Positions 1-64,000 of a stretch of 64,000 bases of DNA are shown here, one piece after another; the first letter of the stretch is position 1, and every line of letters begins with the position of its first letter. Source of the DNA: Verrucomicrobiota bacterium (lineage in GTDB: Bacteria > Verrucomicrobiota > Verrucomicrobiia > Chthoniobacterales > SZAS-18); NCBI GenBank assembly GCA_025353105.1, contig JANXRG010000006.1, positions 1-64,000 of the forward strand. Direction: 5' to 3'. The notes beneath the pieces were generated by a model. The model did not search any database. It was not told the DNA's origin and saw only the letters and a list, made by a program, of their open reading frames with translations. The translations under genes were made by a program, and so were the position numbers.

Positions 1-105
1 GGCCAGAAACGCCGCGTGCAAGACCAGCGCGAGCACCAGCGCGCCAAGAAAGTAGCGCCGCGTCGGGCTGCTTTCGCCGGCAAATTGTTCCGAGGAATCG
101 TTCAC
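1..105 (-). CDS. N-terminus of an unidentified membrane protein (cut by window edge)
   Basis: A reading frame begins with GTG at 105 and runs off the left edge; 35 residues are visible. After a short polar, charged N-terminus (NDSSEQFAGES) and an Arg-Arg pair there is a hydrophobic stretch (YFLGALVLALVLHAAFLA) that fits a signal anchor or first membrane helix. The family cannot be identified from this fragment. It lies downstream of and on the same strand as the alarmone hydrolase gene. Moderate confidence that it is coding, none on function. Confidence 0.5.
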   Translation of the reverse strand, partial: MNDSSEQFAGESSPTRRYFLGALVLALVLHAAFLA

Positions 106-206
106 AGGAAGGCGTAACGGGGCATGATGTGAGATTTAGACATGACCTGCTGCGATTCGTTTCATGGTCGCCCCGTTTTTGTCGCCGCGGCAGCCTCAGC
201 GCGACC

Positions 207-974
207 TCACGTGGCCAATCGGCCGGCGGTCGCGTCCTGCACCCGCTTGATTTTGCGCAGCAGGAGAGACGTCTTCACGTGGGCCGACCGGCCGACCACC
301 GTCCTTAAGCTGGGGCCAAACGCCTTGAGCAATCGTTCCGCCGTGGCCGTGGTCTTGAGAATCTTGATCGAGGTGACGCGGTCACTCAGGTTGTCGAAGA
401 GATCGGCCATCTTGGCAATCTTCACGCTCTCCGGTGCCGAGCGCAGGCGCTGCTCGTACTCGCGCTCGCGCTTGGGTTTGGGCAGCATGTTGTTCTTGGT
501 GAGCAACACGACCATGTCAGCCACCGAACCGCCGAACTCCGCTTCGATTTCATCGTAGTCAGTCGCCGTGTCCTCGACCGTGTCATGGAGAAACGCCGCC
601 GCCAGTAAGCGTTCGTCGCGCACCCCAAAGACGTGCGAGAGAATGAACGCCACGCGCGCGACGTGGGAAAAATACGGTGTCACGCCGTCGGCGCGTTTTT
701 GCCCCATGTGCTTGCGCGCGGCAAAGCTCGCGGCCCGGAGCATCATCTGCAGGGGGGTACCGAGCACCGGTGCGGCGGCCTCGGTGCTGGGAACGCGCGC
801 CCGCAGATGTTTCTTCTTGATCGGCTTCTCGCGCTTCTTTGCCGGGGCGCGCCTAGGCCGTCCCTCCTTGCGGGCCCTTATCTTTTTCTTTCCGGCGCGG
901 GGACGACGACGCACGAGATACTTTCGAAACGCGCGAAAGGATTTGGGAGGTTTCTTCGACGACTTTTTCGACAT
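207..974 (-). CDS. Small alarmone hydrolase-like HD protein (MESH1/SpoT type) with a long basic N-terminal tail
   Basis: The 255-residue product has an HD domain from about residue 78, close to the (p)ppGpp-hydrolase domain of SpoT and MESH1. Visible metal-site candidates are H89 (ARKH), H130-D131 followed by E134-D135 (HDTVED), and D191 (KMADLFDNL). Family members cleave the 3' pyrophosphate of (p)ppGpp with Mn2+; activity here is inferred. No synthetase domain is present. Residues 1-60 are about half Lys/Arg, which is unusual and suggests nucleic-acid or ribosome binding. I chose the ATG at 974 (MSKKSSKK); an upstream in-frame start at 1007 is possible. Confidence 0.85.
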   Translation of the reverse strand: MSKKSSKKPPKSFRAFRKYLVRRRPRAGKKKIRARKEGRPRRAPAKKREKPIKKKHLRARVPSTEAAAPVLGTPLQMMLRAASFAARKHMGQKRADGVTPYFSHVARVAFILSHVFGVRDERLLAAAFLHDTVEDTATDYDEIEAEFGGSVADMVVLLTKNNMLPKPKREREYEQRLRSAPESVKIAKMADLFDNLSDRVTSIKILKTTATAERLLKAFGPSLRTVVGRSAHVKTSLLLRKIKRVQDATAGRLAT

Positions 975-1095
975 GAGCGTCGGCCGCCGGGTGCCGCGGT
1001 TGACCATTCTGGTGGCGTTCCGCGGGGCGCGACCTGCCTACAGGTGCTCGCAATTACCGGCCAATTCAAGCAATTCCCGCGCGTGCGAATGCCGT

Positions 1096-1572
1096 TCAGC
1101 CCGCTGGACGCGACACGCCCATCAAATCCTCCGTTACCTTGTCCGGTGGCGGCAACAGGCCCGGCACCTGCCGGCGGAGGTTCGCATAGATGTCGTCCAT
1201 CAGCTGGCGCGTGGCCGCAATCTGCTCGGCGGACGGCCGCGTATTCTGGAAAAAGCAGTACATTTTCAAGCGCAATCCGTCACGGTCGTTGCCGCCGATT
1301 TCGATGACGCCATCGGCGTGGCGCGTATCGGACACATACACAAATCGATCGGTCGATTTGTTTCGGTAATCCACAATGCCGTAGCCGGTGGTCGGCGGGA
1401 GATGCTGTTGCTTGATGATGCTCACGCCGGGCGTCGACCGAAGGGCGGCGATGACGGCGGATTCCGGAACGCGCTGAATCAGGCGCACGCTGCGTTGCAC
1501 ACCGCGCGTGGTCTCGCATCCCGTCAGCAGGAGCAATCCGGTCGCGGCGAGAAGCGTCAGCAGCGTCTTCAT
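1096..1572 (-). CDS. Predicted lipoprotein, function unknown
   Basis: The 158-residue product starts MKTLLTLL with a hydrophobic h-region ending in the lipobox LLTGC, so it should be lipidated and anchored on the periplasmic side of a membrane. The mature part is mixed alpha/beta with no motif I recognise. The frame stays open upstream to 1839, but the lipoprotein signal fixes the start at 1572. It sits between the FIST gene and the alarmone hydrolase gene on the same strand. Confidence 0.75.
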   Translation of the reverse strand: MKTLLTLLAATGLLLLTGCETTRGVQRSVRLIQRVPESAVIAALRSTPGVSIIKQQHLPPTTGYGIVDYRNKSTDRFVYVSDTRHADGVIEIGGNDRDGLRLKMYCFFQNTRPSAEQIAATRQLMDDIYANLRRQVPGLLPPPDKVTEDLMGVSRPAG

Positions 1573-1615
1573 GCGCGGAAGATAGCGCCATCCGGCCGCG
1601 AAAGGAAAGCAGCGA

Positions 1616-2794
1616 TCACGCATCGCACAGCAACGCCGCCGACGCCGTGTAACCGTGGAGAAACGTTTTCGCGCCGATCGGTCCGATTTCCCCATTGCAA
1701 AAGAATCCCGCGAGCGGGCCGGGACCGAAGATTTCCGCCAGCACGCCGGCATCGTGATGGGAAATCTGGAAAAGCCCCCGTCCGCGGCCATTGCAGGAAA
1801 AAAGCAGCGCCGCAAACGGCCGCACCATGTCCTCCTCACGCGCGATCAAGCCAAGCTCGCGCAAATCCTCGTCGGCCGTGTCGCGATCCCGGAGCTGGTA
1901 TTGCAGGGTCTGGCCGATGCGGGGCGCGGCGCCGATGGCCACCGCGCCGGATGCAGGTTCGGCGCCGAGAATGTTGCGGATGAGAAAATCGCCGCGCTTG
2001 AATTCATGGAGGTACTCCGAGATGGCGAGCCCCGCAAAGATGTTGCCCTGGGCGCGCGTCCGCTCGCGATCGCTGAGCGACAGGAACACTTCGTTAAGCA
2101 CCTGGTAGGCCGGCTTCGACGCCAGCGTGAGCACGAGGTTCTGCCGTGCCCCCGTGATCGTCAGCGGCTCGCCAATCGGTCGGCAACCCTGACTGACGAT
2201 GGTGGCGACGCGCAAGCCGCCGCGCAGCGCGATTGCTAGACCGTCGGCGGCCGAGAGTGCGCGGCCGTCGTGGAGAAGAAAAATCTCCTCCATCGATTCT
2301 CCGCCGCTGGCAAGCCCGCCGAGCACGGGGACTTGGGGATACGCCGTGTCCCATTCGCGCAGCCAGCGATCGATCTCAAGCCGGGCCGGATGTGCCAGCA
2401 CGATCCAGGCGTCGGCCTCTTCCACTCCGCTTTCCATGTGCCAGTAGGCGGGGCCGGTCGACTCCTCCACCTGACCCTGGCTGAATTGAAAAAGCGTGAT
2501 CTCGGTGTTGGGCAGGCTCAACAACAGGAGCGAAAAACCCGGCTGGTTCTCGAGCTCGACATTCGTGCCGATCACGCCGGCACCGGAACAGCCGACCAGC
2601 AGCGGGATGCGGCCGTAGACGCGCACCAACTCAAGAAATTCCGCGAGATGCGGGGCGAAGTCCGGCGTGACGAAGACGAAGCCCAGTGCAACCTCCGCGT
2701 CGAGTTCCTCGCGCGCGGACCGCACCGCGGCGATGACGCTCTGCTCCTCGAACGGGCCGATTTCGAGCCGGGAAACGCCGCGGTTTCTTTTCAT
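1616..2794 (-). CDS. FIST domain sensory protein
   Basis: A 392-residue soluble protein matching the FIST N plus FIST C architecture of predicted small-molecule sensors. Typical features are the glycine-rich LVGCSGAGVIG near residue 70, VLGGLASGG in the middle, and the C-terminal AGFFCNGEIGPIG segment. No signal peptide or output domain is fused, so signalling would need a separate partner. The gene starts 16 bases after the folD stop and is probably co-transcribed. The ligand is unknown; amino acids have been proposed for the family. Confidence 0.85.
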   Translation of the reverse strand: MKRNRGVSRLEIGPFEEQSVIAAVRSAREELDAEVALGFVFVTPDFAPHLAEFLELVRVYGRIPLLVGCSGAGVIGTNVELENQPGFSLLLLSLPNTEITLFQFSQGQVEESTGPAYWHMESGVEEADAWIVLAHPARLEIDRWLREWDTAYPQVPVLGGLASGGESMEEIFLLHDGRALSAADGLAIALRGGLRVATIVSQGCRPIGEPLTITGARQNLVLTLASKPAYQVLNEVFLSLSDRERTRAQGNIFAGLAISEYLHEFKRGDFLIRNILGAEPASGAVAIGAAPRIGQTLQYQLRDRDTADEDLRELGLIAREEDMVRPFAALLFSCNGRGRGLFQISHHDAGVLAEIFGPGPLAGFFCNGEIGPIGAKTFLHGYTASAALLCDA

Positions 2795-2810
2795 GCGATT
2801 TACCGTGCGC

Positions 2811-3701
2811 TCAGACGGCGCGCTGCGCGAATGACTTCAGGGTGTTTGCCATCAACATCGCGATCGTCATCGGACCGACCCCGCCCGGCACCGGCGTGAT
2901 CGCGCGGCACTTCGGCGCGACCCCGGCAAAGTCGACATCACCCACCAGCCGGTAGCCGCGCTTGTCGGTCGGATCGTCGACCCGGTTGATCCCGACATCG
3001 ATCACCACCGCCCCGTCGCGCACGTCGTCGGCGCGCAGCGAATTCGCGCGGCCGATCGCGGCCACAATGACGTCCGCCGAGCGCGTGATGGCGCGCAGAT
3101 CCCGGCTGCGCGAGTGCGCGACCGTCACGGTCGCGTCGGCGCCCGGACCCTTTTGCATGAGCAGCAGCGCGAGCGATTTTCCGACGATGAGGCTGCGTCC
3201 AAGCACGACGACATGAGCACCCGCCACCTCGACGCCCGCCTCCAGCAAGAGCCGCTGGCAGCCCAGCGGCGTGCACGGGACAAAGCCGGAAAGATCGCTG
3301 AGCGCGAGTTTTGCGACATTGAGCGGATGGAAGCCGTCAACATCCTTGGTCGGATCGATCGCGCGCACCACCGCTCCTTCATCGAGCGGGGCGGGCAGCG
3401 GCGATTGGACGAGAATGCCATCGACTCGCGCGTCTGCATTCAAGCGGGCGATGAGGGCGAGTAAATCCGCCTGTAAAGTTCCCTCCGGCAATTCCTCTTT
3501 CACGGAATGAAATCCGAGTTCGCGGCAGGTCTTGTCCTTGGACCGGACGTAAGCACGCGACGCGGGATTTTCGCCCACGAGCACGACCGCCAGGCCCGGG
3601 GAGCGGCCGCGCGGAGCGGAAAGTTGAGCCGAGCGGGCCTTGCAATCGCCGAGAATTTTGTCGGCGATGGCACGACCATCGATGATCAGGGGGGAGGACA
3701 T
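2811..3701 (-). CDS. folD: Bifunctional methylenetetrahydrofolate dehydrogenase/cyclohydrolase
   Basis: FolD interconverts 5,10-methylene-, methenyl- and 10-formyl-tetrahydrofolate in cytosolic one-carbon metabolism. The 296-residue length is normal. Visible signatures are the catalytic Tyr and Lys in [12 protein letters not shown], the substrate loop VQSPLPAP, the cofactor-binding [11 protein letters not shown], and the C-terminal [10 protein letters not shown]. It lies between a DUF374 acyltransferase and the FIST gene in a leftward run. Confident assignment. Confidence 0.97.
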
Positions 3702-3758
3702 GTCAGCTAATCCTCACGCAAACGGGCCAGCGCGCAAAGCGGGAACACGCATTCAATT

Positions 3759-4436
3759 TCAAGGCCGACGGACGAGCGCCATCATCGCGGTTTCGCAACG
3801 GCGACGTTGCTCCTCGAAGTCCGCCTCCGAGTGCGTGACGGGCACGTGCAACAGATTACCGAGGGTTACGTCCACCCGCGAAAACGGCAACGGAATCATG
3901 AATCCATCCCAACTGCGCAGGCGCACGCAGCGCGAGTATTCCACGCCGATCGGCAGGATCGGGCGCCGGCTCAGCTGGGCGAGGAGCACAAGACCCGGTT
4001 TCAGTTCGTAACGTGGTCCGCGTGAGCCGTCCGGCGTGACGCCGACGTCCAGACCGCGCCGGAGAAAGCGCGCGAGTTCGCGCAGGGCGGCGGTCCCGCC
4101 CCGCGCCGTCGAGCCGCGCACCGGCGTAATGCCAAACCGCAGGACCAGTTGAGCCGCCCATTCGCCGTCCTTGCTGCGGCTCGTCATGCCCGCGCCGGGC
4201 GGACGATGCGCGAAAAACCGGCGGTGCACGTACGACATCAGGAACAATCGATTGTGCCAGAAGGACCAGATGATCCCTTCATTGGCCGGCATCTGCTGGA
4301 TACCCGCGCGATCGTCGAAATGGTAGCGCAGCGTCCAGCCGACCATGCGAATGACCGCCGCGCCGAGCACGCCGAGAATCCGGTGGACCAGCGGCGGCGC
4401 TGAATCCGCCGGCTTGGGTGCGGGAGCGTCGGCCAT
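3759..4436 (-). CDS. DUF374 lysophospholipid acyltransferase-like protein
   Basis: This product of about 225 residues shows the DUF374 pattern: a hydrophobic N-terminal stretch (ILGVLGAAVIRMVGW), SFWHNRLFLM in place of the acyltransferase HxxxxD block, TSRSKDGEW, and TPDGSRGPR. Such proteins are thought to acylate lipid or lipid A-type substrates at the inner membrane; the substrate here is not known. ATG at 4436 is used, but an in-frame TTG at 4448 would overlap the ubiX stop and suggests translational coupling. Confidence 0.82.
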   Translation of the reverse strand: MADAPAPKPADSAPPLVHRILGVLGAAVIRMVGWTLRYHFDDRAGIQQMPANEGIIWSFWHNRLFLMSYVHRRFFAHRPPGAGMTSRSKDGEWAAQLVLRFGITPVRGSTARGGTAALRELARFLRRGLDVGVTPDGSRGPRYELKPGLVLLAQLSRRPILPIGVEYSRCVRLRSWDGFMIPLPFSRVDVTLGNLLHVPVTHSEADFEEQRRRCETAMMALVRRP

Positions 4437-4444
4437 TCGCCCAA

Positions 4445-5008
4445 TCAATCGTGTTCCGCGTCGCTTTGCCAGCGCGGTGCGTCCCCGGCCGGCAGGCCAA
4501 GATGATCGAGAATACGAAACACCACCGAATCAACCGTCTCATCGATCGTCTTCGGTCGGTGATAAAATGACGGCATCGCGGGAATCACCGTCGCGCCCGC
4601 CTCAATCACAGCCACCAGATTTCGCGCGTGGATCAAATTGATGGGCGTTTCTCGCGGCACGAGGATCAGCTTGCGCCGCTCCTTCAGGAAGACGTCGGCC
4701 GCCCGCAGAATTGTCGTCTCGCTCGTTCCGTGTGCGATGCGGGCGAGAGTGCCCATCGAGCACGGCACTACGACCATGGCGTCAAATCGCACCGAGCCGC
4801 TCGCGAACGGGACGTGCATGGTGGCGTCGCCCTTATGCTCGCGCACGCCCGCAGGCGGCGTCCATTTTCCGAGCTCCTCCGCCGCGACGAGACGGGCGTA
4901 GCGGCTCATGAGCAAATGCACCTCATGCTGGCCTGCGTCGATTCGTTGCAGCAGGCGCTGAAGGTAGATCGACCCGCTGGCGCCGGTTGCGGCGATGACA
5001 AATTTCAT
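4445..5008 (-). CDS. ubiX: Flavin prenyltransferase UbiX
   Basis: UbiX prenylates FMN to make the prenyl-FMN cofactor of UbiD-type decarboxylases. The 187-residue protein starts with the FMN-binding GASGSIYLQ segment and carries the conserved VVPCSMGTLARIAHG and VPRETPINLIHARN motifs. No ubiD is in this window, so its partner (quinone or other aromatic decarboxylation) must lie elsewhere. The downstream acyltransferase gene abuts or overlaps its stop. Confidence 0.93.
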   Translation of the reverse strand: MKFVIAATGASGSIYLQRLLQRIDAGQHEVHLLMSRYARLVAAEELGKWTPPAGVREHKGDATMHVPFASGSVRFDAMVVVPCSMGTLARIAHGTSETTILRAADVFLKERRKLILVPRETPINLIHARNLVAVIEAGATVIPAMPSFYHRPKTIDETVDSVVFRILDHLGLPAGDAPRWQSDAEHD

Positions 5009-5101
5009 CCCGCACTATTCCGTGCGAATGCCTTTCGCCAAAGGAAAAGGCGACCCGCGGTGGGGCCGCCTCGTCCCGTGCCGATGTTTCCGGGGAGAGA
5101 A

Positions 5102-5377
5102 TTACCAGTAGCGGTAAACAGCCACGCGGCGGTAGCCAACGCGCCGATTGCCGTAGCCGTCGCGATACACGACCCTCTGGGTGCGGTAACCGACGAAATG
5201 ACGATGGTTGTAGCGCTGGCCGCTATAAAAGTAGATCTGACTGACTTGGACCGTTGCGGCCGAGGCGAACAGCGCGGCGTTTCGCCCGGCGGGGCTTTGG
5301 GTGGCGGGTTCGGCGGCCTGGCTCGCGGCGACTCCGCCGCAAAGGACCGCGAGGAGAGAGAGGACTAGTTTCTTCAT
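5102..5377 (-). CDS. Small secreted Tyr/Arg-rich protein, unknown function
   Basis: A 91-residue product with a clear signal peptide (MKKLVLSLLAVLCGG, cleavage probably after SQA). The mature C-terminal half is very rich in Tyr, Arg and Val (RYNHRHFVGYRTQRVVYRDG), like short periplasmic or cell-surface proteins of no known function. The start was placed at the MKK signal peptide; the frame is open a little further upstream. It lies between ribD and ubiX. Confidence 0.65.
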   Translation of the reverse strand: MKKLVLSLLAVLCGGVAASQAAEPATQSPAGRNAALFASAATVQVSQIYFYSGQRYNHRHFVGYRTQRVVYRDGYGNRRVGYRRVAVYRYW

Positions 5378-5476
5378 GATAAATCCAGACGTGCAAGTCT
5401 CGTGCCTATTCATCGCTTTGTTTCGGTATTTCCAAGCTGGGCGGCGGGCCGACCGTGTGGTGGTAACAACCCTGCC

Positions 5477-6529
5477 TCAGCGTGGCGGGTAGGCGACGAC
5501 CGCTTGCAAACAGAGATCCTGTCCCATCCGCTCGAAACACGAATGCTCCAGGACAATGCGCGCCTCATTCGAAGGGACACCTGCGCCCCCGACGGCTGGG
5601 ACCGGACCGCCGACGATGAGTGGCGCCAAATAGCATTGCACTTCGTTGACCAAACGCTGGTCGAATGCTTCGCCCAGCACATCCCCACCGCCTTCAATCA
5701 ACACGCTCACCATCTCGCGCGATCCCAAATCCCGCAGCACAGCGCGCAACGACTGGCCGCAATAAACGAGCGTGCGTTCGCGATGGATGTCGGTGAAAAT
5801 CCGCGCCCGTGTCGGCAGCCGGCCGCTGCGCGTCAGCACGACCCGCCATGGCTGTCGCGCACCCGGAACTCCGCGCACGGTCAGCCGTGGATCATCCGCG
5901 CGAATCGTGCCTGCCCCGACAAGAATTGCGTCGACGCGCGCCCTGAGCTGCTGCGCGTGACGACGCGCGCGTGGGTGCGTCAGCCACTGCGGTTCATCGG
6001 GTCGCCGCGTGAGTCGGCCGTCGAGGCTGGTCGCGAACTTTGCGACGACCCAAGGCTGGCCTGTCGTCATCCAGTGGTTGAAGGCGCGATTCAGTTCCGT
6101 GCACTCCTCCACCAGCACACCACAGGTCACCGCGATCCCGGCGCTGCGCAGAACCTTAACCGCGCGACCAGCATGACGCGGATTCGGATCGGTCGCACCG
6201 AACACCACGCGATGAAAGCCGGCGGCGATGATCGCCTCCGTGCACGGCGGCGTCCGCCCGTGCGTCGAACACGGCTCGAGCGTCACATAAAGTGTCGCAC
6301 CCCGGCAGCGACGATAATCGCCCACGGCCTGCATCGCCGCGATCTCAGCGTGAGGCCGACCCGCGCTGCGATGAAATCCCCGGGCGATTATCACTCGACC
6401 CGCGCGGACAATCACCGCGCCTACCGCCGGGTTCGGGCTTGTGCGACCGACCCCCTTTGCCGCTTCGACGAGTGCAGCTCTCATGAAACGATCGTCACGA
6501 CGGTTTTCGATTTTGGTGGCGACTTTCAC
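5477..6529 (-). CDS. ribD: Riboflavin biosynthesis deaminase/reductase RibD
   Basis: A 350-residue bifunctional enzyme for steps two and three of riboflavin synthesis. The N-terminal deaminase domain has the zinc motifs HAEIAAM and PCSTHGRTPPC; the C-terminal reductase domain starts near PWVVAKFATSLDGRL and includes GAGTIRADDPRLTVR and LIEGGG. The start is GTG at 6529, keeping the usual DDRFM lead-in; an ATG at 6484 is possible. No other rib genes are adjacent, and I see no FMN riboswitch in the bases upstream. Confidence 0.95.
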   Translation of the reverse strand: MKVATKIENRRDDRFMRAALVEAAKGVGRTSPNPAVGAVIVRAGRVIIARGFHRSAGRPHAEIAAMQAVGDYRRCRGATLYVTLEPCSTHGRTPPCTEAIIAAGFHRVVFGATDPNPRHAGRAVKVLRSAGIAVTCGVLVEECTELNRAFNHWMTTGQPWVVAKFATSLDGRLTRRPDEPQWLTHPRARRHAQQLRARVDAILVGAGTIRADDPRLTVRGVPGARQPWRVVLTRSGRLPTRARIFTDIHRERTLVYCGQSLRAVLRDLGSREMVSVLIEGGGDVLGEAFDQRLVNEVQCYLAPLIVGGPVPAVGGAGVPSNEARIVLEHSCFERMGQDLCLQAVVAYPPR

Positions 6530-6800
6530 TCGTCAGAGAGTACGCACCCGACGCTTGATCGCAATTCGGTAAATATGCGTCATGTTGGCACTCAACGCAG
6601 GCGTGATGATCTCATCATTAGCGCCAATCCGGCGCAGTTTTCCGAAAAAAGCATAAACGTAATTAATTTATAACATCCTCCCGCTTTATCGTTTAGGCTA
6701 GATTAATCGTCCTCGTTATGCCAGTGGCATGCCGGAAGCTTATACTACACGTGTTCAGCGAAATGCCGGTCGTTTCAAATCCCACCAAGAACTCAGTTTT

Positions 6801-7256
6801 ATGAACATAATCCGCTACCAACCTCCCTCTAGCAGCCTGCGTCCGTTCGCGCGTTTTTCGAGCGCGACCGACGAGATGGGCCGCTTGCTTGTATTCCCAT
6901 TCTTCGGCCGGCCCTCCCGCGTTGCGCCCGCCGGATGGGTGCCCCCTTTTGACCTGCATGAGGACAGCGACAAGCTGACGGTTCGAGCGGAACTGCCCGG
7001 GCTCAAAAAGGACCAGATTCAGATTACGCTCCAGGAAGGCGTCCTCACGATCGCTGGTGAACGAAAGCAGGAATCCGACGTTCAGCAAAATGATCACGTT
7101 CGCCGCGAGCGCGTTTTCGGAAAATTCGAACGGATTGTCACCCTCCCGTTCCCGGTCAACGAAGCCTCCATTAATGCCGCTTACGAGGATGGCGTCCTGA
7201 CTCTCACGCTGCCCAAGGCTGAAGAAGCCAAGCCGCGTCAAATCGCAATTCATTAA
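6801..7256 (+). CDS. Small heat shock protein, Hsp20 family
   Basis: A 151-residue ATP-independent holdase. The alpha-crystallin domain runs from about residue 48 (PPFDLHEDSDKLTVRAELPG) to the end, with the hallmark GVLTIAGERK and DGVLTLTLPKAEE segments. Start at ATG 6801 (MNIIRYQ); the open frame upstream lacks family similarity. The 270-bp gap to ribD is unusually AT-rich and probably carries its promoter. A second, more divergent Hsp20 gene follows after 134 bp. Confidence 0.92.
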   Translation: MNIIRYQPPSSSLRPFARFSSATDEMGRLLVFPFFGRPSRVAPAGWVPPFDLHEDSDKLTVRAELPGLKKDQIQITLQEGVLTIAGERKQESDVQQNDHVRRERVFGKFERIVTLPFPVNEASINAAYEDGVLTLTLPKAEEAKPRQIAIH

Positions 7257-7390
7257 GCATTTTAAAACCGCGCCCGCGGCTCGCGTCCGTGAGCCTCGAG
7301 CGCCTCCCGCCCGGCGGCCGGGATTTCGGCCCGACCGCCGGGCACACTCTGAATCAATCCAGACATCAAGTCTGTCCGCTCCATCGCACC

Positions 7391-7768
7391 ATGAATACCA
7401 GTTCTGAAAATCCTGTTTCGACGGGGACAAGCAACGGTACAGAAGCCTTCCTATGCCCGCCGGCCACCATCACGGGCAGCGCGGCCGGATATTTCCTGAC
7501 CATGGATATGCCTGGGGTCCACAAGGGCGATCTTGAAATCAATCTTGAGAACGGCGAGTTGACCATCCTCGGCCGTCGCTCGCAGTGGCCCGCGGAATCG
7601 ACCCTGGTCTATCGTGAGTCGGCGTCCGGGGAATACCGGCGGGTGTTCAAGCTCGACCCGGCAATCGACGCCGGCAAAATCGTGGCCCGTCTTGATGACG
7701 GCGTCCTGGGCTTGCAATTACCAAAAGGCGAGCCGTCCCGTCCCCGCCGGATTGACGTCACAGCTTAG
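7391..7768 (+). CDS. Second Hsp20-family small heat shock protein
   Basis: A 125-residue protein with an alpha-crystallin domain: YFLTMDMPGVHKGDLEINLE, GELTILGRR, and DDGVLGLQLPKGE. It is shorter and diverged from its neighbour at 6801, with a short low-complexity Ser/Thr/Asn leader instead of a hydrophobic arm. Start ATG 7391 follows no strong ribosome-binding site. Tandem Hsp20 pairs often co-assemble; that is an inference here. Confidence 0.85.
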   Translation: MNTSSENPVSTGTSNGTEAFLCPPATITGSAAGYFLTMDMPGVHKGDLEINLENGELTILGRRSQWPAESTLVYRESASGEYRRVFKLDPAIDAGKIVARLDDGVLGLQLPKGEPSRPRRIDVTA

Positions 7769-7911
7769 GCCCGGGTCGAGGCGCGCGTGGCTGCGCGAAG
7801 GCGGCTGGACCTTCGCTCTGAATCTTTTACACTTCGAGATCAGCCGCGATGGCCGAGATCCAACCAGCAATTCGGCATCGCTGGACAAACAATGAACAAA
7901 TGTATCATTTT

Positions 7912-7934
7912 TACGTTCGCATTTAATGAACATA
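7912..7934. promoter_or_regulatory. Imperfect inverted repeat upstream of recA, possible operator
   Basis: TACGTTC and GAACATA form a 7-bp inverted repeat with one mismatch and a 9-bp spacer, placed 11 bases before the first possible recA ATG. SOS genes are often controlled by such dyads, but the spacer does not match the GTTC/GAAC arrangements I know for LexA. Treat as a candidate only. Confidence 0.25.
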
Positions 7935-7975
7935 ACTGCTAAAGAATGCCTTTCGAAGACCTTCTCTCCTCTCCT

Positions 7976-9013
7976 ATGGCCGCAAAATCCGCTCCCCCCG
8001 CCGAAGAAAAAGTCGCACCCCGCGGCAATAAGAATCTCGATCTCGCCCTGCAGCAGATTGCCAAGGATTACGGCGACGGCGCCATCATGCGCCTCGGTGA
8101 CAAGACCTCGATGGATGTTGAATCCATCCCGACCGGCAACATCCTGATCGACCGCGCCCTCGGCGTCGGCGGCTTCCCGCGCGGACGCGTCGTTGAAGTC
8201 TTCGGCCCGGAATCGTCGGGCAAGACGACGCTCACGCTGACAGTCATCGCCCAAGCGCAGAAATCGGGCGGCCTCGCGGCCTTCATCGATGTCGAACACG
8301 CGCTGGACCCGCAATACGCGAAGAAACTCGGCGTGAACGTGAACGATCTGCTCGTTTCGCAACCCAGTTCCGGCGAGGAAGCTCTGCGCATCTGCGAAAC
8401 GCTGGTCCGCTCGAACGCCCTCGATGTCATCGTGCTCGACTCGGTGGCTGCGCTGGTGACCAAGGCCGAACTCGAAGGCGAGATCGGTGATGTCACGGTC
8501 GGTGCCCAGGCGCGCCTGATGAGCGCCGCATTGCGCAAGCTCACTGCGCTGATCTCCAAGGCACGCACCTGCTGCATCTTTACCAATCAGATCCGCGAGA
8601 AAATCGGCGTGATGTTCGGAAACCCGGAAACTACGCCCGGCGGCAAGGCGCTCAAGTTCTACTCCAGCATGCGCGTCGACATTCGCCGTATCGGCCAAAT
8701 CAAGCAAAGCGACGGCGTAGTGGTCGGCAATCGCACCAAGGTGAAAATCGTGAAGAACAAGGTCGCGCCGCCGTTCACGGAGTGCGAGTTCGACATCATG
8801 TACAACGAGGGCATTTCCGCCACCGGCTCGCTGCTCGATCTCGCCCTCGAAAAGAACGTCGTCGAAAAGCGCGGCTCGTGGCTCAGCTACAAGGGCAGCC
8901 AGCTCGCGCAGGGTCGCGACGCCGCCAAGGAGCTCCTCAAGAAAGACAGCGCGCTCTACGCGGAAATCGAGGCCGCCACCCTCGCCGCGATGAACGGCAC
9001 GGCGGAGGAATAA
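7976..9013 (+). CDS. recA: Recombinase RecA
   Basis: About 345 residues, the normal length. RecA forms ATP-dependent filaments on single-stranded DNA for recombination and triggers the SOS response. Visible features are Walker [27 protein letters not shown], Walker [12 protein letters not shown], loop L1/L2 region ([20 protein letters not shown]) and [13 protein letters not shown]. Start ATG 7976 gives MAAKSAPP; an in-frame ATG at 7946 would add ten residues. It is followed by leuS on the same strand after a hairpin-bearing gap. Confidence 0.97.
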
Positions 9014-9032
9014 CGCTTTCGCGCTCCGGGTA

Positions 9033-9056
9033 CGGGCATCCAGCCCGTGATGCCCG
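9033..9056. terminator. Hairpin between recA and leuS
   Basis: CGGGCATC, an 8-base loop and GATGCCCG form a perfect 8-bp stem 19 bases after the recA stop. No T-run follows, so if it terminates transcription it does so as a GC hairpin. The GGGCATC word recurs at about 9085 in the same gap, which suggests repeat-derived sequence. Confidence 0.4.
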
Positions 9057-9160
9057 ATCCCGTCACCACTCGGGCGCGGTGCCCGGGCATCCGCATTTGC
9101 GTTCGACCTTCGATGGAACATTCTTCCGGTCCACCCTTTGTCACCTACCGGTTTGTCGAC

Positions 9161-11821
9161 ATGACCAACGAGCGGCGCAAGCCCTATCCCTTCGATGAGA
9201 TCGAACCCAGGTGGCAGCGCACTTGGGCCCAGCGCCAAACGTTTCGCGTCCCGAATCCAGGCGATCCAGGCTTCGATGCCTCGCGTCCAAAATACTACAT
9301 TCTCGACATGTTCCCGTACCCCAGCGGGAGCGGCCTGCACGTCGGCCATCCCGAGGGCTACACGGCGACGGACATTATTGCGCGGTACAAGCGGATGAAC
9401 GGTTTCAACGTGCTGCACCCGATGGGCTGGGACGCGTTCGGACTGCCCGCCGAGCAATATGCGATTAAGACCGGCCAGCACCCACGCCTCACGACGCAGC
9501 AAAATATTAATCGCTTCCGCGAACAATTACAGCGAATCGGGTTCAACTACGACTGGTCGCGCGAGGTCAACACGACGGATCCCGGCTACGTGAAGTGGAC
9601 GCAATGGATCTTCCGCCTGCTCTATACGTCATGGCTTGACCCGAAGTTGAACCAGGCGCGCCCGATCGCGGAATTCGTCGCGGAGAATCCGCAGGCGACG
9701 CGCGCGCAGATCGACAACGTGCGCCTCGCGTATGTCGCGGACGCTCCCGTGAATTGGTGTCCGGGACTCGGCACCGTTTTGGCGAACGAGGAGGTCATCG
9801 ACGGCCGGAGCGAGGTGGGAGGATTTCCGGTCGAAAGACGTCCGATGCGGCAATGGATGTTGCGCATCACGGCCTACGCGGAACGCTTGATCAATGAGCT
9901 CGACGGCCTCGACTGGCCGGATTCGATCAAGCTATCGCAGCGGAACTGGATCGGGAAAAGCGAGGGGGCGAGAGTCGCATTTCAGATTTCAGATTTCAGA
10001 TTTCAGAATGGGGAACCCGCGAACATCGAGGTGTTCACCACGCGACCGGACACGCTTTTCGGCGCGACCTACATGGTGCTTTCGCCCGAGCATCCGCTGG
10101 TCGACCGCATCACCGCCGTGGACGCGAACGATGCGATCGCGGCTTACAGAACTTCGGTTGCCAGCAAATCCGATCTCGAGCGCACGGATCTCGCGAAGGA
10201 AAAAACCGGCGTCTTCACCGGCGCGTACGCGATTAATCCGGTCAACGGAGAGCGCATTCCAATCTGGATCGCCGACTATGTGCTGATGGGCTACGGCACC
10301 GGCGCGATCATGGCGGTGCCGGCGCATGATGAACGCGACTGGGCATTTGCCAACCAGTTCGGCCTGCCGATTCGACACGTCGTGGCCGACGTCTCGGCGG
10401 CGACTGCGGGCGACGCCCCGTGCCACCTGCCGCCGCTTGAATGCACGACGGACGAAGGCTACGCGGTGAATTCCGATTTCCTCAATGGTCTCACGACTCC
10501 CGAAGCCAAAAAGAAGATCGCGACCTGGCTCGAGGAGCGCGTCTTGGGCGCCAGAACGATCAACTACAAGCTGCGCGACTGGCTTTTCTCGCGTCAACGT
10601 TACTGGGGCGAGCCGTTTCCCATTGTCTGGCAGGATGGCCACCACGATGCGGTGCCGGAAAGCGAACTGCCGGTAAATCTTCCCGAGCTGGATGACTTCA
10701 AGCCGACCGGGACGCCGGAACCGCCGCTGGCAAAATCCACCGATTGGGTCCGCTATTCGGAGACGGCGAAGCGTGAATTGAATACCATGCCGCAATGGGC
10801 CGGCTCGAGCTGGTACTACCTGCGCTTCTGCGATCCGCGCAACGGCGAGCGCTTCGTCAGCGTCGATGCTGAGCGCTACTGGATGACGGGGTCCCTGCCG
10901 GCGACGTTTGAAGTCCGAAATCCGAAGTCCGAATTTCCCACCGGCGGAGTCGATCTCTACGTCGGCGGCACCGAGCACGCCGTCCTGCACCTGCTCTACG
11001 CGCGATTCTGGCACAAGGTACTTTTCGATCGGGGCTACGTCTCCACCCCGGAGCCGTTCCAGCGCCTCGTGAACCAAGGCCTCATCCTCGGCGAGGATGG
11101 ACAGAAGATGTCGAAATCGCGCGGCAACGTCGTGAACCCGGAGGACGTGATTCACGAGTTCGGCGCCGATTCGTTGCGGTTGTTCGAAATGTTTATGGGC
11201 CCGTTGCAGGACACCAAGCCGTGGAGCACCGCGGGCGTGCAAGGCGTGCATCGTTTTCTCTCCCGCGTCTGGCGCCTCGTCATGGTCGAGGATCAGGAAG
11301 GCCGCTGGTCGCTCTCGTCCGCGGTGCAGGACATCGAGCCGTCGCCGACGCAGCGCAAGGTTGAGCACGCGACGATCAAGGCGGTGACGATCGACATCGA
11401 GGAAATGCGGTTTAACACGGCGATCTCCGCCATGATGATCTTCGTCAACGAATTCACTACGGCAGCCACGCGGCCCGTCTCGGCGCTGCGCACGCTCCTG
11501 GTCCTGCTCAATCCGTTCGCACCGCATCTCAGCGAGGAATTGTGGTCCGTACTCGCCGGCAAGTTTGGCGCGACGCCGGGCTTGGTCGCGGAACACGTCT
11601 GGCCAAAGTGGGACGAGCAGTGGCTGATCGAAGATGAAGTTGAGATCGTCCTGCAGGTCGCCGGTAAGGTGCGTGATCGCATCCGGATCAAGAAGGATCT
11701 CCCAAACGCAGACGTCGAGGCACTCGCGCTTGCCGCCCCGAAAATTGCCGGGGCTCTCGGCGGCAAAGTGCCGCGAAAGATTATCGTCGTACCCAATAAA
11801 CTGGTTAACGTGGTGCCTTAG
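9161..11821 (+). CDS. leuS: Leucyl-tRNA synthetase
   Basis: LeuRS charges tRNA-Leu in the cytosol. The class I signatures are HVGH at residues 60-63 and KMSKS at 649-653; the CP1 editing region contains [12 protein letters not shown]. The 886-residue length is normal to slightly long. Two 7-nt repeat arrays lie in frame: one encodes about F274-Q282, another about F583-P593 between the conserved YWM and [11 protein letters not shown] blocks, where the enzymes I recall have almost no extra residues. Start ATG 9161 ([11 protein letters not shown]) was chosen over the longer frame. Confidence 0.97.
9979..10006 (+). repeat. Heptamer array (ATTTCAG) x4 inside leuS
   Basis: Four perfect, back-to-back copies of ATTTCAG (28 bp) within the leuS coding sequence. 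They encode the FQISDFRFQ segment just before the TTRPDT block of the editing domain. The total is not a multiple of three, yet the frame is kept. The same word recurs upstream of glmS at 33818. Confidence 0.95.
10910..10937 (+). repeat. Heptamer array (GAAGTCC) x4 inside leuS
   Basis: GAAGTCC, GAAATCC, GAAGTCC and GAATTTC stand in exact 7-nt register. They encode EVRNPKSEF in the LeuRS catalytic region, inside a segment of about 18 extra residues relative to the usual YWMP-VDLYVGG junction. Confidence 0.9.
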
Positions 11822-11843
11822 CTTGGTTGACCTGCTCCCCACC

Positions 11844-12383
11844 GTGAAGAATGCCCTGGCCTCCGCCGCGGCGGCGACAGTTCTAGTCCTCGGTGCGTGT
11901 AAACCCGCGCCGAAGCCGGCCCCGCCCCAGCCCGCTCCGACTCCAACCCCGGTTTCCAGCATCGCCCGAACCATGGATAAACTCAAAGCGCAAACCGAAC
12001 GCGCGATGGACCAGACAAAGGAAAGACTGGAGGATCTGGCGAAGCGCTTCGAGGGGGAACGTGAGTTTTACGCCAGGGATTTCGAACGGCAGCTGAGTCA
12101 TTTGAGGCCGAAGCTTGAAGAGCTGAGAAAGCGGGTGGAAGCGGCGACCGAAGAGGCGCGGCCGGAAATCGAGCGAAGCCTTCGACGGCTCGAGGGGAAG
12201 ACGAAGCGCATGCGCGAACGGCTCGAGCGGCTGAAATCAGCCTCGGCCCAGGAATGGGATGAGATCAAGAAGCCCTGGCAGAAAAAGGAAGGCAACGAAG
12301 ATGACGAGGACGACAGCCTGCAGGAGACTTCAATCCAGGAGATCCAGATTCGCCGACCGCGACTTGTCTTTCCCAAAATTTGA
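11844..12383 (+). CDS. Predicted lipoprotein with a long charged coiled coil
   Basis: From GTG 11844 the 179-residue product has a signal with lipobox LGAC, a Pro/Ala linker (PAPKPAPPQPAPTPTP), then a long helical region rich in Glu, Arg and Lys (residues about 45-150) that should form a coiled coil, and an acidic EDDEDD patch near the end. Function unknown; an envelope-spanning or structural role would fit. It starts 22 bases after leuS and reads in the same direction. Confidence 0.6.
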   Translation: MKNALASAAAATVLVLGACKPAPKPAPPQPAPTPTPVSSIARTMDKLKAQTERAMDQTKERLEDLAKRFEGEREFYARDFERQLSHLRPKLEELRKRVEAATEEARPEIERSLRRLEGKTKRMRERLERLKSASAQEWDEIKKPWQKKEGNEDDEDDSLQETSIQEIQIRRPRLVFPKI

Positions 12384-12435
12384 GGAATATTCCTGGCCCC
12401 AGAACACGCCCATTTTCACTCCGGAGATTTTCGCC

Positions 12436-12591
12436 ATGTCCATGCATCCCAGCCTTAAAGGCAAAGGCACCATTGCCGCCAAACGCAACGTCCTCAAGCG
12501 CTACGAACGCGTCGAAGTGTTGAAGAAGCGCGGCCAGTTCAAGGCCAAGCAGAGCGTCATCGGCCTGCCGAAAACCAAGCCCGACGTCTAG
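12436..12591 (+). CDS. Small basic protein of the Chlamydiae/Verrucomicrobia family
   Basis: A 51-residue, strongly basic protein: MSMHPSLKGKG, then RNVLKRYERVEVLKKRG and a QSVIGLPKTK tail. I recognise this as the short conserved protein shared by Chlamydiae and Verrucomicrobia; its role is unknown, and its charge suggests binding to ribosome or nucleic acid. GGAG about nine bases upstream supports ATG 12436; a second ATG lies two codons later. It is the best taxonomic marker in the window. Confidence 0.85.
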   Translation: MSMHPSLKGKGTIAAKRNVLKRYERVEVLKKRGQFKAKQSVIGLPKTKPDV

Positions 12592-12605
12592 GCGTCCCCG
12601 ATTTT

Positions 12606-13136
12606 ATGATTCGTCTCTTCGTCGTCGCTCTGATCGCCCTCGTCGCCCTGCCTGTTTCCCAAGCCGGCGCCCAGACCGCGGGCGCGGCGCCCGAGACGGT
12701 GGATCAGCTCAAGGAACGGATCATCGACAAGGAAAACGCCGGCAAACTCGGTTTCCGACAATTCACGCTTTGCACGAAGATTGACGGCTACGGCCAGTTC
12801 GAGCCGGCGGTCGGCAGCAAGGTGACCGCCGGCACGAAGCTTCAGTTCTACTACGAGCCGCAGAATCTCTTCACCAAACGCGCCGACGGCGGCTACCAGA
12901 AATGGTTCACGCAGGACATGATTGTGCGCGATGCCAGTGGCAAGGAACTCCTGCGCAAGGAAGGCGCACTGGATTTCAACTACAAGACCAAGGCCCCGGT
13001 CCTCGACGTTTACGGCACGAACAGCCTCAGCCTCGGCGACCTGCCCGCAGGCAAGTATGAGTTTGAAGCGGTGATTCACGATCAGCTGAGCAAGCAGGAC
13101 GCCCGGTACCTCTTCAAGTTCGAGATCGCTCCTTGA
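12606..13136 (+). CDS. Secreted protein of unknown function
   Basis: A 176-residue product with a signal peptide (MIRLFVVALIALVALPVSQAGA) and a mature beta-rich domain (for example KLQFYYEPQNLFTK and PAGKYEFEAVIHDQLSKQ) that looks like a single immunoglobulin-like fold. No catalytic motif is visible. It follows the small basic protein gene by 14 bases and may be co-transcribed. Confidence 0.7.
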   Translation: MIRLFVVALIALVALPVSQAGAQTAGAAPETVDQLKERIIDKENAGKLGFRQFTLCTKIDGYGQFEPAVGSKVTAGTKLQFYYEPQNLFTKRADGGYQKWFTQDMIVRDASGKELLRKEGALDFNYKTKAPVLDVYGTNSLSLGDLPAGKYEFEAVIHDQLSKQDARYLFKFEIAP

Positions 13137-13213
13137 TCTGGCCGTCGCGCCGAACCCGCGCGAATCCAACCTTGCAGCCGCCCCGGCCGCCGCGAGGCTT
13201 GGCCCTGTCCACC

Positions 13214-14098
13214 ATGCGACTCAACCGATTTCTCGCCGCCGCTGGCCTCGGCTCGCGTCGCTCGTGCGAGACTCTCGTCACCGCCGGCAAGGTGCAGGTG
13301 AACGGTGAGGTCTGCGTCACGCTCGCCACGACCATTGGGCCGCAGGATGAAGTGGTCGTGAACGGCCGCAAGCTGCGGCCGCAGGAGCGGCTCTACATCC
13401 TGCTCAACAAGCCGAGGGGAATTCTCTGCACCGCTTTCGACGACGGCGAGCGCGGCCGGCGCACGGTGTTCGATTTGCTGCCCCGCGAATGGCCGAGATT
13501 GTTTCATGTTGGCCGGCTGGACATGGACAGCGAGGGGCTGTTGCTGCTCACGAACGACGGCGATCTTTCGCTGCGTATGACCCATCCGCGGTACAAGATC
13601 GAAAAGGAATACGAGGTGTCGCTCGATCGGCGCTTTGAGCCCGGCGACGCCCTGACGCTTTGCCGTGGCGTGTTCATCGCGCCCGAAGACGACGCCATTT
13701 ATCGCCTGCCGGCCAAGGTCGAATTGAAAGCGTCCGCCGATCCGAAAGCCGAGGCGCCCACGCGCCGGCCTACCCCAGTAGCGCGGGTGCGCGCGAAGGC
13801 CGAGGCGGTGTTTCCCCTCGATGGGAACCGCGTGAAAGTCGTGCTCAAACAGGGCATGAAGCGGCAGATTCGCCTGATGTTTCTGCAGCTTGGATACAAG
13901 GTCCGCCGCCTCGTGCGCAAACGCATTGGCCCGCTGGTGGACAGCCATCTGCGCAGTGGTGAGTGGCGCCAACTCACGCCCAGCGAAGTGGCGATTCTGT
14001 CGCGGCGTTCGGACGTTCCGCCCAATCCGGCGCCAGCGCCGGCGAGCGCACGCCCAGCGCGTTCACGCGGGCCGCGAGGTCGGGGAAAAACGCGCTGA
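13214..14098 (+). CDS. RsuA/RluB-family pseudouridine synthase
   Basis: A 294-residue rRNA pseudouridine synthase. An S4 RNA-binding domain (MRLNRFLAAAGLGSRRSCE to about residue 60) precedes the catalytic domain with the diagnostic HVGRLDMDSEGLLLLTNDG, whose Asp is the nucleophile, and LKQGMKRQIRLMF. The target uridine (23S, RluB-like, or 16S, RsuA-like) cannot be told from sequence. The Pro/Ala/Arg-rich C-terminal tail overlaps the convergent AcpH-like gene by 125 bp. Start ATG 13214 is fixed by the S4 domain. Confidence 0.92.
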   Translation: MRLNRFLAAAGLGSRRSCETLVTAGKVQVNGEVCVTLATTIGPQDEVVVNGRKLRPQERLYILLNKPRGILCTAFDDGERGRRTVFDLLPREWPRLFHVGRLDMDSEGLLLLTNDGDLSLRMTHPRYKIEKEYEVSLDRRFEPGDALTLCRGVFIAPEDDAIYRLPAKVELKASADPKAEAPTRRPTPVARVRAKAEAVFPLDGNRVKVVLKQGMKRQIRLMFLQLGYKVRRLVRKRIGPLVDSHLRSGEWRQLTPSEVAILSRRSDVPPNPAPAPASARPARSRGPRGRGKTR

Positions 14099-14624
14099 AA
14101 TCCTCCTGGAGAGCCCCGCGCTCGCGGTCGAACACGGCCACTGCGCCGCTCAAATCTACGCGCCAGCCGAGACGGCGTTCCACCCGGTGCAACGCCCCGC
14201 GGGGCCCATCGAGCGATACGTTGGATCCGAGCCAGTCCTCGCGCCGAAGATGGTCGAGCAGCGCGTGAATCGCTTCGGGCAGCTCGTCCCGCACCGTGGC
14301 GATGTCGTCATAAAACCCGGCCACAAATTCTCCAAGCGGAATCCCAGAATGTGCCCGCCATTCGGCGGCCAGGAGGTGATCATAAAAAATATCCACGAGG
14401 ATGCCGGAAAAGCGCCGGTATCCCTCATGGAATCGACCCCGGCTGCGGGCAAAGATCGGATGTTCGTCGGTGAAAGCGTCGATCGCATGATGGCACGCGA
14501 TCCCCCGCTGGTAATCGAGGGCGAGCGACGCGAGCGATTGCATCCCGAGGACATCCGGCAGGATGTTGCCGACCCGGAAGCGCGAGGAGGATTCGGACAA
14601 CAGGACGTGCGCGAGCCAATTCAT
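13974..14624 (-). CDS. ACP phosphodiesterase-like protein (AcpH/DUF479)
   Basis: About 216 residues matching AcpH, which removes 4'-phosphopantetheine from acyl carrier protein: MNWLAHVLLS, GNILPDVLG, HHAIDAFTDEHPIF, and ILVDIFYDHLLAAEW. His and Asp residues of the metal-binding helical core are present. The start overlaps the methyltransferase stop by four bases (coupled). The C-terminal 41 residues overlap the convergent pseudouridine synthase gene and are probably dispensable tail. Confidence 0.85.
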   Translation of the reverse strand: MNWLAHVLLSESSSRFRVGNILPDVLGMQSLASLALDYQRGIACHHAIDAFTDEHPIFARSRGRFHEGYRRFSGILVDIFYDHLLAAEWRAHSGIPLGEFVAGFYDDIATVRDELPEAIHALLDHLRREDWLGSNVSLDGPRGALHRVERRLGWRVDLSGAVAVFDRERGALQEDFSAFFPDLAARVNALGVRSPALAPDWAERPNAATESPLRWA

Positions 14625-15322
14625 CGCGCACCGTTCCGCCAGAGCACGCGCCGGCGATCGACGCTCGCGCCGCATTTCACAAAAAACTCCCGCAGGTCGG
14701 GCGCCATGTGCGAGCCATCGGGCGAGGGATTGAGATCGAGGTGAAGGCGCCCGGTCTTCGAGAGCCGCTTGGCGAGGTCATCGAGGAAAAACATCCATTC
14801 GTCGGGACCCCAGTGCGAGCCGTCGGGTCGACGATTGAAACACGTCATATGCGCAGTGATCAGATCAAATGGCGCGCCGAGGATCGGCAGAGGCTGGTGC
14901 GCCTCGATCCGATGAATCACGCGCGGCAAGCCGAGCAGGGCAAAGGTCTCGCGATAGATCGGCTCCTCGTCGATGTCGAGCCCGAGCGGTTCATGCCCAA
15001 GGCACTTCACGATGAACAGGAACCAGCCCGCCCCCGATCCGATGTCGAGCACCCGCTGCACCGGCGGTGCGCGAAAGAGGCGGATGTCGCGGACGCGCTT
15101 CACGTTCGTCGGCATCCACTCGGCGACGTCCAAGTACTTCGGGGCGGCGACCTTTTCGCCGGGGACAGCGTACTTCTCCCGGATGCGCTCAAGCCCCTCC
15201 CGGTCCAGCTTTTCCATGAACTCCGATGCGCTCAGCGGGTACGCGATCCGTTTCACGCCGGCGACGGCGCTGCGGTAACCGTCGGGGTGAAAGAGCTTGG
15301 TGATCTTTTGCGTAAGACGCAT
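14621..15322 (-). CDS. SAM-dependent methyltransferase, substrate unknown
   Basis: A 233-residue class I methyltransferase with motif I VLDIGSGAGWFLF, an acidic residue in PLGLDIDEEP and a post-motif region with LHLDLNPSP. The substrate is not evident; the HMTCFNRRPDGS segment is not one I can assign. It is coupled to acpH downstream. Upstream, a 148-bp gap with 7-nt repeats separates it from the VWA gene. Confidence 0.8.
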   Translation of the reverse strand: MRLTQKITKLFHPDGYRSAVAGVKRIAYPLSASEFMEKLDREGLERIREKYAVPGEKVAAPKYLDVAEWMPTNVKRVRDIRLFRAPPVQRVLDIGSGAGWFLFIVKCLGHEPLGLDIDEEPIYRETFALLGLPRVIHRIEAHQPLPILGAPFDLITAHMTCFNRRPDGSHWGPDEWMFFLDDLAKRLSKTGRLHLDLNPSPDGSHMAPDLREFFVKCGASVDRRRVLWRNGAR

Positions 15323-15334
15323 GGGAAAAAGAGA

Positions 15335-15407
15335 GTCGACGGTCGACGGTCGACCGTCGAGGGCAAGATTTCAAATATCGTCCGAAGCCCACGGTCGAAA
15401 GTCGAGG
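15335..15407. repeat. Heptamer array (GTCGACG) in the VWA-methyltransferase gap
   Basis: GTCGACG, GTCGACG, GTCGACC and GTCGAGG occupy 15335-15362 in exact 7-nt steps; GTCGAAA and GTCGAGG recur at 15394-15407. The first block is nearly self-complementary. The surrounding gap (15323-15470) holds no gene. Confidence 0.85.
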
Positions 15408-15470
15408 GACGGATGCCGGCGTCCGCCGTGCCAAAGCCCGGCGCAGTCCACGGATCGAATCTGCGGCGGT

Positions 15471-16478
15471 CTAAGGCAACGTGCGCCAACGGGTCTGCGA
15501 CAAGGCCATCTGCGCGCCGAGCAGCAGCACGGCTGCACCGACGAACCACGGGAAGAAATCGCGGTACTCGCGGAATTGTGTCACCTCGATCTTCGACTTT
15601 TCCAGCTTGTCGATCTGGTCAAAAATCTCCTGCAAAGAGCGCGTGTTCTTCGCCGCGAAATACCGGCCCCCTCCGATCGCCGCGATCTGCTTGAGGGCGT
15701 CCTCATCGAGGTCGGCCTCGATGGTCCGGTAGACCGTGCGCCCGAGCGCGTCCTGCACCGGATACGGAGCCGGTCCCTGACTGCCCGCGCCAATCGTGTA
15801 GATCTTGATGCCAAGCGCGCTCGCCGCCTCCGCCGCCGTGGCCGGTGCCACGCGGCCGGCGTTGTTCCCGCCGTCGCTCAGCAGCACGATAATGCGCGTC
15901 TTCGACGTCGAGTCTTTCAACCGATTTGCCGCCGAAGCGAGCGCCGAGCCAATCGCCGTGCCGTCCTCGACCAGGCCGATGCGCAGTCGATCAAGATTTT
16001 GCAACAGCCAGCCGTGATCGAGCGTGAGCGGGCTGACGAGGTACGGACGTCCGGCGAACGCGGAAATTCCAATGCGATCCGCGGCCCGCTGCTCGATGAA
16101 TTGGCGCGTGATGCGCTTGACCGTGTCGATGCGATTCGCGCGCCGGCCGTCGTCGGCAAGGTAGTCCTCGGCGAGCATGGAACGCGAAACATCGAGGACG
16201 ACCATAATGTCAATGCCGCTGGTCTCGACTTGCGAGAAGGAGTTGGCAAGCTGCGGCCGGGCCAGGGCGAGAAGCCCGGCCGCCAGCGAGGCGAGCAGCC
16301 AGGTTAACGACAGCCGACCCGCGCGCGACCGAGTGGCCACGCCGGACGAACGCAGGACGTCCGTGGCGGAGAACTGCACCGCGGGTGCCCCGCCGCGGCG
16401 GCCCGCCAAAAAACCCAGCGCCGGGAGCAACAGCAGCAACCAAAGGGCGGCCGGATGCGCAAACGTGAATTCGTTCAT
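15471..16478 (-). CDS. VWA-domain membrane protein, BatA type
   Basis: A 335-residue protein with N-terminal membrane helices (ALWLLLLLPALGFLAG and LTWLLASLAAGLLAL), a von Willebrand A domain carrying the MIDAS motif DVSRS, VLLSDGGNN and a C-terminal helix (FFPWFVGAAVLLLGA). BatA proteins work with MoxR ATPases and DUF58 proteins, probably in envelope stress or metal-dependent assembly. Its start overlaps the end of the upstream DUF4381-like gene by four bases. Confidence 0.88.
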   Translation of the reverse strand: MNEFTFAHPAALWLLLLLPALGFLAGRRGGAPAVQFSATDVLRSSGVATRSRAGRLSLTWLLASLAAGLLALARPQLANSFSQVETSGIDIMVVLDVSRSMLAEDYLADDGRRANRIDTVKRITRQFIEQRAADRIGISAFAGRPYLVSPLTLDHGWLLQNLDRLRIGLVEDGTAIGSALASAANRLKDSTSKTRIIVLLSDGGNNAGRVAPATAAEAASALGIKIYTIGAGSQGPAPYPVQDALGRTVYRTIEADLDEDALKQIAAIGGGRYFAAKNTRSLQEIFDQIDKLEKSKIEVTQFREYRDFFPWFVGAAVLLLGAQMALSQTRWRTLP

Positions 16479-17101
16479 GGCGCGGGCAAGGGGGGCGGTC
16501 CCGCCGCACGTGGGCTGGCATGCTCGACGAAGGCCAGCGCGTCATCCGCGAGCCGCAGTGCCTCCGGGTGCGAGGACGCCACATTGGCGAACTTCAAAAC
16601 ATCGCATTGCGTGAGAAAACGGTGCAGCAGTTCGCTCTCGCGTGCGGTGAAGACATGGTCGCGCGCAATTGCGGCCAAAAATTCCTCTGAGGTCCGTCGC
16701 ATCGTTGAGATGCCGTAGCGGGCCCGGATGAATTGCCGCAAAACCCCGGATGCCTCAGCGCCGAAATCGCGCGCGCTGAGTTCGCCCGCGCGACGTCGCA
16801 GTTCCCTGAGACGGGTCCGGGCGACGATTCGCGGATCGGGCGCCGTCACCGGCGGCGCGGGCTTCCGGCGCAGGAAGAAATACCACGCGAGAAAAGCAGC
16901 GGCCGCGAGCAGGACCGTGCCGCCAATGAACAACGCCCAGTCGGCCCGGTCCATCGATTCAATCCACGTTGGCGGTACCGGCGGTGCGATGTCGCGCAAT
17001 CCGTCCTTGCCGTCCGGGACCGCGGGGGCCTGCGCGCGAAGAGACGTCAACGCAAACGCGCACGTCGCAACCAGGATGGAAGGTCCGCGGAACCGCTTCA
17101 T
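16475..17101 (-). CDS. DUF4381-like membrane protein of the MoxR cluster
   Basis: A 208-residue protein with a signal-like N-terminus, one membrane helix (WALFIGGTVLLAAAAFLAWYF) and a cytoplasmic helical domain (residues about 95-190) with the FIRARYGIS and TSEEF pattern of DUF4381/Bat proteins. It overlaps both neighbours by four bases, which indicates tight translational coupling between the DUF58 and VWA genes. Function is inferred only from this context. Confidence 0.75.
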   Translation of the reverse strand: MKRFRGPSILVATCAFALTSLRAQAPAVPDGKDGLRDIAPPVPPTWIESMDRADWALFIGGTVLLAAAAFLAWYFFLRRKPAPPVTAPDPRIVARTRLRELRRRAGELSARDFGAEASGVLRQFIRARYGISTMRRTSEEFLAAIARDHVFTARESELLHRFLTQCDVLKFANVASSHPEALRLADDALAFVEHASPRAAGPPPLPAP

Positions 17102-17985
17102 CGCAAGGCAAGCCGGCGTTCGCGCCGGCGAAAGAACGCGGCGAGTTCCGGCAGGTAGTCCCGGTCCGTGCGCAGCGGGACGGTGTCGACGCGCGCGCGG
17201 CGCAGGCGCTGGTCAAGTTCGAGACGGCGGCGTTCCATGGCCCGCTGATGGGCCGTTCGGGCCCGCGCGCTCGAGGTGTTCACTTCAATCTGCTCGCCGG
17301 TCTCCGCGTCCTCCAGCACCACCCGACCGAGGTCCGGCAACTCCTCCTCGACGGGATCCGTCACCGGCAGCGCGACGAGATCGTGCCGCCGGGCGGACAC
17401 GCCCAGCGCCTTGGCAAATTCACCCGTCTGGAAATCCGAAAGGAGGAATACGACGGCGCGGCGCGTGACGACGCGGTTGAGATATTCGAGCGCGAGCGCG
17501 ACGTCGGTCCCGCGGCCTTTGGGTTCGAAGTAGAGAATTTCGCGGAGGAGCCGCATCCCGTGCGGCCGGCCCTTCTTGGGCGCGAGAAACAATTCCACCT
17601 GATCGCTGAACAGCAGCAGGCCCACCTTGTCGTTATTGCGGATCGCGCTGAACGCGAGGATCGCGCCCACCTCGGCCGCCAGCTCGCGCTTGCTCAGCGC
17701 GGCGCTGCCGTACGCGCCGCTCGCGCTGACATCGACCATCACAATTACGGTCAGCTCGCGCTCCTCGACGAAGCGCTTCACGTGCAGTTCGCCGGTCCGC
17801 GCGGTGACGTTTCGATCAATGAAGCGCACCTCGTCGCCGTCCGAGTACGCGCGCACATCCTCGAAATTCATCCCGCGGCCCTTGAAGACGCTGTGGTATT
17901 GGCCACCGAATGCCGTCTCGACGCTCCGGCGCGTCTTCAGCTCCAGATGACGAATCTTCTTGAGGATGTCACGCGTGTCAGGCAT
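17098..17985 (-). CDS. DUF58-domain protein of the MoxR cluster
   Basis: A 295-residue soluble protein with the DUF58 signature spread over GMNFEDVRAYSDGDEVRFID and NVTARTGELHVKRF, followed by a VWA-like fold (VMVDVSASG, VFLLSDFQTGE). DUF58 proteins accompany MoxR ATPases and are thought to be their clients or adaptors. It is coupled to the gene downstream and lies 24 bases after the flavin reductase gene. Confidence 0.88.
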   Translation of the reverse strand: MPDTRDILKKIRHLELKTRRSVETAFGGQYHSVFKGRGMNFEDVRAYSDGDEVRFIDRNVTARTGELHVKRFVEERELTVIVMVDVSASGAYGSAALSKRELAAEVGAILAFSAIRNNDKVGLLLFSDQVELFLAPKKGRPHGMRLLREILYFEPKGRGTDVALALEYLNRVVTRRAVVFLLSDFQTGEFAKALGVSARRHDLVALPVTDPVEEELPDLGRVVLEDAETGEQIEVNTSSARARTAHQRAMERRRLELDQRLRRARVDTVPLRTDRDYLPELAAFFRRRERRLALR

Positions 17986-18009
17986 GGCGCAGCAAATTTG
18001 AGCCGGGAG

Positions 18010-18528
18010 TCAGTCGCGCCGGATCTTCAGTGACTCCTCCGCGAGCTGATGGATCCGGACCGCGAGTTCGTCGCCGGGCTGAAGGTTCGCGCCGAAATCC
18101 CCGCTCATGCCGTAGACAAAGCGCGGGATGATCAGGCAACGAAAATCCAGCATGAGACTGTTGGCCATGGCCATCACCGACATGTAGCTGGCGGCACCGC
18201 CCGCGGCGCAGATGAAACCGACGATCTTGCCCTCCCACGCGCTGCCGGTGAGCTCGATGAGATTCTTCAACGCCGCGTTCACGTCGTAATTGTAAACCGG
18301 CGTCGCGACGATGATCGGGCTGGCCGCCTCGATGAGCTTGGCGAACGTGCCAACGTTTGGATTGCTGTACGCGTCGCCGCCGTCACACAACGGCAGCGGC
18401 AACGTGCGCAGGTCGGCCTCGGCCGGTTTCGCCCCAAGCGTGGCGTAGTCAAGCACGAGGCGCTGGGCCATCGCACGGCTCAGGCTGCCTTCGCGCAGTG
18501 ACGTCGAAATGACGAGCGGATGCGGCAT
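18010..18528 (-). CDS. NADPH-dependent FMN reductase-like flavoprotein
   Basis: A 172-residue flavodoxin-fold protein: phosphate loop STSLREGSLSR, ATPVYNYDVNAALKNLIE and GFICAAGGAASYM match the SsuE/ArsH/azoreductase-type FMN reductases. It probably uses NAD(P)H to reduce FMN or quinone-like substrates in the cytosol. The position is odd: it sits between moxR and DUF58 genes with gaps of only 12 and 24 bases, so it is likely part of the MoxR operon. Confidence 0.85.
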   Translation of the reverse strand: MPHPLVISTSLREGSLSRAMAQRLVLDYATLGAKPAEADLRTLPLPLCDGGDAYSNPNVGTFAKLIEAASPIIVATPVYNYDVNAALKNLIELTGSAWEGKIVGFICAAGGAASYMSVMAMANSLMLDFRCLIIPRFVYGMSGDFGANLQPGDELAVRIHQLAEESLKIRRD

Positions 18529-18540
18529 GCAGGAGGTGGG

Positions 18541-19527
18541 TTACGGCACCGTCAGGCCGGTGAAAATCTTGCCGACGATGATCTCGCTCGTGACCTCTTC
18601 GGCCTCGGCCTCGTAGCTGACGAGAATGCGGTGGCGCAGCACGTCGGGGCCGATGGTCTTCACGTCCTGCGGCGTGACATATCCGCGGCCCTGCAGGAAC
18701 GCATGGGCCCGCGCCGCAAGGGTGAGGTTAATCGTCGCGCGCGGACTCGCGCCACAGCGGATGAGGCCATCGAGCTTGAGCTTGTACGCTGCCGGATCGC
18801 GCGTTGCCAGCACGATGTCGACGATGTATTCCTTCACGCGATCATCGACGTAGATTGAGTTCACCACGTCGCGCGCGGCCTGAATTTCGGCCGGCGTCAC
18901 CACGGCCTCGACCGGCGGCAGTTTCGCGGAGGTGCCCATCAGATCGAGAATCTGGCGCTCCTCGGCGCGGGAGGGATATGTGACCTTGAGCTTGAACATG
19001 AAGCGGTCGAGTTGGGCTTCCGGCAATTGGTACGTGCCCTCCTGATCGAGTGGATTCTGGGTCGCGAGGACGAGAAACGGATCGGGCAGCGCGAAAGTCT
19101 GCTCGCCGATCGTCACCTGGCGCTCCTGCATTGCCTCGAGCAACGCGCTCTGCACCTTGGCGGGCGCGCGATTGATTTCGTCGGCGAGGACGAGGTTCCG
19201 GAAAATGGGTCCGAGCTTGGTCTGGAAATCACCGCTCTTCGGGTTGAAGACGAGCGTGCCGATGAGGTCGGCGGGAAGCAGGTCGGGCGTGAACTGCACC
19301 CGGGCAAATCCCATGTGGATACCGCCGGCGAGGGTCTTGACGGCGAGGGTCTTGGCGAGTCCGGGCACGCCCTCGAGGAGGAGGTGACCATTCGCCAGGA
19401 GGCCGAGGAGCAGGCGATCGAGCAGATATTTCTGGCCGATCACGATGCGGCCCATCGCCGTTTGCAGCGACGGGATCCAGCGGCTGTTTTCCTGAACGGC
19501 GCGGGTAATTTCCTGAGTGTTGGACAT
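18541..19527 (-). CDS. MoxR-family AAA+ ATPase
   Basis: A 328-residue AAA+ protein with Walker A GVPGLAKT, Walker B LVLADEINRAPAK, LLEAMQERQVTIGEQTF and sensor 1 ATQNPLDQEGTY, the standard MoxR pattern. These ATPases act as chaperones with VWA-domain partners, which follow in this operon. Start ATG 19527 (MSNTQEITRA) is preferred over the longer frame to 19617. First gene of the leftward cluster. Confidence 0.93.
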   Translation of the reverse strand: MSNTQEITRAVQENSRWIPSLQTAMGRIVIGQKYLLDRLLLGLLANGHLLLEGVPGLAKTLAVKTLAGGIHMGFARVQFTPDLLPADLIGTLVFNPKSGDFQTKLGPIFRNLVLADEINRAPAKVQSALLEAMQERQVTIGEQTFALPDPFLVLATQNPLDQEGTYQLPEAQLDRFMFKLKVTYPSRAEERQILDLMGTSAKLPPVEAVVTPAEIQAARDVVNSIYVDDRVKEYIVDIVLATRDPAAYKLKLDGLIRCGASPRATINLTLAARAHAFLQGRGYVTPQDVKTIGPDVLRHRILVSYEAEAEEVTSEIIVGKIFTGLTVP

Positions 19528-19672
19528 GAGTAGAAAATCGAAAACGGTTCGAGTGGGAACGCTAACGCGGAGTGCGTGAGATTCCACGGTCTTTGCGCGC
19601 GAACCCGAACTCCGCAATTTCGGTGCTGTGTGACCGCGCGGGCGCCGGCCGCGTTCAATTCGCGGCGCGCGC

Positions 19673-21001
19673 CTAGGGCGACGGGCCCACCATGATCTGG
19701 GCCGTGTCCGGTCTGACCGTCGGCACGGGGCCGGTCAGGCGCGAGGGCGGCGATTTTGCGCGGCGAGACCAGACATAGCGGCCGAGCAAGACCTTCAACG
19801 TTGCCGAAAGCGGCACGGCGAGCAGAGCGCCGAGCACCCCGCCGAAGACGAGCGACCAGCCTACCACCCCGAGAATCACCATGAGTGGATGCAGTCCGAC
19901 CGTTTCACCGACGACGCGGGGCGTGACGAAGAATCCCTCGAACTGCTGCGCGGCGACGAAGATGACCGTCACCCATAACGGGTGTTGCCAGTCGCCGAAT
20001 TGCAGCGTCGCAATCAAGACCGCCGGCACCCAGCAGATGATAATGCCGATGTAGGGGATCAGCGAAAGCACCAACACCATGAGCCCAATGGGCAGCGCGA
20101 AATCGAGACCGAGAATCAGCAGCGCCGTGCCGATGATCGCGCCGTCGATCAAGCTGACGATCAGCTGCCCGCGGAAGAAGGCGACAAGGTAGGAATTAAT
20201 TTCTGTCAGCGCGGCGACGACCTCGTTCTTGAACGGCGACGACGCGAGGGGTAAATAGTCGGGCCAGTTCGCCTTGATTTGGTCGCCCTCCTTGAGGAAG
20301 TACCAGAGGCAGAACGGCACGATGATCGCGGTCAGGAGGAAGCCGATGACACCGAGAAATCCGCCGATGCTGCGGACGAGAATGCCACCGAGACTGTTGA
20401 GGATGGCCGGAATCTGATCCTGCAATTTCGCGATCTGGGTGTCGACGTAGTCATTCAGGCTTTCGGCATCGAGAGGATTCCGCTTCGGCGCAGGCGTGGC
20501 CACGGGCGCGGCCGGGTTGTCCGACGCGGACGGGGCCTGAGGCGGCTGACTCGGCGGCGTCGTGCGGCGGACCGAGGGGATCATCTCACCGACATCGCGC
20601 AGCTTGTCCCGCATGGAATCGATCCAGACGGGGAGCTTTTGCTGCAGCTTCTGGCTGTAGACCGGCACCTTGCGCGCGACCTCCACCGACTGCCGGTAGA
20701 CGCCGGGCAGGACAGCGATGCCGAAGAGGCTGATCAGCACAAAGATCATCGCGAAGATCACCACGACCGCGCGCGTGCGGGTCATCCGCAACCGGCGGCA
20801 AAGGAACGTCACCACCGGTTCGAGCAGGTACGCGAGCACACCCGAGACCGCGAACGGGATCAGCAGCGGTTGCAGGAAGCCGACGCCGACGGCGATGACC
20901 CACATGCCGCCCGCGATCACGGAAACCAGGCCGGCGAAGGCAAACCCCGTCAACGACGACCACAACATGCGCGTCTGCCAGGGCGTCGGATATTGCTTCA
21001 T
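19673..21001 (-). CDS. AI-2E (PerM-type) family transporter
   Basis: A 442-residue inner-membrane protein with about seven or eight hydrophobic segments, a soluble insert with a Pro-rich, Ala-rich stretch (PPSQPPQAPSASDNP) at about residues 150-190 and the conserved region LSLIPYIGIIICWVPAV and FFVTPRVVGETVGLHPLMVILGV typical of the family. Members export autoinducer-2 or other solutes or exchange ions; the substrate is unknown. It is divergent from the TPR gene across a 126-bp gap. Confidence 0.88.
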   Translation of the reverse strand: MKQYPTPWQTRMLWSSLTGFAFAGLVSVIAGGMWVIAVGVGFLQPLLIPFAVSGVLAYLLEPVVTFLCRRLRMTRTRAVVVIFAMIFVLISLFGIAVLPGVYRQSVEVARKVPVYSQKLQQKLPVWIDSMRDKLRDVGEMIPSVRRTTPPSQPPQAPSASDNPAAPVATPAPKRNPLDAESLNDYVDTQIAKLQDQIPAILNSLGGILVRSIGGFLGVIGFLLTAIIVPFCLWYFLKEGDQIKANWPDYLPLASSPFKNEVVAALTEINSYLVAFFRGQLIVSLIDGAIIGTALLILGLDFALPIGLMVLVLSLIPYIGIIICWVPAVLIATLQFGDWQHPLWVTVIFVAAQQFEGFFVTPRVVGETVGLHPLMVILGVVGWSLVFGGVLGALLAVPLSATLKVLLGRYVWSRRAKSPPSRLTGPVPTVRPDTAQIMVGPSP

Positions 21002-21127
21002 CGCGCCCGCATTCAAAGGCCGTTGCGCCGCGATGTCGAGCCACCGGTGCGGGGTGACGGGGCAACCGCGCGCACGGGCCGCGAAAAAATAGTTTTCTCC
21101 GGATGGGGAATGGGCGACGATTCGCGC

Positions 21128-22189
21128 ATGATTCGTTCCCTCCGCCCCATCCTGCACCGGTTAGCCGCCGCGCTCGCCTGCACTGCGTTTCTCGCGCCCC
21201 TCGCCACCCAGGCCCAAAAGACGAAGGAAAAGGAGCCCGCCGGCCACAGTAAGGCGGTCCAAGCCCAGATCAAAGCGGCCGAGGTTCCGCTGAAGGCCGC
21301 CAACACGTTGCGCGACGCAAGCCAGTTTGAACCGGCGATCGAGAAGTACACCGAGGTCATCAAGGTCGCGCCCGAACTTTTTCAAGGCTATGCGAACCGC
21401 GGCTTCACGCGAATCGAGCTCGGGGTCATGAAGCGCGAGATGAGGAACGACCCCGCCGCGCAGACGCAGGCGGACGAACTATTCAAGGCCGGCACCGAGG
21501 ACTACGAGATGGCAATGAAGCTCGTGCCGAAAGACAAAGCCGTGGTCCTGCGAAACGATCGCGCCAACGCCTTGACGCGCGCCGGCAGCTACGAGGTCGC
21601 CTTTGCGGACTTCGAAATTTTGATGAAGGAAGATCCCAAGAACCTAAAGTCCTACTACTTCAACCGCGGCGTCGCGTACCTCGACAAGGCGACGGCCCTG
21701 CGGGACAAGGTTCGGACGGAGAAAAAAAGCCTCGACGCCGGCATCGCCGCCGCGAAGCCCGACTTTACGCTCGCGATGGCCGACTTCACCAAAACCATCG
21801 AGTTGGATCCGAAGATGACGGCGTCCTATCTCAATCGCGGCACCTGCAACACACGGATTCTGGAATACGAACTGGCGGTCGTGGATTACACCAAGGCCAT
21901 CGAAATCGATCCTGCAAACAAGCGCGCGTATCGCAGCCGGGGCGAGGTGAACAAGGCGCTCGCCGAGGGATTGCGCCAGCTGGGTGACAAGGACAAAGCC
22001 GCCGAGTTGAAGGCGGCATCGGATCGCGATTTCGCCAAATACGAGGAACTTACGAAACTTCCCGCCGGCGCCGCCGGTGGAACCGCCCTCCCCGTCGCAC
22101 CGGTAAATGCGGCGACGCCCGCAGCCCCGGCCGCCACGCCAGCCAAACCCGCGCCGGCCGCTTCACCCGCGCCGGCCAAGACGCCGTAA
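21128..22189 (+). CDS. Secreted TPR-repeat protein
   Basis: A 353-residue protein with a signal peptide (LAAALACTAFLAPLATQAQ), then at least four tetratricopeptide repeats (for example KYTEVIKVAPELFQGYANRG, DYEMAMKLVPKDKAVVLR, AFADFEILMKEDPKNLKSYY, VDYTKAIEIDPANKRAYRS), and an Ala/Pro-rich tail. It is probably a periplasmic protein-protein interaction scaffold. Start ATG 21128 precedes the signal peptide. Confidence 0.82.
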   Translation: MIRSLRPILHRLAAALACTAFLAPLATQAQKTKEKEPAGHSKAVQAQIKAAEVPLKAANTLRDASQFEPAIEKYTEVIKVAPELFQGYANRGFTRIELGVMKREMRNDPAAQTQADELFKAGTEDYEMAMKLVPKDKAVVLRNDRANALTRAGSYEVAFADFEILMKEDPKNLKSYYFNRGVAYLDKATALRDKVRTEKKSLDAGIAAAKPDFTLAMADFTKTIELDPKMTASYLNRGTCNTRILEYELAVVDYTKAIEIDPANKRAYRSRGEVNKALAEGLRQLGDKDKAAELKAASDRDFAKYEELTKLPAGAAGGTALPVAPVNAATPAAPAATPAKPAPAASPAPAKTP

Positions 22190-22234
22190 AATCCCTTCGC
22201 GGGATTGCTGCGTGGCGCGGGCAACTTGCCCGCG
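22190..22234 (+). terminator. Two stacked hairpins after the TPR gene
   Basis: Starting at the last base of the TPR gene stop codon, AATCCC-TTCGC-GGGATT forms a 6-bp stem, and CGCGGGC-AACTT-GCCCGCG at 22216-22234 forms a 7-bp stem. No T-run follows either. They probably end or slow transcription before sbp. The rest of the gap to 22362 shows nothing else I can name. Confidence 0.5.
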
Positions 22235-22362
22235 TCGCCGCCCCCCCTTGGCGCGGCGGATTCCGCACGACCGCTCTTGACGCATTTCGCGGCCGACAAC
22301 CTCACGCTCCAAACGAGCGCTTTCGCCGGACGCTGTTTGTCATAGAGCGGCATGTCGCTTGC

Positions 22363-23412
22363 GTGTCAACGCAGCGTATTCATCCTGTCAGGGTGATCAG
22401 CCTAGTTGTTTATAGAGTTATATTTGCTCTCGCGGTGGTCGGCATGATGGGTGCCGCAAAGCTGCCTGCGGCAGAGACCACGATCTTGAATGTGTCCTAC
22501 GACGTGGCGCGAGGCCTCTACAAGGATTTGAACGCGGGCTTCCAGAAGGAGTGGAAGGCGAAGACCGGCGAGGATCTCACGATCAACATGTCCCACGGAG
22601 GCTCGAGCAAGCAGGCGCGCGCCGTGCTCGACGGACTGGCCGCGGATGTGGTCACGATGAATCAAGACACCGATATCGAGGTGCTCGCCGCGCGCGGAAA
22701 TCTCGTGGCGCCGGACTGGCGCACGCGCCTGCCGTTCCACGCCGCGCCCTTTACGTCGACGATTCTTTTCCTCGTGCGTCCCGGGAATCCCAAGGGCATC
22801 CGGGATTGGGACGATCTGGTGAAGCCGGGCGTACAGGTCATCATTCCAAATCCAAAAGTCACGGGGAACGGCCGCTACTCGTATCTCGCGGCCTGGGCGT
22901 TCGCGCTTCAGCAATCCGGCGGCGAAGAACGCAAGGCCCGCGAGTTCGTGACGGCGCTTTTCCGCAATGTCCCGGTGCTCGATTCCGGTGGCCGTGCCGC
23001 GACGACCACCTTCGCCCAGCGCGGCATCGGCGATGTGTTACTGACGTTTGAGAACGAGGTCAACCTCATCCGTGCCGATGCCCAGCTCGGCGGCGAGAAA
23101 CTTGAAACGGTGGTCCCATCGCTCAGTATCCTCGCGGAAAATCCCGTCAGCGTCGTTGATCGCGTCGTGGACCAGCGCGGCACCCGGAACGTTGCGGAGG
23201 CCTATCTACGGTGGCTCTTCACGCCCGAGGCACAGGCGATCGGCGTCCGGCATTTCTATCGTCCGCGCGACCCGGAGTTGCTGGAACGGAACGCGCAGTT
23301 GTTCAAACAGATTCCGCTGGTAAAAGTGGACGAAACCTTCGGCGGCTGGTCGCGCGCCCAGGCAACCCACTTTGACGATGGCGGCGTGTTTGATCAGATT
23401 TACGAGAAATAA
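22363..23412 (+). CDS. sbp: Sulfate/thiosulfate-binding protein of an ABC transporter
   Basis: A 349-residue periplasmic binding protein very similar in plan to E. coli Sbp: LNVSYDVARGLY, the anion-binding SHGGSSKQ, ADVVTMNQDTDIE, STILFLVRPGNPKGI, LDSGGRAATTTFAQRGIGDV. A signal peptide (FALAVVGMMGAAKLPAAET) precedes the mature part. The start is uncertain: GTG 22363 is used, with another GTG at 22393. It is followed 69 bases later by a CysA-like ATPase, without the usual permease genes between. Confidence 0.92.
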   Translation: MSTQRIHPVRVISLVVYRVIFALAVVGMMGAAKLPAAETTILNVSYDVARGLYKDLNAGFQKEWKAKTGEDLTINMSHGGSSKQARAVLDGLAADVVTMNQDTDIEVLAARGNLVAPDWRTRLPFHAAPFTSTILFLVRPGNPKGIRDWDDLVKPGVQVIIPNPKVTGNGRYSYLAAWAFALQQSGGEERKAREFVTALFRNVPVLDSGGRAATTTFAQRGIGDVLLTFENEVNLIRADAQLGGEKLETVVPSLSILAENPVSVVDRVVDQRGTRNVAEAYLRWLFTPEAQAIGVRHFYRPRDPELLERNAQLFKQIPLVKVDETFGGWSRAQATHFDDGGVFDQIYEK

Positions 23413-23481
23413 TCGCGCCGCCGGTGCGGCGGTGGCAATTTGGCTGGCGCCTGCCCGGGATGGGCGCGCGAAATTCCTGCA

Positions 23482-24486
23482 ATGAAGATCACCGTCGAAC
23501 ATCTGCGCAAGACCTTTGGTGACTTCGAGGCCCTCAGCGACGTCTCGCTCGAGGCGCACAACGGGGAATTTGTCGCGCTGCTCGGGCCCTCAGGCTCCGG
23601 CAAGACTACGCTGCTGCGCAACATCGCCGGTCTGGATTTCGGCGACCGCGGACGAATCCTGTTTGACGGCGCGCCGGTCAGCCACCTCTCGGTTGGCCAG
23701 CGGCGGGTCGGTTTCGTCTTTCAGAATTACGCCCTCTTCAAGCATCTCAACGTGTTTGAGAACATCGCCTTCGGTCTGCGGGTGCGCCCACGCGCCACGC
23801 GACCCAACGAGGCGGAGATTCGCGACCGCGTCGCACGGCTGCTTCAACTCGTACAGATCGAGGAGCTCGGCGCGCGTTTCCCGGACCAGATTTCCGGCGG
23901 CCAGCGCCAGCGCGTCGCGCTCGCACGCGCCCTCGCAATCGAGCCGCGGGCGCTGCTCCTCGACGAGCCCTTCGGCGCGCTCGATGCCAAGGTGCGCAAG
24001 GAACTGCGCCGCTGGCTGCGCGCTCTTCAGCGCGAGCTCAAGCTCACCACGATTTTTGTCACGCACGATCAGGATGAGGCGCTGGAGATCGCTGACCGCG
24101 TGGCCATCATGAACCAAGGGCGAATCGAACAAATCGGGACTCCCGCCGAGGTGTATGATCGTCCCGCGTCGCCCTTTGTTTTTGAATTCCTCGGCGACGT
24201 GAACCGCGTCTTTGCCACCGGGTCGGTCGAGCCCTCCTACGTGCGGCCGCACGACATTGAGATCGGCCGGGAGCCCGGCAAGGCGGGCGACTGGTATCAC
24301 GCGGTGGTGTGCCACCTGCACGCCGCGGGACCCGTGGCGCGGATCGAGCTGAAGCGACTGGACAACGGCGCGCGAATTCACGCGCAGCTCAGCCGGCAGC
24401 GCCAGGATGAGCTGCATCTCCAGACCGGCGACACGGCTTTCGTCCGCTTGCTAAACCCGCAGATGCTGACGGACTATTCGATCTAG
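23482..24486 (+). CDS. cysA: Sulfate ABC transporter ATP-binding protein CysA
   Basis: A 334-residue ABC ATPase: Walker [11 protein letters not shown]-loop [10 protein letters not shown], signature [15 protein letters not shown], Walker [13 protein letters not shown] and H-loop [10 protein letters not shown]. The C-terminal extension with [10 protein letters not shown] is the CysA/MalK-type regulatory region. The family powers import through CysT and CysW, neither of which is encoded here. Start ATG 23482 ([13 protein letters not shown]). Confidence 0.92.
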
Positions 24487-24498
24487 GTACTTCCCGGA

Positions 24499-24517
24499 GG
24501 GAGGGACGGTCGTCCCT
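24499..24517. terminator. Bidirectional terminator between cysA and icd
   Basis: GGGAGGGACG and CGTCCCTtCCC (24499-24521) form a GC-rich stem with a two-base centre between the convergent cysA and icd stops; the uninterrupted arm pair AGGGACG/CGTCCCT spans 24502-24517. It would serve both genes. The GGGACG/CGTCCC word also occurs in the dispersed repeat at 39093. Confidence 0.6.
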
Positions 24518-24523
24518 TCCCTC

Positions 24524-25774
<1,251 letters not shown>

Positions 25775-25920
25775 GGCGTGGGGGAGTGACGTTTGGATGG
25801 AGACGGGGCCGCCAAGAAAACACTGCTTCGCTTTGATTGCAATGCATCTGCCAACCCAACACGGTTCGTTTTAAGCGGAATTCCCGCGCCCCGCGCCGTT
25901 GGAGGCAGGCCATCATTCGC

Positions 25921-26964
25921 TCAGGCCAGGCGATACCGCCACGCGCCGGAGTTGTCGTTGTCGTCACGCTCGAGCGACCCCTGCCCCACGAGATATTCGA
26001 GGTGCGACAACGTCTCCACCAACGCGAACGGCCATTCGCCCGGCGACAGGGAAAAGAAGTCGAATGATCGCTCCGCCACCTGCCACACCGTCACGGGCCC
26101 GTGCTTCTGCACGATGCCGGACATGTGCTCGAGGCGCTCGGCGTGGTGTTGTTCGATTTCCTCGATCCGACCCACCCAATTCCCGATGACCGGGCCGTGG
26201 CCAGGCAAAGCGAGGTCCACCGACAGTTTCTTCAACACCGGCAGCGACAGCAGGTAGCGGCCCAGCGGATCGGGCTCGACGCCCGGCCAGAGTCCGATGT
26301 TCGGCGTGATGCGGGGCAGCACCTGATCGCCCGCCAGCATGAGATGGCACGCCTCATCGAAAAACGCCAGGTGACCGTCGCTGTGCCCTGGCGTGTGCAC
26401 GGCCTGCCAGGTGCGCCCACCCATCTCAATCGTGTCGCCATCCGCCAGAAAATCCACCCGCTGCGGAAAGGGTCGCGTGCCGGTGTTGGTGGCGTTTTCT
26501 TGATCGACGCCCTGGGTCGTGCGCAGCTTGGCGATGATTTCCGGAGCGACCCCGCAGCGGCGGGCGTGCGCGGCGAGTTCGGCGTCGCGCCGGGGCGAAC
26601 GTTCCATCCAAACGATGCGCGCGATTTCCCACTCGCGTTCGGAAATCCAAACGGTGGGCGCGCCGCCCGCGCGCGATTGCAGCCAACCCGCCAGGCCGAA
26701 GTGATCCGGGTGGCTGTGCGTCAATACGATCTGGCGTAGATCCGAGAACGACCAGCCCAGTTCCTTGATTCCCGTCTCCCAGACGTCGCGCGCCACGGGG
26801 GTGTTCAGTCCGGCATCGACCGCCGTCCAGCCGTGCCCCCGCGGATCACGCAACAGGTGACAATTCACCACCCTCAGGCCGGAGAACGGGACCGGCACCG
26901 TCAGGCGAAAAATGCTCGGCGCCACTTCCTCGAGAAGAGGCAGTGAAGCAGCGGGGTCGGGCAT
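25921..26964 (-). CDS. Metallo-beta-lactamase-fold hydrolase
   Basis: A 347-residue MBL-fold protein with the zinc motif HSHPDHFG, GHSDGHLAFF, and LPGHGPVIGNW; a C-terminal winged-helix-like region follows (VWQVAERSFDFFSLSPGE). It resembles the GloB/LACTB2-like hydrolases of unknown substrate. ATG 26964 (MPDPAASLP) is preferred; GTG 27003 would add 13 residues. Seven to 46 bases separate it from the alpha/beta hydrolase upstream, so the two are probably co-transcribed. Confidence 0.85.
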   Translation of the reverse strand: MPDPAASLPLLEEVAPSIFRLTVPVPFSGLRVVNCHLLRDPRGHGWTAVDAGLNTPVARDVWETGIKELGWSFSDLRQIVLTHSHPDHFGLAGWLQSRAGGAPTVWISEREWEIARIVWMERSPRRDAELAAHARRCGVAPEIIAKLRTTQGVDQENATNTGTRPFPQRVDFLADGDTIEMGGRTWQAVHTPGHSDGHLAFFDEACHLMLAGDQVLPRITPNIGLWPGVEPDPLGRYLLSLPVLKKLSVDLALPGHGPVIGNWVGRIEEIEQHHAERLEHMSGIVQKHGPVTVWQVAERSFDFFSLSPGEWPFALVETLSHLEYLVGQGSLERDDNDNSGAWRYRLA

Positions 26965-27009
26965 ATCGGCCGCAGCGTAGGACCGAACCGCAAGCCCGTC
27001 CACGCGGTC

Positions 27010-27852
27010 TCAGCGCAGCAGCGCATTCCACTCGTTGGCGGCCTGCGTCACGACGAGTTCATGCCCGGCGTCGGGAAACTCGCGGAGTACCGCCCAGCCC
27101 GGATGCATTTCCGCCAGCTCGCGGCCCATCTTCGCGGGAATGAGCGCGTCGCCGGCACCATGAAAGATCCGAAGCGTGGGCCGCGGCGTCCGCGCCGCCA
27201 GCTTCGTCAGGGCGGTCCGATTGTCGTACCGGTCGCGCAACACCTCGCACAACGGCCAGCCGACGGAACGGCGGGCCATGTCCTTCAGCGAAGTAAACGG
27301 TGCGATGAGGACGATGTCCCGCACCGGGTAAAGCTGCGCGAATTCGAGCGCGACCGCGGCCCCGAGCGAATGGCCGCCGACGGAGAGTCGGGATGCGAGT
27401 TGCGCGGGCTCCACGTGCAGCACCGCGGCGAGCGCGGGAAGGGCTTTCGGCAACGACTCGCGGATTGCCGGTCGGGATGGGGTTCCGTCGCACTCCCCGT
27501 AGCCCGGGTATTCGACGAACAGGAGCCCTGCGCGCCGGGCCGGATCCGGCGGCAGGACGCCCAGCCAGTCGAGCGCGAGCGATCCGTTGCCGCCGAACAC
27601 GACCCAGATCGAGTCCGGCAGGACATTCCCGGGCAACGCGCGGGGCGGGACGTAATAGGCCCATTGCGTTCCATGCGACGTTTCAAAGCGCACGGGAGCG
27701 AGCCCGGCGGCCGCGAGACGCGCGACCAAACCCGCGGGGTAATGGCGCGGAAAATAGATCAACCGCCGCTGCGCGAAATACAGCACGGCGGCCAGAACGA
27801 GGAAGACGATCGCAACGAGGCGCATGAATCGGAGGCCGGCGCGAAGCCACAT
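27010..27852 (-). CDS. Membrane-anchored alpha/beta hydrolase
   Basis: A 280-residue protein with an N-terminal anchor helix (LVAIVFLVLAAVLYFA) and an alpha/beta-hydrolase domain: oxyanion region VVFGGNGSLALDW, nucleophile elbow GGHSLGAAVALEF, acid in HGAGDALIP and catalytic His in PDAGHELV. It resembles the BEM46/YqiA-like group; the ester or amide substrate is unknown. Start ATG 27852; 27825 is also possible. Confidence 0.85.
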   Translation of the reverse strand: MWLRAGLRFMRLVAIVFLVLAAVLYFAQRRLIYFPRHYPAGLVARLAAAGLAPVRFETSHGTQWAYYVPPRALPGNVLPDSIWVVFGGNGSLALDWLGVLPPDPARRAGLLFVEYPGYGECDGTPSRPAIRESLPKALPALAAVLHVEPAQLASRLSVGGHSLGAAVALEFAQLYPVRDIVLIAPFTSLKDMARRSVGWPLCEVLRDRYDNRTALTKLAARTPRPTLRIFHGAGDALIPAKMGRELAEMHPGWAVLREFPDAGHELVVTQAANEWNALLR

Positions 27853-27923
27853 CCCCGAACTATTAACGCAGGAATCACGTGCCGCGGGCATGGAAATAGT
27901 TTACGAGCTAAGATAAATTTTCG

Positions 27924-29276
27924 ATGGTGCACCGCGAACCCCCCATGCAGTCCGAATTTTCCAGTCCGCGCGAACTCGCGGCGCTCATCTACGAGCGCTG
28001 GCCGCAGGAACCCGGCAGCGAAGCCGACCGTGCCGATCTCCGGCCTGACCCGGACACGCTGACGGAGCTGATTCGCATTTGCTTCCAGGCGAGTCTCCTG
28101 CGCGAAGAGGCGCGGCCCGTGACCTTTCGCTTGATCCTGGCCGAGCCCGGTCGTTTTCCCGCCGAGCACGGGCCGCCGCTCGGGCTCCATCGCCTCGAAT
28201 TGGGCAACACCCGCCCGCTGAATCCGCTCGAGCTGCGCCGGCTTTCCCCCGCCGCGAACGTCCACCGCAGCATGATTGGTGTGCGCTGGGATGAGGAGGA
28301 TGGCCTGCGGATCTGGGGCATCATCCACAGCGGCTTGAGCTGGCTGCAGAATATTTACGGCGGCCGCGGCCATTCGCAGTCGCTGCCACAGGAACTCGTG
28401 ATCACCGTCACCGCTCCGGGACGACTCGCCGTCGGCTTCGGCGCCGAGATCATCGCGCGCTACGACGGCACCCGCATCACCGGCCCGTCGCTCAATATTT
28501 TCCAGGCCAAATGGCTCGGTCGCACGTTCGCGGAGGCCGCGGAGGAACTCGTGGAAATCCACGCCACGGCCCGGCAACAGGCGGACAAGCAATGGGCCAC
28601 GCTCGATCCCGCCCTCATCCGCGTCATCGCCACGCACATGATGAAGCGGATGATCTCCGCGGTGCGATCGTCGGGTCACGGCGGTACGATCACAATCATC
28701 CCCCCCGAGATGGCGACGGAATGCTGCGGCTCGAATCAATTCATCAACGTGAAGTACCGCTTCGCCGAGGGCGAGCCGCGACGCCGGTTTCGCACGCTGC
28801 TGGTGGGCATCATGAATCGTCTCGCGGCGTTGCACGGCGAGGGCGGCGAAATGGAATGGGATCTCGCCAAGCCGGTCGGCTGGAAGGAGTACCTCGCCTG
28901 CTCCGACGAGGATCTCTCCACCCTCGACGATGGCATTTTCGAAATGGCCCACCTCATCGCCGGTTGCACCGAGGTGGACGGCGCGGTGGTGTTGACGAAA
29001 AAATTTGAACTGCTCGGATTCGGCGGCGAAATCAGCGGTCTGCTGCCGAACGTGGAGGTCGTCCGCAAGGCGCGCGACATGGAAGGCACCATCTACGAGG
29101 AGGAATCGACCGAGAGTGTGGGCACGCGGCACCGGTCGACCTACCGGCTTTGTCGCGCGATCCCGGAAAATCTCGCGATCGTCCTGTCGCAGGATGGCGG
29201 CGTGCGCTTTGTAAAGTTCGAGGGGAACGCCGTCACCTATTGGGATCAATCGAGCACCAGTTCGCTCGACGTATAG
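27924..29276 (+). CDS. Protein with a DisA/CdaA-like (DAC) nucleotide-cyclase domain
   Basis: A 450-residue cytosolic protein. The C-terminal third resembles the diadenylate cyclase (DAC) domain: DGA at 352-354 (VDGAVVLTKKFELLGFGGEI) and GTRHR at 400-404, followed by AIVLSQDGGVRFV, the order seen in DisA and CdaA. DGA and RHR are the catalytic motifs that make c-di-AMP; here they are about 50 residues apart rather than about 33 as I recall for DisA. The N-terminal 300 residues are unfamiliar; related DAC-like 'sensor' domains have been predicted from comparative genomics. It may synthesise or merely bind a nucleotide. Divergent from the alpha/beta hydrolase. Confidence 0.7.
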   Translation: MVHREPPMQSEFSSPRELAALIYERWPQEPGSEADRADLRPDPDTLTELIRICFQASLLREEARPVTFRLILAEPGRFPAEHGPPLGLHRLELGNTRPLNPLELRRLSPAANVHRSMIGVRWDEEDGLRIWGIIHSGLSWLQNIYGGRGHSQSLPQELVITVTAPGRLAVGFGAEIIARYDGTRITGPSLNIFQAKWLGRTFAEAAEELVEIHATARQQADKQWATLDPALIRVIATHMMKRMISAVRSSGHGGTITIIPPEMATECCGSNQFINVKYRFAEGEPRRRFRTLLVGIMNRLAALHGEGGEMEWDLAKPVGWKEYLACSDEDLSTLDDGIFEMAHLIAGCTEVDGAVVLTKKFELLGFGGEISGLLPNVEVVRKARDMEGTIYEEESTESVGTRHRSTYRLCRAIPENLAIVLSQDGGVRFVKFEGNAVTYWDQSSTSSLDV

Positions 29277-29339
29277 GCGGACCGGCGCGAAACGCTTCGC
29301 GCTTGCCACCCTCCCAGGTGCCGTGCGTAACGTGCCGAC

Positions 29340-29879
29340 ATGCATTCCCGCCCGATCCGTCTCGCCCTAACCTTCCTGGCCACTTCCACGCTGTTGATAT
29401 CCGCTGACGCCTTCCGGGTGCGCGCCGACGATGCGCCGCCGGGGCCCCCGGTAGTGAGTTTCAAACTCCTGCTGCCGTTCCTCCCTACGGCCCTGCCCGG
29501 TTGGACCGCGGAAAAGCCGGAGGGCAACACGATGCGGATGGGTCCGATGGAAATCACGACCGTGGGCGCGAAGTTCGCCAAGGGCACCAGCACCGCAAGC
29601 GTCGAGATCATCGATTACTCGCTGCAGCGTGCGGTCATGAAGGGCATGATGCTGGGCTGGCAGTTTTCGAACGAGAGCACGGATGGCTACCAAAAAGGCG
29701 TGACGATCGACGGCGTCTCCGGCTACGAGACGTTTTCCGAGGCCGACAAGGAGACGAACGTGTTCGTTATCGCGGGCGACCGGTTTTGGGTGCACGTCGA
29801 AGTCCGGGGTGAAAAACCCGAGGTTGCACGCGCGTGGCTCGGTAAAATCGATCTCAAGGGCCTGGCTGGGGTGAACTAG
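29340..29879 (+). CDS. Secreted protein, unknown function
   Basis: A 179-residue product with a signal peptide (RLALTFLATSTLLISADAF) and a mature beta-rich domain with GNTMRMGPMEITTVGAKF and GDRFWVHVEVRGEKPEVAR. Its pattern (a short-lived 'amplitude' domain with SLQRAVMKGM) is not one I can assign. It may be periplasmic. A 7-nt inverted array follows its stop. Confidence 0.65.
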   Translation: MHSRPIRLALTFLATSTLLISADAFRVRADDAPPGPPVVSFKLLLPFLPTALPGWTAEKPEGNTMRMGPMEITTVGAKFAKGTSTASVEIIDYSLQRAVMKGMMLGWQFSNESTDGYQKGVTIDGVSGYETFSEADKETNVFVIAGDRFWVHVEVRGEKPEVARAWLGKIDLKGLAGVN

Positions 29880-29883
29880 AAAA

Positions 29884-29975
29884 GGATCAGGGAACAAGGA
29901 GGAAGGAAGAAGTGCGGACCCCATCCCCAGACCGCCGCCTTCCCCATTTGTTCCTTCCTCCCTCCTCCTTGTTCC
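29884..29975. repeat. Inverted heptamer arrays (GGAACAA / TTGTTCC)
   Basis: Left half: GGATCAG, GGAACAA, GGAGGAA, GGAAGAA (29884-29911). Right half: TTGTTCC, TTCCTCC, CTCCTCC, TTGTTCC (29948-29975). All units keep exact 7-nt register and the halves are reverse complements, so the transcript could fold into a long purine/pyrimidine stem with a 36-nt loop. It fills the gap between two rightward genes. Confidence 0.9.
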
Positions 29976-29986
29976 TTTAATTCCCC

Positions 29987-31027
29987 ATGTCCCGCACCAC
30001 GCTTCTTCGGCGCTGCTTCGCGATCGCATTCGCCGTGGCCGCGGTGTTGCTGTTCGCGCGTGACTACCTGCCGACGGTCCTGCCGCAGGCGTTCACGTGG
30101 TTCTGGCCGGAGACGACCGGCAAGATCACACGGAGTCGGGTGTTTAACGCGGGCGACGATGAATATCGCCTGACTGATTCGCATTTTTCGGTCCGCTATG
30201 AGTATAGCGTCGGCGGAACTGAATTTACCGGGGCGGATTATCGACTGCACTCAGATGCCACGCAGGGAGTCTGGTACGCCGAACGTCTCGCGAACCGCTT
30301 CCCGGTCGGAAAAACCGTACCGGTCTACTACGATCCGGAGCGGCCCGAGCGCTCCGTGCTGATCCGCGGCTGGATGAGCGAGGACGGCCAGATGTTCCTG
30401 ATGCTCGGGCCGTTGGTCGGGCTGATTGCGATGTTGCTGGGGGGAACTTTATTCGAAGTCAACGCGCTGCGCCGGCGACCGGCGACCGCCGGTTTGATTT
30501 CGCGGGAAGACGGCCGGCGCGTCGAACTCGACGTTCCGTTGGTCGAACCCTGGGTGGCGTTCGCGACGATCATCTTTGTTCTGCCGCTTCTCACCCTCAT
30601 CGTGTTCGCTCTGCTCGTTACGGCCACCCGGAACGCCGCGTTGCTTGATCTCATCTGGTTTGTCTGGCTGGGTTTGATCGCGCTGATTCTCTTCCTGATT
30701 TACAAGGCGCGCGCGTTACTGCGTTCCCGGCGCTGGCGGGTCGTTATTGATCACGCGACCGGAGTCGTTGAGTTACCGGACAAGGCGACGAACGACGGCC
30801 AGACACCGTCAACAATCCCGCTCAAGGAGGTCACGCGCTTCTTTGCCATGACGATGGAGCAGCCCCGTCGCAAGATGGTGCCGCGCAAATACCACGCCGC
30901 CTTGATCGAGTGGCGGGATCCGGAGGCCGACGAGTTGCATCAAGCGGAGATTTTCGAATCGGATTATCCCTGGCGCGCGCGGCACGTGGCCGATTGGCTG
31001 GAAAATCAGCGCACCGCGGTGCGCTGA
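29987..31027 (+). CDS. DUF3592-type membrane protein
   Basis: A 346-residue protein with an N-terminal helix, then an extracytoplasmic domain with the DUF3592 pattern (TTGKITRSRV, YEYSVGGTEFTGADYR, VPVYYDPERPERSVL), followed by three more hydrophobic segments (GPLVGLIAMLLGG, FATIIFVLPLLTLIVFALL, LIWFVWLGLIALILFLIY) and a cytoplasmic tail. Function unknown. Its stop is two bases before a heptamer array, and it faces hrpB. Confidence 0.8.
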   Translation: MSRTTLLRRCFAIAFAVAAVLLFARDYLPTVLPQAFTWFWPETTGKITRSRVFNAGDDEYRLTDSHFSVRYEYSVGGTEFTGADYRLHSDATQGVWYAERLANRFPVGKTVPVYYDPERPERSVLIRGWMSEDGQMFLMLGPLVGLIAMLLGGTLFEVNALRRRPATAGLISREDGRRVELDVPLVEPWVAFATIIFVLPLLTLIVFALLVTATRNAALLDLIWFVWLGLIALILFLIYKARALLRSRRWRVVIDHATGVVELPDKATNDGQTPSTIPLKEVTRFFAMTMEQPRRKMVPRKYHAALIEWRDPEADELHQAEIFESDYPWRARHVADWLENQRTAVR

Positions 31028-31029
31028 AA

Positions 31030-31125
31030 GGAACAAGGAGGAAGGAAGAATAAGTAAGGAACAAATGAAGACGTCCTTCGCGAAAAAAATTTCCATCTTC
31101 TTCCTTCCTCCTTGTTTCTTCTTCC
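31030..31125. repeat. Inverted heptamer arrays between DUF3592 gene and hrpB
   Basis: Left: GGAACAA, GGAGGAA, GGAAGAA, TAAGTAA, GGAACAA (31030-31064). Right: TTCCATC, TTCTTCC, TTCCTCC, TTGTTTC, TTCTTCC (31091-31125). Five units each in exact 7-nt steps, complementary between halves. It occupies nearly the whole gap between two convergent stops and may act as a two-way terminator. Confidence 0.9.
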
Positions 31126-31130
31126 TTTTC

Positions 31131-33698
31131 TCACTTCCACTCGTGTTTCGGATATTTCCGCTGCAATTCCAGTTTGATTTTGGGGTAGCTTTCCTTCCAG
31201 AAATTTGCGAGGTCCTTCGTGATCTGGATGGGTCGCATATTGGGCGCGAGGACTTCAATCGTCACCGGCACGCGGCGCGAAGCGACAAACAACCCTCCCT
31301 CGACGCCGTATAAATCCTGGATGCGCGCGGCGATCACCGGCGGAGCACCGGTGTCATCGTAGCGGAGTTTGCGATTGCGTCCGCCGGGCAGCTCGAGACG
31401 CTCGGGCGCGTATTCGTCCAGCCACGCCTGTTGCCGCGAGGAAAGCCAGCTCTTGAACGTCTTCCACACCGGCCGGTCCTTGATCTGGTTGTAGGTGAAC
31501 GCGCCAAGGCAGAGTTGCTCGAGCAGGGCGAGCCGGTCCTCCGGATTCAACGCCGGCAGCTCCAGTTCCGGCATCCAGACGCGCAGCGAATTGAGCCGCG
31601 CGATCCATTGCTCCACGGCGTCGTCCAGCTGCTCCAGCTTCAATCGCCCCGCGTGGACCTCGGCGGCCAACAGTTTCGCCGATTGTTCGCGGGGCGGATC
31701 CTCGCCCAGCTTCTCGGCCAGGGCCAGGTCGCGGAAATACCGCCGGCGGCGCACGTACACGCGCCGCTGCGGTGCGTCGTAATATGTCTCGTCCTCGTTC
31801 CGAAAATCGTCCGGAAACATCTCGCGCAGCCACTCCTCCTCGATCGCGGTCGCGAGACTCAGCAGCGTGTTGACTTCGGAATCGCGGCCCTCCACCTCGC
31901 GCACCTCCCCCACGACCAGCAGCGGCGCCTCGTGCACCGCGCTTTCGCGCGCGAGGACCCCGCGACGCCCTCCGACCAGCGCGCAGCGCAGCGTGCCGCC
32001 ATCGAGGCGCTTCGCCACCTGATCCGCGAAGCCCGCGAGAATACAGCGCCGGATCTCGTCGCTCGGCGGCGCGCCGTTGCTTTCGATTTCGAGGCCCTCG
32101 TCCTTCGCAATGCGCAGAAACTGTCCGCCCAGCTCCGACGCGGCGCGCGCGGTGAGGCCGTGAATGCCAAGTTTGCGCAGCCGGCCCGGATCGAAATTGC
32201 TCTGCTCGGCGTAGCGCAACGCGCGCATCTGGAGGAAAAAATCCGACTCGCGTTCGTGGCCGAGAATGTCCTCGCGCAACTCGTCCGTGAATTTGTCCGT
32301 CGGACGCATGAAAAGCCCGCGACCCTGCGTCAATGCCGCAAGGCGGGCGATCGCTCCCACGCAGTTGCGCTCCTGCGCGGCCAGCAGCATCCGGGAGTAG
32401 CGCGGATGCACCGGAAACGCGAGCATGCGCCGACCGAGTTCGGTGATGGCGCCGTTCGGCCCGTGCGCGATAGCGCCCAGGCTTTCGAGCAATCGTTCGG
32501 CGCGCTCGAGCGAGCGCCGCTCGGGCGCCTCCAGCCAGCGGAAACCGTGGATGTCGCCCACGCCGCCGGCCTTCAGGGTGAGGACGACCTCGGCCAGATC
32601 GAGCCGCTTCACCTCGGGTAATTCCTGCTGGGCACGGTGAAGGTGATCCTCCTGCGTCCACAGTCGCATGGCGTATCCCTCGGACGTTCGGCCCGCGCGG
32701 CCCGCGCGCTGGTCGGCCGACGCGCGGCTGATCTTTTCGATGAGCAGCGTGTTGATGCCGCGGTACGGATCGAACTTTGCGATGCGCGCGAGCCCGCTGT
32801 CGATGACGAGGCGCACGCCGTCGATCGTGAGCGAAGTCTCGGCGACATTGGTCGAGACCACGACTTTGCGTTTACCCCCTTCGACGGGCGCGAGGGCCGC
32901 GTCCTGATCGTTCACCGGGAGTTCGCCGTGCAACGGGCGGGGCGTCCAATTGCGATCGAGCCGGCTGCGGTTGCGGATTTCCTGGATCGTCCGCGAAATC
33001 TCGAACGCACCCGGCATGAAGATGAGCGCATCGCCGGTCGGAAAATCCGGCGTGAGCCGGTCAAGTTCGTCCGCCGCCAGTTCCCACACCGGTTTCTTGT
33101 CCGCCAGCTTCTGCGGCAGATAATCGATCTCGACGGGAAAGGTACGTCCGGTCGAGGTCAGCGTGACGCTCTTCGGGCCCAGATAATGGGCGAGCAGCGA
33201 CGTCTCGAGCGTCGCGGACATGACGATCAACTTAAGGTCCGGCCGGGTCGACTCCTGCAATTGCAGCGCGCGGGCGAGCGTGATGTCGCCGTACAGATGG
33301 CGCTCATGAAATTCGTCGAAGAGGATCGCGCCCACCTCCGGCAGCTCGGGGTTCGACAGCATCCAACGCAGCAAGATGCCCTCGGTTACAAACTGCAACC
33401 GCGTTTCGCGCGAACTCTGGTTGTCGAAACGAATGGTGTATCCGACCTCGCCCCCGAGCTTCGCGTTCCGCTCCCGCGCCACGCGGCTCGCCAGCATGCG
33501 GGTGGCGAGACGGCGCGGCTGCAGGATCACCGCTTTTCGCTTGTCGCCGAGGAGTCCGGCTTCGAGCAGCATCTGCGGAACCTGCGTGGATTTCCCCGAG
33601 CCAGTCGGCGCCTGCAAAATGAGCCGATCCGTCGCGCGGAGACTTCCGACAATCTCGGACTCCAGCGAATAGATGGGTAAATCGCGCGGTGACGGCAT
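31131..33698 (-). CDS. hrpB: ATP-dependent RNA helicase HrpB
   Basis: An 855-residue DExH helicase of the HrpB type. Motifs in order: I APTGSGKSTQVP, Ia LQPRRLATR, II LFDEFHERHLYGD, III MSATLETS, V VSTNVAETSLTIDGV, VI QRAGRAGR, then helicase-associated and HrpB C-terminal domains (SYPKIKLELQRKYPKHEWK at the end). The cellular role in most bacteria is unknown. Start ATG 33698 is preferred to TTG 33707. It is divergent from glmS. Confidence 0.95.
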   Translation of the reverse strand: MPSPRDLPIYSLESEIVGSLRATDRLILQAPTGSGKSTQVPQMLLEAGLLGDKRKAVILQPRRLATRMLASRVARERNAKLGGEVGYTIRFDNQSSRETRLQFVTEGILLRWMLSNPELPEVGAILFDEFHERHLYGDITLARALQLQESTRPDLKLIVMSATLETSLLAHYLGPKSVTLTSTGRTFPVEIDYLPQKLADKKPVWELAADELDRLTPDFPTGDALIFMPGAFEISRTIQEIRNRSRLDRNWTPRPLHGELPVNDQDAALAPVEGGKRKVVVSTNVAETSLTIDGVRLVIDSGLARIAKFDPYRGINTLLIEKISRASADQRAGRAGRTSEGYAMRLWTQEDHLHRAQQELPEVKRLDLAEVVLTLKAGGVGDIHGFRWLEAPERRSLERAERLLESLGAIAHGPNGAITELGRRMLAFPVHPRYSRMLLAAQERNCVGAIARLAALTQGRGLFMRPTDKFTDELREDILGHERESDFFLQMRALRYAEQSNFDPGRLRKLGIHGLTARAASELGGQFLRIAKDEGLEIESNGAPPSDEIRRCILAGFADQVAKRLDGGTLRCALVGGRRGVLARESAVHEAPLLVVGEVREVEGRDSEVNTLLSLATAIEEEWLREMFPDDFRNEDETYYDAPQRRVYVRRRRYFRDLALAEKLGEDPPREQSAKLLAAEVHAGRLKLEQLDDAVEQWIARLNSLRVWMPELELPALNPEDRLALLEQLCLGAFTYNQIKDRPVWKTFKSWLSSRQQAWLDEYAPERLELPGGRNRKLRYDDTGAPPVIAARIQDLYGVEGGLFVASRRVPVTIEVLAPNMRPIQITKDLANFWKESYPKIKLELQRKYPKHEWK

Positions 33699-33817
33699 TG
33701 CTCTCAACCGAACGCGCAGACCCGCCCAGGTGGCAAATGGAAAAGCCCGAATTCACCTGCCGCTTGCCGATCCCGCAGAAAAACATAGATTTCCACCCAG
33801 TGCGCTCTGCGCCACAG

Positions 33818-33859
33818 ATTTCAGGTTTCGACATTTTGCATTCGGCATTCGGCATCCCC
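33818..33859. repeat. Heptamer array (ATTTCAG to CATTCGG) upstream of glmS
   Basis: ATTTCAG, GTTTCGA, CATTTTG, CATTCGG, CATTCGG and CATCCCC follow one another in exact 7-nt register, ending seven bases before the glmS ATG. The repeat therefore makes up the immediate 5' leader and any ribosome-binding site of glmS. The ATTTCAG word is the one in leuS. Confidence 0.88.
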
Positions 33860-33866
33860 CCTCCCC

Positions 33867-35723
33867 ATGTGCGGCATCGTCGGCTACATCGGCAAGGCTC
33901 CCGCCGCTCCCATCATGCTCGATGGGCTGCATCGGCTCGAGTACCGCGGTTATGACTCGGCCGGGCTGGCCACGCTAAACGGGCATGGGCTGGAGGTGCG
34001 CAAGGCCGTCGGTCGGATTCAAAACCTCGCGGATCTCGTGGGCCGCGAGGGCGTGGGCGGTTCGCTGGGCATCAGCCACACGCGCTGGGCCACGCACGGT
34101 GCGGTGACCAACGAGAACGCGCATCCGCATTTCGACCAGAGCGGCAAGCTCGCTATCGTCCACAACGGCGTCATCGAAAACTACCAGCAGCTCCGCGAGG
34201 AACTCGTGGAACAGGGCCACGCCTTTCGTTCGCAGACGGACACCGAGGTCCTCGCGCACTACATCGGCATGCTCTATGACCGCGTGGGCGGCCCGCCGTC
34301 GAAGGCGAGACTCGTGGACGCGGTGCGCACGACGTTGAACAAGACGATTGGCGCTTACGGCCTTGCGATCATCCACGCGGACCTGCCCGACCTGATGATC
34401 GGCGTTCGGCGCGGCAGCCCCCTGGCACTTGGCTTGGGCAAGGGCGAGCACTTCCTGGCGAGCGACCCGGCGGCTTTTGCGGCGCACACGCGCGAGGTCG
34501 TTTACCTGAACGACTTTGACATGGCCGTGATCGAGCGCGGCCAGTTTGAGATTCGCTCGCTGCTCGGCGGCGGACCCGGGAGCTACGAAGTCAGCGAATT
34601 CGAATTCACCGGCGAAGCGGCGAAGAAGGGCGACTACGCGCACTTCATGCTCAAGGAAATCTACGAGCAGCCGAACACCGTGCGCGACGCCATGCGCGGA
34701 CGCCTCTCACACGAGGATGCCACCGCGCGGCTCGGTGGATTGAACATGACGCCGCAGGAATTGCGCGACATCGACCGCGTCATTCTCTCGGCCTGCGGCA
34801 GCGCCTGTCACGCCGCGCTCGTCGGCGAGTACATTCTCGAGTCGCTTGCGCGCGTCCCGGCGGAGGTCGATTACGCGAGCGAGTTCCGCTGGCGCAACAT
34901 GCCGCTGAACAAGGACACGCTCATCCTCGCCATCAGCCAGAGCGGTGAGACGGCCGACACCCTCGCCGCCCTGCGCGAGGGCATCCGGCGCGGCCACCGC
35001 GTGCGCGGCGTCTGCAACAATGTCGCCAGTACGATCGCGCGCGAAAGCGGCGGCGGCGTGTACATGCACGCCGGACCGGAAATTGGTGTCGCCGCGACGA
35101 AATCCTTCACCAGCCAGGTGGTCATCCTCGCGCTGCTCGCGCTCCTGCTCGGCCGGATCCGGCATCTCTCGTTCGGCGAGGGACTCGCCATCATCAAGGC
35201 GCTGGAGGCGCTCCCCGATCAAATTGCGCGCTGCCTCGAACTGGATTCGAAAATCAAGACGATCGCAGAGAAGTATGCCGACGCGGAAGGCATGCTCTTC
35301 CTCGGGCGGCAGTACAATTATCCCATCGCGCTTGAGGGCGCGTTGAAGATGAAGGAAATTTCCTACATCAACGCGAACGGCCATCCGAGCGGCGAATTGA
35401 AGCACGGCATCATCGCGCTGATTCGCCCCGAATTCCCCAGCGTGTTCATCGCGCCCGACGACACCGTCTTCGAGAAGAACCTGAACAACATCGAGCAGGT
35501 GAAGGCTCGGAAGGGACCGATCATCGCGATCGGCACCGAGGGCGCGACCGGTCGCCTCGACCAGATTTGCAACGACGTCATCGCCGTGCCGCGCACGCTC
35601 GAATTTCTCACCCCACTGCTCACGGTCATCCCCCTTCAGCTCTTCGCCTATCACACCGCCGTGCATCTCGGCTGCGATGTCGACAAGCCGCGCAATCTCG
35701 CCAAGAGCGTGACGGTGGAGTGA
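33867..35723 (+). CDS. glmS: Glutamine-fructose-6-phosphate aminotransferase GlmS
   Basis: A 618-residue enzyme making glucosamine-6-phosphate for cell-wall precursors. The N-terminal glutaminase domain begins MCGIVGYIG with the catalytic Cys next to Met; TRWATHG and HNGVIENY follow. Two SIS domains carry SACGSACHAAL, SQSGETADTLAAL and the C-terminal NLAKSVTVE. No glmS ribozyme is visible upstream; the leader is a heptamer array instead. Confidence 0.97.
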   Translation: MCGIVGYIGKAPAAPIMLDGLHRLEYRGYDSAGLATLNGHGLEVRKAVGRIQNLADLVGREGVGGSLGISHTRWATHGAVTNENAHPHFDQSGKLAIVHNGVIENYQQLREELVEQGHAFRSQTDTEVLAHYIGMLYDRVGGPPSKARLVDAVRTTLNKTIGAYGLAIIHADLPDLMIGVRRGSPLALGLGKGEHFLASDPAAFAAHTREVVYLNDFDMAVIERGQFEIRSLLGGGPGSYEVSEFEFTGEAAKKGDYAHFMLKEIYEQPNTVRDAMRGRLSHEDATARLGGLNMTPQELRDIDRVILSACGSACHAALVGEYILESLARVPAEVDYASEFRWRNMPLNKDTLILAISQSGETADTLAALREGIRRGHRVRGVCNNVASTIARESGGGVYMHAGPEIGVAATKSFTSQVVILALLALLLGRIRHLSFGEGLAIIKALEALPDQIARCLELDSKIKTIAEKYADAEGMLFLGRQYNYPIALEGALKMKEISYINANGHPSGELKHGIIALIRPEFPSVFIAPDDTVFEKNLNNIEQVKARKGPIIAIGTEGATGRLDQICNDVIAVPRTLEFLTPLLTVIPLQLFAYHTAVHLGCDVDKPRNLAKSVTVE

Positions 35724-35739
35724 TCCGTCCGGCGCGCGT

Positions 35740-37836
35740 TCATTTGGCCGGGGCCGGCGTGGTCCAGCGGTTCAACCATGTGAGCACAGTCTCGTGCCAC
35801 TGAAGACTGTTCTGCGGCTTGAGGACCCAGTGATTTTCGTCGGGGAAGTAGAGAAACTGGCTCGGGATGCCGCGCCGCTGCAACGCGGTGAAAATGCCGA
35901 TGGCATGCTCGGCGCCCACCCTGTAATCGAGCGCCCCCTGCACGACGAGCATCGGGGTCTTCCATTTCGCGACGTGGTTGAGGGGGTTATGGCGCTCGTA
36001 TAAATCCGGTTTTTCCCACTGCGTCCCGCCCATCTCCCACTCGTCGAACCACAGCTCATCGGTCGAGTAGGTTCCGAGCCGGGTGTCGAAGACGCCGTCG
36101 TGACAAACCAGACACTTCCAGGGCTCCGTCCAATTGCCCGCGATCCAGGCGATCATGTAGCCTCCGTAGCTGGCGCCCAACGCCGCGGCGCGGTTCGCAT
36201 CGAGAAAGTTGAATTTCTCGAGCGCGAATGCCCAGCCCTTTTTCAAGTCTTCAAGGGGCGCGCCGCCCCAGTCCCCGCTCACTGCGTCGGTGAACTTCTG
36301 GCCGTAGCCGGTGGACCCGTGAAAATCGATGAAGACGACCGCATAACCCGCGCCCGCGTAGATCTGCGGATTCCAGCGATAATGAAACTCGTTGCCGAAG
36401 CTGCCTTGAGGCCCGCCATGAATCAGAAATGCGACCGGATATTTTTTTCCGGCCAAATATCCTGCCGGTTTCATCACGTAGCCGTAAACGGTCTCATCCT
36501 TTGCGCCTTTGAAGGAGAACTGCTCGTAGTCGCCGAAGGTGATGCTCGCGAGCGCAACGGCATTCTGCTGGGTAAGTTGGGTGGGCTTGGCGCCCTCTGT
36601 CGTGGCGCTCCGGAAAAGATCCGCCGGGGCATTCAACGTGGACCTGGCATAGACAATTCCGTCCGCCGAAAGGCTGAAACCCCCGACATTTCCTTGATCG
36701 GTCAGAGCCTTCGTCTTTCCGCTCGCGACGTCGATCGCAAACAGCCGGTTCTGGCCGAGGTCGTCGGCGTTCGTGTAAAGCGTCCGGCCGTCCGCGGAAA
36801 TTTTCAGGGCCGCGGCGCTCCGGTCCCAATCGGGCGCAACCTCGCGCTTCTTGCCGCTCGCCAGATCCAATTCCATGATCCCAAAGCGATCGGCCTCGAA
36901 GCCGGCCCGCTTCATGGCGAGGTAGTAGAGCTTCCGTCCGTCGGGCGACGCGAGCGGATAGCCGTCCCACGCCGGATTATCGGCGGTGAGATTGCGCGGA
37001 GCCCCGCTGCCGTCCGCTGCCGCCGCGTAGATGTCGAAATTCGTCGACCACGCCTCGGCCTTCCCCGCGATGCGCGCGTTGAGATAGAGCGTCTTTCCGT
37101 CGGGCGAGAACGCATACTCCGAGTCGTCGCCGAACGGCTTGGACGGCACGTCGCCGTCGATCCCGCGCGAGACAAGCACGGGCTCGCCCGTGGCCGCGCC
37201 CACCGGATCGAGCGGCAGGGTGAAGAGCTGGGCGCGCGTGCCGTTCGCCCACGTGTCCCAATGCCGGACGAAGAGCTTGTCGAACAACAGGCCGGACGCC
37301 TTCGGCTTCGCCTTCTCATCGAGCCGCTTCTTCGTCTCGCCGAGCGTCGCAGCATCGGGGAAGACCTCGAGCGTGACGGCAAGGCGGCGTCCGTCCGGCG
37401 AAACCATGAAGCTGCCGACGTCGAGGGGCAGCTGCGTGACCGGTTGCGCCTCGCCGCCGTCGAGCGCCAGGCGCCACACCTGGCTTGAACCGGTGCGCGA
37501 CGAGAGAAAATAGACTGCCTTCGCGTCCGGCGACCATCGGGGCGTGTTGGCGTCGACCCCGGGCGCGCTCAGCATCCGCGGCGCGGCGCCCGGCGTCTTC
37601 AGATCGAGCAGCCACAGGCCGTTGACGCCCTTGTTCGTCTCGAGATCCGTCCGACGCACCTGGTACGCGACAAATCTTCCGTCCGGCGAGACGCGCGGAT
37701 CGGAGACCCGCTCCATCAACACGAGGTCGCGCGCGGAAAATGGTTTCTTTTCCGCGGCCTTCGCCTCCGCGCCGGGGAGCGGCACGGCTGCGACCATGGC
37801 GACGAACGCGACGAGTGGGGAGGCAATTTTCAGCAT
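35740..37836 (-). CDS. S9-family prolyl oligopeptidase-like peptidase
   Basis: A 698-residue secreted serine peptidase. After a signal peptide (LVAFVAMVAAVPLPGAEA) there is a beta-propeller with several SPDG repeats (VSPDGRFVAYQ, FSPDGKTLYLN, ASPDGRKLYYL) and a C-terminal alpha/beta-hydrolase domain: oxyanion HGGPQGSFG, nucleophile GASYGGYM, Asp in QGALDYRV and His in DENHWV. It probably cleaves oligopeptides in the periplasm, like acylaminoacyl or dipeptidyl peptidases. Start ATG 37836 begins the signal peptide. Confidence 0.92.
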   Translation of the reverse strand: MLKIASPLVAFVAMVAAVPLPGAEAKAAEKKPFSARDLVLMERVSDPRVSPDGRFVAYQVRRTDLETNKGVNGLWLLDLKTPGAAPRMLSAPGVDANTPRWSPDAKAVYFLSSRTGSSQVWRLALDGGEAQPVTQLPLDVGSFMVSPDGRRLAVTLEVFPDAATLGETKKRLDEKAKPKASGLLFDKLFVRHWDTWANGTRAQLFTLPLDPVGAATGEPVLVSRGIDGDVPSKPFGDDSEYAFSPDGKTLYLNARIAGKAEAWSTNFDIYAAAADGSGAPRNLTADNPAWDGYPLASPDGRKLYYLAMKRAGFEADRFGIMELDLASGKKREVAPDWDRSAAALKISADGRTLYTNADDLGQNRLFAIDVASGKTKALTDQGNVGGFSLSADGIVYARSTLNAPADLFRSATTEGAKPTQLTQQNAVALASITFGDYEQFSFKGAKDETVYGYVMKPAGYLAGKKYPVAFLIHGGPQGSFGNEFHYRWNPQIYAGAGYAVVFIDFHGSTGYGQKFTDAVSGDWGGAPLEDLKKGWAFALEKFNFLDANRAAALGASYGGYMIAWIAGNWTEPWKCLVCHDGVFDTRLGTYSTDELWFDEWEMGGTQWEKPDLYERHNPLNHVAKWKTPMLVVQGALDYRVGAEHAIGIFTALQRRGIPSQFLYFPDENHWVLKPQNSLQWHETVLTWLNRWTTPAPAK

Positions 37837-37959
37837 GGGAGTCGCGAAGTTTCCGGTTTTCGCGCCGCCAATCCAAGCAGATAAGTCCGGCGCGGGCGCG
37901 GGACCTGCCGTCGTCGCGATGGACAAGGGACGCGCGGTCCGCTAGAGCCGGGCTGTCCC

Positions 37960-38784
37960 GTGAGCACCATTACCGTCAGCAGTCTCCATCTTCATCCGGT
38001 GAAATCCTGCCGCAGCGTCGCGGTGGAGGTGACGACCTTTGATGCGTTCGGCCTCGTCAACGACCGGCGCTTCCTCATCGTCGACGCCGCGCGGAATTTC
38101 CAAACCCAGCGGAGCGACGCGCACATCGCCCTGATCGAGGCGCGCTTTGAGCACGGGTCGCTCGTGCTGCAGGTCCCGAGAGCGCGCGAATTCCGCCTGC
38201 CGCTCGACACGGCAAGTACAGGTGACCGACCCGTCACGGTCTGGCGCGACACGGTGCCGGCCGGGGACATGGGCGATGGCGTCGCGGCGTGGTTGAGCGC
38301 GGTGCTCGGTCGGCCGAGCCGGCTGGTGCGCGCGGGCGAAACTTTCGAGCGCCGCCTGCCGGTCGCGCGCATCCCCGCAGCACACGCCGACGCGCTCACG
38401 GACGTGCCCATCGCCTTCGTCGACGCGTTTCCGATCCTCGTCATCTCGGAGGCGTCGCTCGAGGACTTGAATGGGCGTCTCGAGGTGCCGCTGCCGATGA
38501 ATCGCTTTCGGCCGAACATCGTCCTGCGCGGCACGGAGCCGCACGAAGAGGACCGCTGGAAAATTATCCGAATCGGCGACATGGAGTTCCGTGCTGGCGG
38601 CCATTGCGGTCGCTGCATCGTCACCACCACGGACCAGACGACCGGGGAACGCGGGCCGGAGCCGCTGAAGACGCTTGGAAAATACCGCCGGGACGACCAC
38701 GGGGCGATCAACTTCGGCCAATACCTGATGCACCGGGGCCGCGGGACTATTCGCGTCGGGGATGCGGTGGAAATCGTGGCGTGA
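37960..38784 (+). CDS. MOSC-domain protein, YcbX/mARC type
   Basis: A 274-residue protein with an N-terminal MOSC beta-barrel (SSLHLHPVKSCRSVAVEV, DRRFLIVD) and a MOSC domain with the molybdenum-ligand Cys in GGHCGRCIVTTTDQTTG and the EPLKTLGKYR motif. This pattern fits molybdenum-cofactor enzymes that reduce N-hydroxylated compounds. The ferredoxin domain of E. coli YcbX is missing, so an external electron donor is needed. GTG start at 37960; a dispersed repeat follows its stop. Confidence 0.9.
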   Translation: MSTITVSSLHLHPVKSCRSVAVEVTTFDAFGLVNDRRFLIVDAARNFQTQRSDAHIALIEARFEHGSLVLQVPRAREFRLPLDTASTGDRPVTVWRDTVPAGDMGDGVAAWLSAVLGRPSRLVRAGETFERRLPVARIPAAHADALTDVPIAFVDAFPILVISEASLEDLNGRLEVPLPMNRFRPNIVLRGTEPHEEDRWKIIRIGDMEFRAGGHCGRCIVTTTDQTTGERGPEPLKTLGKYRRDDHGAINFGQYLMHRGRGTIRVGDAVEIVA

Positions 38785-38791
38785 TCAAGTT

Positions 38792-39155
38792 GGGACACGA
38801 CCTCCGGGCGCGTTGGCAAAAAGGTAGGAATGACCGTCCCCGGTCGTCCCTAAGTTTTCGCCGAGATCTCGCCCGCACGCGCAGTTCCAGGCGCAGGGAA
38901 AACCGTGCGCGGCGCTCGTTGTAGCCGGCCTCGCTGAGGCCGGGGCGAATGGGACGTTGGGATCGGTCGCCGTATCCTGCGCGAGACTAACTCTTCATCA
39001 GACCCAGGGTCAGCGATCCCGGTTACAACGCCACCATCGGCCCGACGCGAATGGGGCTCGAGAGCCGCGCGATAGTCACTGCCGAAATGCTTGGGACGTT
39101 TCGGCGAAACGTCCCTACCATTTTCTCAACGCGCCCGGAGGTCGCGTTCCACCTA
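38792..39155. repeat. Dispersed repeat element with inverted ends and two inner hairpin modules
   Basis: The gene-free stretch of 368 bp after the MOSC gene. Its left end carries ACGACCTCCGGGCGCGTTGG (38796-38815) followed by a run of A and GGTAGG; its right end is the inverted match, including CAACGCGCCCGGAGGTCGCG and ending at the stop codon of the convergent gene. Inside lie GTAGCCGGCCTCGCTGAGGC (38921-38940), CAGGGTCAGCGATCCCGGTT (39005-39024), and an 11-bp stem of GGGACGTTTCG with CGAAACGTCCC (39093-39115). The modules recur at 41891-42066. Confidence 0.88.
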
Positions 39156-40961
39156 ATGCGTGACCTGCAGGCGCGCGAAACGCTGGCCTTGCGCCGGCGC
39201 GATCGTTTCCTGCGTGACGACCAGCTTGATCGGAAAATTGTTGGCCACGTCACTCTCCGAGGGAATACCGCTTCCGCTCGCCACGGCGCCCCCCACGCTC
39301 TGCGCAATCGTGGTCCACGTCACCAAATCGCTGCTCGTCTGCAAGGTGTACGTCAGATCTGTCGCACGCGGATCGCGGCGGAAGGAAATTGTCATCACGG
39401 TGTTCGGGCTGGAGGGCGCCGTCGTGATCTGGAAGCCCGCGCCCGGTGGATTCGCGACGAGCGGATTAAGGGCGAATGCGTACTCCAGCAGGTTGGAAAT
39501 GTTGTCGCCGTCGGGATCGGCGGCATCGGGCACGAACTGAAGAAACGGAAAATACTGGAGCAGCCATGACTCGCGCCAAGTCGGTACGTACGTGTCGGGA
39601 ACAATTTGATAGATGCCTCCCGTGGGCTGTCCCGTGGGAAAGTTATTTTGCGGTCCCTGGATGCCTTCGGTGGCAATGTAAAGCTCACCTGCATCGTCTC
39701 GGCCCAGCGCCAGCAAATGCGTGGCAAATGGATTGCCACCGACGATGTTCAAGGCCACGGGCACAGTCCAAGCCCCACCTGGCGTGAGCTCCTCGATTCC
39801 GATGAGCGAGCCAAGCGTCGTACCCGAGTTGATGGCGCCGGCGTTGTAATCGCCACAGATGTACTTGCCGACCAGCGCTGGAATTGCGCTGCCGCGATAG
39901 AGGTAGCCGCCGATGATCGAGCGTCCGAGTTGCGGGGGCCCGGTCAAAATGCCGGGATGCGCATATTGCGCGATCGGAGGGATAAGCGCTCCGCCGCCGT
40001 AGGGAGTGCTGGCGTCGAAGAAGAACGTGCCTTCCATCACTCGCCACCCATAGTTGCCGCCCAAAGAGATGATATTGATTTCCTCGTAATTGTCCTGGCC
40101 GACATCGGCCAGGAAAAGTCGGTTGGTGCCACTGGGGCCGTCGTCGAACGACGCGCGCCACGGGTTACGCAGGCCATAGGCAAAAATCTCCTCCCGCTCG
40201 CCGCTTTGAAAGTTGAAAAAAGGATTGTCGGCGGGAATGCCGTACTGCAGGCCGGGACGGTTGGTCCCCAGCGGATCAATTCGCAAGAGTTTACCAAGCA
40301 GTTTAGTCTTATCCTGCGCATTGCCCAGCACGCCGCTTGGGCTCCCCGATCCACCTCCCGTGTGTCCGAAATTATTGTCGTTCGCTCCACCTCCATCGCC
40401 CACGCTGATGTAGAGAAATCCATCCGGACCGAACACGAGCTCGCCGCCGTTGTGATTGCCCTGCGGCTTGTCGTACGCCAGCACGACCCGCTCCGACAAA
40501 GGGTCCGCGACGTTCGGATTTGCCGAAACGCGGTACTCGGAAATGGTCGACCGGCAGTTCACCGGAGCGGGGTTACCCTGCACATTCGGCGACGGCGCAC
40601 TGTAGAAAACGTAAAACAATCCAAAGCCCGGACGCGCTGAGTTGCTGTAGTCCGGATGGAAGGCAAGACCCAGCAAGCCGCGCTCGTCGTAATTGGAGTT
40701 CAACGCGATCACCTTCGCCGTGATATCCAGAAACGGCAGCGGCAGCAGCATGCCGTTCTGAATGATCCGAATGGTTCCCCTTTGGTCGCAAATGAAGAGC
40801 CGGCCGGAGCCGTCACCTGCATTGCTGATGTTCACGGGAGCCTGAAGTTCGCCCACGGAGATCGCTTTGAGGGCCACGGTCGGGAAAGCGGCGTGCATGG
40901 TCGATGCGCCGAAAGTCCCGAACGCCAGGGTGACGAGGATGCGAAAAAGGGATTTGGACAT
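39153..40961 (-). CDS. PQQ-type soluble sugar/sorbosone dehydrogenase-like protein
   Basis: A 602-residue secreted protein. A signal peptide (LVTLAFGTFGASTMHAA) is followed by a six-bladed propeller of the PQQ glucose/sorbosone dehydrogenase family: GLLGLAFHPDY, GPDGFLYISVGDGGG, GLRNPWRASFD, DVGQDNYEEIN, GGNYGWRVMEG. Near residue 495 a DAADPDGDNISNLLEYAFAL segment resembles a calcium-binding thrombospondin-type linker, then a C-terminal beta domain. Substrate unknown. Its TAG stop coincides with the edge of a dispersed repeat. Confidence 0.85.
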   Translation of the reverse strand: MSKSLFRILVTLAFGTFGASTMHAAFPTVALKAISVGELQAPVNISNAGDGSGRLFICDQRGTIRIIQNGMLLPLPFLDITAKVIALNSNYDERGLLGLAFHPDYSNSARPGFGLFYVFYSAPSPNVQGNPAPVNCRSTISEYRVSANPNVADPLSERVVLAYDKPQGNHNGGELVFGPDGFLYISVGDGGGANDNNFGHTGGGSGSPSGVLGNAQDKTKLLGKLLRIDPLGTNRPGLQYGIPADNPFFNFQSGEREEIFAYGLRNPWRASFDDGPSGTNRLFLADVGQDNYEEINIISLGGNYGWRVMEGTFFFDASTPYGGGALIPPIAQYAHPGILTGPPQLGRSIIGGYLYRGSAIPALVGKYICGDYNAGAINSGTTLGSLIGIEELTPGGAWTVPVALNIVGGNPFATHLLALGRDDAGELYIATEGIQGPQNNFPTGQPTGGIYQIVPDTYVPTWRESWLLQYFPFLQFVPDAADPDGDNISNLLEYAFALNPLVANPPGAGFQITTAPSSPNTVMTISFRRDPRATDLTYTLQTSSDLVTWTTIAQSVGGAVASGSGIPSESDVANNFPIKLVVTQETIAPAQGQRFARLQVTH

Positions 40962-41209
40962 GTGACTAGGAAGGGCCGGCGCGCCGGTCTGCCAATAGGG
41001 AGAAGGTGTCGGAAATAGCAGCACGAATCATTCTCGCCGGCGGGGACCGGAGCGAAAAACGCGCGGGCACGGGGTGAGCATTGAAACCCGCGTTCGGGCG
41101 GGAAGTTGTTGGATCCTGGGAAGGTTTTACGTCGGGCCGACGACAAGGCTGGAAAATGCCGCGAAATCAGGGAATGAAGCAGGTTCCCCACACTCCCACC
41201 CGCCTCCCC

Positions 41210-41890
41210 ATGCTTCCGGAAAATCTCTCCATCTGCGTCTTCGACGCCTACGGCACGCTCTTCGATGTCCACTCCGCCGTCGCGGCGCATCGCGCGGCGG
41301 TCGGACCCAAGGCGGATGCCATCTCCGCGCTCTGGCGGCAGAAACAAATCGAGTACAGCTGGCTGCGTTCGCTCATGGGCGACTACGCGGACTTCTGGCA
41401 GCTCACGCAGGATGCGCTCGATTACGCGATGCAGACACATGGACTCGGCGATGTCGGATTGCGCGAAGAATTGCTGCGCTCCTATGAAATGCTGAAAGCG
41501 TACCCCGATGCAGCGGCCTGCCTCGACGCCTTGCGCGGGCTCGGCTTCAAACTGGGGATTTTGTCGAACGGCTCGCCCAAGATGCTGGCCCGCGCGGTAA
41601 CCTCGGCCGGGTTCCACGGCGTTTTCGACGCGGTGTTGAGCGTCGAGTCCGTGCGCATCTTCAAGCCTGATCCGCGCGTGTATGCGCTCGTGACCGCACA
41701 ATTTGGGGTTACGCCGGATCGCATCTGCTTTGTCTCGTCGAACGCGTGGGATGTCGCGGGTGCGGCACATTTCGGATTTCACGCCGTGTGGATCAATCGC
41801 TTGTCCCAGCCGCCGGAAAATCTCCCGGGCCGGGCCAAGTCGGTCATCTCGTCGCTCAGCGAATTGCCATCACTACTGCGCGCATCCTGA
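41210..41890 (+). CDS. Haloacid dehalogenase, type II
   Basis: A 226-residue HAD enzyme with nucleophile Asp in VFDAYGTLFDV, LSNGSPKML with the motif II Ser, Lys in RIFKPDPRVY and the acidic motif in VSSNAWDVAGA. The plan is that of (S)-2-haloacid dehalogenases, which hydrolyse 2-haloalkanoates; physiological substrate unknown. ATG 41210 (MLPENLS) was chosen over frames open to 41081. A decayed paralogue lies at 61986. The stop abuts a dispersed repeat. Confidence 0.9.
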   Translation: MLPENLSICVFDAYGTLFDVHSAVAAHRAAVGPKADAISALWRQKQIEYSWLRSLMGDYADFWQLTQDALDYAMQTHGLGDVGLREELLRSYEMLKAYPDAAACLDALRGLGFKLGILSNGSPKMLARAVTSAGFHGVFDAVLSVESVRIFKPDPRVYALVTAQFGVTPDRICFVSSNAWDVAGAAHFGFHAVWINRLSQPPENLPGRAKSVISSLSELPSLLRAS

Positions 41891-42066
41891 GGTGGAACGC
41901 GACCTCCGGGCGCGTTGACAAAAATCAATCCGCGCAGCGGGTCACATTTGGTAGGACGATCACGCGGCCCGGGGTCAGCGACCCCGGCTACAACCATGCG
42001 ATCGTCCGCGCGACTGCCAGCCGAATTCGCGAGCGGGATTATTGTAGCCGGCCTCGCTGAGGCCGG
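41891..42066. repeat. Second copy of the dispersed repeat element
   Basis: Starts directly after the haloacid dehalogenase TGA with GGTGGAACGCGACCTCCGGG (41891-41910) and the CGCGTTG tail, then GGTAGGAC at about 41951, GGGGTCAGCGACCCCGGCTA (41971-41990) and GTAGCCGGCCTCGCTGAGGC (42044-42063). The order of the inner modules is swapped relative to the copy at 38792. It fills the gap to the convergent ABC exporter gene. Confidence 0.88.
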
Positions 42067-42109
42067 GCGGCTTCCCTGGAAAATCCGAACCACGTTCCTG
42101 CCAAGCCGC

Positions 42110-44056
42110 CTATGACTTGGTCACGACCGGATCCACCCCCGCCTCCGCGCCAAACTGCAGATCGTACAACCGCCGGTAATACCCGTCCTTCGCGAAGAGC
42201 ACCGCGTGATTGCCCTCCTCCATGATGCGGCCCTGCTCCAACACGATGATGTGATCCGCGTTTACGATCGTCGAAAGCCGATGGGCGATCGCAATCACGG
42301 TCCTGCCCTCCGCCAGCCGCTCCAGCGCCTGCTGCACCATGCGCTCAGATTCCGTGTCGAGCGCCGAGGTGGCCTCATCGAGCAGGAGAATCGGCGCGTT
42401 CTTCAACAGGGCGCGCGCGATGGCGAGTCGTTGCTGCTGGCCGCCGGAAAGCCGGCTGCCTTTGTCGCCGACAATCGTCTCGTAACCATCCTGCAACGCC
42501 TCGATGAAGTCATGCGCGTAAGCCTTGCGCGCGGCTTCAATGACCTCCTCCCGCGTCGCGTCCAGCCGGCCAAAACGGATGTTGTTGAAGACGGTGTCGT
42601 GAAAAAGAAATCCCTCCTGGGTCACGACCCCAATCTGCGCGCGCAGTGATTTCTGCGTGAACTCGCGGAGGTCCCGGCCGCCGATCGTCACGCGGCCCGC
42701 GATGGGATCATAGAAGCGCTGCAGCAGCGCGAAGATCGTGGATTTGCCGGCGCCGCTCTGGCCCACCAGCGCGTAGCTGCGGCCCGCCTCGATCTGAAGA
42801 TTCAATCCGCGGACGACCACTGGCCCCTCGTCATGGTAGCGGAAGTCCACGCCTTCGAAGGCGATGGGCACGCGACCGTCGTTCAGCTCAACGGCGCCGG
42901 CTCGATCCTGCACGGTCGCCTGCTGCGCCATCAGGGAGAAAATGTTCTCCGTCGCGCCGCGCGCCTGCTGCAGGATGAGATGCATCTTGCTCAACGTCTT
43001 CACCGGTTCGTAGAGCAGAAACGTGCCGCCGAGCAACGCGAAGAAGGCATCGGAGGTCATGCCAATCGTGAACGCGTAAAGCAGCGCGAGCCCGGCGCCA
43101 AGCGCGCCGACCGCCTCGACCATCGGACCGACGATTTCGGACGACACCCGTGCGCGCAGGCTGCTGCGTAATTGCTCGTTCGCCGACTGCACGAATTGAT
43201 CCGACTGATGATCTTCGCGCGCGAACGATTTCACCACGCGGATGCCCGCGAACGTCTCCTGCAGCAGGATCGTCATGGTGCTGTTTTCCTCCTCCTCGCG
43301 CTGGCCCGAGCGCCGCACGCGCTTGCCAAAATAGCGTACGGGCAAAATGCAGATTGGGAAAAGCACGAGGCAAACGAGCGTGAAGCGCCAGTCGAGATAG
43401 AGCAGCGTGGCGATGCCGATCACGACCGAGAACGGTTGCTTCACGAGATCCGCGCTGACCGAAGCGAGGGCAAACTGAGCGACGCTGGCGTCGTTCGTCA
43501 CGCGCGAGATGAGCTGCCCGGCGCGGCTCTGGCTGTAGAAATCCATCGATTGCCCGACGAGGTGCGCGAACAATTTTTGCCGGATGTCGCGCAGCACGCG
43601 TAGGCTCACCCAGTGCATGCAGTAGGCGTTGAGGTATGCAAAGAAGCTGCGCACCAACATGACCGCGGGAATCGCGAGGCAGGCGGCCCACACGGCCGGA
43701 GTCGGCGTGCGGCGCACCCGCTCGACTTTGGGGACTCCATCTGCGTCCGTCTTTTTCGTCGAGAAGACCGAGAGTAAGCCCGTGCGGAACGTCCCGGTGA
43801 TGCCGGCGGAATTTTGCGACGAGGGCAGCGTTGATGACGTGACGTTCTTCACAACCAGCGGAAGCAGGCCGTTGTTGCAGATCGCGAACGCGAGACCCGC
43901 AAGCAGCCCAAGAAAGAAGCGCGCGCGATACGGCCGCATATAGCCGATGAGCTGCCGGTAAAGCGGCCAACCGCCGCGCAACGCTTCCAGGGTCCGTCCC
44001 AGCTTCCCGGACGGGGGGGGCGGCGGGACCACGGGGTCTGGCGCGGCTTCAGGCAT
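42110..44056 (-). CDS. MsbA-like ABC exporter (fused membrane and ATPase domains)
   Basis: A 648-residue half-transporter. The N-terminal membrane domain has about six helices (FFLGLLAGLAFAI, WAACLAIPAVMLVRSFF and others); the ATPase has Walker A GQSGAGKST, Q-loop GVVTQEGFLF, signature LSGGQQQR, Walker B ILLLDEATSALD and the H-loop IAHRLS. It is expected to form a homodimeric flippase for lipid A-like lipids or drugs. A divergent glycosyltransferase gene supports a surface glycan or lipid role. Confidence 0.92.
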   Translation of the reverse strand: MPEAAPDPVVPPPPPSGKLGRTLEALRGGWPLYRQLIGYMRPYRARFFLGLLAGLAFAICNNGLLPLVVKNVTSSTLPSSQNSAGITGTFRTGLLSVFSTKKTDADGVPKVERVRRTPTPAVWAACLAIPAVMLVRSFFAYLNAYCMHWVSLRVLRDIRQKLFAHLVGQSMDFYSQSRAGQLISRVTNDASVAQFALASVSADLVKQPFSVVIGIATLLYLDWRFTLVCLVLFPICILPVRYFGKRVRRSGQREEEENSTMTILLQETFAGIRVVKSFAREDHQSDQFVQSANEQLRSSLRARVSSEIVGPMVEAVGALGAGLALLYAFTIGMTSDAFFALLGGTFLLYEPVKTLSKMHLILQQARGATENIFSLMAQQATVQDRAGAVELNDGRVPIAFEGVDFRYHDEGPVVVRGLNLQIEAGRSYALVGQSGAGKSTIFALLQRFYDPIAGRVTIGGRDLREFTQKSLRAQIGVVTQEGFLFHDTVFNNIRFGRLDATREEVIEAARKAYAHDFIEALQDGYETIVGDKGSRLSGGQQQRLAIARALLKNAPILLLDEATSALDTESERMVQQALERLAEGRTVIAIAHRLSTIVNADHIIVLEQGRIMEEGNHAVLFAKDGYYRRLYDLQFGAEAGVDPVVTKS

Positions 44057-44139
44057 CCGGGCCTTGATACCCGCGAAGCGTGAGAATGTCGAATCGCCGC
44101 ACTTGCCCAGACGCGCGCGGCATCCGACCATCGGAGCGC

Positions 44140-45219
44140 ATGATGATTGGTCTGGCCAGGCGCGGATATTCCGACACGGGGGGCGCCGAGGCGTTCCTGG
44201 GGCGTTTTGCCGGCGCGCTGACTGCCGCGGGCCACGCGTCGCGTCTGTATACGACGTCCGACTGGCCCCGCGAATCGTGGTTGGCCGGCGAAGTCATTCC
44301 GCTCTCGGGTCGGACACCGCGTGAATTCGCGGACGCGCTGACGACCCGCAATCCGCGCGGCGAATGCGATTTACTGTTCAGCCTCGAGCGGGTTTGGACG
44401 TGCGACGGCTACCGCGCCGGCGACGGCGTCCACGTCGCGTGGCTTCAGCGACGGGCGGCGATCGAGCCGCCGTGGCGCTCGAAGCTGCACCGCTTCAATC
44501 CGAAGCACCGCCAGCTCCTCGCGCTGGAGTTCGCGCTCTTCGCCGGCGGCGGCGCGAAGAAGATCATCGTGAACTCGCAGATGATTGCGTTCGAGATTCG
44601 CGAACATTACGGGGTGGCGCCGGATCGCATTCGGCTGGTCTACAACGGACTTCCCGCCGTCTCGTTCGAGCGGCCACCGCGAGCCGAGCGCGCGGGCCGC
44701 AACGACTTGCGCGTGCTTTTCGCCGGCTCCGGTTGGATGCGCAAAGGTCTCGCCCAGGCGATTTCCGCCGTCGATCTGTTGCCGGCCTCCCTCAATCCCG
44801 TACTGCTCGTCGCCGGCCGGGGCAACCCGGAAAAATTCCACGCGAGCAACCGCGTACGCTATCTCGGTCCCGTGGCGGACATGGCGGCCCAGTACGACGC
44901 GGCGGATCTGTTTCTCCTGCCAACCGTCTATGATCCATTTTCCAACGCCTGTCTCGAAGCCCTAGCGGCGGGGCTGCCGGTCATCACGACGCGTGCCAAT
45001 GGATTCGCCGAGATTCTACCCACCGACGCCGCGGGCGCGGCCGTGAATAATCCGTCGGACGTGGCGGCCCTCGCCGCGGCGCTGGAACATTGGGCCGATC
45101 CCGCGCGCTTGCGCTCAGCCCGCCACGCTGCGCGCGAAATTGCGTCCACCTTCACGATCGAGAAAACCGTCGCCCAGACGCTCGAAGCGCTCGCGGGACC
45201 CGCCCCTGCGCCCCGCTGA
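44140..45219 (+). CDS. GT4-family glycosyltransferase
   Basis: A 359-residue GT-B enzyme: N-terminal TGGAEAFLGRFAGAL acceptor-site loop, VNSQMIAFEIREHYG, NDLRVLFAGSGWMRKG, and the nucleotide-sugar motif YDPFSNACLEALAAGLPVI. It resembles lipopolysaccharide core glycosyltransferases such as WaaG. Start ATG 44140 (MMIGLARRGYS) precedes the Rossmann fold; the frame is open earlier. Divergent from the MsbA-like gene across 83 bp. Confidence 0.88.
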   Translation: MMIGLARRGYSDTGGAEAFLGRFAGALTAAGHASRLYTTSDWPRESWLAGEVIPLSGRTPREFADALTTRNPRGECDLLFSLERVWTCDGYRAGDGVHVAWLQRRAAIEPPWRSKLHRFNPKHRQLLALEFALFAGGGAKKIIVNSQMIAFEIREHYGVAPDRIRLVYNGLPAVSFERPPRAERAGRNDLRVLFAGSGWMRKGLAQAISAVDLLPASLNPVLLVAGRGNPEKFHASNRVRYLGPVADMAAQYDAADLFLLPTVYDPFSNACLEALAAGLPVITTRANGFAEILPTDAAGAAVNNPSDVAALAAALEHWADPARLRSARHAAREIASTFTIEKTVAQTLEALAGPAPAPR

Positions 45220-45224
45220 TCCCT

Positions 45225-45512
45225 TCACGGCACGATGCGGAACACCTGATCCAGGCGCGCGATCTGAAAGACCTTCATCACGTTTGGCCGGATACCCGCG
45301 AGCGCGAACTCGCCACCGTAGGATTGCGTGCGCTGCATTGCGTCAATCATCGTCGCGAGGCCGGAGCTGTCCATGTACGTCACCCCGCTCAAGTCGACGC
45401 GAATGCTCGCGGTGCGCGAGGCAATGAGCGGATCGAGTCGGGCGAGCACCTGCGCCGACTGGTGCAAATCAATTTCGCCATCGAGGGCGACCACTGCGGG
45501 TTCAGCAGACAT
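45225..45512 (-). CDS. STAS-domain anti-sigma factor antagonist
   Basis: A 95-residue single STAS domain: VVALDGEIDLHQSAQVLARL, LSGVTYMDSSGLATMIDAM, with the phosphorylatable Ser in DSSGLA, and LAGIRPNVMKVFQIARLDQVF. It should bind an anti-sigma kinase or another partner in a partner-switching cascade; none is in the window. Convergent with the glycosyltransferase gene (5 bases apart). Start at MSAEPAVVAL. Confidence 0.92.
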   Translation of the reverse strand: MSAEPAVVALDGEIDLHQSAQVLARLDPLIASRTASIRVDLSGVTYMDSSGLATMIDAMQRTQSYGGEFALAGIRPNVMKVFQIARLDQVFRIVP

Positions 45513-45625
45513 GGCAGACAGGATTCCTTGGCCGCCGATTTTCTGCAATCGACCGCGCGCGGCGAGGAAAATCGTGTGGCCATCCCGCTTGCCGCCTCCT
45601 CCCTTCGCGTCTCCCTTTGTTCGAC

Positions 45626-46237
45626 ATGCCTGCGCCTCTCAACCTCGCCATCGAGACTTCCGGCCCATGCGGCGGGATCGCGCTCGGTCGCGGCGACGGG
45701 GAAATCCTGTGGCACCAGGAATTTCCGACGGGGCGGGCCGCCGGTGGGCAGCTCTTTGTCGCGCTGGAGGAATGCATCCGGGCAGAGCCGCCGCCCGCGC
45801 GCATCCTCGTGGGCGTGGGCCCCGGCTCCTATGCGGGCGTGCGCATGGCCATCGCCGCAGCCACCGGCGTTGGATTGGCCCTCGGCCTAGAACCAATCGC
45901 GGTGCCCTCCGTCTGTGGCTACGATGTTTCAGCGCCGGCCTTTCACGCCATCGGTGACGCGCGACGCGGCGCTTTCTACTACACCGCTGTGGTGGGGGGG
46001 CGGTGCCAGCGCGGTCCGAAAATTCACACCGAGGAAGAACTGCACGCCCTGCTTCGAAACGAGCCGCAGTGGCCTGTTTTCTCCGTTGAGCCGCTCGCGA
46101 ATTTTCCCCTCGCGCAGCGGGCCGTCGCCACGGCGTCACGGCTGCTCAGGGCGGCCGCCGAGAATTTCGCACGGCTCCTTGAACCAATCTATCTGCGCGA
46201 GCCGCACATCACCCAGCCGCGGACCCGGGTGCCTTGA
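45626..46237 (+). CDS. tsaB: tRNA threonylcarbamoyladenosine biosynthesis protein TsaB
   Basis: A 203-residue protein matching TsaB, the non-catalytic partner of TsaD in making t6A at position 37 of ANN-decoding tRNAs. Visible are NLAIETSGPCGGIALG, VGVGPGSYAGVRMAIAAATGVGL and DARRGAFYYTAV. It lacks the metal-binding His pair of TsaD, as expected. It is followed by alr after 51 bases. Confidence 0.9.
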   Translation: MPAPLNLAIETSGPCGGIALGRGDGEILWHQEFPTGRAAGGQLFVALEECIRAEPPPARILVGVGPGSYAGVRMAIAAATGVGLALGLEPIAVPSVCGYDVSAPAFHAIGDARRGAFYYTAVVGGRCQRGPKIHTEEELHALLRNEPQWPVFSVEPLANFPLAQRAVATASRLLRAAAENFARLLEPIYLREPHITQPRTRVP

Positions 46238-46288
46238 ACGTGGCGACCGCTTGCCGTCGCACCCCATTTGTGGCGACAATGCACCCTC

Positions 46289-47413
46289 ATGATCGCTGCT
46301 GACGCCCGATGCTGGGCGGAAATCCATCTCGACGCCTTAAGCCACAATGCGGGAGTCGCCCGCGACCTCGCCGGACGCGACTCGCGCGTGCTGGCGGTGG
46401 TGAAGGCCGACGCATACGGGCACGGGGCGGTGGCCGTATCGCGGCATCTCGCGACGAAGTGCGACGTCCGCGATTTTGGGGTCGCCAACGTCGCCGAGGC
46501 CGAACCGCTGCGCGCGGCGCTCGGCTCCGACGTCTCGATCGAGTTGCTTTCCCCCGCCCTACCTGGCGAATGGCCGGCGGTGGCGCGGCTTGGCCTGACG
46601 CCGTGGATTTCGAATGCGGACGAAGCCCGCGGCTATGCCCGCACTGCGGCGGAGGCGGGACGCACGCAGCCCTTGCCCATCGTCGTCGAGACCGATACGG
46701 GCATGGGCCGCACGGGCGTCCTGCCCGACGGCCTGTTCGAATTGCTCGAAGTGATCGGGAGCCTGCCCGCATTGCGCGTCGCGGGACTGGCCACGCACCT
46801 GCCGGTTTCGGACGAGGACGCGGAATTCACGCGCCGGCAACTCGCGCGCTTCGAAGAGATCAGAGGTACCCTTCCCGCCCAGGCTCCGGACTTTCGCGTG
46901 CAATCGCGCAACAGCGGCGGGGTGCTGGCGTATCCGGCGGGAGACGGTGAAATCGTGCGCGTGGGCTTGATGCTCTACGGCGCCTCACCGCTGCCCGATT
47001 CCGCGATTCGCCTGCGTCCAGTCCTGACGTGGAAGACGCGCGTCACGCTCGTGCGCGACCTGCCGGCTGGCCACGGTGTCAGCTACGGCCGCACCTTCCT
47101 CACGCCCGCGCCGATGCGCGTGGCGACCCTCGCCGCCGGCTACGCGGATGGTTATCCGCGCCGCCTGGCGCACAAAGGCACGGACGTGCTCGTCCGAGGA
47201 AAACGTCATGCTCTGCTCGGCCGGGTGACGATGGACCAGATGATGATCGACGTGAGCGACGCGCCGGACATCGCGCCGGGCGAGGAGGTCGTGCTGCTTG
47301 GCCCGCAGGGCGATGAGGAAATCACCGCGACGGAAGTTGCCACGCGCGCCGGGACCATCGCCTGGGAAATCTTCACGGGGCTTTCCCACCGGGTCGCGCG
47401 CGTCTATTTGTGA
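46289..47413 (+). CDS. alr: Alanine racemase
   Basis: A 374-residue PLP enzyme making D-alanine for peptidoglycan. The PLP Lys lies in VLAVVKADAYGHG; the catalytic Tyr in GVSYGRTF; LMLYGASP, AAGYADGYPR and GRVTMDQMMIDV are conserved. Length is standard. The start is ATG 46289 (MIAADARC). The stop overlaps a possible GTG start of the next gene. Confidence 0.95.
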   Translation: MIAADARCWAEIHLDALSHNAGVARDLAGRDSRVLAVVKADAYGHGAVAVSRHLATKCDVRDFGVANVAEAEPLRAALGSDVSIELLSPALPGEWPAVARLGLTPWISNADEARGYARTAAEAGRTQPLPIVVETDTGMGRTGVLPDGLFELLEVIGSLPALRVAGLATHLPVSDEDAEFTRRQLARFEEIRGTLPAQAPDFRVQSRNSGGVLAYPAGDGEIVRVGLMLYGASPLPDSAIRLRPVLTWKTRVTLVRDLPAGHGVSYGRTFLTPAPMRVATLAAGYADGYPRRLAHKGTDVLVRGKRHALLGRVTMDQMMIDVSDAPDIAPGEEVVLLGPQGDEEITATEVATRAGTIAWEIFTGLSHRVARVYL

Positions 47414-47421
47414 GGTCTGTC

Positions 47422-47805
47422 ATGTCCGCCGATTCCTCGTCCGCCCAGATCATCTTCAACACGATCAGCGCGAGCGAGATCGCGCAGCTCCCGAAGTTGA
47501 CGCAGCTGGAGCTGCTCACGGGCTTCAAGTCTGACCTCTCGAATTTCGACCAGCTTGACCCCGAGAAATTCGGCATCATCCGGCGCGAGGGGAAGAAACT
47601 GCGGCGCTACCGCATGAAGGATTACCGCGTGTATTTCGAGCGCGTGCCGGAAGGCCTGGCGATTCACCGGATTTTGCACCGGAACACGCTCGCGGATTTT
47701 CTCTTTCGCTCGAACCTGCCATTCGCGGAGGACGAGCAACTCGGGGAGGCCAAATCTTTTTGGAAATTGATCGAGGAGGGCGAGAAGGCCCAGCGCAAGC
47801 CGTGA
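47422..47805 (+). CDS. RelE/ParE-fold protein without an evident antitoxin
   Basis: A 127-residue protein. The middle (residues 58-92) has the RelE-superfamily pattern GKKLRRYRMKDYRVYFERVP and IHRILHRNTLADF. Flanking N-terminal (about 50 residues) and C-terminal extensions are unusual for a toxin. A GAGG six bases before ATG 47422 supports this start. No small antitoxin gene precedes or follows; it sits in a tight alr-HAD run, so a housekeeping RNA or ribosome-binding role is as likely as toxicity. Confidence 0.7.
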   Translation: MSADSSSAQIIFNTISASEIAQLPKLTQLELLTGFKSDLSNFDQLDPEKFGIIRREGKKLRRYRMKDYRVYFERVPEGLAIHRILHRNTLADFLFRSNLPFAEDEQLGEAKSFWKLIEEGEKAQRKP

Positions 47806-47807
47806 AG

Positions 47808-48500
47808 ATGCCGGAAGACGCGGCCCCGCGGGCCGTCATCTTCGACATGGACGGCCTCATGATCGACTCGGAGGTGATTTACCAGATGGCGTGGAGGCGG
47901 GCGATTCGCGAATTCGACCGGGAAATGCCCGACGAGACATTCCGGCGGTTTCTGGGCCGAAACAGCCCGGATTCCCACACGCTGCTCGCGGAAATCTACG
48001 GGGTTGAATTCGATGCCGCAGGATTCATGGGCCGCTGCAATGGGATCGCGGATGAGCATATCGCGACGCACGGTATCCCACACAAGCCTGGCCTCGGGGA
48101 TCTCCTCCTTTCGCTTGAAAGGCACGGGATGCGGAAGGGCGTGGCAACATCGACGCGGCGCGAATGGGCGCTGCGCAGCCTCGGCCCGCTCGTGGCGCGG
48201 TTTGAAGTGCTGACAACCGGCGACGAGGTGGCGCGCGGCAAGCCCGCGCCGGACATCTTTCTGCTTTGCGCGGAACGACTCAACGCCGCGCCACATGAAT
48301 GCCTTGTCCTGGAGGATTCGGAAGCCGGCATTCGCGCGGCACACGCAGCGGGCATGCGTGCGATCATGGTTCCGGACCTCGTGGGGCCAACCGATGAAAT
48401 CCGCGCGCTGGCGTGGCGGGTGTGTGCCTCACTGGAAGACGTGAGGACGATGGAGTGGGGAAACTCGAAATTCGAAACGCGAAGCTCGAAGAAAGTCTAA
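47808..48500 (+). CDS. HAD-superfamily phosphatase, beta-phosphoglucomutase-like
   Basis: A 230-residue HAD hydrolase: VIFDMDGLMIDSE with the nucleophile and acid/base Asp, VATSTRREWALR, GKPAPDIFLL and LVLEDSEAGIRAA. The substrate is probably a sugar phosphate. The last 14 residues (from WGNSKFETRSS) come from a 7-nt repeat array and do not belong to the fold. The GTG at 47802 overlapping the previous stop is another possible start. Confidence 0.85.
   Translation: MPEDAAPRAVIFDMDGLMIDSEVIYQMAWRRAIREFDREMPDETFRRFLGRNSPDSHTLLAEIYGVEFDAAGFMGRCNGIADEHIATHGIPHKPGLGDLLLSLERHGMRKGVATSTRREWALRSLGPLVARFEVLTTGDEVARGKPAPDIFLLCAERLNAAPHECLVLEDSEAGIRAAHAAGMRAIMVPDLVGPTDEIRALAWRVCASLEDVRTMEWGNSKFETRSSKKV
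48459..48493 (+). repeat. Heptamer array (CGAAACG) forming the 3' end of the HAD gene
   Basis: GGAAACT, CGAAATT, CGAAACG, CGAAGCT and CGAAGAA in exact 7-nt steps, running to within a few bases of the stop codon. The array is translated as the tail NSKFETRSSKK. GGAAACT recurs at about 48524. The rest of the gap to 48589 has no gene. Confidence 0.88.
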
Positions 48501-48589
48501 GGCCGAAAAAATTGGGAAACTCAAAGGGCTCGTTTGCCGTTTTCCCGCTTCAAACATATTTGATACTTTCTTCGAGTTTTTCGTCCCGG

Positions 48590-48859
48590 CTACAAGCGCC
48601 CCAAAAACAGGTACCAAGCCGTCACGACCAGCAGCAGCAACCCGACGACCCACCAAATTAGCCGCATAACATTGCCGTCACGCGCGGGCCGACGCGGTTC
48701 ATCTTCAAAAGCTTCGTCCGGCAGATCGAGGCCGTCGTATTCGGCATCCTCATTCCAGCCGGTCTTGTCACAGGAACCGCACTCGCGACACGACTTCGCC
48801 CCGGCGGCAACAAACTCGCCGCAAACCGGGCAATCACCGGGAGGTCGGAAGCGCGCCAT
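48590..48859 (-). CDS. Small membrane protein with a double-Cys zinc ribbon
   Basis: An 89-residue protein: an N-terminal zinc-ribbon-like pair CPVCG and CRECG, an acidic linker (DLPDEAFEDEP) and one C-terminal helix (LIWWVVGLLLLVVTAWYLFLG) that would leave the ribbon in the cytoplasm. Function unknown. It reads from just downstream of the GNAT gene and is likely co-transcribed with it. Confidence 0.75.
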   Translation of the reverse strand: MARFRPPGDCPVCGEFVAAGAKSCRECGSCDKTGWNEDAEYDGLDLPDEAFEDEPRRPARDGNVMRLIWWVVGLLLLVVTAWYLFLGRL

Positions 48860-48862
48860 GGT

Positions 48863-49348
48863 TCACATCATCCGCTGCATGAAGACCACGTCGAGCCACT
48901 GGCGGAACTTAAATCCCACTTCGCGCAAGTGCGCGGTGGTGACAAAGCCGTGCTGCTCGTGCAGGACGATGCTGCCCTCCTGACCCGCTTCAATGCCGGC
49001 AACGATGGAATGCACGTCCAGCTCCTTCGCCCGCTCGATCAGATCGGCCAGCATAGCCCCGCCGATGCCGCGCCGTTGCCGATCCTCCCGCACGTACACG
49101 GAATTCTCGACCGTAAACCGGTAGGCGCAGCGCGACCGGTACTTCGAAAGCGAGGCCCAGGCGACCACCTCGTTATCAATCACCCCGACCGTCGCGGGAT
49201 ACGACCCCCGATGCAGCTCGAACCAGGCATCGCGCTCCGCCTCGCTCATCAAATCCTCGTCCAGCGTGCAGGTCGAATGAAGAACGTAATGATTGTAGAT
49301 GGCATTGATCGCCGGGAGATCGGCGCGCTCAGCGAGGCGAATCATCAT
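48863..49348 (-). CDS. GNAT acetyltransferase, phosphinothricin/MnaT-like
   Basis: A 161-residue N-acetyltransferase: IRLAERADLPAINAIYNHYV, the CoA loop VREDRQRRGIGGAML, and HEQHGFVTTAHLREVGFKF, which match the Pat/MnaT group acetylating amino groups of methionine analogues or phosphinothricin-like compounds. Start at MM (49348/49345). A heptamer array fills the gap from the gatA stop. Confidence 0.87.
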   Translation of the reverse strand: MMIRLAERADLPAINAIYNHYVLHSTCTLDEDLMSEAERDAWFELHRGSYPATVGVIDNEVVAWASLSKYRSRCAYRFTVENSVYVREDRQRRGIGGAMLADLIERAKELDVHSIVAGIEAGQEGSIVLHEQHGFVTTAHLREVGFKFRQWLDVVFMQRMM

Positions 49349-49357
49349 GGAAGAAAA

Positions 49358-49464
49358 GGAACAGGGAGGAAGGAAGAAGACAATGACCTCCGCAAGCGAG
49401 ATAAATCCTTCCAAATGCTTCCGACATCAAACTCTCTTGTTCCTTCCTCCTTCTACCTTGTTCC
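49358..49464. repeat. Inverted heptamer arrays between gatA and the GNAT gene
   Basis: Left: GGAACAG, GGAGGAA, GGAAGAA (49358-49378). Right: TTGTTCC, TTCCTCC, TTCTACC, TTGTTCC (49437-49464). Exact 7-nt register, complementary halves, about 58 bp between. The right half begins six bases beyond the gatA stop. Confidence 0.9.
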
Positions 49465-49469
49465 TTTTC

Positions 49470-50939
49470 TTAAAGCGCCGGCCGCTTCTGGTGCCACTCA
49501 GTCGTCTGCTCGTACACGTGCGCGATCCGCAGAAGATTTGACTCCGCGAACGCTGGCGCCAGGAACTGCAGGCCGATCGGCAGGGGTTTGCCGGGTGAAA
49601 GTGTCTCATCAAAGCCGCCCGGGACGCTGATGCCCGGAATCCCCGCGAGATTCGCGGCGATCGTGAAAATATCCGCGAGATACATCTGCAGCGGATCCGC
49701 GGTGCGCTCGCCCAGCTTGAACGCTGCGCACGGCGAGGTCGGGCAGACGATGGCGTCCACTTTTTCAAAGGCCTGAAAAAAGTCGCGCCGGATCAGCGTC
49801 CGCACCTTCTGCGCCCGGAGGTAATATGCGTCGTGGTATCCGCTGCTGAGCACGTGCGTGCCGAGGATGATGCGCCGCTTCACTTCCGGACCGAAGCCCT
49901 CGGCGCGCGTGCGCATGTAGTGGTCGAGCAGCCCCGTGGGATCGGTCGCGCGATGGCCGTATCGCACGCCATCGAAGCGCGCGAGATTCGCCGAGGCCTC
50001 GGCGGTGGCGACGATGTAATAGACGCCGACCGCGTACTCAGTGTGCGGCAGCGAGACCTCGATGATTTCCGCACCAAGCCTTTCACAATGCGCCACGGCG
50101 GCGCGCACGGCCTTGGTCACGGCCGGCGTGATGCCCTCGATGAAATATTCCTTCGGCAATCCAAGCTTCACGCCCCGCAGATCCTTCGCGCCCGCCAGCG
50201 CCGCGACATAGTCAGGGACGGGATCATCGACACTCGTCGAATCCATCGGATCCTTGCCGGCCATCAAACCGAGCAGGATGGCGGAATCTTCCACCGTCTT
50301 GGTGAACGGGCCGATCTGGTCGAGCGACGACGCAAATGCGACCAGACCATACCGCGAGATGCGGCCATAGGTGGGCTTGAGGCCGACGCAGCCACAGAGC
50401 GCAGCCGGCTGGCGAATTGATCCGCCGGTGTCGCTGCCGAGAGCCGCGAAGGCGAGATCGGCGCCCACCGAGGCGGCGGAGCCACCCGACGAGCCGCCGG
50501 GCACGCGATCGAAATCCCAGGGATTGTGCGTGATCCCCTTCGACGAATTCTCGGTCGATGAGCCCATGGCAAATTCGTCCATGTTCAGCCGGCCAAATGG
50601 AATCGCGCCCGCCGCGCGCAGGCGCGCGACCGCCGTGGCGTCGTAGGGTGCGATGTAACCGTCAAGAATGTGCGAAGCGCAGCCGCAAGGTTGACCCTTC
50701 ACGTTGAGCACGTCCTTCATGCCGATCGGAATGCCGCCGAGAGGCAGATTCACGTCCGCGGCGGCTGCGGCTTGGCGAGCGCCGGTGAGATCATGCGAGA
50801 GATAGGCACGCACCTTTGGATCGACCTTCTCGAGGCGCGCGGCCAGCGCGTCGATCACGTCGACCGGCGAGCATTCACGCGCGCGTAACGCGGTGCGGAG
50901 GGCGCCGACGGAAAGAAATGGGATGTCCTGCGGACTCAT
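49470..50939 (-). CDS. gatA: Aspartyl/glutamyl-tRNA amidotransferase subunit A
   Basis: A 489-residue amidase. GatA releases ammonia from glutamine for the GatCAB complex, which converts Glu-tRNA-Gln and Asp-tRNA-Asn. The catalytic Ser-cis-Ser-Lys region includes GMKDVLNVKG, VPGGSSGGSAASVGADL and SDTGGSIRQPAALCG. It follows gatC by 15 bases. gatB is not in the window, so the complex is split across loci. Confidence 0.96.
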   Translation of the reverse strand: MSPQDIPFLSVGALRTALRARECSPVDVIDALAARLEKVDPKVRAYLSHDLTGARQAAAAADVNLPLGGIPIGMKDVLNVKGQPCGCASHILDGYIAPYDATAVARLRAAGAIPFGRLNMDEFAMGSSTENSSKGITHNPWDFDRVPGGSSGGSAASVGADLAFAALGSDTGGSIRQPAALCGCVGLKPTYGRISRYGLVAFASSLDQIGPFTKTVEDSAILLGLMAGKDPMDSTSVDDPVPDYVAALAGAKDLRGVKLGLPKEYFIEGITPAVTKAVRAAVAHCERLGAEIIEVSLPHTEYAVGVYYIVATAEASANLARFDGVRYGHRATDPTGLLDHYMRTRAEGFGPEVKRRIILGTHVLSSGYHDAYYLRAQKVRTLIRRDFFQAFEKVDAIVCPTSPCAAFKLGERTADPLQMYLADIFTIAANLAGIPGISVPGGFDETLSPGKPLPIGLQFLAPAFAESNLLRIAHVYEQTTEWHQKRPAL

Positions 50940-50954
50940 GGCTCGCGGTTTGGC

Positions 50955-51242
50955 CTACTCCACGACCTTCGTGACCACGAAGAGATCGTTCGCCCGGCGC
51001 GGCGCGTTGCCGAGCGCCTCGGCGGAGGTCAAACCCGACCGCGCGACATCATCGCGGAAGACGTTGAACACATCGCTGGTGTGCGCGGTGGGCTCAACCC
51101 CGGTGACGTCGACCTTTTTCAGCGCGTCGACGAAGGCGAGCACATCGGCGAGTTGATGCTGAAAGGTGCGCGTCTCCTCGTCGGTGAGGTTCAGGCGGGC
51201 CAGCGTGGCCACGTAACGGACATCGAAATCAGGAGCGGGCAT
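50955..51242 (-). CDS. gatC: Aspartyl/glutamyl-tRNA amidotransferase subunit C
   Basis: A 95-residue GatC: DVRYVATLARLNLTDEETRTF, the region around GVEPTAHT and FNVFRDDV, and APRRANDLFVVTKVVE. It stabilises the GatA-GatB complex. Coupled in an operon with gatA. Confidence 0.93.
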   Translation of the reverse strand: MPAPDFDVRYVATLARLNLTDEETRTFQHQLADVLAFVDALKKVDVTGVEPTAHTSDVFNVFRDDVARSGLTSAEALGNAPRRANDLFVVTKVVE

Positions 51243-51270
51243 GGGCGCGGGACGGAGCGCGGAAACTGTT

Positions 51271-51642
51271 TCAAGACAGCGCGCTCCACAACATGAAGAT
51301 CACGACGAGAAGAAAAACGATTAGCGCCCACGTCTGCTGCTTGATGGCGCGTTGCTCGACCTTGAGGCGGACCGCGCGGCGCGGTCCGGGAGAACGCTGG
51401 CCCGCGAGCGTGCGGGGCCGGTCGATGCTGGTCTCGCGCTCCGCCGCCGCCCGCGCCTGCACGCGCTCGACCTCCTTGCGCCGCAATTGCTCCGCCACCT
51501 TCGGCGCCTGCTCGATCGCGCGCTGCGCCGCCTCGATTTCCGCCCGAACCCGTTTCTGCTCGACCCCCAGCTGATCGAGGTTGCCAAAGAGCGCGGGCGT
51601 GTCGGCATCCGTCGATTTCGAGGAGCGTTTCTTGTTCGGCAT
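51271..51642 (-). CDS. Tail-anchored protein of unknown function
   Basis: A 123-residue protein with a basic start (MPNKKRSSKS), a helical Glu/Arg/Ala-rich middle (residues 28-75, probable coiled coil) and a C-terminal helix (TWALIVFLLVVIFMLWSAL) that ends the protein. No family recognised. It shares this plan with the next gene upstream (51737). Confidence 0.65.
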   Translation of the reverse strand: MPNKKRSSKSTDADTPALFGNLDQLGVEQKRVRAEIEAAQRAIEQAPKVAEQLRRKEVERVQARAAAERETSIDRPRTLAGQRSPGPRRAVRLKVEQRAIKQQTWALIVFLLVVIFMLWSALS

Positions 51643-51736
51643 GAGGGTTCGGTGAAATCGATCGGACTTTATTGAACGCGCCGCGTTTGGAACAAAAAAC
51701 TGTTCGCGCGAACGCGGCGGGGGCGCGGCTATATCC

Positions 51737-52384
51737 TCACGCGACTCGCCACAGCCGCCAGCACAAAATGCAAAAGATCATCAAAGTGATCACCAGGAGC
51801 GGGAGGGTGAACGCGAAACCCGCCTTCAGCCAGTACAGGAACGGTTGTTCATTCGCGCGACCGGATTCACCGGCGCCATCGACGGCGTCGCTGCCGTCGG
51901 CCTCGGGCCCGAGAAGCTTGACCCGGGCCTGATTGTAATCGTTGCGCGCGACATCCAACAGACCCAACGCGCGCGTTAGTTCCTTGCCGGCTTCCGCCTG
52001 CGACCAGCGCGTCGGCTCAATCGCCTCGAGCGCCCCCATGTGAGTCCGGAAATTTCCCGTCCCGCCTTCGAGTTGCTCCACCCGGCGGTGCGCGTCGGCG
52101 GTCTGCCGCTCGAGGAACGCCAGTCCACGCGTCAGCTTGTCGAGCAATTCCTCGCGGCCGACTTGAAACTCACCCTGCCGGCGGGCCAGATCCTCGAGGT
52201 CACGCTTTTGCCGCTCGAGCATTTCCTGCTCGCGCCGCAGGTGCGCGAGTTTTTCCTGCGTCCGCGCCACGTCGTCCGCGAGTTGTTCCGGCGTCAGCGA
52301 ACCCTCGGCTTCCTCGGAAAGTAATTCGCCCGTGGCGGACTCGGGGTGGGCGACGGATTGCAGTTTGCTGTAATAGCGGGGCAT
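51737..52384 (-). CDS. Coiled-coil protein with C-terminal membrane helix, unknown function
   Basis: A 215-residue protein. Residues about 30-110 are a heptad-like coiled coil (KLAHLRREQEMLERQKRDLE), residues 125-160 another helix and the end carries a membrane helix (AGFAFTLPLLVITLMIFCILCWRL). It may be a membrane-bound scaffold. It lies between prmA and the similar 51271 gene. Confidence 0.65.
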   Translation of the reverse strand: MPRYYSKLQSVAHPESATGELLSEEAEGSLTPEQLADDVARTQEKLAHLRREQEMLERQKRDLEDLARRQGEFQVGREELLDKLTRGLAFLERQTADAHRRVEQLEGGTGNFRTHMGALEAIEPTRWSQAEAGKELTRALGLLDVARNDYNQARVKLLGPEADGSDAVDGAGESGRANEQPFLYWLKAGFAFTLPLLVITLMIFCILCWRLWRVA

Positions 52385-52414
52385 GGGGCGAAGCGCGTAG
52401 GACGGTCTCCTTTA

Positions 52415-53371
52415 TTATCGCGTCGCGCGCCGCTTTGCCACCGCTTTCGCGCGGTGCCGCAGATGGAGTGCGCGCCAGCGACCCTGGCGACGAATTTCCA
52501 CGAGCTCAAGCCCGGCCGACCCGGCCGCCGCCCGCACTTCATCGGCCTGATCCGCGAGCAGGCCCGAGACAATGAGGTCGCCATCTGCCGCCAGCGCGCG
52601 GCGCAGCTTGGGCATCACGCGCACAAGCACGATGCTGAACAAATTCGCAGTGATGACGTCCCACCGCTGTGCTGGCTTCCACGCGTGGACGTCGGCCACC
52701 GTGAACTTCACCCCGCGCACACCATTGAGCCGTCCGTTTTCGCGGGCGGTCCGCACGCAGGGCGGATCGTAGTCGAGGGCCATCGCACCTTGCGCGCCCA
52801 GCGCCCGCGCGGCCAGCGCGAGCACGCCGCTGCCCGTTCCCAGATCCAGCATGTTCCAACGCGCGGCGATCCGTCGACCCGCGCCGCCAAGCAGAAGCCT
52901 CAGGCACATCGCCGTGGTCGCGTGCTCTCCGGTGCCAAACGCCAGCGCCGCGGGAATGCACAGGACGACGCGCTGGGGATACTTTGCCCGAAGCGACGCG
53001 AGTTCCTCCTCGCGACCCGTCACGACCAACCGGTCGCCAAAAAGCAGCGGTTTGGCCGCGACCGGAGCGCCGCGCGGTCGCCATGACTCCGGGCGCAACG
53101 GCCGGAGACCGCCCCCGAAGCGCCCGACGATGCGCTCCCCTTCCGCGCGGGTCAGGCAATAGTATTCGATCCGCAGACCACGTGCGCCCGCCATCTGGAT
53201 CACCGCCAGTCGCGAGCCGTCCAATCCGCGCAGACGCTCCACCCAGGCGTCTGCCCATTTCGCCGAAGCGAGCTTGCGCCAGACGAAGCGAGGTGACCAA
53301 TGAGTGACGGGTGACAAGTAACGAGTTGGGCGGCGAGCGGTTGTTGCTTTTACTTTCTCGTCACTTGTCAC
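52415..53371 (-). CDS. prmA: Ribosomal protein L11 methyltransferase PrmA-like
   Basis: A 318-residue methyltransferase with the PrmA signature FGTGEHATTAMCLRLL, motif I LDLGTGSGVLAL, and the NLFSIVLVRVMPKL catalytic loop in place of the usual NILA. PrmA trimethylates L11. GTG 53371, six bases after the upstream stop, and TTG 53317 are the only plausible starts, and both lie in a 7-nt repeat array. The encoded N-terminal TSDEKVKATTARRPTRYL is therefore repeat-derived. Confidence 0.85.
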   Translation of the reverse strand: MTSDEKVKATTARRPTRYLSPVTHWSPRFVWRKLASAKWADAWVERLRGLDGSRLAVIQMAGARGLRIEYYCLTRAEGERIVGRFGGGLRPLRPESWRPRGAPVAAKPLLFGDRLVVTGREEELASLRAKYPQRVVLCIPAALAFGTGEHATTAMCLRLLLGGAGRRIAARWNMLDLGTGSGVLALAARALGAQGAMALDYDPPCVRTARENGRLNGVRGVKFTVADVHAWKPAQRWDVITANLFSIVLVRVMPKLRRALAADGDLIVSGLLADQADEVRAAAGSAGLELVEIRRQGRWRALHLRHRAKAVAKRRATR

Positions 53372-53378
53372 TCTTCTT
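53293..53378. repeat. Inverted heptamer arrays (GTGACAA) at the start of prmA
   Basis: Left: GTGACCA (53293), GTGACGG, GTGACAA and GTAACGA (53304-53324). Right: TCGTCAC, TTGTCAC, TCTTCTT (53358-53378). The halves are complementary. The array spans the cobW-like stop and the first codons of prmA. Confidence 0.88.
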
Positions 53379-54376
53379 CACCCCAGGCAGGCCCGCAGGC
53401 CCTTTTCGATCTTCGCTTCGTCAAGTTTCTTGCCGATAAAGACGAACTGGCTGCGCCGGGTTTCTCCCGCGCGCCACGGACGATCCCAAAAAATGTGGAA
53501 GCGATTGTTCACGCCGTGAAAAATCGCCCGGTGATTGTGCCCGGCCACCGCCAGAAATCCCTTCGAGCGGTACACCTTCTCGCGCTCGGTCAGCAGTTGC
53601 ACGAACGCCTCGAACTTCTCGACGTCGAAGGGCTGGTCGAACTCGAATGCACACGACGCGATGTCAGCGTGGGTGCGGTCCCCGCGCAGTTCGTCCAGGA
53701 AAGCGGGATCGACCGCGAGCTTCTGGTCAACGTCGAACGCGTGGACGTCGAGAAGCAGCTTGAGGTTCACTTTGCTTTGTTGCGAGCGGATGATGGCGCA
53801 ATGCGGGTTGATGGCGCGGATGCGCTGCGTCACCTGCTTCGCGTGGTTCTCGTCAACCAGATCCGTCTTGTTCAGCAGGATCGTGTCGGCGAGCGCGATT
53901 TGCGCCCCGGCGACGTCGGTCTCCTTCATCTGCCGAAAAATTTGCTCCGCATCGACCACGGTGATGATGCCATCGAGCTGCACAAACTGCTGCAGCGCCG
54001 GAATATTCACGAAGGTCTGAGCGACTGGTCCCGGATCGGCGATGCCGGTGGTTTCGATGAGCAGGTAGTCGAATCCCCCGCGCTTGAGCAGCTTCTGGAT
54101 TCCGAGAACAAGGTCTTTGCGCACGGTGCAGCAGACGCAGCCGTTGGACAGCTCCACCACCTCGTCGCGCTGGTTTTCCACGAGGGCGCCGTCGATGCCG
54201 ACCTTGCCCACCTCGTTCACGATGACGGCGAACTTGTATTCGCTCTGCTCGCGCAGGATGTGGTTCAGCAGAGTGGTCTTTCCCGCGCCGAGGAAACCGG
54301 TGAGGATGCTGACCGGGATGACGCGGCGCTTGGACGCGGCGACGGCGGGGGCAGGCGGGTTGGTGGTCTGGCTCAT
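53378..54376 (-). CDS. COG0523/CobW-family metallochaperone GTPase
   Basis: A 332-residue GTPase with Walker A GFLGAGKTT, the metal-binding GCVCC motif, ETTGIADPGPV and NKTDLV, and a C-terminal CobW domain (ending near GHNHRAIFHGVNNRFHIFWD). Members insert or deliver zinc, cobalt or nitrile-hydratase metals. The likely metal is unknown; no Zur box was identified. It is upstream of prmA and 91 bases from the 54468 gene. Confidence 0.92.
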   Translation of the reverse strand: MSQTTNPPAPAVAASKRRVIPVSILTGFLGAGKTTLLNHILREQSEYKFAVIVNEVGKVGIDGALVENQRDEVVELSNGCVCCTVRKDLVLGIQKLLKRGGFDYLLIETTGIADPGPVAQTFVNIPALQQFVQLDGIITVVDAEQIFRQMKETDVAGAQIALADTILLNKTDLVDENHAKQVTQRIRAINPHCAIIRSQQSKVNLKLLLDVHAFDVDQKLAVDPAFLDELRGDRTHADIASCAFEFDQPFDVEKFEAFVQLLTEREKVYRSKGFLAVAGHNHRAIFHGVNNRFHIFWDRPWRAGETRRSQFVFIGKKLDEAKIEKGLRACLG

Positions 54377-54467
54377 GGTCGGAAGAAAGCCCCGGAAAAT
54401 AACAAACCGGGCAGCTCTCTCAAGCGGCCCGGTTTGCGGAAAATCGTGATGACGCGAAAAACGGGTG

Positions 54468-54671
54468 TCAGCGGGCCTTCTTCAAAAGGGGAAGACCCGT
54501 CTTCTCATTTTCGTCGACAAGATATCCGGCGGGGAGGGCGTCGATCGCGCCGACCTTGGCTTCGCCGGCGAAATAGTAAAGTTTTACGCGGTGTCCACCT
54601 TTGAGTTCCTGATCACGCTCGTGCAGGAAGTAGGTCTTGCCGGACTTTTTGCTTTTGACGCTGAAGGCCAT
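54468..54671 (-). CDS. Small basic protein, conserved-looking, unknown function
   Basis: A 67-residue protein: AFSVKSKKSGKTYFLHERDQ, KLYYFAGEAKVGAIDALPAG, YLVDENEKTGLPLLKK. Its strand-rich, Lys-rich sequence resembles short conserved proteins found beside ribosomal genes, but no function is known to me. It follows rpmB by 47 bases on the same strand. Confidence 0.7.
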   Translation of the reverse strand: MAFSVKSKKSGKTYFLHERDQELKGGHRVKLYYFAGEAKVGAIDALPAGYLVDENEKTGLPLLKKAR

Positions 54672-54718
54672 GATGAGGTTCGGGCTGGGGTGAGGGGTCA
54701 GTTAAGGAGTCGAGGCGG

Positions 54719-54985
54719 TCAGCTGACGAGTCCCGCCTTCTTCAGTGTGGAGTAAATTCCATTTTTTGCCATCGTTTTCAAAGCGCGGGCGGTGCATTTC
54801 ACCTCGACGTGCTTCCCGAGCTCCGGGACGAAGATCCTCTTCGCGTGCAGGTTGGGCGTGAACGTGCGCGGGGTCATGGCGGTCACGTGGCGGCCCACGC
54901 CCCCCTGCTTCTTGCCGAGACCGCGGCGGTGAATGGTGTGGCCGCGGCTGACGCGCGCTCCGGTAATGTCGCAAACTTTTGCCAT
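54719..54985 (-). CDS. rpmB: 50S ribosomal protein L28
   Basis: An 88-residue L28: MAKVCDITGARVSRGHTIHR, RTFTPNLHAKRIFVPE and the C-terminal TMAKNGIYSTLKKAGLV. Cys-containing (CDIT) but lacking a full four-Cys zinc set, as far as visible. rpmG is not adjacent. Confidence 0.93.
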   Translation of the reverse strand: MAKVCDITGARVSRGHTIHRRGLGKKQGGVGRHVTAMTPRTFTPNLHAKRIFVPELGKHVEVKCTARALKTMAKNGIYSTLKKAGLVS

Positions 54986-55118
54986 AAAAAGGGATTTCTA
55001 AAACGGGCGGGAAAGGTGATTCCACTCGCCGCCTCCGTCAATAGCTATTTTCCTGCCAAGGTTTACGCAATCGGGCGCTTTCCCAACCATTGCTTCGGCC
55101 GCGCCTGGTGCACCCGGT

Positions 55119-56957
55119 TCAACTGTGGATCAGCAGGCCAATGTCCTCGGGAAGGTTGGAAGCGACCTCCGTGACCACGTTGCCCCGCAGCAGCTTGCTC
55201 ATGTACTGCCGACCCGAGGCACCCAGGAGGACATAATCCGCCGCCACCGTCGCAGCGAGATCGAGGATGGTCGTGGCCGGGTCGTCGCTGACGGCGTACA
55301 CCGGCACGACGCAGACGCCTTTCTCGTCGGCGAGATTGAGCATGAACGACATGATGGCGTTCGCCTGGGGATCGTCCTGCCAGCGGGCCCGAGCGGCTCC
55401 ATGCGGCCGGCCCATCAGGAGGATGGACACCTCTTTGATGTAAAGGCAGTAAAGGGTTGATTTGCGCAGGACCGCCTCTTCGAGGGCAAAACGCAGCACC
55501 GGTGTCAGGCCGCGCGCGGCCACCAGCAGGCGGCCGCCATCGAGCGAAGGCCGGCGCATTTCCGCGACCGCCTCGGGCGTGACGATGTCGGCGACCGCGG
55601 TAGGCACGGTCATGGTCTTGAGGCCGGACAAGCGGTGGGAATAAGTCCGCATGCCGAAACCCAATCCGATCACGCACAAGACAAAGAACAACGCGTCGGG
55701 CTTGGTCCGCGCGAGCGTCAATTCGACAGCGGCGAGCAAAAGGAAGCAACCGACCATGAGCACGCGCTCGAGGGCGTGCATGGGGAGCTTTTTGTTAAAG
55801 GAGCAAGCGCCCAGATTCACGGTGATGGCGCCGACGACGCCGATCGCATAGAGCCCGGCGAGGGCCTCGCCGTTGCTCGCAAAAAACAGGACGATGATGG
55901 GCAGGACCGACGCGACGACCAACGGCCACCGCGGCACGCCATGGCCATTCAGACGGGTCATGACCGGGGGCATTTCGCCGTCCTGCCCCATCATGTAGAG
56001 CAGGCCGATCATTGCGACGATCGCGGTGTTCACCGCGCTGAGCAGCAGAAAGGCGAAAATGATGCCCACAACGGCGCCAAAAATCTTTCCAAAGGCCGGT
56101 GTGATCGTCATCGACCCAAATTGCTCGGCCAGAAACTTCAGCATGTCGTCCTGGCGGGTGGCCAGCTCGGGGCCGAGCGCGGCGGGCAGCGAGAGCATCG
56201 CGAGGCCGAGAAGCGCCGTGCCGACCACCACCTCGATCGCGACAATCAAAATGGCGCGATTCGCGGTCCGACTGACGCGCGGCTGATCGGCCTTGGCCCC
56301 AGGATCCAGCCGCATGACACCGGTCATGTTTGCGATAGCCTCCACGCCGCTAAGCGCCAGGATGACACCGACAAAATGCACCCACACGTGCCCGAGGCTC
56401 TCGTGCGGCGGCTGGATGTTTTGCAGAGTCCAATACGGGATGCTCAGGCCGAGAATGGCAATGACGGCTATCACCGTCGGCACCGCCAGCAGGACGGCGA
56501 GGCTGCCGCTGTGACGCGGTCCGTACGCATTCAGGAAGCCCAGCACACCGACGATTCCCATCGCGACGAACGCGGCATACTTCGCGGGCACGCCGAGGTA
56601 AATGATTCCGAAATACGCGCTCAAGCTCGCAGTGACGGTGAGGTCCGCCACGAGCAACAACGCCCCGAGCACGGCGAGCGACCGTCCCTGTAGGCGCGCC
56701 GCGGAATAAACGCCGCCGCCCTCCGGGAATAGGCGGCAGACGATGGAATACATGTAGCCGACCACACCGGTCAGCGCGCAGACCGCCAGAATAATCCACA
56801 ACGAGCCGAACCCGGCGACGGCAAAGCCCATGCCGATGACGTAGGCTTTGCTCGTGCCCCAATCGCCGTAAAGCAGTGCCGCGGCCCGGCGCCAGTCCAC
56901 GTTCCGAGGGCGGTGAATCGGGGCGCCTTCGGCGTCAAATGTAAGCGGTACAGCCAT
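55119..56957 (-). CDS. APC-superfamily permease fused to a universal stress (Usp) domain
   Basis: A 612-residue protein. Residues about 20-450 contain about 12 membrane helices of an amino acid-polyamine-organocation permease (FPEGGGVYSAARLQGRS and NMTGVMRLDPG loops). The cytoplasmic C-terminus (from about 470) is a Usp domain with RLLVAARGLTPVLRFALEEA and the ATP-binding LGASGRQYMSKLLRGNVV. The Usp part probably senses ATP or AMP to control uptake. Substrate unknown. Confidence 0.88.
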   Translation of the reverse strand: MAVPLTFDAEGAPIHRPRNVDWRRAAALLYGDWGTSKAYVIGMGFAVAGFGSLWIILAVCALTGVVGYMYSIVCRLFPEGGGVYSAARLQGRSLAVLGALLLVADLTVTASLSAYFGIIYLGVPAKYAAFVAMGIVGVLGFLNAYGPRHSGSLAVLLAVPTVIAVIAILGLSIPYWTLQNIQPPHESLGHVWVHFVGVILALSGVEAIANMTGVMRLDPGAKADQPRVSRTANRAILIVAIEVVVGTALLGLAMLSLPAALGPELATRQDDMLKFLAEQFGSMTITPAFGKIFGAVVGIIFAFLLLSAVNTAIVAMIGLLYMMGQDGEMPPVMTRLNGHGVPRWPLVVASVLPIIVLFFASNGEALAGLYAIGVVGAITVNLGACSFNKKLPMHALERVLMVGCFLLLAAVELTLARTKPDALFFVLCVIGLGFGMRTYSHRLSGLKTMTVPTAVADIVTPEAVAEMRRPSLDGGRLLVAARGLTPVLRFALEEAVLRKSTLYCLYIKEVSILLMGRPHGAARARWQDDPQANAIMSFMLNLADEKGVCVVPVYAVSDDPATTILDLAATVAADYVLLGASGRQYMSKLLRGNVVTEVASNLPEDIGLLIHS

Positions 56958-57003
56958 CGGAATTCAGGGTCGGCGGGTCGGATGTTTGGCGGCTTTCAGG
57001 CCT

Positions 57004-58356
57004 TTACGCAAGCCCAAGGCCTCGCGCGGCGGCCCAGCATTCCTGAAAACCCGGGGAAAAATCCCCGGGCCGCGTCGCCAGCCAACCCGCGACCAGAGCA
57101 GTCGGAAAGAACGCCCCGGTCTCCACTTCCGCGGCCGGCCAGTGGAAGGGCCCGTCGTGCCGCAACCGGTACAGGCGCACAAATTCCCAGCCATTGGTCG
57201 CGGTCGGCGCCAAGGTCGCCATTTCCTCGATCGACCCCGGCTGAATTCCGCGCAGGCCCAGTTCCTCGGCGAGCTCGCGGATCGCCGCCGCGGGATAATC
57301 CTCGCCGCGATCAAGATGGCCGGCCGCACTCGAGCCCCAGCAACCCGGCGCCTGATCCTTCCACGCGGACCGCCGCTGGAGAAAAATCTCGCCGATCGAA
57401 TTGACGATGAAAATGTGCACCGCGCGATGCCGCAAACGCTCCGCATGGACCTCTCCGCGCGGCGCCTGGCCCATCACGCGGTCCGCCTCATCCACCACGT
57501 CGAAAATCTCCGCGGTCCCGTCCTGCGCGGCGCCGAGAGGCGCAAGCTGTTTGGTCAATGCGATCCACTGGGTCAGCGAAAGCTCCTCCGCCCGGGCCGT
57601 CTCGGAAATCCCGATCGCCAGCGCGAGCTTCGGCCAATTTGCACCGCGCAGCTCCGCTTCGAGCATCTTCCGGAGCTGCTTGCGCCGTTGCGAGAATCCC
57701 GCGCGAGCGATGTGTTCAAACAGTTCCGGGTCGCACGACGGCACCTCGTCCGGCACACGGCGCGTGAAATCGATCAGCGCGGAATCCACCTTTGGCTCCG
57801 GTAGGAACACGCTTGGGCGCAAGCGCCGTCGCTCGGTCATCCGCCACCGGCGCCCGAGCAGCACGGTCGGCAGCCCATAGTCCGCCGAACCGACCGCGGC
57901 GCGCAAGCGGTCGCCCATCTCGCGCTGCACCAAAAAGAGGCAGCGCTGCGCCGGCGAAAGTGCGCTGGTGAAATGAAAAATGAGCTGGCTGGAAACGTTG
58001 TACGGCAGGTTACCCAGGATTTTCACCGGCTGCCGCGGCCAAAGCGAGCGCAGGTCAAAGTCGAGCGCGTCGGCATGGATGACCTCGAGATCACGCCCGC
58101 GATATCGCTCGCGCAAGAAATCCGCGAGCACGCCGTCCTTCTCGATCGCGGTGACCGACGCCCCGGAGTCCAGCACGAACCCAGTCAGCGCACCGAGCCC
58201 CGGGCCAATCTCGACGATCCGCTCACCCGGCCGCGGATCGATCTCCGCGACGATGGCGCGCGCGACGTTTTGATCGTGCAGAAAATTCTGCCCGAGGCTC
58301 TTGCTCGGCTCGCGACCGAGGGAGTCCAGCGCCGCGCGAATATCCGAGAGATTCAA
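57004..58356 (-). CDS. rsmA: RsmA (KsgA) 16S rRNA dimethyltransferase fused to a Nudix hydrolase
   Basis: RsmA makes m6,2A at A1518/A1519 of 16S rRNA. The N-terminal part has SLGQNFLHDQNVARAIV, EIGPGLGALT and the catalytic NLPYNVSSQLIF. The C-terminal 160 residues are a YfcD/isopentenyl-isomerase-like Nudix domain with EIFDVVDEADRVMGQ, HRAVHIFIVNS, and the box starting GHLDRGEDYPA and ending RELAEELGL. One frame covers both. Start TTG 58356 fits family length; TTG 58413 is also open. Confidence 0.9.
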   Translation of the reverse strand: MNLSDIRAALDSLGREPSKSLGQNFLHDQNVARAIVAEIDPRPGERIVEIGPGLGALTGFVLDSGASVTAIEKDGVLADFLRERYRGRDLEVIHADALDFDLRSLWPRQPVKILGNLPYNVSSQLIFHFTSALSPAQRCLFLVQREMGDRLRAAVGSADYGLPTVLLGRRWRMTERRRLRPSVFLPEPKVDSALIDFTRRVPDEVPSCDPELFEHIARAGFSQRRKQLRKMLEAELRGANWPKLALAIGISETARAEELSLTQWIALTKQLAPLGAAQDGTAEIFDVVDEADRVMGQAPRGEVHAERLRHRAVHIFIVNSIGEIFLQRRSAWKDQAPGCWGSSAAGHLDRGEDYPAAAIRELAEELGLRGIQPGSIEEMATLAPTATNGWEFVRLYRLRHDGPFHWPAAEVETGAFFPTALVAGWLATRPGDFSPGFQECWAAARGLGLA

Positions 58357-58437
58357 GGCGGGTGAATTTTTAAATGGATTCGCTCCCCGAATCGAACTCG
58401 ACGGATGGCCCAACGCCCTGGAAAAAATAAAACGTGG

Positions 58438-59631
58438 CTATTCGTGTCGAATTTGCGGCTTCTCAATTCTCGCCTTTTCGGGCAACAACCGCGGCTGCTC
58501 CCGGCGCTGCCGCTTGAACAACTTCTTCGCTTCTCCAAGCGAGACGCCCTCGATGAAATACGCCGTCGCCGTGCGCCCCAGCGCGTACGTGCCGCCGGCC
58601 GCCACCACGCCCGAGATCGCGTTGCCCCAGCCGGGGAAGAATTTTACGAGTGAACGCGTCACCTCACGAAAGGCGAAGCCCGCGCCGAAATTCAGGCCGA
58701 GCGTGGCGAGAAACTGCGCGCCCAAGCGGAAGCTCGCCTCGCGTCCGCTGATGTAGAGGATGCCCGACACCATCATGATTTGCAGCGTCAGGAGCACCGG
58801 CAGATCCGCAAGCGGAATCGGCTGCGTGCCGATCGCGCCGCAGGCGGCGGTGACGGATTTCACAAGCGATTTTGCAATCGCGGCCTGGCCGTCGCGCGCG
58901 CTGCTCAAACGCGCCATGTCTAGCTTGGCCTCGTTCGGCAGTTCAGCCACGAGGAGATTCGCCAGGACTTCGATATTGTGTCGGTGGTCGCTCGACTCAT
59001 CCAGCGTCCCGTCCGGCCGGAAACGGACCGCGGTGGCGACGCCCAACGTGGGCGTAAGGTGACCGCCAAACTCCGGCCGGCCGGCGAGCGCAACCTCCAG
59101 CGTGCGGCGCGAAGCCTCGAGTTCCGCGGGCGCGGGTTGTTCCGTGACGCCCGCCACCGCCACGCCGATCAAGCCCGGGCGGCGCTCGTGTCGATCGCTG
59201 ACGAATTGCATCAGTACCTCAAGTCCGTCGAAATCCGTGGCACGGCCCGTCGACCCGCCATGCAGATGCAGCACGAGATCGGGAGTCTCAGCGGAGGCGG
59301 CCACGCGCGTCGCGTCGTTGAGCGCGCCCAAGGGACCGCTTGGTCGCGCGTCCAGCACGCGAATGGTCCCGCGGCCACCGCGCGAAAATTCCTGCCAGCC
59401 GCGCGACTGCGTGGCCTCGGGGGGCAGCAGCGCGCCGAACAACGCGGAGAACAACGCGGCGGCATCCACGGACGGATCGCCGGTGAGCGCGAGGCGCGGC
59501 GGCCGTTGCCGCAGGAACAATTCCTTGAGCGGCACGATCTCGCGCAGGATCGGCTTCTGCAACCCTTCCGGCAGCCGCTCGATCAATCGTTCCAATTTCT
59601 CGAATTGCGCGAGGAAAGCCTTGTTTTTCAT
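58438..59631 (-). CDS. DUF697-type membrane protein with a degenerate GTPase domain
   Basis: A 397-residue protein like E. coli YcjF plus a GTPase-like front. The P-loop position at residues 51-58 reads GDPSVDAA instead of GxxxxGKS, and no NKxD is present. The C-terminal half has membrane helices (LLTLQIMMVSGILYISG, FGAGFAFREVTRSLVKFFPG, AISGVVAAGGTYALGRT) and a basic tail. It probably cannot hydrolyse GTP. It is 24 bases before the rsmA long frame. Confidence 0.75.
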   Translation of the reverse strand: MKNKAFLAQFEKLERLIERLPEGLQKPILREIVPLKELFLRQRPPRLALTGDPSVDAAALFSALFGALLPPEATQSRGWQEFSRGGRGTIRVLDARPSGPLGALNDATRVAASAETPDLVLHLHGGSTGRATDFDGLEVLMQFVSDRHERRPGLIGVAVAGVTEQPAPAELEASRRTLEVALAGRPEFGGHLTPTLGVATAVRFRPDGTLDESSDHRHNIEVLANLLVAELPNEAKLDMARLSSARDGQAAIAKSLVKSVTAACGAIGTQPIPLADLPVLLTLQIMMVSGILYISGREASFRLGAQFLATLGLNFGAGFAFREVTRSLVKFFPGWGNAISGVVAAGGTYALGRTATAYFIEGVSLGEAKKLFKRQRREQPRLLPEKARIEKPQIRHE

Positions 59632-59692
59632 GCAGGAGGGAGGCGGCTGGGCCGCGTTACGAAGAGGATCGGCAGCGAGGACGGGACCGGTC

Positions 59693-60172
59693 TTATCGGA
59701 GTTCGGCGAGCAAAACGTCCACGTGCTCTTCGGGTTTCACCTTTCGGAAAATCGCGCGCAATTTCCCGTCGGGACCGATGACAAACGTCGAGCGCTCCGC
59801 CCCCAGGTAGGTCTTGCCGTACATGCTCTTCTCGACCCACACGCCATAGTCCCCGACGATTTTCTTGTCGTCGTCGGACAGCAGCGGAAACGGGAGACTG
59901 AATTTCTCGATGAACTTCCGGTGGCTGTCGGCATTGTCCACGCTCACGCCGAAGATCACGGCCCTCTTGCTGAGTTCGCCCCAGGCATCGCGCAATCCGC
60001 ACGCCTGTTTGGTGCAGCCGGGCGTGTCGTCCTTCGGATAAAAATAGAGGACGACGTTTTTCCCGGCGAAGTCGCGGAGCGAAACCTTCGTGCCGTCGCC
60101 GGTATAGTCGCCACCGACGGCGACCGCGGAAAATTTCGGCGCTGGATCACCGACTTCTAGTTGCCTGCTCAT
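59693..60172 (-). CDS. bcp: Thioredoxin-dependent peroxiredoxin Bcp
   Basis: A 159-residue BCP/PrxQ peroxiredoxin: DFAGKNVVLYFYPKDDTPGC with the peroxidatic Cys, and a resolving Cys five residues on (KQACGLRD). It reduces hydroperoxides with thioredoxin. Start ATG 60172; the frame upstream runs into a dispersed repeat and is not coding. Confidence 0.93.
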   Translation of the reverse strand: MSRQLEVGDPAPKFSAVAVGGDYTGDGTKVSLRDFAGKNVVLYFYPKDDTPGCTKQACGLRDAWGELSKRAVIFGVSVDNADSHRKFIEKFSLPFPLLSDDDKKIVGDYGVWVEKSMYGKTYLGAERSTFVIGPDGKLRAIFRKVKPEEHVDVLLAELR

Positions 60173-60240
60173 CGCTGGAATGTCCGCGCGGATACGCGGA
60201 ATCTCAAGCTGGGAGGGACGTATTACCGAAACGCTCCGGA

Positions 60241-60277
60241 CATTTTGCCACCGCGCCCGGACTTCGCGTTCCACCTA
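60241..60277. repeat. Third copy of the dispersed repeat, at the AidB-like stop codon
   Basis: Reading on the minus strand: the TAG stop of the acyl-CoA dehydrogenase runs into GTGGAACGCGAAGTCCGGGC then GCGGTGGCAAAATG. It matches the copies at 39116 and 41891 with a few changes. Further hairpin remnants (GGGAGGGACG) lie at about 60211. Confidence 0.8.
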
Positions 60278-61927
60278 GGACCAAGCGCGAGCCAAAATCG
60301 TTGCGACGTCGACGCCGGAGGGCAGGGTGCCAAACGCGCGACCGCCGTCGCGCTCCAAGCGGGACGCACAAAACGCATCCGCCACCGCCGGCGGCGCAAA
60401 ACGGACGAGTAACGACGCTTGCACGCCAAGCACAATTGACTCGGAGAGCCGTCGCGCATTCGCTTCCTCGATTTTCCCCTTCATCCAATCGTCCCTTACC
60501 TTTTCGGCGAATCGATCCAGCCGAGGGTCAGATCCCAGCGCGGCGTCAATCTCCGCGAAGACGGCCGCAATCCCGTCGGGCGATTTTGCGGCCGCACGGA
60601 GCACATCGAGGCACATGACGTTGCCGGAGCCTTCCCAGATCGAATTCACCGGCATTTCGCGATAGAGCCGCGGCAGGACCGATTCCTCGACGTACCCGTT
60701 GCCTCCGAGCACTTCCATCGCTTCTGCAGCGAACATCGGACCGCGCTTGCAAACCCAGTATTTTGCGGCAGGCGTGAGCACGCGTCGCAGGTCAGCTTCG
60801 CGCGGGTCGTCGGCCGCATCAAATGTCCGCGCCACGCGCAGCCCGAGCGCGGTGGCCGCCTCGGATTCCAGCGCGAGATCGGCGAGGACGTTGCGCATCA
60901 ACGGCTGCCCGATCAATCGGCGGCCGAACGCCCTGCGGTGCGACGCGTGATGCAGCGCGTGCGAAAGCGCGAGGCGCATGATGCCCGCGGTGCCGACCGC
61001 GCAGTCGAGCCGCGTGTGATTGACCATCTCGACAATCGTCGGCACGCCGCGGCCTTCCTCGCCCAGCAGCCAGCCTTGGGTGCCGGCGAACTCCACCTCG
61101 CTGCTGGCGTTCGATCGGTTGCCGAGCTTGTCCTTGAGCCGCTGGATGCACAGCGGGTTGCGCCTGCCATCCGGTAAAAAACGCGGTGTAAAGAAGCAGC
61201 TCAATCCGCCCGGCGCCTGCGCGAGCACCAGGAACGCATCGCACATCGGCGCGGAGAAAAACCATTTGTGGCCGGTCAACAAATACGCCCGTCCCGGGCC
61301 ACTCTCGCTCTCTGGAACGGCTCTAGTCGTGTTGGTTCGCACGTCGGAGCCGCCCTGCTTTTCCGTCATGCCCATCCCGATCAGCGCACTCGTCTTTTCG
61401 TTCACCGGCAGAAAGCGGCGATCGTAGTCGCGCGAAAAAATCCGCGGCAACCACGTCTCCGAAAGCATGGGCAGCGCGACGGAGTGGCGTCGCAGCACCG
61501 GCACGGCCGCGAAGGTCATGGTGAGCGGGCACTGCGCGCCATTTTCGATCTGTCCGCACAGGAAAAATGCCGCCGCCCGCGCCACGTGCGAGCCGGGTCG
61601 CGGGTCGCTCCACGCCGACGCGTGAAGGCCCGCGCGCATAAAAATCGTCATCAGGTCATGCCACGCCGGATGAAACTCGACCTCATCACGCCGTCGCCCG
61701 AAACGATCATGCGTCTGCAGCCCGGGTGGAAATTTGTTCGCGAGATTTCCCAGTTCGATCACTTCCGGCCGTCCCAGTTGCAGGCCCAGCGCAGAAAGCG
61801 TGTCGACGGCCCAGCCCGCCCCCTCCCGCGCGACGGCCTCCTGCAGCGCCTCGTCACCCGAAAAGATGTTGTGGCCCTGCAGCAGCGGGGGCTGATTCGC
61901 GACTTCGTCGTTCGATGGGGCGCTCAT
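60275..61927 (-). CDS. AidB-like acyl-CoA dehydrogenase
   Basis: A 550-residue flavoenzyme of the AidB/isovaleryl-CoA dehydrogenase-like branch: IGMGMTEKQGGSDVRTNTT, LTGHKWFFSAPMCDAFLVLAQ, GEEGRGVPTIVEMVNHTRLD, and EVLGGNGYVEE. It is longer than catabolic enzymes, as AidB is. AidB binds DNA and protects against alkylation in E. coli; whether this copy is catabolic is not clear. It ends at a dispersed repeat. Confidence 0.9.
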   Translation of the reverse strand: MSAPSNDEVANQPPLLQGHNIFSGDEALQEAVAREGAGWAVDTLSALGLQLGRPEVIELGNLANKFPPGLQTHDRFGRRRDEVEFHPAWHDLMTIFMRAGLHASAWSDPRPGSHVARAAAFFLCGQIENGAQCPLTMTFAAVPVLRRHSVALPMLSETWLPRIFSRDYDRRFLPVNEKTSALIGMGMTEKQGGSDVRTNTTRAVPESESGPGRAYLLTGHKWFFSAPMCDAFLVLAQAPGGLSCFFTPRFLPDGRRNPLCIQRLKDKLGNRSNASSEVEFAGTQGWLLGEEGRGVPTIVEMVNHTRLDCAVGTAGIMRLALSHALHHASHRRAFGRRLIGQPLMRNVLADLALESEAATALGLRVARTFDAADDPREADLRRVLTPAAKYWVCKRGPMFAAEAMEVLGGNGYVEESVLPRLYREMPVNSIWEGSGNVMCLDVLRAAAKSPDGIAAVFAEIDAALGSDPRLDRFAEKVRDDWMKGKIEEANARRLSESIVLGVQASLLVRFAPPAVADAFCASRLERDGGRAFGTLPSGVDVATILARAWS

Positions 61928-61985
61928 GGCAGTGAGAGACAGTGTAGGATCATCGCCACCGCTGCGCCGACGCGCAAGGCGCGCC

Positions 61986-62650
61986 TCAGCTTCCCAGCTG
62001 ATCCGCGAGAGCGATCAGCCTGTCCGCGGCGATTTGAAATTCTGGGTCCGGGATGAGATCCGGCTGTCCATCCGGACCGTATTCAAGCGGGCGGCGAACG
62101 CGCGCCGCGCGCAGGCCGTGAGTCTGGGCCGCGCGCAAATCGAACGCATTCGACGCCACCAGCATCGTCTTCGATGGTTCGCGCGCGCGCAACTCGAGGG
62201 CGCCGCCATACGTGCGCGGGTGGGGCTTGTCTGCCAGGAGCAATTCCGCACACAGGACGCCATTCCACGGCAATCCGGCGCGCCTCGAAAGATTCGCCGA
62301 CTGCGCCACGCTGGCGCTCGACAGCGTCAGGCCAGGGTTTGAGCCGGTGCCAGACACCGGTCCACCCGTTCCGTTTCGTCCAATGGATCCAGGCCGAACT
62401 CCGCGAGCAACGGGTTAAGCGCCTCGCGCATGATTTGGTCCAAGTTCATAAGAGGCACCTCGCCGCGAATCACGCGGTCCGTGCCCGGTCGGGAACGGGC
62501 GCGCCAAGCCTCGGCGAAAGCGGCGGGATCGACGTGCCCCAGCCCCGCGAGCGCGCGAGCGCGTCGACCTCGACGATGATGCTGCCGCGGAAGTCGACGA
62601 CCGTGCCGAAAACGTCAAAAATCAGGGCTTGAATTCGCGCTGGGTCGAAG
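61986..62650 (-). pseudogene. Decayed haloacid dehalogenase, type II
   Basis: Homology runs through all three minus-strand frames. N-terminus IQALIFDVFGTVVDFRGSII (near 62630-62575) lacks a start codon; after a shift near 62545 comes GHVDPAAFAEAWRARSR and MNLDQIMREALNPLLAEFGL; after a shift near 62363, VWHRLKPWPDAVE; then a small deletion, and the C-terminal SRRAGLPWNGVLCAELL to ADQLGS stop at 61986. At least three frame breaks and about 15 missing codons. It is related to the intact gene at 41210. Confidence 0.85.
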
Positions 62651-62875
62651 TGATTTATCTTCTGACAAATGCCGTTTTGTCCGACTGGCAGCGAACCAAA
62701 TCATCGCCCCTCGCAGCGCTATCTGGGGTGCACCGTCCGCGAAGAATTTGTCACCATCCGGAATTTTGCTTGCCATGGTGGTCTGGTCCGTCGCAAGTTC
62801 CCTCCAGCGCATGGTGTCTCATCATTAATGACTGACGTTGTATTCGACAGCGCAACCGGCGGCGTCCGGTAAACT

Positions 62876-63304
62876 ATGCTGCGATTCCCCGTCTCGCCGC
62901 AAAAACAGGATGAACTCCTGCGTCGCATGCAGTCTCTCCAGATTTTGGAGCATCAACTTGAGGAAGGCTATTTTCACGCTGGTGACGGCATGCACGGCGT
63001 ACACCTCATCCACAAGCCCACTGGCATTCGCGTCCGGTGCGGCCGCGAGCGCAGCCAGGGCATGAACCGGTTCTACGCGCGCCGACTTTTGATTGAGGAA
63101 CTCGAGGCCCGGCAGAACGGGCGCACGCGCCATGAGGTGAAGGCCGAAAGATTGCGCGACGAGAAGCAGCGCCGCCGGCACCATCCCGCTGCCGCACCGC
63201 GCCAGACCCCGCTGATTCAGCGCATCGCGAGCGACACCACGCCGAGCTTTGCCGATTTTATGCGGCGAATGGCGGCCTACACGCTGCGGCCCTTAGAGCC
63301 GTAG
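62876..63304 (+). CDS. Release-factor-like protein lacking the GGQ motif
   Basis: A 142-residue protein with the class I release-factor core after the catalytic loop: VHLIHKPTGIRVRCGRERSQ, NRFYARRLLIEELEAR and a basic helical tail. Where GGQ-containing relatives have a stretch like GGQHVNK, this has YFHAGDGMHG (32-41) and is about eight residues shorter, so GGQ is lost, apparently by an in-frame deletion. It is unlikely to hydrolyse peptidyl-tRNA; it may still bind ribosomes. The frame is otherwise intact. Confidence 0.7.
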   Translation: MLRFPVSPQKQDELLRRMQSLQILEHQLEEGYFHAGDGMHGVHLIHKPTGIRVRCGRERSQGMNRFYARRLLIEELEARQNGRTRHEVKAERLRDEKQRRRHHPAAAPRQTPLIQRIASDTTPSFADFMRRMAAYTLRPLEP

Positions 63305-63309
63305 GCAAA

Positions 63310-63337
63310 GGAACAAGGAACAGGAAGGAAGAAGAGG
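63310..63337 (+). repeat. Heptamer half-array (GGAACAA) after the release-factor-like gene
   Basis: GGAACAA, GGAACAG, GAAGGAA, GAAGAGG (63310-63337) match the left half of the arrays at 29884, 31030 and 49358. The right half is degraded to CTCCTTTAATTC near 63363. It starts five bases after the gene's stop. Confidence 0.8.
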
Positions 63338-63467
63338 GATGGACGGAGCGACTTCGATTGCTCTCCTTTAATTCGTGTCCCTCGTGCCTTCGGGGCCAAC
63401 TCAACCGGCCGGGTGCGTTGGCGCTTCCGCCATTGCCAAAGTGGTCGACGCACGGCAGATTCGCGCC

Positions 63468-63689
<222 letters not shown>

Positions 63690-63753
63690 GCTTTTCCCAA
63701 CCGGCAGGGCGTCCGCGCCCGATTGCTCACTGCCATCCCCGCCAACCAATCCT

Positions 63754-64000
63754 ATGAACAACGAGACACCCACCCCTGAAGAATCCAGCAATGAGGCGGC
63801 CAGCCGCTTCGAGACCGGCAAGGCCCACGCCCGGCGCGCGGCCGACGACCTGAAGGCCGCCGCCACCGCCAAGGCCCAGGAACTGCGCGACAACGCCACC
63901 GCCAAGGCCCAAGAATTCCGCGACAGCGCCACCGCAAAGGCCCAGGAGTTTCGCGCGACCGCCGGCGCGAAGGCGTCCGAGTGGCGCGACTACGCCCAGG
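63754..64000 (+). CDS. Ala/Glu/Arg-rich 11-residue-repeat protein (partial)
   Basis: From ATG 63754, 82 residues before the window ends. After a Glu/Pro start, four 11-residue units follow (residues 35-78): AAATAKAQELR, DNATAKAQEFR, DSATAKAQEFR, ATAGAKASEWR. Eleven-mers of this type form amphipathic helices, as in LEA and apolipoprotein-like proteins that bind membranes or protect during drying. The coding DNA shows 33-bp tandem similarity. Continues beyond the window. Confidence 0.7.
   Translation, partial: MNNETPTPEESSNEAASRFETGKAHARRAADDLKAAATAKAQELRDNATAKAQEFRDSATAKAQEFRATAGAKASEWRDYAQ

Follow-up and report, generated by a model that had tools for sequence, protein, structure and literature searches.

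A DACNV-DAC protein of the Verrucomicrobiota lineage SZAS-18 as a probable diadenylate cyclase in the apparent absence of CdaA

The window studied here, a stretch of 64,000 nucleotides from a member of the SZAS-18 lineage (Verrucomicrobiota, Chthoniobacterales), contains an ORF of 450 amino acids at 27924-29276 (+), the position at which the preliminary description had placed it. Homologous proteins have the equivalent of Met8 as their first residue, so the gene probably starts at 27945 and encodes a DACNV-DAC protein of 443 amino acids with conserved coding sequence (27945-29276, +). In comparison with the nearest relative, which is from the same genus and 86% identical, there are 52, 37 and 183 differences at the first, second and third codon positions, respectively. 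This pattern, along with the disruption in related genomes of an ORF on the opposite strand, argues that the + frame is coding and that the gene is real. The antisense ORF (27759-29345, -) has 528 codons and is open across the entire DACNV gene, but was rejected as a true gene since it is interrupted in the relatives; it is probably a by-product of the high GC content at third codon positions. The genome from which the window was taken has a size of 3.72 Mb and is 97.6% complete.

The gene is flanked by an alpha/beta hydrolase gene and an ORF without family assignment. Directly downstream is an ORF of 179 amino acids (29340-29876, +) with a signal-peptide-like start and no Pfam match. Further downstream, at a distance of 4.6 kb from the DACNV gene, is glmS (33867-35720, +), which is not a conserved neighbor. 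Neighboring genes for a metallo-beta-lactamase and the alpha/beta hydrolase are partly retained, within the genus only, and no operon partner is conserved across phyla. Neither riboswitches nor other RNAs were identified within the window, and a search with PADLOC for membership in a defense system gave no match.

The N-terminal part of the protein was previously described as a new domain of a possible unrecognized cyclase, but the terms “new” and “unrecognized” are incorrect. Residues 39-135 (28038-28328, +) match the Pfam domain DACNV (PF21751), annotated as a “probable sensor domain”, with an E-value of 3.2e-28 and a score of 98.2 bits, as compared to the curated cut-off of 27. The same domain was matched by all 28 family members scanned, including all 22 sequences in the alignment, and its broad distribution over phyla shows that it is not new. 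The literature searched contained no mention of DACNV, and no experimental study of the domain or of the widespread DACNV-DAC proteins was found there; comparative genomics work by Burroughs et al. from 2015 probably bears on the domain.

The C-terminal half, covering approximately residues 228-446 (28606-29261, +), was correctly recognized as a DAC domain. The window protein itself obtained only 14.5 bits against Pfam DAC (PF02457), below the cut-off of 27, but this cut-off is passed by homologs scoring 33.2, 29.9 and 27.2 bits, with the passing sequences belonging to the Nitrospirota, Geobacteraceae and Cyanobacteriota. In total, 16 of the 22 aligned sequences match the profile with an E-value of 0.01 or better, and an alignment of the family to canonical CdaA with hhalign (E 2.8e-4) places the DGA, GTRHR and S-x-x motifs all in register. 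The preliminary description had suggested a comparison of the predicted fold with that of DAC, and the modeled fold is indeed that of a DAC domain. Using an AlphaFold model of the whole protein (pLDDT 83, pTM 0.73) as a query in Foldseek searches against PDB, the matches at ranks 1 to 11 were all to diadenylate cyclases (DisA, DacM). Ten of these eleven had a probability of 1.00 and E-values of 5e-3 to 4e-2, a probability reached by no other type of protein, while the matches beyond rank 11 had probabilities of 0.08 or less and represent noise. In the model, DGA is flanked by a helix and a strand, GTRHR starts the helix at 401-412, and SQD is located between the strands at 417-421 and 427-432. 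Compared by topology, the D/G/A, R/H/R and S-x-carboxylate residues of the model thus occupy the same places as in CdaA.

We examined the conservation of these motifs in 91 homologous sequences from many phyla. The DGA motif (residues 352-354; 28977-28985, +), which contains the ribose/metal aspartate, has D352 and G353 in all 91 sequences and A354 in 85. All five residues of GTRHR (400-404; 29121-29135, +), at the N-terminus of its helix, were present in 91 of 91 homologs, and Y407, R408 and S422 are likewise invariant. The distance of 50 residues from D352 to R402 is identical in 84 of the 91 homologs, and that of 20 residues from R402 to S422 in all of them. Both motifs and their spacing had thus been identified accurately, and the conservation of the residues and of the D-to-R spacing shows that they are not accidental. 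That the motifs arose by chance in a protein unrelated to DAC is extremely improbable; this explanation draws on the weak Pfam score of the window protein and on nothing else, and is refuted by the fold and the conservation.

The canonical (V/I)SEE motif, which is a conserved feature of the DAC superfamily rather than a strict criterion for membership, is replaced family-wide by SQD (422-424; 29187-29195, +) at the metal/phosphate site. Here, the serine is found in 91 of 91 homologs, Q423 in 86 and D424 in 90, such that the serine and the last carboxylate are retained. The counterparts in Listeria CdaA are D71, T102-R103-H104, S122 and E124, and the adenine is contacted by L31 of the GALI motif and by the main chain of L88 (PMC7288161). 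The positions of D71 and R103 give a distance of 32 residues in CdaA as compared to 50 in the DACNV-DAC family, which contains an insertion of 18 residues between DGA and GTRHR. This insertion (approximately residues 376-395; 29049-29108, +) forms two strands in the model (379-383 and 391-395), carries the conserved residues D385 (90/91) and E387 (86/91), and rebuilds the stretch that corresponds to the adenine-contacting Leu88. The place of GALI is taken by HGGTITII (252-259; 28677-28700, +), which aligns weakly with HGALIVVE of PDB 2fb5, and G253 of the HGGT segment (252-255) was identified in all 91 homologs. Taken together, the conserved motifs and the Foldseek matches identify the C-terminal half as a DAC domain that contains an 18-residue insertion and has SQD where SEE is canonical.

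The sequence of the enzyme is thus divergent but looks intact. The divergence, the loss of SEE and the score below the Pfam cut-off would all be compatible with a catalytically silent DAC-fold protein that senses ATP or c-di-AMP by binding it. However, a mere binder is expected to drift, and the invariance of the D, G, T, R, H, R and S residues in many phyla, with D424 in 90 of 91 sequences, points to a strong constraint on the catalytic residues. We therefore consider a silent sensor quite unlikely.

The N-terminal region as a whole (residues 12-228; 27957-28607, +) is modeled as one alpha/beta domain plus helices. When modeled alone (pLDDT 88, pTM 0.80) and compared to PDB, DisA was recovered at ranks 1, 2 and 5, with probabilities of 0.75, 0.66 and 0.54. 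The resemblance is weak, with a TM-score of about 0.33 and an rmsd of about 15, and TM-scores at this level are too low for the N-terminal region and DisA to be called one fold. The two halves of the protein share the element order alpha-beta-beta-alpha-beta-beta-alpha-beta-beta-beta, with extra elements in the C-terminal half. No internal duplication was detected by sequence, since the comparison of N- and C-terminal profiles (P 0.09) was no better than permuted controls and 22 of 200 block-permuted shuffles reached the observed score. These model comparisons provide a weak lead that DACNV may be a degenerate DAC domain. It is conceivable, if rather doubtful, that the protein consists of two fused DAC domains, of which one is dead and the other live, acting as a regulated and possibly product-altered cyclase that replaces CdaA in this genus. 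Matches of the N-terminal region to thermonuclease were at chance level only, and no viral relatives were identified by its fold.

The window protein does not differ from other proteins that combine DACNV (PF21751) and DAC (PF02457), with which it shares architecture, length, motifs, spacing and SQD. Like CdaA/DacA, which is encoded in the folP-cdaA-glmM operon, it has the DAC fold and the order GALI-like, DGA, GTRHR and S-x-x. In contrast to CdaA/DacA, which is a membrane protein, the window protein is apparently soluble and contains a DACNV region. The D-to-R distance is 32 residues in CdaA/DacA and 50 in the window protein, and SEE of CdaA/DacA corresponds to SQD. The window protein has neither N-terminal membrane helices nor folP and glmM as neighbors. 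DisA, which is among the closest solved structures, also has the DAC fold, but there the DAC domain is N-terminal and followed by a DNA-binding part, whereas the DAC domain of the window protein is C-terminal with nothing after it, and no DNA-binding part was identified in it. CdaS/DacB is a soluble DAC protein with a short helical N-terminal regulatory part, as compared to the window protein, in which the N-terminal region comprises about 220 residues and includes an alpha/beta domain.

What is unusual is the genome context, in that CdaA is missing; this context is the new observation here, the protein family itself being already named in databases. No canonical DAC/CdaA protein was identified in the window's genome or in two other genomes of the genus (G289 and G290), neither with the family profile nor with CdaA from a sister genus as the query. 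Among the relatives, 53 of 57 have a DAC match with an E-value of 0.001 or better, mostly to canonical proteins and in a few cases to DACNV proteins only, and 33 of the 34 other genomes with DACNV contain a separate, strong canonical DAC. In sister genera (e.g., G291) the gene order is folP-cdaA-glmM. In the window's genome, folP (119-1024) is followed by glmM from about position 1028 on one and the same contig (L140, G000:C53, 119-2398), and their adjacency indicates that cdaA was removed and is not hidden in an assembly gap. Canonical cdaA has thus been lost in this genus, and the DACNV-DAC protein seems to be the only enzyme of the DAC superfamily left.

The genus has retained PgpH, the c-di-AMP phosphodiesterase, with 7TM-7TMR_HD and HD domains. 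Furthermore, c-di-AMP riboswitches were identified in the cdaA-less genomes G289 (43.0 bits) and G290 (55.9 bits). The two riboswitch loci are located at L151 3134-3306 (+) and L150 4702-4889 (-), and the one in G289 lies upstream of a long ORF, the start of which we take to resemble that of an SPFH/band-7 membrane protein. Neither a c-di-AMP riboswitch nor an RCK_C domain was identified in the window's genome, which speaks against the explanation favored below. The partner protein YbbR/CdaR is absent from the window's genome, the only one to which this result applies, and its absence carries no weight.

The explanation that we favor, and consider likely, is that the DACNV-DAC protein is a soluble, sensor-controlled diadenylate cyclase, which in this genus stands in for the lost CdaA as the source of c-di-AMP. 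The C-terminal DAC domain would bind ATP as its substrate together with a metal at D352, R402-R404, S422 and D424. A dimer in which the DAC domains face each other would join two ATP molecules into c-di-AMP. The DACNV region would sense a cytoplasmic signal and set the rate of the cyclase. In most bacteria with DACNV, the protein would then provide a second, signal-specific source beside CdaA, whereas in this genus it would be the sole candidate from the DAC superfamily to feed PgpH and the c-di-AMP riboswitches.

The chief rival is that this DAC-fold cyclase makes a different product, a cyclic or linear nucleotide other than c-di-AMP, such that most bacteria with DACNV would have a further messenger system. 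The co-occurrence with a separate canonical DAC in nearly all other DACNV genomes could mean just that. Also, the consistent replacement of SEE by SQD and the insertion in the Leu88 stretch, with D385 and E387 where CdaA contacts adenine, suggest that the base preference or the product could differ, and PgpH could act on another substrate, a point against c-di-AMP as the product. On the other hand, D424 retains the carboxylate, the genus has kept PgpH without cdaA and two of its genomes contain c-di-AMP riboswitches. Moreover, the three DACs of Bacillus make one product (PMC4568413). On balance, we find a different product unlikely. A genus that lacks CdaA but has c-di-AMP turnover and riboswitches represents a natural test of the DACNV product, the prediction being that the DACNV-DAC protein alone should make c-di-AMP in these bacteria.

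A scan of genome contigs with the window protein as the single query gave no relatives, and an alignment-based scan of data with one genome per species then recovered 193. The relatives include DACNV-DAC proteins from Rubrobacter, Geomonas, Polyangium, Nitrospirota, Planctomycetota and Cyanobacteriota. Many homologs across phyla are about 40-50% identical to the window protein, as compared to 78-86% within the genus (85% for the homolog in G289). In the phylogenetic tree, the window protein clusters with its own genus and family with a support of 100, and this group is placed among other phyla, apart from the DACNV proteins of other families in its order and class. The placement suggests that a transfer of the gene between phyla probably occurred at some point, in a tree where the midpoint root and the weak support for some deep forks limit inferences about transfer. 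A second, diverged group of DACNV-DAC proteins on a long branch was identified within a single family of the order to which the window's genome belongs (L026, L027, L028 and L030). Three of its four genomes (G297, G315 and G329) also encode the ordinary DACNV type, which shows that paralogs exist.

What the first reader, a model, noticed from the sequence alone, without database searches (positions are those of the whole stretch)
29884..53378. A class of dispersed arrays sharing a 7-nt period but not a sequence
At least nine sites in the window (9979, 10910, 15335, 29884, 31030, 33818, 48459, 49358, 53293, and a degraded one at 63310) contain units of exactly 7 nt in register, yet the units belong to different families: ATTTCAG, GAAGTCC, GTCGACG, GGAACAA/GGAGGAA, CATTCGG, CGAAACG, GTGACAA. 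The shared period with unrelated sequence suggests one mechanism that makes or spreads heptamers, not one mobile sequence. Cyanobacterial STRR heptamers are the nearest analogy I know.
Basis: partly seen in the sequence, partly recalled or inferred. Interest (0 to 1): 0.85.

Follow-up and report, generated by a model that had tools for sequence, protein, structure and literature searches.

The report
Seven-base repeats with changing words
Between its genes this bacterium keeps many short repeats that step by seven bases but use different seven-letter words in different relatives, at times at the same spot, which suggests that the step size rather than the sequence is what keeps being made.

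Summary
In 629 gene gaps of this genome (part of 1.05 Mb examined of 3.72 Mb), 61 arrays have period 7, against 0-4 for every other period from 3 to 13 and 0.07 in simulation. The arrays use many unrelated words.
They are not fixed: one word has 202 matches in a congener and none here. Two orthologous spacers carry arrays of different words in relatives, and two LeuS loops carry different words in different lineages.
This is a multi-word form of a known, unexplained class: the intergenic heptamers of Xanthomonas and Nostoc. The G-quadruplex idea made for those does not fit here (1 of 76 arrays).
Best explanation: slippage in 7-nt steps makes arrays where they are tolerated, and some words then spread as palindromic families. 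Tests for transposase linkage, local arm copying and terminator matches were negative within their limits. Why 7 stays open.

The parts
9979..10007 (+). ATTTCAG x4.1 in frame inside leuS (loop between NWIGKSEGA and VFTTRPDT), encodes FQISDFRFQ
10910..10933 (+). GAAGTCC/GAAATCC array inside leuS (loop between YWM and VDLYVGG), encodes [10 protein letters not shown]
15335..15360 (.). GTCGACG array in the gap 15323-15470 between two leftward genes
29881..29978 (.). Palindrome with arms 29881-29918 and 29941-29978 of GGARSAR heptads, filling most of the gap 29880-29986
   Evidence: RNA fold -43.7 kcal/mol, z -5.45
31028..31120 (.). Palindrome with GGARSAR arms in the gap 31028-31130 between convergent genes
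   Evidence: fold z -5.0
33827..33855 (.). CATTCGG (CCGAATG) array just upstream of the glmS-like gene (SIS and glutamine amidotransferase domains)
48460..48491 (+). CGAARYT array; left arm overlaps the end of the predicted HAD-hydrolase gene 47802-48500
48565..48584 (+). Right arm of the same palindrome (pairs with 48477-48496)
   Evidence: I11; fold z -2.7
49351..49471 (.). Palindrome with GGARSAR arms 49351-49379 and 49443-49471, filling the gap 49349-49469
   Evidence: fold z -5.3
53306..53376 (.). Palindrome with arms 53306-53325 and 53357-53376 of GTGACNN heptads (about three units), below the lag threshold
   Evidence: fold z -4.0
63308..63334 (+). Single decayed GGAACAA/GGAACAG array with a register slip

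Best explanation
The sites are intergenic heptanucleotide repeats, a class known from other bacteria, here in a multi-word form. Shown: period 7 alone is in excess between genes; the words are many, unrelated and differ between congeners; arrays lie mostly between genes, close to gene edges, and often form palindromes whose purine-rich arm is 5'; two orthologous spacers and the same two LeuS loops carry arrays of different words in different lineages. Inferred: arrays arise repeatedly by strand slippage or template realignment in steps of seven nucleotides, wherever selection tolerates them. Neighbouring units copy each other, words drift while the register is kept, and some words (CGAARYT; perhaps ATAGGCN in a congener) are then spread through one genome as palindromic elements by a copying step not identified here. 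The gene-edge position and purine-first order are read as the result of selection, which spares promoters and favours (or tolerates) hairpins whose 3' arm is pyrimidine-rich in either transcript.
For: Period: 61 versus 0-4 and 0.07 simulated; contigs taken by number 22 versus at most 2. Many words: 35 canonical units in 76 arrays of G000; 18 in 31 arrays of the smaller G001 sample, 4 shared. Turnover: ATAGGCN 202 overlapping matches in G001, 0 in G000, G002 and G003-G006; CGAARYT 40, 72 and 49 in the three genomes of the genus (controls 0, 1, 2), and 0, 4, 0, 0 in G003-G006 (G004 control 4). Same site, other word: groES-groEL and ruvC-cobalamin adenosyltransferase spacers. LeuS: 10 period-7 windows in 100 gene copies, one at period 8, none at 4, 5, 6, 10, 11, 13; 8 of the 10 in two loops, in 6 genomes. 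Neighbouring units are more alike than those 2, 3 or 4 units apart (5.16, 4.83, 4.46, 3.90 of 7). Purine arm first in 36 of 36 arrays with a partner, 25 palindromes; the purine strand reads away from the nearer gene edge in 41 of 50, 21 of 26 and 10 of 11 arrays in three sets.
Against: No strain pair close enough to see a 7-nt step was available, so slippage is not observed. The fall of similarity with distance is partly built into the detection of arrays, and similarity rises again beyond five units. CGAARYT elements share caps and inner bases outside the heptads, which slippage alone cannot give. Only 2 of 30 syntenic comparisons had arrays on both sides (about 1.2 expected by independence; some share a gene pair), and the G000 groES-groEL spacer scores 17 of 24, below the 18 used elsewhere: word change is shown, site preference is not. 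In a fourth set (2 arrays from order-level genomes) the edge rule held in 1 of 2. Depletion between divergent genes is not significant in G001 (3 of 38 versus 12 of 79, p 0.38). Samples of three order-level relatives (G008, G012, G014; 41-100 kb) have no period-7 array, so the class is patchy. A survey of prokaryotic genomes calls tandem repeats of longer units generally normally represented (PMC4060949, passages).
Confidence: 0.5

Rival explanations
1. The arrays are arms of mobile palindromes (REPIN- or MITE-like), moved in trans by a transposase; heptads are only their internal structure.
For: CGAARYT elements share caps (gAAact) and inner bases CGAAGnAAgnT on both sides of a variable centre, with tens of matches in each of three congeners. 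GGARSAR palindromes have alike arms but loops hardly more alike than shuffled ones (6.2 versus 5.6, 7 elements); REPIN spacers are likewise less conserved than their ends (PMC3116915, passages). The genome has 8 Y1-transposase (PF01797) matches.
Against: 0 of 8 Y1 loci hold a heptad array of this class or a GGARSAR, CGAARYT, CGANGGT or CGAAYGC pair (one A-rich low-complexity stretch reaches 17 of 24 in L322); the loci reach at most 1.5 kb per side and several are cut by contig ends. 38 of 66 intergenic arrays have no inverted partner at the score used. LeuS loops hold different words in different lineages. It does not explain why unrelated words share period 7.
Confidence: 0.25
2. The palindromes are selected RNA hairpins at gene 3' ends (bidirectional terminators or mRNA stabilisers); the period is incidental.
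For: Inverted repeats found without regard to period lie in 11 of 62 convergent, 20 of 331 tandem and 1 of 108 divergent gaps; of 32, 17 have a purine-rich first arm and none a pyrimidine-rich one. RNA folds of seven palindromes: z -2.7 to -5.45.
Against: 30 of 50 purine- or pyrimidine-rich arrays in G000 have no partner at the score used. The groES-groEL array does not fold (z 0.31) and lies inside what is normally an operon (recalled). In the 40 elements the heptad arms are 33-167 nt apart. None of 17 terminator-like matches in 29800-49600 falls on an array and shuffles give 19.8, though that scan allows loops of 3-8 only. Period 7 also occurs in coding loops.
Confidence: 0.15
3. A protein that binds contiguous 7-bp iterons keeps the arrays, as omega of pSM19035 does with its heptads (recalled; only listings seen).
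For: Exact register; a protein of that kind exists elsewhere.
Against: 35 canonical units in 76 arrays and private words per congener are hard to reconcile with one sequence-specific protein; no such protein was searched for.
Confidence: 0.05
4. G-quadruplex formation selects the repeats, as considered for GGGAATC and GGGGAYT heptamers.
For: Same layout in Xanthomonas (PMC4692102, sections 10 and 16 read).
Against: Only 1 of 76 arrays has four G3 or C3 tracts on one strand.
Confidence: 0.01

Closest known systems
GGGAATC / GGGGA(C/T)T heptamer repeats of Xanthomonas and Nostoc (PMC4692102; sections 10 and 16 and passages read)
   Same: Period 7; in Xanthomonas 89-93% intergenic, nearer to the 5' neighbouring ORF (28 nt) than to the next (160 nt), 70 and 75 convergent inverted pairs in two species, rare between divergent genes; length and sequence vary between the two species.
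   Different: There one G-rich word type that can form G-quadruplexes, mostly between the same genes in both species; here many words, nearly none of which can, and words replaced at orthologous sites.
Heptamer repeats as the most abundant tandem DNA repeats in intergenic regions of many prokaryotes (SPADE survey, PMC6344855; passages read); excess of heptameric SSRs reported in 2007 (Mrazek and others, name recalled; paper not held, known through PMC4692102)
   Same: Excess of period 7 in gene gaps; the survey says there is no clear clue to its function.
   Different: The passages seen count repeats; geometry, word turnover and shared sites between relatives are added here.
TAACTGA direct repeats of marine Beggiatoaceae (PMC4679880; abstract and section 24 read)
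   Same: Intergenic heptamer repeats, patchy between relatives.
   Different: One word, mostly just upstream of a start codon, 169 direct sets and one indirect repeat; here many words and many inverted pairs.
REPINs (PMC3116915; passages read)
   Same: Inverted pairs between genes with a less conserved spacer.
   Different: REPs lie beside RAYT genes, which was not found here; heptad arms are not part of the passages seen.
Tandem repeats of Borgs (PMC9879509; passages read)
   Same: Arise independently, between genes and in frame in genes; A-enriched.
   Different: Units such as 18, 20 and 21 nt, perfect copies, in-gene units divisible by three.

Membership tests
Intergenic heptamer repeats (Xanthomonas/Nostoc type) | Tandem unit of 7 nt, no other period in excess between genes | tested here: met
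Intergenic heptamer repeats (Xanthomonas/Nostoc type) | Mostly intergenic | tested here: met
   65 intergenic, 9 coding in 1.05 Mb
Intergenic heptamer repeats (Xanthomonas/Nostoc type) | Nearer to the gene on the 5' side of the purine strand | tested here: met
   GGARSAR median 9.5 versus 87 nt; 41 of 50 arrays
Intergenic heptamer repeats (Xanthomonas/Nostoc type) | Convergent inverted pairs | tested here: met
   28 of 66 arrays versus 4 of 66 in the control; purine arm first 36 of 36 arrays
Intergenic heptamer repeats (Xanthomonas/Nostoc type) | Under-represented between divergent genes | tested here: met
   2 of 102 versus 30 of 344, p 0.016, in G000; not significant in G001, 3 of 38 versus 12 of 79
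Intergenic heptamer repeats (Xanthomonas/Nostoc type) | G-quadruplex-forming word | tested here: not met
   1 of 76 arrays
Cyanobacterial STRR | The STRR words themselves (recalled) | not tested
   Words recalled only; none searched
REPIN / REP-RAYT | REPs beside RAYT (Y1 transposase) genes | tested here: not met
   0 of 8 PF01797 loci; loci short, some cut by contig ends
REPIN / REP-RAYT | Inverted pair around a less conserved spacer | tested here: met
   GGARSAR and CGAARYT elements
REPIN / REP-RAYT | GTAG or CGTC tag | not tested
   Not searched
MITE | Conserved terminal inverted repeats | tested here: met
   CGAARYT: gAAact on both outer sides; GGARSAR little beyond aAa
MITE | Target-site duplication and empty sites | not testable with these tools
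   No close relative; congener genes compared are 70-80% identical in DNA
Intrinsic terminator | Stem with short loop and T run | tested here: not met
   No terminator-like match on an array in 29800-49600; heptad arms 33-167 nt apart
Rickettsia palindromic element (recalled) | In-frame insertion of palindromes in genes | tested here: inconclusive
   LeuS loop 2 of L040 and L029 holds heptads in both orientations in frame (by eye); membership of one sequence family not tested
Known RNA family | Match to Rfam 15 at gathering scores | tested here: not met
   0 matches in the window

The most novel reading that the evidence does not exclude
The cell has an activity that writes seven-nucleotide repeats of any word (an enzyme, or a polymerase with a 7-nt realignment step). 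One process would then underlie the heptamer repeats of Verrucomicrobiota, Xanthomonas, cyanobacteria and others; the word is arbitrary and replaceable, while the step and the purine-first geometry are fixed.
Probability: 0.15. Interest if true: 0.9.

Novelty: new variant of a known kind. Interest (0 to 1): 0.6.

Why it matters
Why tandem heptamers are so abundant between prokaryote genes has been called unexplained (PMC6344855). Replacement of the word at the same spacer within a genus, and different words in the same two LeuS loops, separate the period from the sequence. That argues against explanations tied to one sequence (G-quadruplex, one binding protein) and gives concrete loci where the 7-nt step can be tested.

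Tried and rejected
Chance or base composition: rejected. Assembly artefact: thought unlikely, since arrays lie in many contigs and in relatives; not tested with reads. Local correction of quasi-palindromes, each arm copied from its partner: not supported; own arms are no more alike than arms of other elements (GGARSAR 10 elements, 17.2 versus 18.4, p 0.94; CGAARYT 19 elements, 17.0 versus 17.2, p 0.67). Polarity as a mere by-product of composition: gaps without arrays are less purine-skewed reading away from genes (0.52 after stops, 0.56 before starts, against 0.60 and 0.65 with arrays, G000), so background may contribute. Period hidden in the loops: weak; lag 7 is 0.31 against 0.25 shuffled in CGAARYT loops, but lags 8-10 are raised as well. 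A shared outer cap for all words: looked at by eye only, not tested.

Results against the reading. With a loose pattern, 16 GGARSAR candidates were purine-first and 3 pyrimidine-first; the 10 with two or more units in both arms are all purine-first, and among those where one arm is a single unit it is 6 to 3. All 24 CGAARYT candidates (19 with two or more units in both arms) are purine-first. The GGARSAR count in G001 (67) has a control of 41 and is not used. In a phylum sample CGAARYT occurs in 6 and GGARSAR in 31 of 387 genomes, G000 included, so these words look recent; the rest of the phylum was not searched. Of 30 syntenic comparisons, 20 had no array on either side, 5 in G000 only, 3 in the relative only.

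Rows dropped: stretches of N in G001 (counts included them; one search repeats without: 28 intergenic arrays at period 7, 7 at period 6); arrays of mixed purine content; L035 from the LeuS alignment (stop codon).

Full report
Where it is. The window is bases 1-64000 of contig 57 (73,979 bp) of a 3.72-Mb genome in 121 contigs, 97.6% complete. The best named LeuS relatives are Verrucomicrobia (65-67% identity).

Observation. Eight of the ten listed places reach a lag-7 threshold in the window; the other two are weaker but visible. I examined 61 pieces of this genome including the window (1,054,578 bp of 3.72 Mb). Part of the sample lay on contigs already known to hold matches, so I also counted 408,375 bp from contigs taken by number. 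Intergenic arrays by period 4 to 13: 0, 0, 0, 65, 1, 1, 4, 0, 0, 0 in all; in the part taken by number, 22 at period 7 and at most 2 elsewhere. Simulation of the gene gaps gives 0.07 where 61 are seen. In coding DNA multiples of three dominate (15, 20 and 16 at periods 6, 9 and 12); period 7 has 9, still above the other non-triplet periods (3, 2, 0, 0, 1, 1 at 4, 5, 8, 10, 11, 13). Smaller samples of relatives: G001 28 intergenic at period 7 (7 at 6, 5 at 9), G013 4, G031 2, none in G008, G012, G014 and G019.

Anatomy. Of 66 intergenic arrays, 28 have an inverted partner within 150 bp, against 9 with a direct one and 4 in a control with swapped flanks (score 12 or more). A separate scan for inverted repeats, blind to period, finds 32 in gaps of 50-500 bp; their first arms repeat at lag 7 (identity 0.52; 0.47 at lag 14; other lags 2-15 0.20-0.34). 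They lie in 11 of 62 convergent, 20 of 331 tandem and 1 of 108 divergent gaps. Seventeen have a purine-rich first arm, none a pyrimidine-rich one. A purine-first palindrome reads the same from both strands, so this is a property of the element and not of strand choice. The order is the same in other genomes: 20 of 20 arrays with a partner here (16 palindromes), 12 of 12 in the congener G001 (7) and 4 of 4 in 80 loci of many phyla (2). In these three sets the purine strand reads away from the nearer gene edge in 41 of 50, 21 of 26 and 10 of 11 arrays; a fourth set of two arrays gave 1 of 2. GGARSAR arrays sit a median 9.5 nt from the gene on their 5' side and 87 nt from the one on their 3' side. 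Seven palindromes folded as RNA have z-scores of -2.7 to -5.45.

Two families in detail. GGARSAR: 57 matches in the genome against 4 for the reversed pattern. Of 16 purine-first candidates, 10 have two or more units in both arms. Arms are alike, loops are hardly more alike than shuffled ones (6.2 versus 5.6 over 7 elements), and almost nothing outside is conserved. CGAARYT: 40 matches against 0. Its 24 candidates also share outer and inner bases beyond the heptads, with a variable centre that is purine-rich on the left (0.63) and poor on the right (0.42). The second family therefore looks copied from place to place; the first need not be. Arms of one element are not more alike than arms of different elements in either family, so arms do not seem to correct each other locally.

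Turnover. CGAARYT has 40, 72 and 49 matches in the three genomes of the genus that were searched and 0, 4, 0, 0 in G003-G006 of the family (the 4 in G004 equal its control). ATAGGCN has 202 in G001 and none in the other six. GGARSAR has 57 in G000, 1 in G002, none in G003-G006, and 67 in G001, where the control is 41. Matches overlap, so they exceed the number of sites. In a phylum sample of 387 genomes, CGAARYT occurs in 6 and GGARSAR in 31, G000 included; in that sample the largest GGARSAR count apart from G000 is in the distant G359 (46).

Same site, other word. Thirty syntenic comparisons with relatives were possible (some share a G000 gene pair): arrays at 17 of 24 or more on both sides in 2, in G000 only in 5, in the relative only in 3, in neither in 20. 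Both shared cases differ in word. The groES-groEL spacer (Pfam Cpn10 and Cpn60) holds short CAGAGGA-type and CTCATCA-type runs here (score 17) and GGAAGAA/GGAGGAA units in G001 (score 21), whose two proteins are 87 and 89% identical; the spacers of order-level relatives G013 and G012 score 14 and 9. The spacer between ruvC and a cobalamin adenosyltransferase holds a CGAARYT palindrome here and ATGACNN plus TCRTAAA arrays in G004 of another genus. Two of 30 is about what independence would give (1.2), so this shows word change, not site preference.

LeuS. Both arrays at 9979 and 10910 are read in frame inside leucyl-tRNA synthetase at loops that vary in length among relatives. Among 100 leuS copies (the window, 80 loci, 19) there are 10 windows with period 7, one with period 8 and none with 4, 5, 6, 10, 11 or 13 (9 and 12 were not scored). 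Eight of the ten lie in these two loops, in six genomes, with words such as ATTTCAG, AAATTTC, GGAATTC, AGAATTC/AGAATCC, GAAGTCC, CAACTCT, GTTGNNN and AAGTGTC. Loop 2 of L040 and of L029 holds heptads in both orientations, in frame (by eye). Selection for tolerated insertion can explain the place; it does not explain the period.

Mechanism. Shown: period, words, geometry, turnover. Inferred: a process with a 7-nt step makes arrays; slippage is the simplest. Neighbouring units are most alike, and arrays drift in word while keeping register (for example L223 near 2110, read by eye). Also inferred: some words then spread as palindromes. No link to Y1 transposases was found (0 of 8 loci), and no Rfam match in the window. 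Terminator-like matches do not fall on the arrays examined, and the groES-groEL array does not fold.

Known context. [quoted passage not shown]). The Xanthomonas and Nostoc heptamers share nearly every positional trait found here (PMC4692102, sections 10 and 16); its discussion reports the hypothesis that the DNA segment held by the polymerase sets the 7. Their G-quadruplex property does not hold here (1 of 76). Some bacterial satellite families are said to derive from heptamers (PMC6749651, passages). Against this, another survey calls repeats of longer units generally normally represented (PMC4060949, passages). Listings of ten searches in this library showed no description of such arrays in Verrucomicrobiota or of word replacement at orthologous sites; not every listed paper was opened. 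One verrucomicrobial genome paper reports 54 short tandem repeats without unit sizes in the passages seen (PMC4210602). The library lacks most subscription papers.

Verdict. Real, and part of a known but unexplained class. The multi-word turnover and the shared sites are the new part. The mechanism is a reasoned inference at about even odds.

Noticed in passing
window 39083-39123: Short palindrome (AAATGCTTGGGACGTTTCG / CGAAACGTCCCTACCATTT) that matches 16 listed places in the other-genus genome G004 at 84-100% identity (list cut short), a separate dispersed REP-like family without heptads; similar sequence at L025 near 9225.
   Followed up: no
window 41964-42071; L027 near 18916: GC-rich imperfect palindrome with GGCTACAA / TTGTAGCC ends, found at these two places among the pieces examined.
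   Followed up: no
window 48460-48500: The CGAARYT arm runs into the predicted HAD-hydrolase gene, so the element seems to supply the last residues and the stop codon of that protein.
   Followed up: partly
L022 near 5151, L219 near 8046, L209 near 9002, L009 near 16842: Other intergenic palindromes with internally repeated arms that are not heptads (CAGATTA-, CACGAAG- and CACAGAG-type, judged by eye).
   Followed up: no
L229 near 1200-1500 (G001, upstream of glmS): Six-nt units (GACGAG type) in inverted arrangement; the G001 sample also shows 7 intergenic arrays of period 6 where G000 has none.
   Followed up: partly
L044, LeuS loop 2: One leuS copy has an array of period 8 (CGATTCAA type) at the loop where others have period 7.
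   Followed up: no
L300 near 611 and L341 near 2334: Inside the two different heptad elements of the ruvC spacer there may be a shared remnant (CCGA-GCG-AGCG-GAGATAG on one strand), seen by eye.
   Followed up: no
window 63860-63974: 33-nt tandem repeat, 3.5 copies, a multiple of three, inside a predicted gene that runs off the window.
   Followed up: no
L026 (contig 10, about 7-14 kb): A cluster where arrays of several words (GGARSAR, CCGAATG, CAGAGGA, CGAARYT) lie end to end or close together, including a long CAGAGGA-type array.
   Followed up: no
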